From an uncultured Bacteroidales bacterium (GTDB lineage: Bacteria > Bacteroidota > Bacteroidia > Bacteroidales > UBA932), in assembly GCA_944325965.1 (NCBI GenBank), contig CALVCB010000016.1, positions 1-39,277 on the forward strand: a DNA stretch of 39,277 bases, given 5' to 3'. The first letter of the stretch is position 1. Each line of letters opens with the position of its first letter. A model generated the notes under the pieces. The model was not told where the DNA came from. It did not search any database and saw only the letters and a program-made list of their open reading frames with translations. Shown here in pieces: positions 1-39,277 of the stretch. Made by a program: the position numbers and the translations under genes.

Positions 1-69
1 CCGTTTGGGATTCGAACCCAAGACCCCAACATTAAAAGTGTTGTGCTCTACCAGCTGAGCTAACGAATC
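1..69 (-). tRNA. tRNA-Lys (UUU), 3' end cut by window edge
   Basis: Read on the minus strand, the 5' end is GATTCGT at 69-63, followed by the D-arm TAGCTCAGCTGGTAGAGCA. The anticodon stem CAACA/TGTTG encloses the loop CTTTTAA, giving anticodon TTT (lysine). The T-arm GGTTCGAATCC is intact. The last acceptor-stem bases and the discriminator lie outside the window. A good promoter sits 50 nt upstream. Confidence 0.96.
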
Positions 70-118
70 TTCCCGTTGTTTCCAGTCCGGTAACGGATAC
101 ATTTCCGAATTGGGATTG

Positions 119-150
119 CAAAGGTATGCTTTTGCTGTTAATTATCCAAA
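119..150 (-). promoter_or_regulatory. Bacteroides-type promoter of tRNA-Lys
   Basis: On the minus strand there is a TTTG (-33 element, 150-147), a 20-nt spacer, and TACCTTTG (126-119), a perfect match to the Bacteroidetes -7 consensus TAnnTTTG. It lies between the stop of the glycosyltransferase gene and the tRNA, so the tRNA has its own start site and does not depend only on readthrough. Confidence 0.8.
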
Positions 151-172
151 TATTTCTAATATTTTTTCGAAA

Positions 173-1294
173 TTATTTTTCAAATTTTCTCTTTATCTTG
201 TTGACCAATATGTCGGAGTCTTTATAGTATCTTTCTAATTCGTTGATTATTATAGATTCAGATGATTTTACCCATTCTCTGAACTCATGGTCGGGCCTGA
301 AGCCTTTTGTGAATTCGAGCAGAAGTCCGAGGTCAAACCTGTCGGCTGATATTCCTGCCCCGCTTTTCATGGCGTCGAATGCGTTGCATTCTTGTTCGAT
401 GTGGGACGGTACCATCAGTACGGGCTTTTCAAGATACATGGCTTCACAGATGGATTCAAACCCTGCGGTGCTCGCATAAGCCTTGCATCCTGCCATCTGC
501 CGCAGGAACTCCGCGTCATCCAGTGTGTGGAAACTTAGCGTATCGTCTATTGCCGTGACAGCTTTGTCCGTATCTTTGTCCCAGAAGAATTTCAGTTTGA
601 CTTCAGGATGCTTCTTGTGCCAGGATATCACGTCATCTGCAAATCCGGAGTTCAGCATGTATCCGTGTATATAGTCTCCCTTTACAGGGGTTGTCTCCAG
701 CACTTCCTTTCTCAGGAGAGGGGGGACCACCCTCAGTTTCTGCTCGGGCAGGTCTTTCATTTTCCGGAAGGACAGGGCAAGGTACTTGTTGGCCCCTATG
801 GCCGTGATCCTTGTGAAAAACCGCAGCCATCCGTATCCTCCGAAAGCCTTCTGCGGCATTTTGAAATCCTTGTGGAGAAAAAGATACTGGTGCCCTATGC
901 AAATTTGTGGGACTGGTACACGGAAGAGCATGTATGTAAGGCCCGTAAGCAGTTCATAGAAATTCACTACCGCATCTGCTCCGCATGAAGCTATTGTCTT
1001 GCGTATGTAGTTCATGCTGCTTATGTATTTCGGCGCTACTGCCATGTTGTAGGCTATGCTCTTGACCATGTTCGGTTTGCGGTTCGCCGCCGACGGGAGG
1101 AAGTTGATGCTTAAGAACTGGTGCACCGGAGCATGCACACCCTTGAGGAAGAAGTCCGGAAGATGGCGTGACTTGCTTTTCCCTACGAGGATGCCTACGA
1201 CCTCGTGCCCGTGGCTCTGGAGCATCTTCTCCAGGGTCATCGCCTGGGTCAGATGCCCCCTCCCTTCCCCTTGTACAATGAACAGATATTTCAT
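173..1294 (-). CDS. MurG-like glycosyltransferase (Glyco_trans_1_3 type)
   Basis: This 373-residue cytosolic protein starts MKYLFIVQGEGRGHLTQA, the glycine-rich acceptor-binding loop found in GT-B glycosyltransferases related to MurG and the MJ1255 group. The C-terminal half carries the donor-site motif GFESICEAMYLEKPVLMVP, about residues 280-300, followed by EQECNA. No signal peptide or membrane helix is visible, so it probably works at the inner membrane face on a lipid or wall acceptor. It follows the LpxH-like phosphoesterase by 12 nt, which suggests cotranscription and a role in envelope glycolipid synthesis; the substrate is not evident from sequence. Family call is strong, precise reaction unknown. 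Confidence 0.85.
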   Translation of the reverse strand: MKYLFIVQGEGRGHLTQAMTLEKMLQSHGHEVVGILVGKSKSRHLPDFFLKGVHAPVHQFLSINFLPSAANRKPNMVKSIAYNMAVAPKYISSMNYIRKTIASCGADAVVNFYELLTGLTYMLFRVPVPQICIGHQYLFLHKDFKMPQKAFGGYGWLRFFTRITAIGANKYLALSFRKMKDLPEQKLRVVPPLLRKEVLETTPVKGDYIHGYMLNSGFADDVISWHKKHPEVKLKFFWDKDTDKAVTAIDDTLSFHTLDDAEFLRQMAGCKAYASTAGFESICEAMYLEKPVLMVPSHIEQECNAFDAMKSGAGISADRFDLGLLLEFTKGFRPDHEFREWVKSSESIIINELERYYKDSDILVNKIKRKFEK

Positions 1295-1306
1295 GGCTTG
1301 CGGATT

Positions 1307-2080
1307 TTATTGTTTCTGGATATCGGGCAGTGCCTCTCCGAATTCCTCCCTGAAGCGCATTATTCTCCATGTACCGTCTTCATTTTCGAGAAGTGCAGAC
1401 ATGGATTCTACCCAGTCTCCGGAATTCAGGTACCTGATGCCGTCTATATACCTGTCTTCAGGATAGTGGATATGTCCGCATATGACCCCGTCGCATTTCT
1501 TGCTTCTGGCCAGGTCCGCGAGCATCTTCTCGAAGCCCGATATGAATGATACCGCCTGCTTGACCTTGTGCTTGATGGTCTGCGAAAGGGAATAGTACGG
1601 CTTTCCCCGTTTGAGCCGGTAGCGGTTATAGACGGCATTGGCCCACAGGAGCATGTTGTATCCTTTGTCTCCGAGTACAGCGAGCCATCTCATGTTGGCC
1701 GTCACGCTGTCGAACACGTCACCGTGTGTGATAAAATAACGTTCCCCGCCGCTTTCCAGTATGTATTCTTTCACGACACTGATGTTCGCGAGCCTCAGAG
1801 GTGCTATGTTGTCAAGGAAATCATCATGGTTTCCCCGGACATACACCACTTCGGTGTCATCTTCTTCCATCATACGCATGATGGCGTTGAAGAAACGCGA
1901 ATATGATTTCTTCCACCTTCTGTTGTGCCTGTCAAGCTGCCACCCGTCAATGATATCGCCATCAAGTACGAGCAGGTCGCAGGTAAGGCTTTCAAGGAAT
2001 ATACTTGCCTGCTCGACCTTGGAGTGGTTGGAGCCGATATGTACATCCGAAATGACAACCGTCTTATAATGTTTTTTCAT
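1307..2080 (-). CDS. LpxH-like calcineurin-fold metallophosphoesterase (UDP-2,3-diacylglucosamine diphosphatase family)
   Basis: This 257-residue protein has the metal-binding motifs of the calcineurin fold in order: SDVHIGS (residues 10-16), DGDIIDGW (about 40-47), VRGNHDD (about 80-86), THGD (about 117-120) and CGHIHYPE (about 200-207). LpxH-type enzymes hydrolyse UDP-2,3-diacylglucosamine to lipid X in lipid A synthesis. The Bacteroidetes relatives with a WKKSYSRFFNAI-like insert are usually annotated this way, but their substrate is less certain. It lies 47 nt after manC and 12 nt before the glycosyltransferase, probably as one transcript. Confidence 0.85.
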   Translation of the reverse strand: MKKHYKTVVISDVHIGSNHSKVEQASIFLESLTCDLLVLDGDIIDGWQLDRHNRRWKKSYSRFFNAIMRMMEEDDTEVVYVRGNHDDFLDNIAPLRLANISVVKEYILESGGERYFITHGDVFDSVTANMRWLAVLGDKGYNMLLWANAVYNRYRLKRGKPYYSLSQTIKHKVKQAVSFISGFEKMLADLARSKKCDGVICGHIHYPEDRYIDGIRYLNSGDWVESMSALLENEDGTWRIMRFREEFGEALPDIQKQ

Positions 2081-2127
2081 GATATATCAATGTAATGGTG
2101 TCTGACTGCGTTATTGACAGGTGTAGC

Positions 2128-3192
2128 TCATGAAGTGAAGTCCTTAATCTTCTGCTCCTGTGAAAGTCTGCAGACAAGCAGCCTGCCTCCCTTGGCCGAC
2201 ACTATGCAGTCTTCAAGTCCTTCCATTACCACTGTCCCGCATTCCTGGGCATGGACAATGCATCCCTTGCATTCATACAGCCTGACATCACTGCCCACGG
2301 TTGCGTTCCCGTCCGCATCCTGCACCATGTGGTCGCGTATTGCACCCCAGCTGCCCAGGTCACTCCAGCCTAAACTGTCTGAAATGACATAAATCTCTTT
2401 TGATTTTTCCATTACAGCATAATCGATAGAGATTTTCTCGCACAATGGGAACAGCATTCCGAGGTTTGCCGCCTCGTCGTCCGTATAGAAATAAGGGGCA
2501 AGCCTGTCCATTATCCCGGCAATCTGCGGGGCATGCTTCCTGATCTGGGAGATTATTGTTTGAACTGTCCAGATGAATATCCCCGCATTCCAGTAGTAGT
2601 TTCCGGTACTGAGGTATTCCTTTGCTGTCTCGATATCCGGCTTCTCTTTGAAAGAGATGACCTTGGTAACTTTACCTATTGCATTGCCCTTTGCGCATAT
2701 GTACCCGTATCCTGTTTCCGGGCGGTCCGGAAGTATTCCTGCAGTTACTATGCGGTTGCCCGCTGCCGAAAAGTCGAGTGCCTTGGAGATGAGGCCGGTG
2801 AATGCTTCTGTCTTGAGCACGATGGCATCGGCCGGTGTGACAATTATATTTGCAGAGGGATGCCTCTGCGCTATTTTCCAGCATGCGTATGCAATGCAGG
2901 GGGCCGTATTGCGTGCTTGCGGTTCCGCAAGTATCTGGTCGGCGGGGATTCCGGGAATCTGCCTGGCTACCAGGTTCGCATAGCGTGAGGACGTGACCAC
3001 CCAGAAGTTTTTAATATCGCAGACCGGCAGGAAACGGTCTACCGTCATCTGAATAAGGGTCTTGCCTTTGCCTAGAACATCGATGAACTGCTTGGGCATC
3101 TCAGGTGTGCTCAACGGCCATAGGCGGCTTCCGATGCCTCCGGCCATTATAACGACATGAGTTTCGTATTTTCCCATTTTGGAATATGACAT
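2128..3192 (-). CDS. manC: Mannose-1-phosphate guanylyltransferase
   Basis: The enzyme makes GDP-mannose from mannose-1-phosphate and GTP. The N-terminus has the nucleotidyltransferase signature MAGGIGSRLWPLST followed by PKQFIDVLG. Further motifs are FSFKEKPD-like (VISFKEKPD), YYWNAGIFIW and SIDYAVMEKS, then SDLGSWGAI. At 354 residues it is the short form without a phosphomannose isomerase domain. Two starts fit: 3192 (MSYSKMGKYE) or 3177 (MGKYE). The promoter at 3213-3243 predicts an RNA start near 3206, which allows both with a short leader. It is probably the first gene of a manC / LpxH-like / glycosyltransferase unit. Confidence 0.93.
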   Translation of the reverse strand: MSYSKMGKYETHVVIMAGGIGSRLWPLSTPEMPKQFIDVLGKGKTLIQMTVDRFLPVCDIKNFWVVTSSRYANLVARQIPGIPADQILAEPQARNTAPCIAYACWKIAQRHPSANIIVTPADAIVLKTEAFTGLISKALDFSAAGNRIVTAGILPDRPETGYGYICAKGNAIGKVTKVISFKEKPDIETAKEYLSTGNYYWNAGIFIWTVQTIISQIRKHAPQIAGIMDRLAPYFYTDDEAANLGMLFPLCEKISIDYAVMEKSKEIYVISDSLGWSDLGSWGAIRDHMVQDADGNATVGSDVRLYECKGCIVHAQECGTVVMEGLEDCIVSAKGGRLLVCRLSQEQKIKDFTS

Positions 3193-3212
3193 TCAAAATT
3201 TTCTGTAATCCC

Positions 3213-3243
3213 CAAAGATATAAAAAATAGGCAATGTGACAAA
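3213..3243 (-). promoter_or_regulatory. Bacteroides-type promoter of manC
   Basis: Minus strand: TTTG (3243-3240), a 19-nt spacer, and TATCTTTG (3220-3213), a full match to TAnnTTTG. The RNA start would fall near 3206, 14 to 29 nt before the possible manC start codons. The -33 element overlaps the T-tract of the upstream terminator. Confidence 0.8.
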
Positions 3244-3284
3244 AAAATAAGAGGATGGCCGACAAGCGATATTGCCGGCCATCC
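3241..3284 (-). terminator. Intrinsic terminator after the outer-membrane protein gene
   Basis: On the minus strand, GGATGGCCG (3284-3276) pairs perfectly with CGGCCATCC (3261-3253) across a 14-nt loop. It is followed by TCTTATTTTTTT running to 3241. It lies 45 nt past the stop of the outer-membrane barrel gene. Confidence 0.85.
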
Positions 3285-3329
3285 CTGACGGCTTCCTGCA
3301 GGGAAACCTGATATATAATGTTCAACGGA

Positions 3330-3944
3330 CTAAAATGATACTCCCAATTTGAATCCTGCGTTGTTAATGCCGTTCACACCGAAGTAGCTGCTGCTGTTGG
3401 TCGCATAACTGTAGTATACTGCGAACTGGAATCCGAAATTGCTCTTGTGGAACGGATGCCATGTGAATCCTATTTCCGGGGATATATAAAAACCCCATTG
3501 TGAATCGCGCACGGCAACAGTAGGGTAGTAGGTATACTCCTTGGCATAGTTGGCCCCGATTTTCGCTTCGGCATAAGGCTGGAATGCCTTCCAGCTGAGC
3601 CTGTACCTTAAGGTAGCTCCGAAAGGAAGCTGGAACAGTGAATTGTTGGTATCAGAGGTCAGTGCTGTCCCGTCAGAGAAAACGGTGGTATGACGCGGGA
3701 TGTATTCGTTGTTGGTGTTATAGCTTAGGAAAGCTCCGGCCGCCAGCCTCGGCAGGAAATAATATCCGCCTTCTGCATATGCGCCCCATCCGCTGGCGTT
3801 TTTTACGAATCCGTTGCCGAAAGTACCGTTGAACTGCCAGCCGGCATCAACATAGAATCTTCTGCCTGGCTGTGCATCGGCAACAGTGGCTCCGGTAAAT
3901 ATCAGGGCTGCCGCTATAATAATGTATCTGAATATATTCTTCAT
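3330..3944 (-). CDS. Outer-membrane beta-barrel protein
   Basis: This 204-residue protein has a clear signal peptide (MKNIFRYIIIAAALIFTGATVADAQ) and mature sequence rich in alternating aromatic and small residues, such as FYVDAGWQFNG, WGAYAEGGYYFLPRLAAGAF and FGFQFAVYYSYA. It ends in GFKLGVSF, with the terminal phenylalanine expected of a Bam-assembled barrel. Its size suits an eight-stranded OmpW/OmpX-like barrel. It follows the DUF4136 gene by 13 nt and the DUF4251 gene precedes both, so the three appear to form an envelope operon ending at the terminator at 3241-3284. The function is unknown. Confidence 0.85.
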   Translation of the reverse strand: MKNIFRYIIIAAALIFTGATVADAQPGRRFYVDAGWQFNGTFGNGFVKNASGWGAYAEGGYYFLPRLAAGAFLSYNTNNEYIPRHTTVFSDGTALTSDTNNSLFQLPFGATLRYRLSWKAFQPYAEAKIGANYAKEYTYYPTVAVRDSQWGFYISPEIGFTWHPFHKSNFGFQFAVYYSYATNSSSYFGVNGINNAGFKLGVSF

Positions 3945-3957
3945 GATATGTCCCTCC

Positions 3958-4629
3958 TTATTTAGCTAAATAACCGGACTGGGCGAAAGACTGTGATATA
4001 GCCCGGGAGAAACGGTCCGCATCATCCCTGTTGTTGCTTATGCTTCCGTCGATAAAACTATTCCATATTACAGGAAGCGGCTTGTCATCTCCGGTCTCGG
4101 CGGTCAGGTCCACTATCTCGGTGAGCAGTGAATGTGTTGAATAACTGTATGTCACGGGGAACGGGTAGCTCCAGTATCCCCAGTTGCCCCAATATCCCGG
4201 ATACCAGTATCCCGGATATGAACCCCACCAGTACGGGGTAGAAGGTACGAATGAAGTGAAATAGGAGGTGGATACAATATAGGAGATCTGCATTGCGAGG
4301 TCAGCCTTCGGATCTCCTGTGACCTCCTGTTCGAGGTCGCTGTCTATCATGCCCGTATCCACGTAGGTGTAGCCGAGCTCTTCCATTTCCGATATGTACT
4401 GGTTCCTTACCGTCTTGCCCCAGTCGTTCAGGAACAGGCTGCCATTGTCTCCATCTATTACAAGCAGGCTGTCTGCAATGGTGAATGTGCTGAATCCTGA
4501 AAAATCTTCAATATCTTCGCTGTGGGCAGTGTATACCAGATATTCACCGTCGAAATCCGATGATGATGGCTCTTTCTGGCAGGCTGCTGCCAGAGTAAGG
4601 GCCGCTGTAAGCAGTAAAAGTCGTTTCAT
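3958..4629 (-). CDS. DUF4136-family lipoprotein
   Basis: The 223-residue product starts with a lipoprotein signal, MKRLLLLTAALTLAAAC, with the lipidated cysteine at 17. The body fits DUF4136: an early FTIADSLLVIDG stretch, a conserved ISEMEELGYTYVD region and DPKADLAMQISYIV in the middle. A tyrosine, tryptophan and glycine-rich segment (about residues 138-160) follows, and the C-terminus has WNSFIDGSISN, then RAISQSFAQSGYL. DUF4136 proteins are exported lipoproteins of unknown function. It sits between the DUF4251 and barrel genes with short gaps, suggesting a shared envelope role. Confidence 0.85.
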   Translation of the reverse strand: MKRLLLLTAALTLAAACQKEPSSSDFDGEYLVYTAHSEDIEDFSGFSTFTIADSLLVIDGDNGSLFLNDWGKTVRNQYISEMEELGYTYVDTGMIDSDLEQEVTGDPKADLAMQISYIVSTSYFTSFVPSTPYWWGSYPGYWYPGYWGNWGYWSYPFPVTYSYSTHSLLTEIVDLTAETGDDKPLPVIWNSFIDGSISNNRDDADRFSRAISQSFAQSGYLAK

Positions 4630-4662
4630 GATCTGATACTCTGAATAACAATTAAAACATCT

Positions 4663-5259
4663 TTACAGTGACATCCCTTCGTATGTACGTGACAATTCAT
4701 AAGGGACAAGCTTGCCTTCAAGCCTGATTGTCTGGGAATTGAAATTAGGTGAAACAACGACATAGGCATCGTCAGAACCCGGGAAAAGGGAAATGTCGAG
4801 CTGGGCATTGATACCTACTCCCGTGACATTCATTACCATCCGTGTCCTGCCTTTTTTGTCGACCTTGACATCCATCCCTGTAATTCTCCCGTCCACAGTG
4901 ATGCCTCCAAGGCCGTTAGGGCCGGAGATGAAACTGTTCGGGGAGATCTGGACGACACCCCTGTTCCCGTTGACGGAAATGAAGTTGGTCGTGGAATTGA
5001 CATAGATACGTGTCCCGTTTTTGAAGGTGATGGCGTCGGCTTCTATCACAAAGGATCTTTTCCCGACGGCTATCCATGCCTGCTGCCACAGCAGCGAGTC
5101 TATGACTGTCTCCTGTCTTTTCTCCGGAGCCCTCCTTTGCTGGAACTCGGACATATCGTTTTTCCACTGGTCAATTCTTTCCTGCAAGGTCGTTTTGTCC
5201 TGCGCCGCACCTGCCAGGCAAAGCGGCAGGAAAATCAGCATTGAAATAAAACGTCTCAT
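4663..5259 (-). CDS. DUF4251-family exported protein
   Basis: I place the start at 5259 (MRRFISMLIFLPLCLAGAAQ, a normal signal peptide), preceded by GGAGATCAAT, a rare clear Shine-Dalgarno match. A longer in-frame version from 5322 adds an unlikely 21-residue head. The 198-residue product fits DUF4251: IEADAITFKNGTRIYVNSTTNFISVNG, then a glycine-rich FISGPNGLGGITVDGRI, and a C-terminal ISLFPGSDDAYVVVSP. DUF4251 proteins are secreted Bacteroidetes proteins of unknown function. It is the first gene of the DUF4251-DUF4136-barrel set. Confidence 0.82.
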   Translation of the reverse strand: MRRFISMLIFLPLCLAGAAQDKTTLQERIDQWKNDMSEFQQRRAPEKRQETVIDSLLWQQAWIAVGKRSFVIEADAITFKNGTRIYVNSTTNFISVNGNRGVVQISPNSFISGPNGLGGITVDGRITGMDVKVDKKGRTRMVMNVTGVGINAQLDISLFPGSDDAYVVVSPNFNSQTIRLEGKLVPYELSRTYEGMSL

Positions 5260-5587
5260 AATTGATCTCCTTAATTTATAATGTGTCCCGTTTTCCGGAA
5301 CGACAATATATAAACAATGCATATGCCATAACCTTGCATTCGGGCCGGGTCAAAATGCCGGAAATCGACAATCCGGGCGTGGATGCCGACAAAAGGCTGC
5401 AAACTGCATCATGCTCAAAGTATCCAAACGTTCACGATGGATTGCGGCCGGTGGAAGATATGCCCCTCTTGATTGTGGTGTGGGGTGTGAGGTTCCTGTC
5501 TTTCGATGAAAAACGTTTGAGGGTGACCAAAAGTCATCTTTGATTCACCCTCTGCCAATGTGTCAGTACATGTTGTATTATTCCCTT
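5260..5587. other. Intergenic stretch of 328 bp
   Basis: This holds the upstream region of the DUF4251 gene and, at its far end, a terminator-like hairpin for the glycerophosphodiesterase gene (5510-5552). I see no gene, RNA or repeat in the remainder. A plus-strand open frame of about 93 codons lacks a start context and any recognisable sequence. Confidence 0.6.
5510..5552 (-). terminator. Probable terminator after the glycerophosphodiesterase gene
   Basis: On the minus strand GAGGGTGA (5552-5545) pairs with TCACCCTC (5526-5519), with extra inner pairing between CAAAG and CTTTTG. The 3' flank AAACGTTTTTC contains five T residues but not directly at the stem base. It lies 36 nt past the stop codon. 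Confidence 0.55.
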
Positions 5588-6415
5588 TTATTTTTTCTCC
5601 GGGGCTTTTTTCTCTTTCTTGCCGAGCAGGGACCGGGCAATGGCAGGCTCGTCGGTGGTGAGCATGTCCACACCAAGTCCGAACATGTCTTTCATGGTTT
5701 TTTCGTCATCCACCGTCCATACATTGACCGACATGTCATGGGACCTTGCCTCATCATACCAGTCAGGGCGGTCTTTGAATACATTGTAATGGAAGTCTAT
5801 GCCGTTGATTCCGTATGAGTCAAGCTTTTCAGGACTGATGTCGCCTCCGAGATACTGTACGGTGTATTCCGGCATGAGGCGGGCGAGGCGTTTGCATATG
5901 TTTATGCTGAATGAAATGAATATCACCCTGTCAGGCGAGTCAAGCCCGTATTCCCTGAGCTTTTCGATGCTCAGGTCGACGAGACGGTTCTCTATTTCAG
6001 GTGTCGAATGTTTCTTCAGCTCGTAGACCATTACTGTCCCGGGGCATTTCTTCACCTGCTCCAGGTAGTCGTCGATGGTGGGGATGGCCTCTCCGTTGGC
6101 GAGGCGGACGTCCTTGAATTCTTCATAGGGGGTCTGGTCTATGGTCTTGCCTCCGATCTTGCTGTCATGGTAGACGAGAAGAACTTCGTCGGAGGTCATG
6201 TTTACATCGAATTCGCTCCCCCAGAAGCCTGCTTTCTGGGCACATTCAAGGGCGGCGAGGGAGTTTTTGGCGTAGCCTGCCTCCTCGCAGTTCCAGTAGC
6301 CGCGGTGTGCCACGATGGCTGTCTTCTGGTCTTTCTGTCTGGATGATGCCTGTGCGGCCGGTGCCAGCATCAGTACGGAAACCGGCACTAAAAGGAATTT
6401 GAGTAAATGGTTCAT
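5588..6415 (-). CDS. Glycerophosphodiester phosphodiesterase family protein, exported
   Basis: This 275-residue protein has a signal peptide (MNHLLKFLLVPVSVLMLAPAAQA) and a GDPD TIM barrel. It shows the catalytic AHRGYWN (about residues 35-41), SEFDVNMTSDEVLLVYHD (metal-binding Glu and Asp, catalytic His) and GVDMLTTDEP near the C-terminus. GDPD enzymes release glycerol-3-phosphate from deacylated phospholipids. The substrate cannot be inferred further. The tail KKEKKAPEKK is strongly basic. It has its own promoter and terminator, so it is probably monocistronic. Confidence 0.9.
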   Translation of the reverse strand: MNHLLKFLLVPVSVLMLAPAAQASSRQKDQKTAIVAHRGYWNCEEAGYAKNSLAALECAQKAGFWGSEFDVNMTSDEVLLVYHDSKIGGKTIDQTPYEEFKDVRLANGEAIPTIDDYLEQVKKCPGTVMVYELKKHSTPEIENRLVDLSIEKLREYGLDSPDRVIFISFSINICKRLARLMPEYTVQYLGGDISPEKLDSYGINGIDFHYNVFKDRPDWYDEARSHDMSVNVWTVDDEKTMKDMFGLGVDMLTTDEPAIARSLLGKKEKKAPEKK

Positions 6416-6452
6416 GACTATGAATTTTATAGGATATCCTTGTGAAACCCGA

Positions 6453-6460
6453 CAAATTTA
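6453..6460 (-). promoter_or_regulatory. -7 promoter element of the glycerophosphodiesterase gene
   Basis: TAAATTTG on the minus strand matches TAnnTTTG exactly, 38 nt before the start codon. No clear -33 TTTG is found at the usual distance. Confidence 0.55.
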
Positions 6461-6504
6461 GAAATATTTGGCAGACAGCAATGCTCATTTTATGCAAAAA
6501 ACGT

Positions 6505-6512
6505 TATTTTTG
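6505..6512 (+). promoter_or_regulatory. -7 promoter element of pgi
   Basis: TATTTTTG on the plus strand matches TAnnTTTG, placing the RNA start near 6519 and leaving a leader of about 30 nt before the pgi start at 6551. No -33 TTTG is present at the expected spacing. Confidence 0.55.
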
Positions 6513-6550
6513 CGTCCGGTAAATTGATTCACAATTAAAAACACTGAAAT

Positions 6551-7894
6551 ATGGTAAAAGTTGATCTTGGAGGCTGCAGCTCATTTGTCAAAGATGCAGA
6601 ATATAAGGAATATGTCGGGAAAGCCCTTGAGGCTTTCGATGTCCTGGAGGACGAGACCGGCGCGGGGAATGATTTCCTCGGCTGGAAGCATCTTCCTACT
6701 ACTACACCGGAGAGCCTTATCGCCGAGTGCGAGGCTGTGCGTGACAGCTGGAAAGGGAAGGGTGTGGACCTGGTGGTGGTCATCGGCATCGGCGGCTCAT
6801 ATCTCGGGGCCAAATGTGCGCTGGAGGCGCTTTCGCACAGTTTTGCAAAGCAGCTTGCCGGAAGGAAGGACGCGCCTGAAATCGTATTTGCAGGCCACAA
6901 CCTTTCAGAGGAATATGCATGTGAGCTGATGGACCTGATGCAGCAGAGGAACGTGGCTGCGGTGGTCATCTCGAAGTCGGGCACCACTACTGAGCCTGCG
7001 GTTGCCTTCCGGTTTGTGAAGCAGTATATCGAAAAGACATACGGTGTTTCCGAGGCCGCTGAGCGTATCGTGGCAGTTACGGATGCACATAGGGGAGCGC
7101 TCAAGTCGCTTTCTACACAGGAGGGATACAGGACTTTCGTCATCGAGGACAATGTGGGCGGACGTTTCTCTGTCCTCACTCCGGTGGGTATCCTCCCTAT
7201 AGTCCTTGCCGGATTCGACATGAGGGCTATGCTCAAGGGGGCCGCGGAGATGGAGCACAAGTGCGCGGAGCGCAATGCGGAAAACCCTGCGGTCAAATAT
7301 GCCGCAATGAGGAACCTCCTTTATTCCAAGGGCAAGAAAATCGAAATCCTCGTTTCATACAATCCTAAGCTGCAGTACCTCGGCGAATGGTGGAAGCAGC
7401 TCTACGGGGAGTCTGAAGGCAAGGACGGCAAGGGTATTTTCCCTGCTTCCGTGAGCTTCACTACCGACCTCCATTCCATGGGGCAGTTCATCCAGGACGG
7501 CGAGAGGACGCTTATGGAGACTGTGGTCACTGTGGAGAAAAGCAACAGGAGTATGACCATAGCTGATGATCCGCAGAACCTCGATGGTCTGAACTTCCTG
7601 ACAGGCAAGCATATAGAGGAGTGCAACGCGATGGCGGAGCTCGGGACGAAGCTCGCGCATATCGACGGCGGTGTCCCGCAGCTGTCTGTGTCTGTGGAGC
7701 GTATTGACGAGTTCAATCTCGGCGGGCTGTTCTATTTCTTCGAGAAGGCCTGCGGTATCAGCGCCTATATCCTGGGTGTGAATCCGTTCAACCAGCCTGG
7801 TGTGGAGGCATACAAGAAGAATATGTTTGCCTTGCTCGGGAAGCCTGGTTATGAGGAGCAGGCAGAGGCTCTTCACAAGAGGCTAGAAAAATAG
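6551..7894 (+). CDS. pgi: Glucose-6-phosphate isomerase
   Basis: The enzyme interconverts glucose-6-phosphate and fructose-6-phosphate in the cytosol. At 447 residues it is the compact form seen in Firmicutes and Bacteroidetes. Visible motifs are VVIGIGGSYLGAKC (sugar-phosphate loop, about residues 77-90), ISKSGTTTEP (about 140-149), GGRFSVLTPVG and the second PGI signature region from YNPKLQYLGEWWKQL onward. The C-terminal lysine region FNQPGVEAYKKNM is present. It is convergent with the cysteine desulfidase gene and ends at a strong terminator. It probably supplies the fructose-6-phosphate pool used for mannose and amino-sugar nucleotides. Confidence 0.97.
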   Translation: MVKVDLGGCSSFVKDAEYKEYVGKALEAFDVLEDETGAGNDFLGWKHLPTTTPESLIAECEAVRDSWKGKGVDLVVVIGIGGSYLGAKCALEALSHSFAKQLAGRKDAPEIVFAGHNLSEEYACELMDLMQQRNVAAVVISKSGTTTEPAVAFRFVKQYIEKTYGVSEAAERIVAVTDAHRGALKSLSTQEGYRTFVIEDNVGGRFSVLTPVGILPIVLAGFDMRAMLKGAAEMEHKCAERNAENPAVKYAAMRNLLYSKGKKIEILVSYNPKLQYLGEWWKQLYGESEGKDGKGIFPASVSFTTDLHSMGQFIQDGERTLMETVVTVEKSNRSMTIADDPQNLDGLNFLTGKHIEECNAMAELGTKLAHIDGGVPQLSVSVERIDEFNLGGLFYFFEKACGISAYILGVNPFNQPGVEAYKKNMFALLGKPGYEEQAEALHKRLEK

Positions 7895-7930
7895 GCCCAA
7901 GCATTTTGCTGAAAAACGTTTAAACAGCTG

Positions 7931-7967
7931 GTGGTGATCCGGAAACTTCCGGTTCACCACTTTTTTA
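7931..7967 (+). terminator. Intrinsic terminator of pgi
   Basis: GTGGTGATCCGGAA (7931-7944) pairs with TTCCGGTTCACCAC (7947-7960) with one mismatch, followed by TTTTTTATTT. The T-tract overlaps the stop codon of the convergent cysteine desulfidase gene (7965-7967), so the two genes share this boundary. Confidence 0.9.
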
Positions 7968-9293
7968 TTTGCAGACCATGATGTCGAGGATCATGGAGTC
8001 TGCATCCTGCATCCCGACAGAGCCGATCCGTCCGAGGTTGCGGATGGTCTTTTCGATGTCTTTCTCTATGATGCCGTCATGCTCGGAGATGCAGATGCCC
8101 TCCATGGCGAGGACTGCTGACTGGATTGCGGAGGACACCCCCGAGGCCACTTTCATGGCGCAGCCCACCTTTGCCCCGTCGCATACCATGCCGGTGATGT
8201 TGCCTATCATGTTCTTGACCGCAGCGCAGACCTGCTGGTAGGTGCCGCCGCGAAGGTAGGTGATGCCGCAGGCTGCGCCGGTGGAGGCGATTACGCATCC
8301 GCACAGGGCGGAGAGCTTGCCCAGATAGCCTTTTATGTGGATTGCACTCAGGTGGCTGAGCATCAGGGCCCTTGCGAGCTGTTCTTCGGAGACCCCGTAT
8401 TTGAGGGCGTATGCTATGACAGGCATGGTTACGGTGATGCCCTGGTTGCCGCTGCCCGAGTTGCTCATTGCCGGAAGGGTGCAGCCTGCCATGCGGGCGT
8501 CGGATGCGGCTGCTGTCATGGCCATTGCATAGCTCATGAAGTCATTCCCGAAAACTTCCCTGTACTGCGACGAGCTGATGGTCTTGCCCACTTTCAGGCC
8601 GTAGTCCCCTGACAGCCCTTCGCGTGACAGGGCGATGTTCATGTCCCTTGATTCAAGTATGAATTTTATGCCGTCGAACTCCACGGTCTGGACGAAATCG
8701 TATATCTCCTTGAGCGTGAGCTTGTAGTCGAGCGTGTCCATGTGTTCCTGCACGGCGGCTTCCTGTGTCTTGCCGCTGCTATGGAGGATGTGGCCGTCGA
8801 AACAGGTTTCCACGATATTGTCATGGTCATCTTCTATGGAGGCCGAAGCGGAGTGGTTCTCACCGGCGCGGACTGTCACTTTTACATACAGCTTGTGTCC
8901 TGTCTCTGTGTGGCTGACCTTTATCATTCCTTTGTTGATCAGCTCTTTGGCCCTTTTGACGGATTCTCCAGAGAGCTCATGCAGCACTTCAAGCCCGTAT
9001 TCGGTCTTTCCGCAGACGGCTCCCAGGGCGGCTGCGATATGAAGCCCGACCATCCCTGTTCCAGGGATGCCTACCCCCATCCCGTTTTTGAGTATGTTGC
9101 CGCTGACTTCTACATCCACCATGAAGTCGGTGGTCTGGCGCCAGCGTCCCCTCCTGCAGGAAGGGCACTGCTCAATGAGGATTTCAACTGCCTTTGATGC
9201 GGCGAGGGCCACGGCTATCGGCTCTGTGCATCCTAAGGCCGGCTTGACTTCTTTGCGTACAAGCCCGATAATTTCTTTTTCGCGGGGTGTCAT
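7965..9293 (-). CDS. cyuA: L-cysteine desulfidase / UPF0597 family protein (CyuA-YhaM type)
   Basis: This 442-residue cytosolic protein belongs to the serine dehydratase alpha-like family UPF0597, whose best-known members degrade L-cysteine to pyruvate, ammonia and sulfide using an oxygen-sensitive 4Fe-4S cluster. The N-terminal EVKPALGCTEPIAVALA is the family signature. Further cysteines sit in MAGCTLPAMSNSGSGNQG and CGCVIASTGAACG near residues 280-345, as expected for cluster ligands. The start ATG overlaps the stop of the upstream amidase gene (ATGA), so it is translationally coupled as the last gene of the six-gene operon. Desulfidase activity is inferred from the family. Confidence 0.88.
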   Translation of the reverse strand: MTPREKEIIGLVRKEVKPALGCTEPIAVALAASKAVEILIEQCPSCRRGRWRQTTDFMVDVEVSGNILKNGMGVGIPGTGMVGLHIAAALGAVCGKTEYGLEVLHELSGESVKRAKELINKGMIKVSHTETGHKLYVKVTVRAGENHSASASIEDDHDNIVETCFDGHILHSSGKTQEAAVQEHMDTLDYKLTLKEIYDFVQTVEFDGIKFILESRDMNIALSREGLSGDYGLKVGKTISSSQYREVFGNDFMSYAMAMTAAASDARMAGCTLPAMSNSGSGNQGITVTMPVIAYALKYGVSEEQLARALMLSHLSAIHIKGYLGKLSALCGCVIASTGAACGITYLRGGTYQQVCAAVKNMIGNITGMVCDGAKVGCAMKVASGVSSAIQSAVLAMEGICISEHDGIIEKDIEKTIRNLGRIGSVGMQDADSMILDIMVCK

Positions 9294-12200
9294 AAGCTGA
9301 AGAATTTTAAGGTAGAGGAGATGATGCCGAATATGGCCTGCTGCCCGTTTACGGTTTCGATCGGGAACCCGAGGCAGACAGTCCTGTAGCTGCCGGCGTC
9401 ATAGCATATCCCTGCCGAGATCCTTGTGTCGCTGTACCTGAGTATGGACCTTGCGGCACCGGATGCCGGTGCAATCCCGTCAGGTGTCTCTACGCAGTAG
9501 ATCCTGCTGTTCGGCCTGTTGGCGAAGGTGATGTCCCCCTCCGGCAGGCCTGTCCGGAAGCCGGAGATATGCAGGGGGACAGGGGAGACGGTAGCATTCT
9601 TGCTCGCGTAGTTGCATATCCACCTGTATCCCAGGACTTCCTGCGCGAACTTGATTGAAGCCGCCGTGAATGTGCTGTCCTTCTGTACCGGGAATACGCT
9701 GTCCCATATGTCTGTGCCTATATTGGCCCCGGAAACAAGGATATTGCCTCCGTCCGAGGCGAATGCCTTCAGGGTCTCCTGCATCTTTCCGTTGAATACG
9801 GTGTACCTGTTGCTGACGGCTCCGCGCCCGACCATTGTGGTAACCTGCTTTCCGCATATTATGTCAGCGCTCCATGCCTGTCTGCGCAGGGTGGAGTCGC
9901 ATGTGAATGCCTCCGAGCTGGCTGAGAAGAAAGGGTACCCTGCCTCCAGCACGGCTTTCCCATGCATATACGGGTAGTCGAACGTGTTGCCGGCCACTGT
10001 CTTTCCTGCATAGTCGGAGTAGGACGCCCCGAATCCTGGATTGTCATCGTCAGTCCATGGCATCGTCCTGCGGAACTGGTACATGTCTCCTATATAAGTG
10101 AAGTCCCTGATGTACGGGACGCCGCTGTCGAGGGAGTTGTCGAACCCGGCATACTGCGGGGTGTCGAACCATGCAGGGCAGGAGACGCGGTCGAAGTTGT
10201 TGACAATGAGTACACAGCTGTCTTTAAGCGTTTTGTTGTCCACATTCTGGCGGACTGGCATGCCGATACTCAATGTCTCGCTCGGGAAGCTGATCCCGCC
10301 GCTGTTGAAGGCTGCTATCCGATAGCTGTAGATATGTCCTGGCAGCACAGGCACTTCCGTATGGATGGTTCCGTCGGGCCCTCTCTGTACGTTTATCCTG
10401 CGGCCTGTGTCGAATGCCCCGTCGTCTATCCTTGTATAGAGCATGTATCCTTCGGCAGCCGCCGTGGGCTCCAGGCTGTCAGTGCGCTCTTTCCAGCTCA
10501 GACGGGCGTGCAGCCCGTTGTCCTTTCTGCCGAAGGCTACGGCGAATGAGTGTACCGGAAGCGGCTGTACGGCATATTCGCATCCGTATCTGCTGCTCAG
10601 GTATTTGAGTATCCCCTTGTATACCGACCGGCTGACTGTGAACCGGAAAGAAGGGTCGAGGCCGAGCTTCATGTCCGCGAAGTTCTGGTGAGACATCATT
10701 TCAAGAAGCATGGTCGGCACTCCTGTGGTGCGTGATTCGCTGTATGAGCGGTCCCAGATATGCCTGCGGCTCCAGAGAGGGTCGAATCCGGCCCGCAGGT
10801 CGTTCACCACCTGCGTCTGTACCATGTCGGTGAGTTCCCTGCCTGTCATCCTGCTGTTCCGGTCCGGGAACCTGCTGCTGTTTTCGCACATTAGGGTGTA
10901 TATGCCCAAAGTACCTATAATTGAGTCGTCCGGGCTGACCCCGGCGTCGGAGTGGAAGGCGAATGCCATGTCGACAGGGATGTTCCTGCCTTTCCCCCGG
11001 GGATTTACCCGTGACCCTCCGCTGAGTTCCTGCACCCATTTTCCCCTTGACATGAAGTCATCCATGTAGTCGTTCAGCTGCCTGTTCTGGCTGTAGACGG
11101 AGGTGTCTACCCCAGCCCACTGCATCCAGTACCTTGCCCCTTCGGCGAATCTCGGCATTCCCGAGATCTCGGGTACTGCCAGCGTGTCGCTCATGCATTT
11201 CCTCGCGATGTTCCCCATACCGCCGCCGATTTTGACTGCATCCGCGGTGACTGCCTTCCCTGGAGAGAAACTGCGGGAGTGGGGGACGGCATTGTCAAGC
11301 TTGACATATCCCTCCTCACCCTTGTCGAATTCGAAGGTGCCGAGGTAGACCCATGTGCCGCCTCCCATTGTCTGGTTGACGATGAAATGGCTGTCACCTC
11401 CGGCGTGGTGGACTGTGTAATGTGCTGATTCCGTGCTGTTAGGCAGAGTCTTGTACGATATGTAGACCGCATATTCGCCCCTTTCCGGTATTTCGGGGGT
11501 CCAGGTGGCCGTGGCTTTCCCGTTTTTCTGCTTAGTGGAGATGCTTTCCGCCATTCTTGCGGATCCGGCCTTGAAAGGGTTTTCATCGGCGGTGTAGACC
11601 TGCAGGGTGTCGGCGAATCCTGTCCCTGCGTCCTGCCACTGCCCGTGCTCCGAGTAGAGTCCGAAGGTACGTACAGGTACGCCTGTACTGCAGTCCGGGA
11701 TGAAATGCAGGTCGTTGTCAGTGATGATTTCTGCGGTCTGGAGATCACGCTCGCGCGGCAGCATCACGATGCAGCCGGCGTTTTCCAGCATAGGGACGAG
11801 GTAGGGGAGCACGAAACCTGATGTAAAGAGGTCCTCTACCGTCTGGAACAGGCAAGGCCTCTGCCATTCCCATCGCCCGGCACTCTGCTCATAGTAGCGC
11901 CCGTGGCTGTTCCATAGCGCGATGTGCCTTCCTGACAGCCCGCGCCCGAACTCCGGCATGTTCGGGTTCTCCACCAGAGGAACCGTGCCCTGTCTCCTGT
12001 CTTTGATCCTGTAGGGGGTTGAACCAGGGCGGCCGTCATTCCCGGGAGGGCTGGTGACCAGGTCAGACATCCGGGTGCGTTCGCTGTATATCTCTCCTAT
12101 TCTGTATCCGGTGTATTTCTGCGGGAACAGCCTTTTGAGCTCATCTTTGAACCATCTTAAGGAGCTTTCCTGCCACGGGCAGTCCCCCAGGCTGCGTGTG

Positions 12201-12400
12201 AAATAGAAGTCGAGGGATGATCCGCGCTTCATTACGGCCTTCAGCTTCAGCTCGTTCTTTACGGTGGTCCTTTCCTGTATGAGAGAGTCCAGGGTTCTGC
12301 ATGCAGGCTTGAACTCGTCGGTTATCCTGCTCTGCGACATTACGGGAATCCACCCTGAAACCAGCACCGAAGTTATGCAGCACAATAGTATTTTCCTCAT
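9290..12400 (-). CDS. Secreted amidase_3-like protein with golvesin C-terminal-like and fibronectin-III domains ('xanthan lyase' group)
   Basis: This 1036-residue exported protein starts with a signal peptide (MRKILLCCITSVLVSGWIPVMSQS). Residues about 160-250 contain HIALWNSHGRYYE, which resembles the first zinc-ligand histidine of N-acetylmuramoyl-L-alanine amidases. Residues about 300-400 form a golvesin-like beta domain (GEYAVYISYKTLPNS, then GGTWVYLGTFEFDKG). The amidase part then resumes with AFAFHSDAG and PTMLLEMMSHQNF, the likely second ligand and catalytic Glu. A fibronectin-III-like segment (about 660-740) and a C-terminal region follow. Related Bacteroides genes are labelled xanthan lyase, but the zinc-amidase motifs favour a peptidoglycan-type substrate. 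It overlaps cyuA by 4 nt. Confidence 0.75.
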   Translation of the reverse strand: MRKILLCCITSVLVSGWIPVMSQSRITDEFKPACRTLDSLIQERTTVKNELKLKAVMKRGSSLDFYFTRSLGDCPWQESSLRWFKDELKRLFPQKYTGYRIGEIYSERTRMSDLVTSPPGNDGRPGSTPYRIKDRRQGTVPLVENPNMPEFGRGLSGRHIALWNSHGRYYEQSAGRWEWQRPCLFQTVEDLFTSGFVLPYLVPMLENAGCIVMLPRERDLQTAEIITDNDLHFIPDCSTGVPVRTFGLYSEHGQWQDAGTGFADTLQVYTADENPFKAGSARMAESISTKQKNGKATATWTPEIPERGEYAVYISYKTLPNSTESAHYTVHHAGGDSHFIVNQTMGGGTWVYLGTFEFDKGEEGYVKLDNAVPHSRSFSPGKAVTADAVKIGGGMGNIARKCMSDTLAVPEISGMPRFAEGARYWMQWAGVDTSVYSQNRQLNDYMDDFMSRGKWVQELSGGSRVNPRGKGRNIPVDMAFAFHSDAGVSPDDSIIGTLGIYTLMCENSSRFPDRNSRMTGRELTDMVQTQVVNDLRAGFDPLWSRRHIWDRSYSESRTTGVPTMLLEMMSHQNFADMKLGLDPSFRFTVSRSVYKGILKYLSSRYGCEYAVQPLPVHSFAVAFGRKDNGLHARLSWKERTDSLEPTAAAEGYMLYTRIDDGAFDTGRRINVQRGPDGTIHTEVPVLPGHIYSYRIAAFNSGGISFPSETLSIGMPVRQNVDNKTLKDSCVLIVNNFDRVSCPAWFDTPQYAGFDNSLDSGVPYIRDFTYIGDMYQFRRTMPWTDDDNPGFGASYSDYAGKTVAGNTFDYPYMHGKAVLEAGYPFFSASSEAFTCDSTLRRQAWSADIICGKQVTTMVGRGAVSNRYTVFNGKMQETLKAFASDGGNILVSGANIGTDIWDSVFPVQKDSTFTAASIKFAQEVLGYRWICNYASKNATVSPVPLHISGFRTGLPEGDITFANRPNSRIYCVETPDGIAPASGAARSILRYSDTRISAGICYDAGSYRTVCLGFPIETVNGQQAIFGIISSTLKFFSL

Positions 12401-12421
12401 CTGTACGCCTCCTGAAAATTT

Positions 12422-12847
12422 CTAACGGCCGGTCTTCCCGGCCTTTTTCCTGTCATGAACCGCCAGCCACAGGACCAACGTCAGTACTGTACCGGCAAAA
12501 AGCCCTATGCAGTCTGCCCTGAAGTCCCCTATGTCTGCGCTCCGGTAGCCTGTAAGCCCCTGTATGAGCTCTATCGCGCCACCTGCGGCAATCCCTGACA
12601 CGAGCACCAGCAGCAGGAAGCCGACCGTTCTTGCCGGTTTCCATCCTGTTTTGCAGAATACGGACGCGACAAGCCCGGGATAGGGGAAGAACATTACGAA
12701 ATGCGCAATCTTGTCCTTCGGTATCCCGAACCATTCGGCGGACATGTCCGTTTCCGGCCCAAGGTTGAGGAAACACAGGAGGCAGACTGACAGCAGGTAC
12801 GCTGCGAGCACGAGCCTCGGGAGGAGGAATCTGACGTGGCGCTCCAT
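12422..12847 (-). CDS. VanZ-family membrane protein
   Basis: This 141-residue protein has four predicted membrane helices (about residues 10-27, 48-66, 73-95 and 112-130) and the family core DKIAHFVMFFPYPG in loop 1, then IELIQGLTGYRSADIGDFRADCIG, which matches the VanZ-like pattern of conserved E-x-x-Q and D-x-x-D-x-x-x-N/D-x-x-G. VanZ-like proteins are inner-membrane proteins of uncertain function, some linked to glycopeptide or cell-wall phenotypes. It lies 7 nt after the kinase gene and 21 nt before the amidase gene, so it is clearly in the same operon. Confidence 0.88.
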   Translation of the reverse strand: MERHVRFLLPRLVLAAYLLSVCLLCFLNLGPETDMSAEWFGIPKDKIAHFVMFFPYPGLVASVFCKTGWKPARTVGFLLLVLVSGIAAGGAIELIQGLTGYRSADIGDFRADCIGLFAGTVLTLVLWLAVHDRKKAGKTGR

Positions 12848-12854
12848 TCCTGCC

Positions 12855-13985
12855 TTATTTTGAATATTCCCTGACTATGGCGGTCATCTCGCCGTACTGC
12901 GACTCTATGCTTTCCAGCAGCCTGTTCTGGGCACGGGCCCTTACGAGGTTGTGCTCCGGGTAGGCGGTCTTGTAGTAGGTGTCCCCGTCGATGTAGTCCA
13001 TCAGGAAGCGGAGCACCTGTTCGTATGTGATGTATCTGGCGGAGAATGCGAGATATTCTTTTTCTATATCCGTAAGGCTGTTTTTCCTGAAGTGCATATA
13101 CCCGCGGGTGTAGGCCCGGAACATCTCTATGGACATGGATACCTTCGTGAGGTCAGGGTCGTCCTCTTTTCCGGTGTTCGTATAGGACCTGATGGCGTCC
13201 CCGAAGTCATTGAGTGAAGTGCTGCTCATGCAGGTGTCGAGGTCTATTGCGCACAGCACATCGCCGCTTTCCCTGTCGAACAGGATGTTGCTTATCTTGG
13301 TATCGTTGTGAGTCACTCTTACAGGTATGGTCCCTGTCTCCACAAGGGACCAGAAGTCCAGCATTTCTTTCCTGCGGCTTTCTATCCATGCAGTTTCTTC
13401 ATGTACGGATGCTGCCCTTCCTGCCGCATCCCGGGCTATGGCCTCATCCCACTGTCTGAATCTCCAACGGATATCATGGAACCCTTTGATGGTCTCGTTC
13501 AGACGGCCTGTGAAATCGGCGAGCCGGGTCTGGAATTTCCCGATTCCCAGTCCCCCCTTATATGCAAGTTCAGGGGTGTCGGCCTTTTCATAGGATACGG
13601 ACCCTTCTATGAAAAGGGTCATTGTCCAGTAGTTGCCTCTGCCGTCCCTGAAATAGAGGTCTCCTGCCATGCTCTGCTCCTGTTCCGGTGTCATGGTGTC
13701 CCTCTCCCTCCGGATTACGGTCATCGCTTCCCTCAGGGGGTCTCCTCCTTCTTCCTCCACCTTCTTTTTCAGGTGTGAGGTGACTGCATCGATGTTCTGC
13801 ATCATTCCGGGGATGTCCGGGAAAACATTGTGGTTTTTCCTCTGCAGGATATATCTCGGTCCTCCGGAAGTGGTAACTATGAATGTGTCATTGATATAGC
13901 CCGGCCCGAGCGGTCTGATGCCGGTTACGGCACCTTCGGTCGAGAACATCCGGACGATGTCAGCAAGTTCCTTTTCGTCAAACAT
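12855..13985 (-). CDS. nahK: NahK-like N-acetylhexosamine 1-kinase (aminoglycoside phosphotransferase fold)
   Basis: I set the start at 13985 (MFDEKELADIV), 19 nt after the CBM9-like gene; an in-frame start at 14063 would overlap that gene and adds an implausible head. The 376-residue product has the APH-fold catalytic loop THNDTKISNILFD (residues 225-237) and the metal-binding IDLDT (247-251). From memory its EGAVTGI, GPRYILQ, RVTHNDTK and YPEHNLVR segments closely follow the Bifidobacterium NahK kinase, which phosphorylates GlcNAc and GalNAc at C1. A related family member, AmgK, phosphorylates MurNAc. No uridylyltransferase partner is visible in the window. Kinase fold is certain; sugar specificity is inferred. 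Confidence 0.82.
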   Translation of the reverse strand: MFDEKELADIVRMFSTEGAVTGIRPLGPGYINDTFIVTTSGGPRYILQRKNHNVFPDIPGMMQNIDAVTSHLKKKVEEEGGDPLREAMTVIRRERDTMTPEQEQSMAGDLYFRDGRGNYWTMTLFIEGSVSYEKADTPELAYKGGLGIGKFQTRLADFTGRLNETIKGFHDIRWRFRQWDEAIARDAAGRAASVHEETAWIESRRKEMLDFWSLVETGTIPVRVTHNDTKISNILFDRESGDVLCAIDLDTCMSSTSLNDFGDAIRSYTNTGKEDDPDLTKVSMSIEMFRAYTRGYMHFRKNSLTDIEKEYLAFSARYITYEQVLRFLMDYIDGDTYYKTAYPEHNLVRARAQNRLLESIESQYGEMTAIVREYSK

Positions 13986-14004
13986 GATGATATAATGCGA
14001 TTGG

Positions 14005-14649
14005 TCAGAAGATGAGTTCCCCGAAAAAGTCAGGGCGGTGGAAATCCGGGGCAGGGGCGTCAACCCTGTTCCATGCCAGGAAATGCGGATGGGCGGTCCT
14101 GTCTGCGCATTTGTAGAAATTCGCGCGGATGGAAGACGGAAGCCTGCCAGGGTCTATCCCTATCATGTGCAGCGGTATCACCATGCCTGCGCTCCACCCG
14201 AATATCTTGTCTGACAGGTCTCTCTGTTTCCTTGCGAGGGTAGAGTGCCTTACTACGGAGGCAAGGTCAGCGGCAGGGTAGTGTGTGCAGTCCTTGCGGC
14301 TTTTCCGCTTGGCCCCCAGCATGGTCCCGATGCAGTTCATCTCGAAATTGTAGTATGTCCCGTCGGACGGGTCGGATGCGAAGAATTCGCAGCAGCTGTC
14401 CTCCCAGACAGGTCCGTTGTCCTCGAGGGCCATTGCCCTGAGGTCCAGGCATCTGACATGGTAGAGAATGGCGATGTGCGTGCTGCTCCTCGCCACGGCG
14501 AATGATGCATCCGGGTGATATGGGAACTGCTCCGGCCAGCAGACTTCCCCTATGAATGATTTGGCCCCTTCCTTTTCAAGGGCCATGTCGAGTTCTTCGT
14601 ATGACATCCCTTCGAGACCTGCGATAAAGGGTACTTTCAGTGTCTTCAT
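14005..14649 (-). CDS. CBM9-like carbohydrate-binding protein
   Basis: This 214-residue protein resembles the carbohydrate-binding family 9-like module: FAVARSSTHIAILYHVRC, then NGPVWEDSCCEFFASDPSDGTYYNFEMNCIGTMLGAKR, then the ending FHRPDFFGELIF. The WEDSCCEFF and YYNFEMN motifs are typical of the free-standing Bacteroidetes members. No signal peptide is visible, so it may be cytoplasmic, which is odd for a glycan-binding module. It starts 4 nt after the ABC transporter stop, so the two are probably coupled. The ligand is unknown. Confidence 0.8.
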   Translation of the reverse strand: MKTLKVPFIAGLEGMSYEELDMALEKEGAKSFIGEVCWPEQFPYHPDASFAVARSSTHIAILYHVRCLDLRAMALEDNGPVWEDSCCEFFASDPSDGTYYNFEMNCIGTMLGAKRKSRKDCTHYPAADLASVVRHSTLARKQRDLSDKIFGWSAGMVIPLHMIGIDPGRLPSSIRANFYKCADRTAHPHFLAWNRVDAPAPDFHRPDFFGELIF

Positions 14650-14653
14650 CAGT

Positions 14654-16483
14654 TTATAGTGTTTGCATGTCGTTGAGTTTCTTGTAGTAGCCGTCTATGG
14701 CGATGAGCTGGTCGTGCGTTCCCCTCTCCACAATTTCGCCGTCATGCAGGACGCATATCTCGTCCGCGTTCTTGATGGTGGAGAGCCTGTGCGCTATCGC
14801 TATGGTGGTACGGGAAGTGGTGAGCCTGTCGAGGGCCTCCTGCACCAGACGCTCGGATTCTGTGTCAAGTGCCGATGTGGCCTCGTCGAGTATGAGGATA
14901 GGGGGGTTCTTCAGGATGGCCCTCGCTATGCTTATCCTCTGCCTCTGGCCGCCGGAGAGCTTGCCGCCGCGGTCCCCGATGTTGGTGTTGTAACCGTCCT
15001 CTTTCTCCATGATGAAGTCATGCGCATTGGCGATTTTGGCCGCAGCCACGACCTGTTCCATGGTGGCATTCTCTACACCGAAGGCTATGTTGTTGAAAAT
15101 GGTGTCGTTGAACAGGATTGCCTCCTGGTTCACGTTGCCTATCAGGCTGCGGAGGTCCCTGATGCGGAAATTCTTGATACTCACCCCGTCAAGCAGGATC
15201 TCCCCGGAAGTGGTGTCATGGTATCTCGGTATCAGGTCCACCAGGGTTGACTTGCCGGAACCGGACTGGCCTACAAGGGCGACAGTCTTTCCTTTTGGAA
15301 TGGTGAGGTCTATGTTCTTGAGGACCGGCTTCCCTTTCTCGTAGCTGAAGCATACGCCGCGGAATTCTATCTTGCCATTGAATCCCTTGAGCTCTACCGG
15401 ATTTTCTATCTCCCTGATGTTGTTCTCGGCCTTGAGGATCTTGTCGACACGCTCCATGGAGGCGAGGCCTTTCGGGATGTTGTATCCCGCCTTGGCAAAC
15501 TCTTTCAGCGGGTTTAGCACGCTGTAGAGGATCACCATATAGAATATGAATGTCGGGGCATCGATGGGGGCGGACTCCGAAAGGATGAGTGTTCCTCCGA
15601 ACCACAGCACGATCATGATCATTATCGTGCCCAGGAATTCACTCAGCGGGTGGGCAAGCGCCTGTCTGGTGGAAACCTTGCTTGAAGCGTTCCTGAGTTC
15701 GTTGCTCACCTTTGTAAACCTGTTGACCATCTTGTCCTCCGCGATGAAGGCCTTGATGATGCGCAGCCCCCCGAGGGTCTCCTCGAGCTGAGACATTGTG
15801 TCGCTCCATTTTGCCTGGGCCTCGAGGGACTGCCGTTTGAGCTTCTTGCCTACGAGCCCCATGCCCCATGCCATTACCGGCACCACAAGGAGGGTGAACA
15901 GTGTCAGCTGCCAACTGGTGTAGACGAGGGTGGTGAAATAGAATATTATGAGTATCGGGTTCTTTATGAGCATGTCAAGCGAGCTGGTAATAGAGTATTC
16001 TATCTCACCGACATCGCCGCTCATCCTGGCTATGATGTCGCCTTTCCTCTCCTGCGAGAAGAACCCCAGGGGAAGGCCCATGAGCTTCTTGTACACCATT
16101 ATCCTGATGTCCCGTACGATTCCTGTGCGCAGCGGAATCATGATTGCCGACGATCCGAAATAGCAGGAAGTCTTCAGTGCCGTCATGAGCCCGAGGAACA
16201 GCCCCAGTATCAAGAGTGTTGTGGAACCCCCGGTCTTGTCGATCAGCAGGGTGACATAATAGTAGAGGTTGTTTTTGATGACATCCATGTTGATCCCCTC
16301 GCTCCATGGGATGAATTCATAGACGGTGGTGTCCATCTTGAAAAGGATCTGGAGAATAGGGATGATCAGGGTAAAAGAGAATATGTTGAAAATGGCCGAC
16401 AGGACGTTCAGAACTATCGCTCCCGCCATGTATCTCTTGTATGGTGTCGCAAAGCGCTTGAGCAGCTGCAAGAATTCTTTCAT
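14654..16483 (-). CDS. MsbA-like ABC exporter, fused permease and ATPase
   Basis: The 609-residue protein has a type-I exporter membrane domain (residues 1-330, six helices) followed by a nucleotide-binding domain: Walker A GQSGSGKSTLVDL (about 404-416), signature LSGGQRQRISIARA (about 508), Walker B ILILDEATSALD and the H-loop IAHRLSTI (about 562). This layout is that of lipid A flippase MsbA and related homodimeric exporters. Specificity cannot be read from sequence; the neighbours (NahK-like kinase, VanZ, amidase) suggest an envelope glycan or lipid-linked substrate. It is the first gene of the six-gene operon, 60 nt past a consensus -7 element. Confidence 0.92.
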   Translation of the reverse strand: MKEFLQLLKRFATPYKRYMAGAIVLNVLSAIFNIFSFTLIIPILQILFKMDTTVYEFIPWSEGINMDVIKNNLYYYVTLLIDKTGGSTTLLILGLFLGLMTALKTSCYFGSSAIMIPLRTGIVRDIRIMVYKKLMGLPLGFFSQERKGDIIARMSGDVGEIEYSITSSLDMLIKNPILIIFYFTTLVYTSWQLTLFTLLVVPVMAWGMGLVGKKLKRQSLEAQAKWSDTMSQLEETLGGLRIIKAFIAEDKMVNRFTKVSNELRNASSKVSTRQALAHPLSEFLGTIMIMIVLWFGGTLILSESAPIDAPTFIFYMVILYSVLNPLKEFAKAGYNIPKGLASMERVDKILKAENNIREIENPVELKGFNGKIEFRGVCFSYEKGKPVLKNIDLTIPKGKTVALVGQSGSGKSTLVDLIPRYHDTTSGEILLDGVSIKNFRIRDLRSLIGNVNQEAILFNDTIFNNIAFGVENATMEQVVAAAKIANAHDFIMEKEDGYNTNIGDRGGKLSGGQRQRISIARAILKNPPILILDEATSALDTESERLVQEALDRLTTSRTTIAIAHRLSTIKNADEICVLHDGEIVERGTHDQLIAIDGYYKKLNDMQTL

Positions 16484-16506
16484 CGCAAAATCTTTGATAC
16501 AAACTT

Positions 16507-16514
16507 CAAAGATA
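16507..16514 (-). promoter_or_regulatory. -7 promoter element of the ABC exporter operon
   Basis: TATCTTTG on the minus strand fully matches TAnnTTTG. The RNA start would fall near 16500, about 17 nt before the ABC exporter start at 16483. A T-rich stretch upstream (TTTTTCAGG) is near, but no exact -33 TTTG is at the standard spacing. Confidence 0.6.
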
Positions 16515-16549
16515 GTGGTTTTTTCTTTCCCTGAAAAATTCTTTTATGG

Positions 16550-17752
16550 CTAAAGCAGTCCCAGTATGTGGCTGCGGGACAGCATGCAGGCGCCGATCGG
16601 GCCGGCTTTCTTGCCGAGCTTTGAGAACTTGATCACTGTGTCCTTGCTCACCAGGTTGAGGGAATGCTTGTTGATGGCGCTCTTTATGGGCAGCATAAGG
16701 TATTCTTCGGCTACCGACAGGCGTCCGCCGACCACTACGAGTTCGGGGTTGAAGATGTTTATCAGCCCGGCTATCGCGCGGCCCAGCGTGCTGCCTATCT
16801 CCTCGAGCGTCTCGATGGTCAGCACGTCTTCTTCCGTGAGGGCATCGAGGATGTCATCGAGGGTTATCTCTTCCCCTGAGGCGAATTTGCCCGAGAGTAT
16901 GGATGCCTTGCCTTCCCTGAGCTTGTCCATGAGCAGCCTGTGCAGGGCCAGCCCTGAGGCTCCGGTTTCCAGGCAGCCTATTTTGCCGCACTGGCAAATG
17001 ATGTCGTTGTCCAGCAGGGGGAAATGTCCTATCTCCCCGGAGAATCCGGACTTGCCGTAGTGCAGCTTCCCGTCCAGTACCATTCCCATTCCCAGGCCCC
17101 AGCTTACGTTGATGAAGAGCATGTCCTTCTCGTTGCCGGCCACCCCGCAGATGTATTCCCCGTATGCCATCGCCCTGGAGTCATTCTCTATGTAGACCGG
17201 GGCGTTGAGCCTTCCCTCGAGCATCGTCGCGAGCGGCTTGTCTTCACCCATGAAGTATGAGAAACTGTATCCTGTTATATGGTTTATCCTGCCGGTCAGG
17301 TTGACGCCGTAGGCCAGCACGCTGTCTTCGCCGATGCCGAGTTTCCTGATGTATTTCCTGAGGAGTCTGCACAGTTCGTCCATAGACTGCTCTGTGCTCT
17401 CGAGTGTGAACGGGATGTCGTCCTGGTAGTCAATGATGCTGCCTTTGAAGTCGCTGACAGCAAGGCTGACCGTATTCCTGCCCACATCCGTCCCGACGAA
17501 GTATCCGGCCGATGCCCTGAGCCCGTAGATGCTGGGTTTGCGCCCTCCGGATGTCCCGATTTTTCCGAGGTCTTCAATGTAGCCTTCCTCGATGAGCTCG
17601 CTGACAAGCTTTGTCACCGTGGGGATGCTCGTGCCGGTCTCTTTGCTCAGTTCGGCAATACTGTATTTGCCCTCGTTGATGCACAGGCTGAGTATCTTTT
17701 GTTTTATAACTGTATTTTTCCCGTCAGGATTGTTCAGGAATGAATTCTTCAT
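16550..17752 (-). CDS. ROK-family transcriptional repressor (NagC/XylR type)
   Basis: The 400-residue protein has an N-terminal winged helix-turn-helix (YSIAELSKETGTSIPTVTKLVSELIEEGYI, about residues 31-60) followed by a ROK sugar-kinase-like domain. The domain shows GTDVGRNTVSLAVSD, IENDSRAMAYGEY, NVSWGLGMGMVLDG and the zinc site GEIGHFPL...CQCGKIGCLET (about residues 240-262). ROK repressors release DNA on binding a sugar or sugar phosphate. It lies downstream of the MFS transporter gene, 84 nt apart, with its own promoter and an overlapping 17-bp palindrome. It is the likely local regulator of the glycan locus. Confidence 0.92.
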   Translation of the reverse strand: MKNSFLNNPDGKNTVIKQKILSLCINEGKYSIAELSKETGTSIPTVTKLVSELIEEGYIEDLGKIGTSGGRKPSIYGLRASAGYFVGTDVGRNTVSLAVSDFKGSIIDYQDDIPFTLESTEQSMDELCRLLRKYIRKLGIGEDSVLAYGVNLTGRINHITGYSFSYFMGEDKPLATMLEGRLNAPVYIENDSRAMAYGEYICGVAGNEKDMLFINVSWGLGMGMVLDGKLHYGKSGFSGEIGHFPLLDNDIICQCGKIGCLETGASGLALHRLLMDKLREGKASILSGKFASGEEITLDDILDALTEEDVLTIETLEEIGSTLGRAIAGLINIFNPELVVVGGRLSVAEEYLMLPIKSAINKHSLNLVSKDTVIKFSKLGKKAGPIGACMLSRSHILGLL

Positions 17753-17777
17753 TATTGATAAATTTGATTAACTGCCG

Positions 17778-17799
17778 CAAAGTTAAGAAATTTTCTTAA
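17778..17799 (-). promoter_or_regulatory. Promoter -7 element with overlapping operator-like palindrome of the ROK gene
   Basis: TAACTTTG on the minus strand (17785-17778) matches TAnnTTTG. Overlapping it, TTAAGAAATTTTCTTAA (17783-17799) is a perfect inverted repeat of two 8-bp arms around one central T. It sits between the -33 and -7 positions, where bound repressor would block polymerase. Autoregulation by the adjacent ROK protein is an inference. Confidence 0.65.
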
Positions 17800-17836
17800 A
17801 ACCGGGCTATTGTGTTTCCCGACTGCCGGAATCCGG

Positions 17837-19246
17837 CTACCCTCTTCTCCAATAGTTTTCTATTTCTTCCAGTGTCTTGCCGGTGGTTTCCGGCACGGCC
17901 TTCCACATTATCAGGATATATGGGATGCACATTGCGGCGAACAGGAAGAATGTCCCGGCGGGAGTTAGGGTCTCAAGCATCCACGGCGTGAGCTGTCCTA
18001 TGAGGTATGTCCCGACCCACAGGGCGAGGCCTGCGACGGACATGGCACGTCCGCGGACGCTGTTGGGGTACATTTCGGACAGGAGCACGAACACTACCGC
18101 GCTGATGGAGATGGCGCAGCAGAACACATAGAAAAGGAAGAACACGAGGAGGAAGCCGTTGCCCAGTCCCCATGCGGCGGAGAACGAGAAGTACAGGCCG
18201 ATCATCAGCAGGGAGAGTATCATGCCGGATACTCCCCAGTAGACGAGCTGTTTGCGGCCGACCTTGTCTATGATGAATACGGCAATCACTGTCGTGAGCA
18301 TGTTCACAGTCCCGACCAGCACCTGGGAGAACATGGAGTCCCCGCTCGAGAGCCCTGCCTGCTCGAAGATGGTCGGTCCGTAGTACAGGACGGCGTTCAC
18401 GCCCATGAACTGCCCGAGGATCGCAATGGCCGAGCCTATGATGACTGCTTTGAGTATCCCCGGCTGAAGGAGGGCTTTCCATTCGGACCTGGATTCGCCT
18501 GCGATGGACTCCCTGGTGAGGCGTACCTGCTCCTGGGCCGAAGCCTCGCTGTTGTATATCCTGGCGAGGGTGGCGGCCGCCTTGGCCCCGTAGCCCTTGA
18601 CTATCTGCCACCTCGGGCTTTCAGGTATGAAGAATATGACCGTGAGGTACAGCAGGGCCGGTACTGTCATCGAACCGAGCATACCTCTCCACATCTCGTC
18701 CTGGAGGATGTGCTGCAGAATACCTGATGTGTATGCGGCCGAGTATGCGGCGTCCTGTATGAGAAAGTTCACCAGATAGGCGGCGAGGAAGCCGATGGTA
18801 ATGGCCAGCTGGTAGAGGGAGACAAGTGTGCCCCTCTTGTCGGCTGTCGCTACTTCCGATATATATATAGGTGCGACTATGGATACTATACCGATGCCTA
18901 TCCCTCCTATGATCCTGAAGCATACCAGCTGGGTGAAGCTGGAGCAGAGCATGCATCCGATGGCGCAGGCACTGAAAAGGACGGCGGCGATGAGCATGGT
19001 CTTTTTCCTTCCTATGGCATCGCTCATGCTGCCGGCGAAGGATACCCCTGCGATCGACCCGATGAGGGCGCAGCCTACATACCAGCCCTGCTGCAAGGTG
19101 TCGAGCGAGAACTGCTGTGTGACGATGCCTATCGTGCCTGAGATCACGGCCGTGTCATAGCCGAAAAGTATGCCGCCGATGGCTGAAGCTATTGAAAGGA
19201 AGATGATGTAGCCGGTGTTGGTGCCGGCCTGTCCTGATGATGTCAT
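17837..19246 (-). CDS. Sugar-porter MFS transporter (XylE-like)
   Basis: The 469-residue, twelve-helix inner-membrane protein carries the sugar-porter signatures: GGILFGYDTAVISG (residues about 20-33), SDAIGRKKTM (loop 2-3), PESPRW (end of helix 6), GQFMGVNAVLYYGP (helix 7), DKVGRKQLVYWG, PNSVRGRAMS and VPETTGKTLEEIE at the C-terminus. Such transporters are proton-coupled importers of pentoses or hexoses. It lies 46 nt after the Tat-exported DUF4434-like gene and upstream of the ROK gene, so it probably imports the monosaccharide released by that locus. The substrate is not readable from sequence. Confidence 0.92.
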   Translation of the reverse strand: MTSSGQAGTNTGYIIFLSIASAIGGILFGYDTAVISGTIGIVTQQFSLDTLQQGWYVGCALIGSIAGVSFAGSMSDAIGRKKTMLIAAVLFSACAIGCMLCSSFTQLVCFRIIGGIGIGIVSIVAPIYISEVATADKRGTLVSLYQLAITIGFLAAYLVNFLIQDAAYSAAYTSGILQHILQDEMWRGMLGSMTVPALLYLTVIFFIPESPRWQIVKGYGAKAAATLARIYNSEASAQEQVRLTRESIAGESRSEWKALLQPGILKAVIIGSAIAILGQFMGVNAVLYYGPTIFEQAGLSSGDSMFSQVLVGTVNMLTTVIAVFIIDKVGRKQLVYWGVSGMILSLLMIGLYFSFSAAWGLGNGFLLVFFLFYVFCCAISISAVVFVLLSEMYPNSVRGRAMSVAGLALWVGTYLIGQLTPWMLETLTPAGTFFLFAAMCIPYILIMWKAVPETTGKTLEEIENYWRRG

Positions 19247-19292
19247 GTCTGTGTGGTGTTTGTTCTTTTGTGTATTGTCCCTGGTCTGTCTG

Positions 19293-20393
19293 TTACCTGA
19301 TGCCGAAATATTCCTTGTATCTGTCGAAAAGGTGTCCGGCCTGGAGATAAGCCGACTGCGGGCTCATGAAGTGGGAGAACTCGAAAGTGATGGCCTTGTC
19401 GTATCCGCATCTTTTCGCCGCCTCGAGCTTCATCCTCAGCTTGTCGAACTTTATCGGGAGGAAGTTTATCGGCATGTCACGGTCGAATGTCTCCGCGTTT
19501 GTCCAGCACTGCATCCCGTACTTGTCGGCCAGTCTTTTGTTCACGGTGAAGAACGCGTCCAGCTCGTCATAGTCTATGTGCCCGTCCTGGAATGCGCATG
19601 CGTCAACTACATCGTGTATCCCGTCGAATATCTCGTCCCATTCCCTTTCGTGCTCGGCCACTGACACCGCCTGGTCGTTGGTCAGCTTCCCGGTGCCCAT
19701 GATGGCTTTCTTGCCGTCTATCCAAGGGGATATGAATGTAGGGAGTCCTCCGGATACATCCTTGCATTGCTTCCCCATCGCGTGGAAACCCTCAATGGCC
19801 CCTTTGGTCTTGCGGCTGATCTCCCCGCTTATGTACCATCCTCCGAAGCTGGTGTACTTCTCCCCGTACATCTTCCAGACCTCGTCGATCACGTATTTGT
19901 TGTCTTCTATCTCCTGCGACAGGTCTCCTGTGTCCCAGTATTTGCCTGAGTCGTAAAGTCCGAACCAGAATTTCATGCCGTATTTCTGCGCGAGCCTGAG
20001 GAACATGTCAATCAGGTCCACGGACGGCATGTAGCATCCTTTCTTCAGGAGGTACGGGGACGGGTATGTTATGAACTTCCTGTATCCTGACCTTATCACT
20101 ATGACCGTGTCTATCCCGATGGATTTCATGTGTCTGAAATCAGTGTCCCACTCTTTCTCGCCCCAGTTCTGGTGGGGGATGTCATGTGAGATCTCGTCAA
20201 GGAACGTCCCGGTGATCCTGAGCCCTTGGCCCATGGGGACAATGAGTCCGCCCGTTTCCGCCTGCCCGGGAAATGTTGTTGCCCTCCCCGCCGACAGGAT
20301 AGGGGAATTTTCTGCCTTGAGTATGCCCGGTGCCGCTATCGCCGAAGCCGCTGCCACCGCAGCTTTTTTCAGGAATGATCGTCTGTCTGTCAT
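19293..20393 (-). CDS. Tat-exported DUF4434-like putative glycoside hydrolase (paralogue 1)
   Basis: This 366-residue protein starts with a twin-arginine signal (TDRRSFLKKAAVAAASAIAAPG). The mature part reads as a TIM barrel of the DUF4434 type, from GTFLDEISHDIPHQNW to the C-terminus. Two glutamates stand out by comparison with the other two paralogues in the window: E191 in GWYISGE and E301 in WTNAETF, 110 residues apart. They fit an acid/base and nucleophile pair of a retaining (clan GH-A-like) glycosidase, which is inference; no activity is established by the sequence. It is the first gene of a leftward set with the MFS transporter. The -7 element TACATTTG at 20417-20424 precedes it. Confidence 0.75.
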   Translation of the reverse strand: MTDRRSFLKKAAVAAASAIAAPGILKAENSPILSAGRATTFPGQAETGGLIVPMGQGLRITGTFLDEISHDIPHQNWGEKEWDTDFRHMKSIGIDTVIVIRSGYRKFITYPSPYLLKKGCYMPSVDLIDMFLRLAQKYGMKFWFGLYDSGKYWDTGDLSQEIEDNKYVIDEVWKMYGEKYTSFGGWYISGEISRKTKGAIEGFHAMGKQCKDVSGGLPTFISPWIDGKKAIMGTGKLTNDQAVSVAEHEREWDEIFDGIHDVVDACAFQDGHIDYDELDAFFTVNKRLADKYGMQCWTNAETFDRDMPINFLPIKFDKLRMKLEAAKRCGYDKAITFEFSHFMSPQSAYLQAGHLFDRYKEYFGIR

Positions 20394-20416
20394 GGTGTAT
20401 TGAATTTTAATGTATG

Positions 20417-20424
20417 CAAATGTA
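20417..20424 (-). promoter_or_regulatory. -7 promoter element of the DUF4434-like/MFS unit
   Basis: TACATTTG on the minus strand matches TAnnTTTG exactly, giving an RNA start near 20410 and a leader of about 17 nt before the start codon at 20393. No -33 TTTG lies at the usual spacing. Confidence 0.55.
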
Positions 20425-20622
20425 TATATTAATTCTATATTATGAAAATAAATTTAAAATAAGCGTTGTATTTATAAATTATTATAATATTAATGGGATT
20501 GATTGTGTTGTTTGATGTAATTTGTAAATAATCTTATTGAGTGATTTTTATAAAAATATGCTGAATTTAATTTTACTATTGATTTTCTGTGTGATTTAAT
20601 AATAATTTTTTCGAAAAAATAT

Positions 20623-20651
20623 TTTGAGATATGATAAATTGTTTATATTTG
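20623..20651 (+). promoter_or_regulatory. Probable promoter of the SusC operon
   Basis: TATATTTG (20644-20651) matches TAnnTTTG. TTTG at 20623-20626 could be the -33 element but the 17-nt spacer is shorter than the usual 19-21. The RNA start would be near 20658, leaving a leader of about 85 nt before the SusC start at 20742. Confidence 0.5.
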
Positions 20652-20741
20652 CAATTGAAGATATTAAAATATTGGATATTTATTCTTTTGTTATAATAAA
20701 ATATGAATATAACTATACCTATTAATTAAAAATACTGCATT

Positions 20742-23700
20742 ATGAACTTTAATCTAAAAAAATTCCGGAAAATGGCATTTGCCATTTTATGTGGAATATT
20801 CTTAATGGGAGAGTTGACTTCAACTGCTGCGGCTGAGTCTTCTGTCTCAGGGAATGCTTCTGTTCAGCAGCAGGAGGGAAGACGGGTAGAGGGTGTTGTT
20901 TTTGACGAGAACCGTCAGCCTGTTGCCGGTGCAAGTGTCGCACTTCAGGAAAATCTATCGGTGGGAACTATTACAGATGTGGATGGAAATTTTTCAATCT
21001 CCGTGCCTTATGGAGAGTCTCTTGTTGTTTCGTTTATAGGTTATAAGGACGCTGTTGTCGAGACAGGGAATGAAAGTTTCCTTGAGATCCGTCTTGTCCC
21101 GGATTCCCAGGTGCTTAAAGAGGTCGTTGTGACTGCTTTGGGCATTACAAGGGAGTCCAAGTCTCTGGGTTATGCTATGCAGGAAGTTGAGGCTGCCGGC
21201 CTTCAGGAGAATAAAGCAGTGAGTGTGGCAAATATGCTTCAGGGCAAGATTGCCGGTGTGCAGATTTCTCAGTCGGGTTCCGGAATGGGCGGATCTACCC
21301 GTATTGTGCTCCGTGGCCTTAATTCCTTGAGCGGAGCCAATCAGCCGCTCTGGGTCATTGACGGTGTCCCTATCAATGACGGCACAACATCTCAGGCAGG
21401 ACAGTGGGGTGGAAAAGACTACGCAGGTTCAGCCTCTTCTATCAATCCGGAGGATATTGAAAGCATATCGGTCCTCAAGGGTGCCAATGCCGCTGCCCTT
21501 TATGGTTCCAGGGCGCAGAGCGGGGCAATAGTCATCACTACCAAGAAAGGGAAGTACGGACAGCCGTTGCAGATTGAATATAACGGCAATATCGAGTTCA
21601 CTTCTCTGTATAATCATATATATGAGTACCAGAATGTTTATGGACAGGGGTCTGATGGTGTATGGAGCAGTGACGCCAATTCAAGTTGGGGCCCTAAAAT
21701 GGAGGGGCAGAAGGTGCCCCACTGGCAGTCTTTGAAGTATGGAGACCAGGATTACGGAGAGATTTCTCTCCAGCCCCAGCCGGACTATTTGCATGACTTT
21801 TTCAGAACAGGTGTCTCATATAACAACAGCCTTACCGCTACAGCTGGTGGAGAACATATTACCGGCCGTCTTTCGTTTACGGACTCACGGAATGACGGAA
21901 TCACTCCGAACCACGCTATAAACAGGCAGTATTATGATATGAATACCGAGTTCAAGAACAAGTGGCTGACTGTAGGGGCTAAAGTCAATTATATGAGAGA
22001 AAGGACGGAGAATGCACCTGAGCAGGGAGTGTACAGCCTTATGAATCAGTTCAACAAGATGCCTAGGGGTATAAATCTTGATGATCTTAAGAATGCCGGC
22101 CTTACAGAGGACGGAATGGTTAAAAACTGGTCCGGCATTTCCCGGGAATTCCAGAATCCATATGGTATAGTAATGCCGGAAAACGGGAACTTGCGTGTCA
22201 GGAACAGGATTATAGGTCAGATACGTGCGAATGTACGTTTTACTGACTGGCTTAATCTTACAGGACGTGTCGGCATAGACTGGTTCAATGACAAGCATAA
22301 GGTATACAATTATTATCCTATACATGACTCCGTTTCAAGCCAATACTGGTATGGGCAATCTGACTATCAGGAGTTCAATGCCGATCTTATTCTTAATTTT
22401 GACAAGACTTTCGGGAATTTCAATGTGACTGCAAATCTTGGAACATCAGTATATAATACTTTGTATGATTCCGTTTCCGGTGAGGCAGGCATGTTTAAAA
22501 TACCTGGTTTCCATTGGATGTCGAATGGCAGTTTGAGACAGGCGTCTGAAGGTTATTCGAGAAAAGAAATCCAGTCAGTGTTCGGCAATGTGAGTGTAAG
22601 CTATAAGGATATGCTTTACCTTGATGTGACAGGAAGAAATGACTGGTCATCCACGCTTCCGTCTTCAAACTGGTCATATTTCTATCCGTCTGTAAGTTTG
22701 AGCGCTATCATTTCCGAGATGGTGGAAATGCCTGATGTGATCGATTTCCTGAAAATCAGAGGGTCCTGGGCTATGGTAGGAAATGATACAGGAGCATACC
22801 AGCTCGATTATGTATATAATTCATATCCATATAACCAGGTAAATGGCACGCTCCTGGAAATGTATCTTCCGGACATTTATCCTCTGAGAGACTTGAAGCC
22901 GGAACAGACTAAGTCATGGGAGGTCGGACTCGACTACAGGATGTTCAATGACAGGTTCGGTGTGGATTTTACATATTACAATTCACATACGGTAAATCAA
23001 ATCCTTGCGATAGGGACATCCGTGGTTTCTGGTTATGACTCCAAACGCATCAATGCCGGTAATATAAAGAGTTATGGTTATGAACTCATGCTCAGCGGCA
23101 CACCGGTGCTCTCGGGTGACTGGCAGTGGGATGTCAATATAAATTGGGGGCTTAACCGGACTGTGTGTCTTGAACTGGACGACGCAATCAAACGTCATAC
23201 ACTCGGGAGTATAGATATTGCCTCTGTTGTGATAGAAGAAGGTGGACGTTACGGTGATATAGTCGCCAAGAACGCATATAAGAGGAACGAGGCCGGTGAA
23301 ATATTGATTGATGACAATGGATTGCCTATAAAGGAGACCGACAAGGTTATAGGCAATATGACTCCGGACTGGACGGGTTCATTCGGTACTACTCTCAGGT
23401 GGAAAGGGGTGTCTCTTTATGCTCTGTTTGACGTACGTTGCGGCGGTGATTTTATATCCTTGACTGACGCTCTGGCGACTCAGGCAGGTACTTCAGCCAG
23501 AACTCTTGCCGGACGTGACGGAGACCTTGTCCTGAACGGAATAGTAGAGTCGACAGGTCAGCCAAATACGATTCCTGTAAGTTCGCAATCCTACTGGAGC
23601 AGTGTGGGCGGGACTACTGGTGTTGCAGAGGAATTTTTGTATGACGGCTCTTATATTAAACTGCGTGAGCTTTCTTTAGGATGGACACTTCCTCAGAAGT

Positions 23701-23888
23701 GGCTCCATAAGACTCCTCTTAAATCCGTAAGGATTTCTGCTGTCGCGAGAGATCTCTGCTTTATCTTCAAAAATGCGCCTGTGAATCCGGAGGGCGCTAT
23801 CGGAAGAGATGACTATGCGCAGGCATTTGAGCTTGGTTCTCTCCCTCCTACGCGTTCAATAGGTTTCTCTTTGAATGTCAAATTCTAA
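20742..23888 (+). CDS. SusC/RagA-family TonB-dependent outer-membrane receptor
   Basis: The 1048-residue protein begins with a signal sequence, then a carboxypeptidase-D regulatory-like domain (about residues 46-130: RVEGVVFDENRQPVAGASVALQ, TDVDGNFSISVP). It continues with the plug motifs KEVVVTALGITRESKSLGYA, ISQSGSGMGGSTRIVLRGLNSL and NPEDIESISVLKGANAAALYGSRAQSGAIVITTKKG. The remainder is barrel strands, ending RSIGFSLNVKF. The type imports oligosaccharides with its SusD partner, powered by TonB. SusD follows after 9 nt. It is the core import gene of the locus. Confidence 0.97.
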   Translation: MNFNLKKFRKMAFAILCGIFLMGELTSTAAAESSVSGNASVQQQEGRRVEGVVFDENRQPVAGASVALQENLSVGTITDVDGNFSISVPYGESLVVSFIGYKDAVVETGNESFLEIRLVPDSQVLKEVVVTALGITRESKSLGYAMQEVEAAGLQENKAVSVANMLQGKIAGVQISQSGSGMGGSTRIVLRGLNSLSGANQPLWVIDGVPINDGTTSQAGQWGGKDYAGSASSINPEDIESISVLKGANAAALYGSRAQSGAIVITTKKGKYGQPLQIEYNGNIEFTSLYNHIYEYQNVYGQGSDGVWSSDANSSWGPKMEGQKVPHWQSLKYGDQDYGEISLQPQPDYLHDFFRTGVSYNNSLTATAGGEHITGRLSFTDSRNDGITPNHAINRQYYDMNTEFKNKWLTVGAKVNYMRERTENAPEQGVYSLMNQFNKMPRGINLDDLKNAGLTEDGMVKNWSGISREFQNPYGIVMPENGNLRVRNRIIGQIRANVRFTDWLNLTGRVGIDWFNDKHKVYNYYPIHDSVSSQYWYGQSDYQEFNADLILNFDKTFGNFNVTANLGTSVYNTLYDSVSGEAGMFKIPGFHWMSNGSLRQASEGYSRKEIQSVFGNVSVSYKDMLYLDVTGRNDWSSTLPSSNWSYFYPSVSLSAIISEMVEMPDVIDFLKIRGSWAMVGNDTGAYQLDYVYNSYPYNQVNGTLLEMYLPDIYPLRDLKPEQTKSWEVGLDYRMFNDRFGVDFTYYNSHTVNQILAIGTSVVSGYDSKRINAGNIKSYGYELMLSGTPVLSGDWQWDVNINWGLNRTVCLELDDAIKRHTLGSIDIASVVIEEGGRYGDIVAKNAYKRNEAGEILIDDNGLPIKETDKVIGNMTPDWTGSFGTTLRWKGVSLYALFDVRCGGDFISLTDALATQAGTSARTLAGRDGDLVLNGIVESTGQPNTIPVSSQSYWSSVGGTTGVAEEFLYDGSYIKLRELSLGWTLPQKWLHKTPLKSVRISAVARDLCFIFKNAPVNPEGAIGRDDYAQAFELGSLPPTRSIGFSLNVKF

Positions 23889-23897
23889 ATTTAACAG

Positions 23898-25556
23898 ATG
23901 GTTATGAAATCGATAAAATATATTATAATCTCAGTAGCGGCGGCTGCCGTCGGATGTACCGGGAACTTCGAGGACATCAATACAAATCCGGGGACAGTTT
24001 CCAAGGTCAATCCTGCATATGTCCTTCCTTCGCTGCAGGAGTCAACAATGCATCTGTCCGCTACATACGGATACCAGACTGCGGAAAACTATATTCTGCA
24101 GAACTATTGCCAGTATTTCGCCAACACAAATGCGGCTTTGTCCTTGGACAGGTACGGATACGATGATTTATATGCGTCTGATTTGTGGAAACCGTATTAC
24201 AAAGCGCTGAAACATCTGAAGGTCCTTAAGGACGAAATCGCTGAATCTCCTGAGTACACAAACATTTATCAGATGATAAGGATTGTTGTGGCTCACGCTA
24301 CAATTGGAATGACAGACACGTTCGGCGATCTTCCGTATTTCGAAGCTGCATTGGCAGGGAATACTCCGGCGTACGACAGCCAGAAGGATATATATTACAA
24401 CGTGTTTAAAGAATTGACGGAGGCGTCTGACATACTTTCGCAGAATCTTGCCGGCCAGACTACATGCAATCAGGATACTGACCTGTTCTTTTCCGGTGAT
24501 ATCGACAAATGGCGTAAATTTGCAAATTCACTTCGCCTTCGCTGTGCCCTGCGTATTGTCTATGTCGATCCTGAGAAGGCCAAGTCGGAGGGAGAGGCTG
24601 CAATAGCGGCTGGACTTATGGAGAGCAATGAAGATAACTGCTATGTGCGCGTCATGGCTACAAACTGGGGGCATCCTCTGTACCAGGTGTCCAATTGGGG
24701 TGAATTCAGGATGAGCAAAACAATGGAGAATGTCCTGAAGCATACCAGTACGGTGCCTGATCCGCGTATGGAATTGTGGTTCGGCATGACAGCCAACTAT
24801 GTCCGCAAATATTATTCTGGGGAAAACAGCGATCTTTTGTATAAAGGGGAAAAATTCTCTGGTGTCCCTAATGGCCAGACTTCCGTTTCGCTTGGTGAGG
24901 CTGATTCTGACGGTTGGATAGCGAATTCTATAGACAATAACTCAAATGTATACGGGCTGATTGCATTCCCTGCGTGGAATCAAGGTAATGCAAAAGGCGG
25001 GGACACTTGTCCTGTCCCTGTGGCTAAGCCGTTGAAGGTTATGGTTTATGGTGAGGTTTGCCAGTTGAAGGCAGAAGCCGCTTTGAGAGGTTGGTCCGGA
25101 GCGGGTGATGCGGAGGAAAACTATCTGGAAGGAATTAGGGCGGCGATTGCGGACGAGCGCAGTTATGTCGATGACCCGTCAATATGCAATACGGAGAATG
25201 ACGAGACTTATATTACAACGGGTAATGTAGTCTGGGATGCTGCTGCGACTGACATTAAAGTGAATCTTGAGAAGATTGCTACCCAGAAATGGCTTGCAAT
25301 CTATCCGTATAGTTTTGAGGCTTGGGCTGAATGCCGCCGTACTGGTTTCCCTGAACTCATGCCTGTATATCAGAGCGATGACCCTGATATCAATCCGGCA
25401 AATAATGAGTTTATAAGAAAAATCCGCTATAGTGATGCAGAGCGCAGGGATAATGCGGAGCATTCTATGTCAAGTTCTCTGAATCAGGGTCAGGGAGACG
25501 GAATGGACGTGCGAGTATGGTGGGACACTGATGAGGGGAACTCTATTTCAGATTGA
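23898..25556 (+). CDS. SusD/RagB-family glycan-binding lipoprotein (SusD-like_2 type)
   Basis: The 552-residue outer-membrane lipoprotein has a signal ending in VAAAAVGC, with the lipidated cysteine at about residue 20, followed by FEDINTNPGTVSKVNPAYVLPS. That opening and the TDTFGDLPYFEA motif (about residues 138-150) are characteristic of the SusD-like_2 subgroup rather than classical SusD. The C-terminal region EKIATQKWLAIYPYSFEAWAECRRTGFPEL and NNEFIRKIRYSDAERRDN fits the same group. It binds the glycan at the cell surface and lids the SusC channel. Start could be 23898 or the ATG at 23904. It is co-transcribed with SusC. Confidence 0.95.
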   Translation: MVMKSIKYIIISVAAAAVGCTGNFEDINTNPGTVSKVNPAYVLPSLQESTMHLSATYGYQTAENYILQNYCQYFANTNAALSLDRYGYDDLYASDLWKPYYKALKHLKVLKDEIAESPEYTNIYQMIRIVVAHATIGMTDTFGDLPYFEAALAGNTPAYDSQKDIYYNVFKELTEASDILSQNLAGQTTCNQDTDLFFSGDIDKWRKFANSLRLRCALRIVYVDPEKAKSEGEAAIAAGLMESNEDNCYVRVMATNWGHPLYQVSNWGEFRMSKTMENVLKHTSTVPDPRMELWFGMTANYVRKYYSGENSDLLYKGEKFSGVPNGQTSVSLGEADSDGWIANSIDNNSNVYGLIAFPAWNQGNAKGGDTCPVPVAKPLKVMVYGEVCQLKAEAALRGWSGAGDAEENYLEGIRAAIADERSYVDDPSICNTENDETYITTGNVVWDAAATDIKVNLEKIATQKWLAIYPYSFEAWAECRRTGFPELMPVYQSDDPDINPANNEFIRKIRYSDAERRDNAEHSMSSSLNQGQGDGMDVRVWWDTDEGNSISD

Positions 25557-25609
25557 CGGGAAAGTTCCCGTATTCAGAATTGAATTTGGATAACAAGTTT
25601 TTTCTTGAG

Positions 25610-26671
25610 ATGTATTCTGATTTTGCCAGACTGTTTTTTGCTTTATCAGTGTTTTTGCTCGTCTCTTGCGGGACGGGCAGGAACACTGATGATACCCCGT
25701 TTTTCGAGATGCGGGGTGTTGTTCTTGCGTGGGATGATGTCAAGAACCCTGAAGTTATTGATTGGCTTGATATCATGCATAAGAACGGGCTTAATACCAT
25801 CAGTGTGTTCGGAAAGGATTATAAGAGTGTGGAATATTTGAAATTTAAACAGCAATGCATTGATGAAGGGTTTGATTTTGAATATGAAGAGCACGCGATG
25901 TCGTGGCTTCTGCCGCGGGATCTGTTCAAGTCTCATCCTGAATATTTCCGTATGGATGAAAATGGCGTAAGGCAGCCTGACGGGAACGGATGCCCTTCAA
26001 GTGAGGACGGCCTGAAAGTGATAATGGACAATGTCCGTGAATTTGCAGAAAGTCATGCTCCTACAAACCATAGGTATTATACGTGGCTATATGACGGTGG
26101 CGATATCTGCCATTGTGATAAGTGTAAGAAATACAATGCTGCAGATCAGGGGCTTATATTCGAGAATCATATTATCAAGGCGTTGAGGGAGTTTGATCCT
26201 GAAGCGATGCTTGCACATCTTGCGTATTCAAACACGACGCCTGCCCCGTCCATTGTGAAGCCGGAGGAAGGTATTTTTCTGGAGTTCGCTCCATTTTTCC
26301 GCCGTTGGGACAAGCCTCTGTCAGACAGGGAGGCGATAAGAGACGGGGAATATTGGACTCATGGCGATTATCTGGATATGCTTGAGGACAACTTGGCGGT
26401 TTTCCCTGCGGAAACGGCCCAAGTGCTTGAATACTGGCTTGATGTGTCTCAGCGGAGCGGATGGAAGAAGCCACAGGTACAGCTGGAGTGGCATAATGAC
26501 GTTTTTCTTGATGACCTGAAGACTTATGCGGACTATGGCATAAAGAATATCACGTGTTATGCTGCCTGGATTGATGAATATTATGTAAAGACTTATGGCG
26601 ATATTTCGTGTGTGGAGGATTATGCCGTTGGTCTGCGTGACTACAGAAGCGGACAGAGCAGGCAGAAATGA
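25610..26671 (+). CDS. DUF4838-like lipoprotein, putative glycoside hydrolase
   Basis: I place the start at ATG 25610 because this gives a normal lipoprotein signal, MYSDFARLFFALSVFLLVSC, with the lipidated cysteine at 20; a longer frame opens at a TTG (25553) overlapping the SusD stop. The 353-residue product resembles DUF4838: MRGVVLAWDD at the start of the barrel, then YYTWLYDGGDICHCDKCKKYNAAD (about residues 160-185), IIKALREFDPEAMLAHLAYSNT and EGIFLEFAPFFRRW. The CHCDKCKK cluster is a family hallmark, possibly metal-binding. DUF4838 occurs in sequences related to alpha-glucuronidase and GH20-like barrels. The activity is unknown. Confidence 0.7.
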   Translation: MYSDFARLFFALSVFLLVSCGTGRNTDDTPFFEMRGVVLAWDDVKNPEVIDWLDIMHKNGLNTISVFGKDYKSVEYLKFKQQCIDEGFDFEYEEHAMSWLLPRDLFKSHPEYFRMDENGVRQPDGNGCPSSEDGLKVIMDNVREFAESHAPTNHRYYTWLYDGGDICHCDKCKKYNAADQGLIFENHIIKALREFDPEAMLAHLAYSNTTPAPSIVKPEEGIFLEFAPFFRRWDKPLSDREAIRDGEYWTHGDYLDMLEDNLAVFPAETAQVLEYWLDVSQRSGWKKPQVQLEWHNDVFLDDLKTYADYGIKNITCYAAWIDEYYVKTYGDISCVEDYAVGLRDYRSGQSRQK

Positions 26672-26715
26672 GCAAAGATGTATTTCGAGAGTCCGGCGAA
26701 CTGACATAAAATAAA

Positions 26716-29631
26716 ATGATAAAAAGAATTCTGATGCCAGTCTGTCTGGCGCTTGTATGCCATATTGTATCAGCCCAGACTGTTACAGTCAAGGATACTG
26801 TATATAAAACCTATCCGTTTTCAGACCCCAACCCGGTTCCGCAGCCGTCTGGGGTCTATCCTTATCACAAGTACGAGACATTTGCCTTTGAGCCTGTCGA
26901 AAAGACATGGAAAATGGTAATTCTTGAGAATGAGTATCTCAGGGTAAAGATATTTCCTGAAATAGGCGGCAAGATATGGTCAATATATGACAAGAAGCAC
27001 GGTAAGGAGCTTTTTTATGACAATGATGTCGTGAAATTCAGGGAAATCGCTCTCCGGGGACCATGGACAAGCGGGGGTATAGAGTTCAATTACGGTGTGA
27101 TAGGCCATGCCCCGTCCTGCTCCCACCCTGTAGATTACAAGGTCGAGAAGAAAGAGGATGGCAGTGTGAGCTGTTACATCGGTGTGATGGAACTCCTGAC
27201 GCATACGCGCTGGATGGTAGAGATCAATCTCCCGGAAGATGGAGTGTGGGTGCGGACACGTTCTTTCTGGCATAATTCTTCAGGTGCTTTCCAGCCGTAC
27301 TATTCTTGGGCCAATTCAGGTGTGGAGGTCTCGGAAAATATGAGACTGCTTTATCCTTCGGCTTATTCCATAGCACATGACGGCAGGATTTTCCCTTATC
27401 CTGTCGATGAGCGCGGCAGAGATTTGTCGGAATACTCCCAGCAGGGCTTCGGCCTGGATAAATCGTACCATCCGGGCGGTTCCCACAAGAACTGGTTCGG
27501 GGTATACTGGCCTGAAAGCGGCTCGGGTATGCTCCATTATGCGCTGCGGGACGAGAAGCTCGGCCGCAAATATTTCAGCTGGACACAGTCCGGGCAGGGG
27601 GAGATCTGGGTGGATCTTTTGACTGATACACGCCCCCAGTATGTGGAACTCCAGAGCGGGCGGCTTTTCAACCAGAATCTCTGGGAGAGTGTAAGTACTC
27701 CTTACAAGCAGACTCTTTTCACGCCTTACGGTACGGATGAATGGAACGAATTCTGGCTTCCGTTCTCGCAGATAGGGGACGATGTGGATGCCCTGACACT
27801 TAATGCTGCCGTCAATGTGGACTGTGACGGAGAGAGCATGTCGGTGGCCATCTATCCTTTGCGGGACATGGACGGACAGCTGGAAATCAAGGACGGGGAG
27901 GGCAACATTCTGTCCTCCAGACAGGTGTCCTTGAAAGCGGCTGAGGCGTTCGCCGGCACTTTTGAATTGCCCGGGACATCATCACCGGAAAAAATCACGG
28001 TAGGAGGCAGGACTTTGTGGACTGCCGCCGAGCAGAAGATAGACAGGCCGTCGGAGATCAACAGGGATTTCAGCCTTGATTCAGCCCAGGGGCTTGCCGT
28101 CTATGGCAAATACCTTGTGGGAATGAGAAAATATGCCGATGCCGAGTGGCGTATAGACAAGGCTCTGGAGATGGACCCTTCCCTTGTCCAGGCCCTCAAT
28201 TTGAAGGCCTTGCTGTGTCTGCGCAAGACAGACTATGAGGAAGCTTACCGTTATGCAGACAAGGTGCTTGCCATCGACCAGTATGACCCGCAGGCCAACT
28301 ACATAAGTGGCATGGCCGCCCTTGGTCTCGGCAAGAAGTACGATGCTATGGACAGGTTCGAGCTTGCAGCCATCACGCAGGAGCTCAGGAGTGCCGCATG
28401 CACTCAGCTTGCCCGCATCTATTTCCAGGACGGGGATTATGCCCTTGCCGGAGACTATGCGCGCAAGAGCCTTGTCGGAAATGCACACAACCTTTCCGCA
28501 TACTATATCCTCTACCAGATTTCACCGTCCGAGGATATTCTTTCTGAGATAAGGGCGCTGGACCCGCTCTGCCATTTCCCTGAGGTGGAAATGATGCTGG
28601 CTGGCGAACTGTCGGAAGAAGAACTCTCTGAATCAATCAGGGAAGAGATGGGCTGGCAGAACTATCTGGAATTTGCCGCTTTCTACACCGGTCTTGGACT
28701 GAAGGACAAGGCTGTCAGGCTTCTGGATGCCTGTCCTTGGGGCAATGCCCTGACAGCTCTGTGGTCGGCCTGGCTTAAGGGTGACGCGTCTTCGGTCAGG
28801 GACGCGGAGTCGGAATCCATATATCTGGTGTTCCCGTTCAGGCAGGAGTCTCTCAAACCGCTCAGGTGGGCTGTGGAGAACGGCGGAGGCTGGCGCAGCC
28901 GTTACCTTCTGGCCATGCTGGAAGACTTTCTCGGGCACAAGGAGAGCGCAATCGGGCTTCTTGATGGGGTGGATTCGGATTATGCACCGTACTACTGCTA
29001 CAGGAGCAACCTTACTGACTCTAAGGAAGATATGCAGAAGGCCCTTGAGATGGATCCGGACGAGTGGAGGTACCGTCTGTATCTCGCCCAGCGCTGCTAC
29101 GGGGAAGGCGATTATGACGGAGCTGTCGGTCTGACAGAAAAGTACTATGGCAGACATCGTGACAATTTCCATATCGGGGACATCTATGTCAAGTCCCTGA
29201 TAGCTGCCGGTGAGTATGGCAAAGCGGACAAGGTCATCACTTCCATGCGTATACTTCCTTTTGAGGGCCAGTCAGGCAGTCATGTGATGTACAGGGACAT
29301 CAAGCTCCACCTTGCGGCTGAGAGCATAGACCGGGGCCGATACAGCGAGGCCCTGTCGCGTATCGCCCAGGCGCAGGATTACCCTGAGAACCTCGGTGTG
29401 GGCAAGCCTTACGACGACCTTATAGACACTACTCTCGAGGACTGGCTTACAGCTATAGTCTACAAGAGACAGGGCGATGCGGCCAGGTCATCAGAGTATC
29501 TGTCCAGGGTGAAGAATGCTGTCCTTCTCGACTCATTCGAAAAGGTGACCACGAAAGTCGGTGGCAGATACCCTGAACTGATGTCGATGCTCGGCAACCT
29601 TGACGCTTCCTCCGACAAAAAGCTCTTCTGA
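26716..29631 (+). CDS. DUF5107-like exported protein with tetratricopeptide repeats
   Basis: The 971-residue protein starts with a signal peptide (MIKRILMPVCLALVCHIVSAQ). Residues about 50-420 match DUF5107: MVILENEYLRVKIFPEIGGKIWSIYDKKHGKELFYDNDVV and RGPWTSGGIEFNYGVIGHAPSCSHPVDY. This part recalls galactose mutarotase-like folds that bind sugars. The second half (about residues 455-960) holds repeated helical pairs such as YGKYLVGMRKYADAEWRIDKALEMDPSLVQALNLKALLC, typical TPRs. The protein follows DUF4838 by 44 nt without a new promoter, so it is probably the fourth gene of the SusC operon. A strong terminator follows. The function is unknown; glycan binding or mutarotation is only an inference. 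Confidence 0.82.
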   Translation: MIKRILMPVCLALVCHIVSAQTVTVKDTVYKTYPFSDPNPVPQPSGVYPYHKYETFAFEPVEKTWKMVILENEYLRVKIFPEIGGKIWSIYDKKHGKELFYDNDVVKFREIALRGPWTSGGIEFNYGVIGHAPSCSHPVDYKVEKKEDGSVSCYIGVMELLTHTRWMVEINLPEDGVWVRTRSFWHNSSGAFQPYYSWANSGVEVSENMRLLYPSAYSIAHDGRIFPYPVDERGRDLSEYSQQGFGLDKSYHPGGSHKNWFGVYWPESGSGMLHYALRDEKLGRKYFSWTQSGQGEIWVDLLTDTRPQYVELQSGRLFNQNLWESVSTPYKQTLFTPYGTDEWNEFWLPFSQIGDDVDALTLNAAVNVDCDGESMSVAIYPLRDMDGQLEIKDGEGNILSSRQVSLKAAEAFAGTFELPGTSSPEKITVGGRTLWTAAEQKIDRPSEINRDFSLDSAQGLAVYGKYLVGMRKYADAEWRIDKALEMDPSLVQALNLKALLCLRKTDYEEAYRYADKVLAIDQYDPQANYISGMAALGLGKKYDAMDRFELAAITQELRSAACTQLARIYFQDGDYALAGDYARKSLVGNAHNLSAYYILYQISPSEDILSEIRALDPLCHFPEVEMMLAGELSEEELSESIREEMGWQNYLEFAAFYTGLGLKDKAVRLLDACPWGNALTALWSAWLKGDASSVRDAESESIYLVFPFRQESLKPLRWAVENGGGWRSRYLLAMLEDFLGHKESAIGLLDGVDSDYAPYYCYRSNLTDSKEDMQKALEMDPDEWRYRLYLAQRCYGEGDYDGAVGLTEKYYGRHRDNFHIGDIYVKSLIAAGEYGKADKVITSMRILPFEGQSGSHVMYRDIKLHLAAESIDRGRYSEALSRIAQAQDYPENLGVGKPYDDLIDTTLEDWLTAIVYKRQGDAARSSEYLSRVKNAVLLDSFEKVTTKVGGRYPELMSMLGNLDASSDKKLF

Positions 29632-29656
29632 TCCGTAACATCAGGATTCCTTAACC

Positions 29657-29722
29657 GGTGGCCCCTGTCCTGCTCCACATCATCCCTATTCATTCGGCAG
29701 GTACGGGGGTCACCTTTTATTT
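29657..29722 (+). terminator. Intrinsic terminator of the SusC operon
   Basis: GGTGGCCCCTGTCCTGC (from 29657) pairs with GCAGGTACGGGGGTCACC (ending 29714), a long, slightly interrupted stem (GGTG-CACC, CCCC-GGGG, CCTGC-GCAGG), followed directly by TTTTATTT. It closes the operon 25 nt past the DUF5107-like stop. Confidence 0.8.
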
Positions 29723-29748
29723 AGGGATAATGAAAATTATTGAATAAA

Positions 29749-30072
29749 ATGAAAGGTTTCAATATCAAAATTAATGGAAGGGCATTGTCAGCCGGTGTCA
29801 ACGATGTCGGCATGTCCTTCATATTTCTGAACTGCATGGATGGCGAATGCCGTATCACAGTAAGAAGTGTAGACCATATAGTCGGGAAGCAGTATGTCTG
29901 GGCCGAAGAACAGATAGAATTCGGACAGAAGGTCGAGTTTGAATTCAGTGATGTTGACAGTGTGTCGCAGCCGATCGAAGTGTCAGAAGCGGAAGTGATG
30001 AGTTTGGACGATATAAAACTTGAGGCCTACCGTAGAGCAAAGAAGACCCTGCAGGAGGAGGGAGTCATATGA
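29749..30072 (+). CDS. Small hypothetical protein, tandem-family member A
   Basis: I do not recognise this gene. The start at 29749 (MKGFNIKINGRALS) agrees with the start of the following paralogous ORF; a TTG three codons upstream is less likely. The 107-residue product is mostly short alternating-residue strands (SFIFLNCMDGECRITVRSVDHIVGKQYVW, QKVEFEFSDVD) ending in a charged helix (SLDDIKLEAYRRAKKTLQEEG). No signal peptide or membrane segment is seen. Its last codon overlaps the next start (ATGA), so translation is probably coupled to the next ORF. It follows the terminator of the SusC operon by 26 nt. Likely cytosolic, function unknown. Confidence 0.6.
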   Translation: MKGFNIKINGRALSAGVNDVGMSFIFLNCMDGECRITVRSVDHIVGKQYVWAEEQIEFGQKVEFEFSDVDSVSQPIEVSEAEVMSLDDIKLEAYRRAKKTLQEEGVI

Positions 30073-30200
30073 AAGGTTTTAGAATTACGGTGCACGGCAG
30101 GCAGTTCGACATTGCCATGCCGCAAGGCGGTTTCGGAATAGTTGCGAATCTGAACCAATGGCGCAATGAAATAAATATAAACGGTGCTACATATAAATGA
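30069..30200 (+). CDS. Small ORF resembling the N-terminal half of tandem-family member A
   Basis: This 43-codon ORF reads MKGFRITVHGRQFDIAMPQG and then GFGIVANLNQWRNEININGATYK. Its first ten residues match the start of the upstream 107-residue protein (MKGF-I--GR). It starts on an ATGA overlap and ends on another ATGA overlap with the next short ORF. It may be a shortened domain or the first part of a copy split by an internal loss of roughly 35-45 codons. I cannot decide between a real small protein and a relic. Confidence 0.5.
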   Translation: MKGFRITVHGRQFDIAMPQGGFGIVANLNQWRNEININGATYK

Positions 30201-30277
30201 TAAAGGACACCAGGCGTCTTTATGACAGTCTGCGAAAGGAACTTCTTAAAAAGGGACTGATCAGTGAAAATGAATGA
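30197..30277 (+). CDS. Small ORF resembling the C-terminal helix of tandem-family member A
   Basis: This 26-codon ORF (MIKDTRRLYDSLRKELLKKG, then LISENE) resembles the terminal helix of the 107-residue protein (LEAYRRAKKTLQEEGVI). With the preceding ORF it reconstructs an abbreviated second copy in two frames, joined by ATGA. It may be a translationally coupled peptide or the tail of a broken gene. Confidence 0.45.
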   Translation: MIKDTRRLYDSLRKELLKKGLISENE

Positions 30278-30347
30278 AGACTCGTCAGAGTAGCGCCTAA
30301 GCGTCAGCGAGGCTTCCGGAAAAAGCAGTGCAGGAAGATTCCTCGGT

Positions 30348-30455
30348 TCAGGCATTCGGACTCCGTACGAGCCACTTGTCGATGTTCCTGGGCTCAGAAG
30401 AAAAATTCACCCCTATTGTGTAGACTTTACGGCTGTACCCCGCAAACGGAAGAGC
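30348..30455 (-). pseudogene. C-terminal remnant of a PD-(D/E)XK-associated AAA-ATPase
   Basis: On the minus strand a frame reads LPFAGYSRKVYTIGVNFSSE, then PRNIDKWLVRSPNA and a TGA at 30350-30348. This resembles the end of Bacteroidetes ATPase/PD-(D/E)XK nuclease proteins (PF09820/PF08011 type), which commonly finish with a GVNFSSE-like strand. No start or preceding domain exists: upstream the frame runs directly into the DUF4434 fragment at 30459, in a different reading frame. The match is to family memory only and covers about 34 residues. Confidence 0.55.
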
Positions 30456-30458
30456 GTG

Positions 30459-30574
30459 CTGCCGCTTCCTGTCCGGTGATGTCGCCTTCGGGCATCCTGG
30501 CGAACCCGAACGGGCACAGGATATCCAGGTTTTCCAGCAGGGCGGGGCAGGTGTCCAGCCCGTCCCGTATGCCG
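30459..30574 (-). pseudogene. Internal fragment of a DUF4434-like gene
   Basis: These 116 bp align to 34809-34924 in the same orientation with eight mismatches (93% identity) and no gaps. In frame they encode residues about 341-380 of the DUF4434-like lipoprotein, including GIRDGLDTCPALLENLDILC and FGFARMPEGDITGQEAA. Neither end is a gene end, so this is a gene fragment left by duplication or recombination. It lies 29 bp beyond the GH3 gene's stop. Confidence 0.9.
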
Positions 30575-30603
30575 CCCTGCTTGCTTAAGTGGACCGTTGG
30601 AAC

Positions 30604-32878
30604 TCAGATTATCCGTATTTTTATTCTCTGGTTCTGGACCATTATGTAATAGTCTCCTTTTTCAAGGAAACGTTCTCCGTCTTCATTGACGAAGCCAAGG
30701 TCTCTCAGCGGCTCTATCTCGAAAGTGAACGTACGGCTTTCTCCTGCTTTTATCATATGTTTTTCAAAGTGCTTCAGTTCCTTTACAGGGCGGGTGATTG
30801 TGCAGTATGGGTCGCATATGTACCACTGTACGGTTTCTTTGCCGTCTTTGTCTCCTGTATTGGTGACGGTTATCTGTGCCGTAAACTTCTGTCCGGATGA
30901 TATTTCGATGGTGTCATCCTCTGTCCCGGATGCTGTTCTGCCCCCGGGCAGGGTGGCTGTGAGCGGCCCGTAGTGGAAATCTGTGTAGCTAAGGCCATAG
31001 CCGAATTCAAACATAGGTGTGCTCTGGATGTCCTGGTATTCTCCTTGTGCGCCTGTGCGGCCGCTGTTCCTGTGGTTATAATATATTGGAATCTGCCCCG
31101 TGGAGTATGGGAATGTCACAGCGAGTTTCCCGGAAGGGTTGTATTTTCCGCTGAGTATGCCTGCGGTGGCAGGACCTGCCATTACTCCGGGCTGCCATAT
31201 TTCGAGCATCGCGTCAGCCATCGGAGCTATCCGGCTGAGGTCTACCGGCCTTCCGCTGGAGATGAGCACTGCTATGGGTTTTCCGGACTTTTTCAACTCC
31301 ACAAGCAGCTGCTCCTGTATTTCCGGAAGTGCGATGGTTGACCGTGATGCGTTTTCTCCGCTCCAGGCGCGTTTCTCCCCTAAGCAGAGCACTATGACAT
31401 CTGATTTTGAGGCGGCTGCCATGGCTTCGGGAAATCCTGATGTGTCCTCGCCGTCGAAGTCACACCCCTTGGCGTAGTTTACCTCAAACTCCCCTTCCTT
31501 TGATACGAGAATACCGTCATAGATACTGATCACGTCATCTTCACTCCCGCGTCCTTCCCAGGATCCGAGCATATCGAAGCGGTTCTTTACTATTGGGCCG
31601 ATAAGGGCAATCTTGGATGATTTCTTGAGGGGAAGCAGATTTTTGTCGTTTTTAAGAAGTACCATTGATTCCTGGGCAAGCTGCTCTGCTGTCTCAAGGT
31701 ACTCGGGAAGCAGGAATCTCTCTTTGGCTTCGGTTTCTGCTGTGTAGGGGTTTTCAAACAGCCCCAGCATGAATTTCAGCCTCAGGATGCGCCTTACGGC
31801 ATCGTCCAGCCTTTCCTGTGCTACGAGGCCTTCGCTTACCAGGTCCGCGAGATTCTCCCGGTAGCAATTGTCTACCATATCCATGTCAAGGCCGGCATTG
31901 AACGCATACAGAGTGGCTGTCTTCCTGTCCGGGGCCATGCCCTGGGTGATGAGCTGGTCGACTGCGTTCCAGTCGCCGACTACGAAGCCCGTGTGCCCCC
32001 ATTTTTCTTTCAGGACTTCTGTCATTGTATAATGGTTGGCTGACGCAGGAGTGCCGCTTATGGTGTTGAATGAGCTCATGAGCGTGGCTGCTCCCGCCTT
32101 TACCCCCCGCCTCGAATGAAGGCAGGTATGTGTCCCATAATGTCTGGCGGGAAATTTCGGTGGGGACATAGTCGCGTCCGGCTTCCGAAGCCCCGTAGCC
32201 CACATAGTGTTTCAGGCATGCGGCGATACTGCCTTCTGCGGACAGGTCATTGCCCTGGTAGGCCTTTACTGAAGTGGCTGACATTACGGAGCAGAGGTAA
32301 GGGTCTTCCCCGAATCCTTCCGCTATACGGCCCCATCTCCCGTCGCGGGCGATGTCCACCATAGGAGAGAAAGTCCAGTCGATGCCAGTTGCTTCCGCTT
32401 CCCTTGCCGCCACCCTGCATGCCTGGGCCACAAGGTCCGGGTTCCATGAGGCTGCCTGTCCGAGGGGAATCGGGAAAACGGTCTTGAATCCGTGTATTAC
32501 ATCGAATCCGAACAAAATGGGTATGCCAAGCCGGGTGTTTTCTATGGCTTCTTTCTGCATGGCATTGCGCAGTCTCGGGTCTGTTCCTACGAATATCAAG
32601 GAGCCTTCCTCTCCTGTAAATTTTTTTACTGTCTCTCCGATATTGTTTATATTGTCGTTGTTGCCGAGAACATACTGGCTTAGCTGGAGTATTTTCTCCT
32701 CAAGGGTCATGCGGGAAAGAAGGTCTTCGACCCGGCTGTCTATAGTGGCCCGGGCATCTTTGTAGATTGTCTTTTCTTCCTTTTTGTCTGCTGCCTGTAC
32801 GGGTGTGCCTGTCCAGGTCAATGATAGGCAGGATGCGACAAGAATTGCCGTTGCTGTCCTGATTGATAGTGGCTGCAT
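30604..32878 (-). pseudogene. bglX: GH3 beta-glycosidase (BglX-like), broken by one frameshift
   Basis: The first frame (from 32878) encodes a signal peptide (AILVASCLSLTWTGTPVQAA) and the GH3 N-terminal barrel (FGFDVIHGFKTVFPIPLGQAASW, WGRIAEGFGEDPYL, KHYVGYGASEAGRDYVPTEIS). After FEAG it leaves frame at a run of six G (minus strand, 32108-32103). Reading with one G fewer gives FEAGVKAGAATLMSSFNTIS, then the nucleophile region GFVVGDW (Asp about residue 300), the GEKRAWSGENASR acid/base loop and a C-terminal fibronectin-like domain, 757 residues in all. It could be a sequencing error, a pseudogene or a phase-variable gene. As it stands, translation stops at about 330 residues. GH3 enzymes remove terminal beta-linked glucose or N-acetylglucosamine. 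Confidence 0.9.
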
Positions 32879-32960
32879 TTTAATAAAAATTATTAATTAA
32901 TCTGCATATATTGTTATTTATATGAGTGCGGTGTAAAATATAAAAAATATTTAATATTAT

Positions 32961-32968
32961 CAAAAGTA
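32961..32968 (-). promoter_or_regulatory. -7 promoter element of the GH3 gene
   Basis: TACTTTTG on the minus strand fits TAnnTTTG. TTTG at 32988-32985 may be the -33 element with a 16-nt spacer, shorter than usual. The leader to the start at 32878 would be about 75 nt. Confidence 0.45.
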
Positions 32969-33109
32969 TAATGGTCATGCAGGGCAAATTCATTTGATAT
33001 ACGACAATATATATCTTTTCATTTCCGACATATCTTGTATTTCACGACTTTATCACATTTCCGTAATATTCCCGTGCTCCTGCCCTGCAGGTATCTGCAA
33101 TGGCGGATT

Positions 33110-34261
33110 TTAAATTGTCGGCAAGCTGCCGTATATTTTGTTTATCCACATCGCAAAAAGTTTGTCGGTCACTGAAAATGTTTTGTCGGCTTCCGTAACA
33201 AGGTCTTTATCCAAAAGTTTTCTTGCGGCCGACTGCACGGAACTGGCAGAGGTAAGGCTGTGGCGTTTGATGAACTCCGAAGATGTAATGTGTTCTGCTT
33301 CACCTTCCTTGGCTATGGCATACAGGAGTGTTTTCTGTTTTTCCGGAATATTGGACAGGATTTCACGGAAAATAGTGTCGTTTGACGCTATCATTTCATT
33401 GATTGCTCTGCGTATAGTTTCTATTGTACATTCAGCTCCTTCAGGAGTATCGGCAAAAGCCTCATTGAATGTTTTCTGCATGTAATACGTGTGTCCCTTG
33501 AACAGATTATACACTTTTTCGACATTGGCTGCATCAACCTTTCTCTGGCATTGTTTGAAATGGTTTACTACGAACGGAATATATATTTCGGGGGCAATGG
33601 CTTTCAGTTCCAGTATATCCGCACTATGATAAAATGGTCTGGCTGCCGAGGAAAACATTTCCTGCATCATGTGCCGTTCGCTCCCTGCGAATATAAAATT
33701 GCTGTTCTCCTGCTTCTGGATATGCGAACGCAAAAGAGCCTCGATGTTTCTTTCCGGATATTTGGCTATCTGCTGAAATTCATCAATGGCGACTATACAG
33801 CGCTTGTCCGCATGGCTCAGATACTGGAAAATTTCATCCAAAGTATATTCAGGTCGCTCTATATCGCCCAGCTCCATATTGAAAACCGGCAGACCTGACA
33901 TTGGGTCGAAACCGAATTTTCCCATGATGGACTTCAATGTCTGTATGAACAGTTTGGCCATCTTCCGGCTGTGCGGAAGGAGTGATTCATATATTTCCTT
34001 TCCCAGCAGGTAAGTAAATTCCCGCAGACTTGATGTATGCAATATGTCAATAAAGAAGGTGTAGTATTCTTTGCTGATTTCCGGCTTGTCATAGCAAAAC
34101 TGTATCAGACCTGTTTTCCCCATTCTCCGCGGAGATATGATGACAAGGTTATTGCCATTGGTGATGGACTTTATGAGCCTGGCAGATTCTGTGACCCTGT
34201 CGCAGAAATACTCAGGAGCTATCTTTCCGGTTACTATGAATGGATTTATTTTTGTCGCCAT
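33110..34261 (-). CDS. AAA ATPase with C-terminal winged helix (ATPase_2-like, PF01637 type)
   Basis: I start it at 34261 (MATKINPFIVTGKIAPEYFCDR), since an upstream in-frame ATG at 34279 lies inside the promoter's -7 element. The 383-residue product has Walker A ISPRRMGKTG (about residues 42-51), Walker B CIVAIDEF (about 155-162) and a sensor-like FAGSERHMM, then a helical lid and a C-terminal winged-helix-like region (about 310-380). Such ATPases are common in Bacteroidetes accessory regions and their role is unknown. The gene looks AT-richer than its neighbours by eye. It is transcribed alone from a strong promoter. Confidence 0.85.
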   Translation of the reverse strand: MATKINPFIVTGKIAPEYFCDRVTESARLIKSITNGNNLVIISPRRMGKTGLIQFCYDKPEISKEYYTFFIDILHTSSLREFTYLLGKEIYESLLPHSRKMAKLFIQTLKSIMGKFGFDPMSGLPVFNMELGDIERPEYTLDEIFQYLSHADKRCIVAIDEFQQIAKYPERNIEALLRSHIQKQENSNFIFAGSERHMMQEMFSSAARPFYHSADILELKAIAPEIYIPFVVNHFKQCQRKVDAANVEKVYNLFKGHTYYMQKTFNEAFADTPEGAECTIETIRRAINEMIASNDTIFREILSNIPEKQKTLLYAIAKEGEAEHITSSEFIKRHSLTSASSVQSAARKLLDKDLVTEADKTFSVTDKLFAMWINKIYGSLPTI

Positions 34262-34276
34262 GTAGAATGTTTTATG

Positions 34277-34308
34277 CAAACGTAATTATTTGATTTAAAT
34301 TATGCAAA
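34277..34308 (-). promoter_or_regulatory. Promoter of the AAA ATPase gene
   Basis: Minus strand: TTTG (34308-34305), a 20-nt spacer, then TACGTTTG (34284-34277), a full match to TAnnTTTG. Both boxes sit inside copies of a 10-bp direct repeat GTTTGCATAA (34309-34300 and 34281-34272). The RNA start near 34270 would be about 9 nt before the start at 34261. Confidence 0.8.
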
Positions 34309-34372
34309 CAGAATAATATAAAAATCTCGTTTAAATATTTCATAATAACCTCAGGTAGATCACCCTGTATGG

Positions 34373-34417
34373 CTTTACCGCCGGCTGCGGCTGGAATTGT
34401 CCAACCATTATAAATGA
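34373..34417 (+). pseudogene. Remnant of a HigB-like toxin C-terminus
   Basis: The frame LYRRLRLELSNHYK ends at TGA 34415-34417. LELSNHYK is the ending I recall for Bacteroidetes HigB/RelE-type toxins. Only about 14 codons remain and no start is present. It directly precedes the HigA-like remnant in the toxin-antitoxin order. Confidence 0.5.
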
Positions 34418-34424
34418 CGTGAAT

Positions 34425-34496
34425 ATGAGAAATTATACATGTCAGCGCCCCATGCATCAGGGCGAGCTTCTGAAAGAGGAAGTAGAATACAGGTGA
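34425..34496 (+). pseudogene. Truncated HigA-like antitoxin N-terminus
   Basis: A 23-codon frame reads MRNYTCQRPMHQGELLKEEV, then EYR and TGA. The HxGELLKEE segment is the hallmark start of HigA antitoxins (usually HPGEILKEE), here with Gln instead of Pro. The helix-turn-helix that should follow is missing. It starts 7 nt after the HigB-like stop, as in intact higBA operons. Confidence 0.55.
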
Positions 34497-34545
34497 CTGC
34501 CCAGACGGCGCTCTGATGTGCAATGGGGCAGGCAATAGATGCTCT

Positions 34546-35946
34546 CTACTGCCCGTCTATGTAGCTTTCGTATTCCCTGAACAGGTCTTCCGTCTTCTCT
34601 TCCCCGACCCGGATCCTTGCCCTGGGGTCGCTGAATACCCCGGGGAACTGGTAGCAGATGACCTTCTCGAAATTGCTGAATGTCTCGAGGTCGTCCGTGA
34701 TTCCATTGATGTCCCTCGGATACAGGGAGGCGTCGTCATAGAACAGGAAAGCCTCGAGGTCGAACCACAGGTGCGCTCCGGCCTTGTCGCACAGGCCTTG
34801 CAGTATGTCTGCCGCTTCCTGTCCGGTTATGTCGTCTTCAGGCATCCTCGCAAACCCGAACGGACACAGGATATCCAGGTTTTCCAGCAGGGCCGGGTAG
34901 GTGTCCAGCCCGTCCCGTATGCCGAAAGAGTTTGTGGCGAGCATGACGGGCTTGCCTGGGGCCAGCGAACCGCAGAAACTCTTGAACTCCTTGAAAAACG
35001 TCACTATTTCCTGCTTTCTCTGCGCCCTCATTTCCGGTGTCTTTTCCCAGTTGTCGAGGCTTCCTCCGGATTCTTCCGGCACATAGAAGCCGTAGAAGGA
35101 TTTGTGGTGGCCGTATCTTTCCCAGACCTCCCGGGCTGCCTGTTTGTGCCACTTGAGGGATTCTTCCGAGAAGTCGAACCATGCATACAGACCGATCCCG
35201 GGGAGCACATGCATGCCGAGTCTGTCCGCCTCGGAGAATATGGCCTCTACCGGGTCCTCTGCCGTAATCTGTACCCTTCCTCCGTACAGTCCGGAGTCAT
35301 AATATGCCTTCCCCGGATAGGTGTCTGCCGTCATTGTGTGTTTCCCGACGTATTCCTCGTTCCGGAAAAGCTCCTGGATGACGATTATATCCATTCCGAG
35401 CCTGTGCATCGACCTGACCATCATCCTCCAGTCCTCGTCCGTCAGTTTCCGTATGTCGTCGTTCCAGTGTTTCCCCTCTACTTCGCTCCAGTGGCATATC
35501 CCGACAAAGGCCCCTCCTGCTTTCTTCGTGGAACGGGTGCCGGAATGTATTATTGATGTATTGCCGGAAGCATATAATGTGTCTTTCCCGGATATTGCCT
35601 CAAGTACAATTGTATTGTCCCCTGAAATCTTTCCTGTTTCATATATGTGTTTCAGGCATATTGATTCTCCTGGTTTCACTTTTTCAGATTGGTTGAAAAT
35701 CTGTTCCTTGAGGCCGGCTTGTGTCCTGTATATGTTTATTTCGTATGTTTTTTCCTTGCGGCTGTTGTTTATGAGTCCGGCGCGGATGTCCAGGTCGGTT
35801 TTGTCGGTAATTTCCCCAGGGGGCAAGAGTGTGAGGAAAATGCTGTCTGCTCTGCCGCATGATGAAGAAATGAGAATCAGTGCAAGTGCAGCGGCAAACG
35901 GATGTCCGCAGGAAAAATTGCGTTTTTTTAGTGGTGGTAAAATCAT
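34546..35946 (-). CDS. DUF4434-like lipoprotein, putative glycoside hydrolase (paralogue 2)
   Basis: The 466-residue protein has a lipoprotein signal ending LILISSSC (cysteine 30). Residues about 35-140 form a beta-rich domain (DLDIRAGLINNSRKEKTYEINIY), probably the Ig-like module that sits before the barrel. The DUF4434-type barrel runs from about residue 145 (GAFVGICHWSEV) to the end. The two glutamates seen in the other paralogues are E292 in GFYVPEE and E398 in WFDLEAF, 106 residues apart. Surface anchoring suits trimming of glycans at the cell surface. It diverges from paralogue 3 across a 132-bp intergenic region. Substrate unknown. Confidence 0.75.
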   Translation of the reverse strand: MILPPLKKRNFSCGHPFAAALALILISSSCGRADSIFLTLLPPGEITDKTDLDIRAGLINNSRKEKTYEINIYRTQAGLKEQIFNQSEKVKPGESICLKHIYETGKISGDNTIVLEAISGKDTLYASGNTSIIHSGTRSTKKAGGAFVGICHWSEVEGKHWNDDIRKLTDEDWRMMVRSMHRLGMDIIVIQELFRNEEYVGKHTMTADTYPGKAYYDSGLYGGRVQITAEDPVEAIFSEADRLGMHVLPGIGLYAWFDFSEESLKWHKQAAREVWERYGHHKSFYGFYVPEESGGSLDNWEKTPEMRAQRKQEIVTFFKEFKSFCGSLAPGKPVMLATNSFGIRDGLDTYPALLENLDILCPFGFARMPEDDITGQEAADILQGLCDKAGAHLWFDLEAFLFYDDASLYPRDINGITDDLETFSNFEKVICYQFPGVFSDPRARIRVGEEKTEDLFREYESYIDGQ

Positions 35947-36049
35947 AATAATAAAATTTGACAGTAAAGTTAAATAATTATTGTAAATATGATGGGCTTA
36001 ATTATAAATAAAATTATAAATATTGTGTGATATATTGATAAAAATAATA

Positions 36050-36057
36050 TATATTTG
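36050..36057 (+). promoter_or_regulatory. -7 promoter element of DUF4434-like paralogue 3
   Basis: TATATTTG on the plus strand matches TAnnTTTG, 21 nt before the start codon at 36079, so the leader would be about 15 nt. No convincing -33 element is seen. On the opposite strand TAACTTTA (35972-35965) is a 7-of-8 match that may serve paralogue 2. Confidence 0.5.
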
Positions 36058-36078
36058 TGATAAAATCATTGTTTTTAT

Positions 36079-37572
36079 ATGAAGTCAAAGGTTGTGACAG
36101 CTATTTTTCTCTTGGTATTCCTCTGTGGCACTTTGCATGCGCAGACTAAACGTGTGACCGGGACGTGGGTCAATCTGTTCTGGCAGGACGAGAGAAACAA
36201 TTATATGAATCCGCATTATATCGACACGGCGGATCCTGAGTTCTGGCACCTTAAAATCAAGGAACTTCATGAAATGGGGATGGAGTATGTGGTTATCATG
36301 GCTGTGGCCAATGAGCAGAAGGCGGCTTATCCTTCTGCCTTTATGGAGCACTCTTATCCGGAAGGCCGCAAAAGTCCCGTCGAGGCGATAATGGATGCTG
36401 CGGACGAATGCGGTATGCATGTGTTCATGAGCTGCGGATGGGCAAAAAGCCAGCTTGATGACCTCAGGGATCCGGAAATTGTCAGGCTTCAGATTGAAAT
36501 AATGAAAGAGACGGCCGCTCTTTTCTCCGGCCATGAGTCATTCTACGGGTGGTATCTTCCTGTAGAAGACAGTCTTGAGCCGGTGCTGTCCGACCATGCT
36601 GTAGAGGCCGTGAATTCGATGGCGGGGAAGGCGCGGAGTCTCACCCCTGGGAAGAAGGTGATGATTTCTCCTTACGGGATATGCAATGCGGATTTCGGCA
36701 ATCCGGAATTTGCTGCACAGATACGCCGCCTGGAGGTGGACATAATAGCATATCAGGACGAGGTCGGATGTGTAAGGGAGCCTATGCCGATGAAGCGTAT
36801 GAAAGAGCACTTCAGCCTTCTCGGTGAGATTCATGAGGGCTCCGGCATAGAGTTCTGGGCCAATATTGAGTCGTTCACATGGGACAGAGAGACGAACAGC
36901 TGGTATTCGGCGCTTGTCCCGGCTGCGTTCGGACGGTATCTCTCCCAGCTTGTCGGAGTTTCCCGTGCCGGGGTTGGTAATGTGTTGAGCTTTTCGGTGT
37001 TCGGCATATATGACAAGCCCGGTTCTCCGATTCCGCTGGGTCAGCCTTTATGGGCCAATAGGGCGTATGCCGATTATATGGACTGGCTTGCTGGCAGGGG
37101 CAGGTGGCCGCTGCTTGAGGCCACGTTCTATGGCGACGTGCGCAATGGCGCGGAGGGAGCCGGTGTGGTTTCCTCCTCTGGCGGTGCGGCCGCGCTGGTG
37201 GACGGGAGTCTCGGGTATGAGGATTATAATGCCCCTGAATGGCATATGTCTCCTGATGGGGAAATGGCTGTCGTCATAGACCTTGGTGAGATCCGGCCGG
37301 TGGATGTGCTTGCAGCGCGTTTCCTTGCGTATGCTCCGGCATCGGTCTCTATTCCGGATATGGTCGATTTCTATGTGTCGGATACGGGGGAGTGCTATGA
37401 GAAGGTCAGCACGGTCGTGATGGAGAATACGGATAATGATCTGCATGACTGCTGGATAGATATTGCTATGGCCGACGGACTCGGCGCTTCGGGCAGGTTT
37501 GTCAAGGTGGTGGCGGAGTGTCACGGCTCTGCCATATGCTGTGACGAGATATTTGTCAACCCTGTTTATTGA
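36079..37572 (+). CDS. DUF4434-like exported protein with C-terminal discoidin-like domain (paralogue 3)
   Basis: The 497-residue protein has a signal peptide (MKSKVVTAIFLLVFLCGTLHAQ). The barrel starts at VTGTWVNLFWQDE and has the paired glutamates E163 in GWYLPVE and E264 in WANIESF, 101 residues apart. From about residue 365 a beta-sandwich follows (GSLGYEDYNAPEWHMSPDG, VVIDLGEIRPVDVLAARFL, ending GRFVKVVAECHGSAICCDEIFV), which resembles an F5/8 type C discoidin module likely to bind sugar. It precedes the AGE epimerase by 26 nt, so the two are probably one transcript. Substrate unknown. Confidence 0.78.
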   Translation: MKSKVVTAIFLLVFLCGTLHAQTKRVTGTWVNLFWQDERNNYMNPHYIDTADPEFWHLKIKELHEMGMEYVVIMAVANEQKAAYPSAFMEHSYPEGRKSPVEAIMDAADECGMHVFMSCGWAKSQLDDLRDPEIVRLQIEIMKETAALFSGHESFYGWYLPVEDSLEPVLSDHAVEAVNSMAGKARSLTPGKKVMISPYGICNADFGNPEFAAQIRRLEVDIIAYQDEVGCVREPMPMKRMKEHFSLLGEIHEGSGIEFWANIESFTWDRETNSWYSALVPAAFGRYLSQLVGVSRAGVGNVLSFSVFGIYDKPGSPIPLGQPLWANRAYADYMDWLAGRGRWPLLEATFYGDVRNGAEGAGVVSSSGGAAALVDGSLGYEDYNAPEWHMSPDGEMAVVIDLGEIRPVDVLAARFLAYAPASVSIPDMVDFYVSDTGECYEKVSTVVMENTDNDLHDCWIDIAMADGLGASGRFVKVVAECHGSAICCDEIFVNPVY

Positions 37573-37598
37573 TTGTGTTTTTTATTTTATATAAGGAA

Positions 37599-38795
37599 AT
37601 GAAAGAGGAAAGCAGAAAATACCTTGCTCAGTGTGCGGCGCGGTATCAAGAGGACTTGAAGGAAAATATTCTTCCTTTCTGGATGAAGTACGGATATGAC
37701 AGGAAGCATGGGGGAGTCTACACCTGTGTCGACAGGGACGGCACGCTTATGGATACCACCAAGTCTGTGTGGTTCCAGGGCCGCTTCGGTTATATCATGG
37801 CCCGTGCTGCCGGGATGCCGGGTGCTGACCCGCAGTGGCTTGAAGCGTCAAAGAGTGCAATAGATTTCATCGAGAAATACTGTATAGATACTGACGGGCA
37901 TATGTTTTTTACGGTCACGGAAGACGGGAGACCTGTGCAGAAACGCAGGTATGTGTTCTCTGAGTGTTTCGCTGTGATGGCTATGGCGGAGTATTCCGTG
38001 GCTTCGGGGGACAGGTCTTATGCCGACAAGGCGGCGGCCATGTTCAGGAATATGCTCAGGATGTTGGATACTCCGGGCTTTCTGCCTCCGAAGACGTATG
38101 TGCCGGGCAGGGGACACTCCATAACAATGATGCTGATCAATGTGGCCGACATTGCAAGGAGGGCACTGCCTGACCCTGTCTTTGACAGCAGGATTGACCA
38201 GTCTCTTGAAGAGCTTGCAAAGTATTTCATGCATCCGGAATTCAAAACTATCCTTGAATCGGTCGGGCCTGAAGGCGAATTCCTTGATACTTGTGCGGGA
38301 AGAACCATAAATCCGGGGCATTGTATAGAGACAGGATGGTTCATTCTGGAGATAGCCAGGTCAAGAGGCTGGGATGAGAAGCTTGTGGAAATGGCCACCA
38401 CTGTGATAGACTGGGCCTGGGGATGGGGCTGGGACGAGCCTTACGGCGGGATGATCAATTTCAGGGACTGCAGGAACTTCCCTTCTCAGGATTATGCCCA
38501 GGACATGAAGTTCTGGTGGCCTCAGTGTGAAGCCATTATCGCATCTCTTTATGCGTACCTTGCCACCGGGAAAGAGAAATATCTTGAAATGCACAGGAAG
38601 GCGCATGAGTTTGCCTATACATATCTCCGTGATACTGAATACGGTGAATGGTACGGGTATCTCCACAGGGACGGGACTGTGGCACAGCCTGCCAAGGGCA
38701 ACCTGTTCAAGGGTCCGTTCCATATACCGCGCATGATGATGGTTGCCGGGGGGCTGTGCGAGGAGATTCTGCGTCGTGATGATGCGGGTGTCTGA
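37599..38795 (+). CDS. nanE: AGE-family epimerase (N-acylglucosamine 2-epimerase type)
   Basis: I start it at ATG 37599 (MKEESRKYLAQCAARYQEDL), since the longer frame opens at a TTG. The 398-residue cytosolic protein fits the AGE (renin-binding protein) family, an alpha6/alpha6 barrel. Motifs include FWMKYGYDRKHGGVYTCVDRDG (about residues 27-48), KSVWFQGRFGYIMA, GRTINPGHCIETGWFILEIAR and KFWWPQCEAIIASLYAYL. GRTINPGHCIE matches the active-site region of GlcNAc/ManNAc 2-epimerases. It would convert ManNAc to GlcNAc after sialic acid cleavage, which suits the following sialidase. Other family members epimerise mannose or glucose. The gene symbol is by function. Confidence 0.8.
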   Translation: MKEESRKYLAQCAARYQEDLKENILPFWMKYGYDRKHGGVYTCVDRDGTLMDTTKSVWFQGRFGYIMARAAGMPGADPQWLEASKSAIDFIEKYCIDTDGHMFFTVTEDGRPVQKRRYVFSECFAVMAMAEYSVASGDRSYADKAAAMFRNMLRMLDTPGFLPPKTYVPGRGHSITMMLINVADIARRALPDPVFDSRIDQSLEELAKYFMHPEFKTILESVGPEGEFLDTCAGRTINPGHCIETGWFILEIARSRGWDEKLVEMATTVIDWAWGWGWDEPYGGMINFRDCRNFPSQDYAQDMKFWWPQCEAIIASLYAYLATGKEKYLEMHRKAHEFAYTYLRDTEYGEWYGYLHRDGTVAQPAKGNLFKGPFHIPRMMMVAGGLCEEILRRDDAGV

Positions 38796-38806
38796 TGATA
38801 TGTAAT

Positions 38807-38838
38807 TTTGCTCTTCCGCCCATTATCCCTTATCTTTG
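38807..38838 (+). promoter_or_regulatory. Bacteroides-type promoter of the sialidase gene
   Basis: TTTG (38807-38810), a 20-nt spacer and TATCTTTG (38831-38838) form a full consensus promoter. The RNA start would fall near 38845, about 55 nt before the start codon at 38901. The sialidase is therefore probably transcribed independently of the epimerase gene. Confidence 0.85.
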
Positions 38839-38900
38839 CCATGCCGCGCTCCTTTTTCCGGCGGGGCGGGCGGACTGATAACCATTGTAATCTGATCATT

Positions 38901-39277
38901 ATGAATAAAATTCTCTTTTGCTGCGTGCTGGCATTGTCTGTTCCTTTCCAGTCTGTCCTGCATGCTTCCGATACCCTGAAGGTCCACAACACCGTCATTC
39001 CCGTGATGCTGGGGCGGGATTATAATGTCGTTGCTGAATTCTGTGTTGAATGCAGTGCTCCGGGGGCCGTGACCCTTGACGATGTGCGTGTCCGGGTCGG
39101 GGGCCTTCCTGACGGGGCGCTCGGGAATGTGAGCCTTGTGTATACGGGGACAATGTCCGCATTGTACTCCAGGACCACTTCTTATGTGATCAAGGATGCA
39201 TTTTACCGGATGGGGGCGAGCCAGAGGATTTATTGCGACCCCGGGTATGCTGTGGTGAAGGACAGTGAGACAGACCT
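38901..39277 (+). CDS. nanH: Exo-alpha-sialidase, N-terminal part (cut by window end)
   Basis: The frame is open from ATG 38901 to the window edge (125 codons). It has a signal peptide (MNKILFCCVLALSVPFQSVLHA) followed by DTLKVHNTVIPVMLGRDYNVV, then a beta-rich region with LDDVRVRVGG, VSLVYTGTMSAL and IYCDPGYAVVKDSE. From memory this is the N-terminal jelly-roll domain (BNR-associated) of Bacteroides sialidases such as NanH. The catalytic propeller with its Asp-box repeats lies outside the window. The enzyme would cut terminal sialic acid from host glycans in the periplasm or at the surface. The call rests on the N-terminal domain only. Confidence 0.75.
   Translation, partial: MNKILFCCVLALSVPFQSVLHASDTLKVHNTVIPVMLGRDYNVVAEFCVECSAPGAVTLDDVRVRVGGLPDGALGNVSLVYTGTMSALYSRTTSYVIKDAFYRMGASQRIYCDPGYAVVKDSETD

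Follow-up and report, generated by a model that had tools for sequence, protein, structure and literature searches.

Why a gut bacterium should keep three DUF4434 proteins among genes for glycan use, and what these proteins do there, is the question raised by a 39,277-nt stretch (the window) of contig CALVCB010000016.1 from an uncultured Bacteroidales bacterium (GCA_944325965.1). The three open reading frames lie where the initial annotation had placed them and encode P0003 (19293-20393), P0004 (34546-35946), which has an N-terminal extension, and P0001 (36079-37572), in whose model a beta-rich domain follows at the C-terminus. P0001 is on the plus strand, while P0003 and P0004 are on the minus strand, which that annotation omitted. 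It had described them as DUF4434-like paralogues, and the HMM search against Pfam that it proposed bears this out, with all three scoring above the curated DUF4434 (PF14488) cut-off of 30 bits: P0003 at 299.7 (E = 3.2e-89), P0004 at 116.2 (E = 2.6e-33) and P0001 at 137.4 (E = 8.9e-40). The genome, which is 78% complete, has three DUF4434 matches, all inside the window. Pairwise BLASTP gives 22% identity between P0003 and P0004 (E = 8e-07), 19% between P0003 and P0001 (E = 5e-08) and 23% between P0001 and P0004 (E = 1e-14). The three are distant cousins, old and divergent paralogues.

As claimed earlier, all three proteins carry the patterns G-[WF]-Y-x-x-x-E and W-x-[ND]-x-E-x-F. The two glutamates are E191 and E301 in P0003 (codons 19821-19823 and 19491-19493, minus strand), E292 and E398 in P0004 (35071-35073 and 34753-34755, minus strand) and E163 and E264 in P0001 (36565-36567 and 36868-36870, plus strand); with the codons checked, the spacings are 110, 106 and 101 residues, respectively. 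None of 20,000 shuffled versions of each protein kept both patterns at a spacing of 80-140, although the real reason that the proteins share them is common descent. Both glutamates are kept in 148/148 unique aligned relatives, a set found with an HMM of 21 relatives that included the window proteins, and left after 9 of 157 aligned rows (short or identical) were dropped; 122 of these sequences are of the P0003 type and 26 fall outside it. This invariance across very divergent paralogues argues against a reading in which the DUF4434 barrels lack catalysis, or bind glycans, and assist other enzymes of the locus. Pseudo-enzymes do occur among glycosidase-like barrels, and no measured DUF4434 activity was found in the open literature searched, but we regard inert barrels as improbable.

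The models of P0003 and P0001 are both (beta/alpha)8 barrels. DSSP assigns strand 4 to residues 183-187 and strand 7 to residues 295-300 in P0003, and to residues 155-160 and 258-264 in P0001. The glutamates are at, or no more than 4 residues beyond, the ends of these strands: E191 (the putative acid/base) and E163 lie just past strand 4, while E301 (the putative nucleophile) and E264 lie at the end of strand 7. Structure prediction, proposed earlier as a check, therefore puts both modelled pairs at the strand 4 and strand 7 positions of clan GH-A; those of P0004 are assigned by their position in the patterns, and P0004 does not have the strand-6 Gln-Asp found in the rest of the family. P0003 also matches PDB 4h41 (E = 1.2e-201), the DUF4434 protein BT_0435 of Bacteroides thetaiotaomicron, solved in 2012. 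P0003 is its orthologue and close homologue, 87% identical to chain C over 318 columns, whereas P0004 and P0001 are distant paralogues of BT_0435 (18-19% identity for P0001). After 4h41, the matches listed for P0003 include GH164, Cwp19, GH53, GH10, GH1 and GH39, all of them distant (∼9-14% identity, query TM-score ∼0.4-0.5). Cwp19 from Clostridium difficile (5oq3; E = 1.9e-08), which we take to be a GHL10-type barrel, follows 4h41 and GH164, but is 11% identical to P0003 and belongs to a Pfam family separate from DUF4434. The matches of P0001 begin with a BT0459 entry and GH29 fucosidases, which overlay poorly, and reach GH164 later. The best 50 matches of either model are almost all glycosidases; a methionine synthase (P0003) and a branching enzyme (P0001) are the non-glycosidases among the matches listed.

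The title of 4h41 names an alpha-L-fucosidase, several GH29 enzymes are among the matches listed for P0001, and one fucosidase (AlfB) is among those for P0003. Against this label, a Pfam search of all three proteins at E-values up to 0.1 returned DUF4434 alone and no GH29 match, and the best non-self fold matches of P0003 are GH164 and Cwp19. We rejected the fucosidase assignment, which we consider highly improbable.

An Asn directly before the acid/base is usual in clan GH-A, though not universal. This Asn-Glu pair is absent from all three window proteins, where the preceding residue is Gly in P0003, Glu in P0004 and Val in P0001, and it is found in 8/148 DUF4434 relatives. According to the paper on Bs164, a GH164 beta-mannosidase, strands 4 and 7 bear the catalytic glutamates of GH164, the basis on which it was assigned to clan GH-A, and Asn159 precedes the Bs164 acid/base (PMC7105311). 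Bs164 is the nearest solved fold to P0003 after 4h41 among the matches listed, at 10-13% identity to the window proteins in fold alignments, and differs from them at this residue. The proposal of a GH-A acid/base and nucleophile thus gains from the strand ends in two models and from the mostly glycosidase neighbours of P0003, but the Asn-Glu pair does not back it. Taken together, sequence and models make it likely that P0003, P0004 and P0001 are retaining glycosidases.

The three proteins had each been given a different export route. For P0003 the Tat signal holds, with 21.7 bits against a cut-off of 16.7 for the NCBIfam TAT model, and the N-terminus of P0001 looks signal-like when judged by eye. 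The lipobox of P0004 is doubtful, with S-S-S ahead of the Cys where the usual lipobox has other residues. The C-terminal domain of P0001, described earlier as discoidin-like, has no Pfam match; two P0001 orthologues match the discoidin profile F5/8 type C weakly and under the cut-off (9.9e-05 and 3e-05), and the beta strands in the P0001 model are partly of low confidence. Some P0003-type proteins of 307-317 residues carry no signal at all, and these may be cytoplasmic.

Around these proteins the window holds a ROK/NagC-like regulator (16550-17752, minus strand) and a sugar porter of the MFS type (17837-19246, minus strand), both assigned by profile matches, and then, on the plus strand, a SusC-like TonB-dependent receptor (20742-23888), read from its translation and adjoined by the SusD match, a SusD-like lipoprotein (23898-25556; PF12741/PF12771), the putative DUF4838 lipoprotein P0002 (25610-26671) and a DUF5107 and TPR protein (26716-29631; profile matches). 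P0002 matches DUF4838 in part (E = 5e-17; 62.5 bits against a cut-off of 26.6, covering profile positions 30-214 of 325), has neither glutamate motif and no DUF4434 match, and PDB searches for a solved relative of DUF4838 gave nothing convincing. The idea of four unassigned barrels at this locus has models behind it for P0003 and P0001 and is not established for P0002, as DUF4838 is a different family. Downstream of P0001 are an AGE epimerase (37569-38795, plus strand), closest to N-acylglucosamine 2-epimerases (8bry, E = 4e-118), and an ORF cut by the contig end (38808-39275, plus strand) that weakly resembles the N-terminal domain of sialidases. The best NCBIfam match of the epimerase is N-acylglucosamine 2-epimerase, at 311 bits against a cut-off of 600; among the four neighbouring epimerases scanned, those of loci L227 and L064 exceed this cut-off, while those of L063 and the window have the same best match below it. 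By BLAST labels, no window ORF is a NAGPA, FAD oxidoreductase or GH20 protein. Other contigs of the genome carry a single NAGPA and a single strong FAD oxidoreductase match, and GH89 has no match in the 78% recovered.

DUF4434 clusters recur in other genomes, with up to six copies in 20 kb, which makes the three copies less odd than the initial annotation had thought. In a quick tree of 61 sequences, with the P0003 type thinned and long branches, P0001, P0003 and P0004 fall in three separate supported clades that have members in other genera, and on this basis a recent tandem duplication was rejected as the source of the three copies. We compared 73 loci, namely the best 80 of 574 minus 7 without an ORF labelled P0003-type above 70%, a set biased to close P0003 relatives; partner labels are best BLAST matches to reference proteins, with Pfam run on representatives. 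Within these loci, the sugar porter directly follows the P0003 type in 63/73, the regulator and the epimerase are each present in 40/73, and GHL10 proteins in 31/73; minor partners are DUF5009 (7), GH20 (6), CE2 (6), a metallophosphoesterase (6) and a sialate-esterase-like protein (4). Around the P0004 type the neighbouring genes are different ones, and the single locus of this type that was scanned (L074) carries a GH31.

Bacteroides nan (sialic acid) loci also carry an AGE epimerase and an MFS transporter, and in B. pyogenes a NanL-like lyase of the DHDPS family lies near the P0003 type, as in nan loci. However, a NanL-like gene occurs in just 1 of the 73 loci, and the sialic acid target suggested earlier goes back to the weakly matching, partial ORF at the contig edge. 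A locus for sialic acid only was rejected, and the wider evidence points to N-acetylglucosamine rather than sialic acid as the target.

Two further partners emerge when hits are counted by distance. NAGPA phosphodiester glycosidase lies within 20 kb of DUF4434 in 15/30 genomes (1.2 expected), and FAD_oxidored within 5 kb in 25/38 (0.4 expected) and within 2 kb in 18/38 (0.2 expected), where the expected values assume an even spread of hits and take no account of contig ends, and the sampled genomes are related to one another. An alpha-N-acetylglucosaminidase (GH89) is annotated in the B. finegoldii DUF4434 locus and also at BT0438, whose locus tag is three away from that of BT_0435 (PMC10434189), yet GH89 is near DUF4434 in 2/17 genomes against 0.5 expected on the same basis, which is not significant, and it was rejected as a general partner. 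Since GH89 is not enriched, the clustering of carbohydrate genes does not by itself yield the NAGPA and FAD figures. Oxidoreductase, DUF4434 barrel and metallophosphoesterase have also been fused pairwise in evolution: FAD oxidoreductase with DUF4434 (L075), FAD oxidoreductase with metallophosphoesterase (L062, the Pfam-scanned one of five such fusions, the others being assigned by clustering) and metallophosphoesterase with DUF4434 (L099).

The proximity and the fusions fit a redox-coupled cleavage, in which the exported FAD oxidoreductase would oxidise a sugar hydroxyl and DUF4434 would act on the resulting keto sugar, with its glutamates as general acid/base in an elimination or hydration step, by analogy with the 3-keto pathway of the Gfo/Idh/MocA type known from gut bacteria. 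Several observations weigh the other way. The fold matches include no isomerase-type barrel among the best 50 of P0003 or of P0001, the window DUF4434 proteins have no isomerase or lyase Pfam match, a FAD oxidoreductase is labelled within the fetched flanks of 11/73 loci and is missing from the window, and a plain hydrolase needs no more than two conserved carboxylates. We hold this chemistry to be unlikely, and we likewise rather doubt that gut Bacteroidota have an undescribed, redox-assisted system in which exported FAD oxidoreductases and DUF4434 barrels together cut N-acetylglucosamine glycans, some with phosphodiesters.

The best explanation, to which we give a probability of about 60%, is that the DUF4434 proteins are exported GH-A-like barrel glycosidases within a utilisation locus for a glycan rich in N-acetylglucosamine. 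The family, the motif and its conservation, the predicted positions on the strands and the genomic partners are what the analysis shows; catalysis, retention, the order of steps and the substrate are what we infer. The DUF4434 proteins would be mostly exported (beta/alpha)8-barrel glycosidases that act like clan GH-A retaining enzymes, with the strand-4 Glu as acid/base and the strand-7 Glu as nucleophile. Given their age and divergence, the paralogues probably differ in the linkage that they cleave within one complex glycan, most likely an N-acetylglucosamine-rich, partly phosphorylated and O-acetylated one. Oligosaccharides would enter through SusC/D and be trimmed in the periplasm by DUF4434 and its partner enzymes, the sugar porter would take up the monosaccharide, and the epimerase would interconvert GlcNAc and ManNAc in the cytoplasm.

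In the open literature searched we found no mention of DUF4434 or PF14488 and no paper on NAGPA/GHL10; the string BT0435 belongs, by the titles, to work on fish or mouse, and BT_0433, BT_0434, BT_0436, BT_0438, BT_0439 and BT_0440 do not occur in the main text of the B. thetaiotaomicron papers searched. DUF4434 has had a solved member since 2012, yet no function in the open papers searched. The conserved glutamates, the paralogue clusters and the strong link to FAD oxidoreductase and NAGPA point to mutants, partners and substrates worth testing. If the proteins are hydrolases, DUF4434 would make up a new glycosidase family, one carried by common gut bacteria; were they redox-coupled instead, they would represent a new route of glycan breakdown. 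That DUF4434 often sits beside N-acetylglucosamine-handling genes in related bacteria suggests an unexplored route by which glycans are broken down.

The three proteins that the initial annotation had called DUF4434-like all match Pfam DUF4434: P0003 (19293-20393, minus strand; E 3.2e-89), P0004 (34546-35946, minus strand; E 2.6e-33) and P0001 (36079-37572, plus strand; E 8.9e-40). The two glutamate patterns ascribed to them, G-[WF]-Y-x-x-x-E (E191, E292 and E163, respectively) and W-x-[ND]-x-E-x-F (E301, E398 and E264), were found at exactly these residues. The putative lipoprotein P0002 (25610-26671), which had been assigned to DUF4838, does match that Pfam family, over part of the profile, and a pattern search of its sequence found neither glutamate pattern. 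The window spans all of contig C16, and in the 2.06-Mb genome to which it belongs (78% complete) P0003, P0004 and P0001 are the only DUF4434 matches.

Structure models cover two of the three proteins. The P0003 model (pLDDT 83.7, pTM 0.80) is an eight-stranded barrel, in which E191 lies four residues beyond the end of strand 4 (183-187) and E301 immediately follows strand 7 (295-300). In the P0001 model (pLDDT 75.8), E163 lies just past strand 4 (155-160) and E264 at the end of strand 7 (258-264). An HMM built from 21 relatives yielded 148 unique sequences of at least 200 residues from 157 aligned rows, and both glutamates are kept in all 148, of which 122 belong to the P0003 type and 26 do not. 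A Gln-Asp pair on strand 6 is present in 144, the four exceptions being of the P0004 type.

The top structure matches of P0003 are the three chains of PDB 4h41 (E 3.6e-55 to 2.9e-54), the Bacteroides thetaiotaomicron protein BT_0435, followed by GH164 (1.7e-08), then Cwp19, GH53, GH10, GH1 and GH39, with a fucosidase, human MANEA and a methionine synthase among the few other entries lower down. For P0001, too, 4h41 is the top match (3.8e-14); a mixture follows in which a BT0459 entry and GH29 fucosidases come first and GH164 appears from rank 12 on, with low TM-scores. GH164 was assigned to clan GH-A on the grounds that its catalytic glutamates lie on strands 4 and 7, and its Asn159, which precedes the acid/base, hydrogen-bonds the sugar O2 (PMC7105311). 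The window proteins have Gly, Glu or Val at this position, and Asn occurs there in 8 of the 148 relatives, all from one P1-like side branch. We infer that absence of the Asn may suit a substrate with a different C2 group, for example acetamido.

P0003, P0004 and P0001 share 19-23% pairwise identity in BLASTP alignments. A quick maximum-likelihood tree built from 61 DUF4434 sequences puts them in three separate starred clades, each including other genera, which argues that they are old paralogues rather than products of a recent local duplication. The common type is that of P0003: DUF4434 is matched in 27 of 119 same-family genomes, in 26 of them above the cut-off, and most of these are strong P0003-type matches. 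Candidatus Cryptobacteroides, at 90 and 89% identity, is among the closest named relatives of P0003 in the matches listed. Searched at a threshold of E 1e-20 against 247 genomes of the order, P0004 was found in one genome besides its own and P0001 in its own alone. DUF4434 was detected at E 0.001 or better in 45 of 393 genomes of the order and over the cut-off in 26, of which 10 have two or more such copies. All copies lie within 25 kb in seven of these 10 (the window's own genome, G348, G666, G672, G704, G720 and G758), while G612 holds four of its five inside 13 kb and G725 has two neighbouring copies plus pieces elsewhere. Bacteroides oleiciplenus has six DUF4434 ORFs within 20 kb (two of the six Pfam-scanned), including a P0004-like (55%) and a P0001-like ORF (43%). 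Since multi-copy clusters occur in other genomes, the grouping of three DUF4434 genes at one locus follows a recurrent pattern. The six DUF4434 genes of G643 are spread over six contigs, with no single cluster.

Several further features of the contig and its relatives were observed. Over 10.9 kb, the DNA of window 9316-20246 is 97% identical to that of locus L093, and this identity stops at the signal-peptide region of P0003. Past that point the two SusC/SusD pairs do not match in DNA, and their SusC proteins share 31% identity, while similarity is again 75-90% in DUF4838 and the start of DUF5107. The pattern suggests that close strains have exchanged SusC/D. A GH3-like gene (30604-32878, minus strand) is apparently split into overlapping ORFs, 30604-32205 and 31886-32878, the former alone matching a GH3 protein (33%); this appears to be a frameshift or assembly error. 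The ORF at 38808-39275 runs off the contig; it shows a weak resemblance to the N-terminal domain of sialidases, with 19.8 bits in Pfam, where the cut-off is 25, and E 0.004 against the PDB.

Among named loci (the best 80 of 574), 73 contain an ORF labelled as P0003-type above 70% identity, and in 63 of these the next same-strand gene is a sugar porter. Their fetched flanks contain a ROK regulator (40), an AGE epimerase (40), a GHL10 protein (31), the phosphodiester glycosidase NAGPA (13), DUF5009 (7), GH20 (6), CE2 (6) and a metallophosphoesterase (6). Four neighbouring epimerases were scanned with NCBIfam, where N-acylglucosamine 2-epimerase has a cut-off of 600 bits: those of B. finegoldii (724 bits) and L064 (732 bits) exceed it, and those of L063 (346 bits) and the window (311 bits) fall under it with this family still their best match. 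The best solved match of the window epimerase is the N-acylglucosamine 2-epimerase 8bry. By BLAST labels, a single run in G666 comprises FAD oxidoreductase, DUF4434, sugar porter, epimerase, SusC, SusD, DUF5018, NAGPA, GHL10, metallophosphoesterase, sialate-esterase-like, DUF5009, GH20/CE2-like and a second DUF4434. A study of iron deficiency in B. thetaiotaomicron lists BT0438 (alpha-N-acetylglucosaminidase) to BT0440, BT0442 (DUF4855) and BT0446-49 (DUF5009, family-10-like hydrolases, calcineurin-like phosphoesterase) as having lowered expression (PMC10434189); judged by locus-tag number these are neighbours of BT_0435, and BT0435 does not occur in that text. A 712-residue protein matching no Pfam family lies in a B. 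finegoldii P0003-type locus (L227, 18721-20859), and two P0004-type loci from the window's genus (L074, 3291-5417; L073, 13971-16097) encode proteins 42% identical to it. The B. finegoldii "plasmid 11" (NZ_OY725913.1; L227, L229) carries thrS, infC, rpmI, rplT and mfd, and is therefore probably a chromosome piece circularised in assembly.

Across 42 genomes with DUF4434, and against uniform placement, NAGPA lies within 20 kb of DUF4434 in 15 of 30 NAGPA-bearing genomes (1.19 expected) and GH89 in 2 of 17 (0.5 expected). An FAD oxidoreductase (E 1e-40 or better, near any DUF4434, not always of the P0003 type) lies within 2 kb in 18 of 38 genomes (0.20 expected), within 5 kb in 25 (0.42 expected) and within 20 kb in 29 (1.47 expected), though the genomes are not independent; the 18 at 2 kb do, even so, stem from eight family codes. 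However, the fetched flanks of just 11 of the 73 named loci (from the best 80 of 574) contain a labelled FAD oxidoreductase, and the window itself has none. Pairwise domain fusions were also seen among FAD_oxidored, DUF4434 and metallophosphoesterases: FAD_oxidored (36-485) with DUF4434 (641-931) in 1078 residues (L075, 7154-10390), metallophosphoesterase with DUF4434 in 728 residues (B. oleiciplenus L099, 17635-19821), and metallophosphoesterase with FAD_oxidored in 1078 residues (L062, 11465-14701). The L099 and L062 phosphoesterases differ in subtype, one having MetallophosN/C domains and the other lacking them. Plain hydrolysis does not account for the tight link of DUF4434 to an exported FAD oxidoreductase, and this keeps alive a less likely, rival redox route, in which the oxidoreductase would oxidise a sugar hydroxyl and the DUF4434 barrel would then act on the keto sugar.

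Double displacement is still the favoured mechanism: DUF4434 proteins most likely hydrolyse glycosidic bonds using the two glutamates. The site would be mostly the periplasm, because 94 of 100 P0003-type ORFs of at least 70% identity have a Tat-like twin-arginine pattern by our own regular expression. The 22 less similar ORFs divide into eight Tat-like, three with a lipobox-like site and 11 with neither, several of the last being short enough to lack any signal. The amino sugar set free would be taken up through the sugar porter, and epimerisation would interconvert GlcNAc and ManNAc. The DUF4434 family and one structure are already known, and literature searches found no function for it in open papers. 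DUF4434 is put forward as a candidate family of glycosidases, GH-A in type and unusual in its partners.
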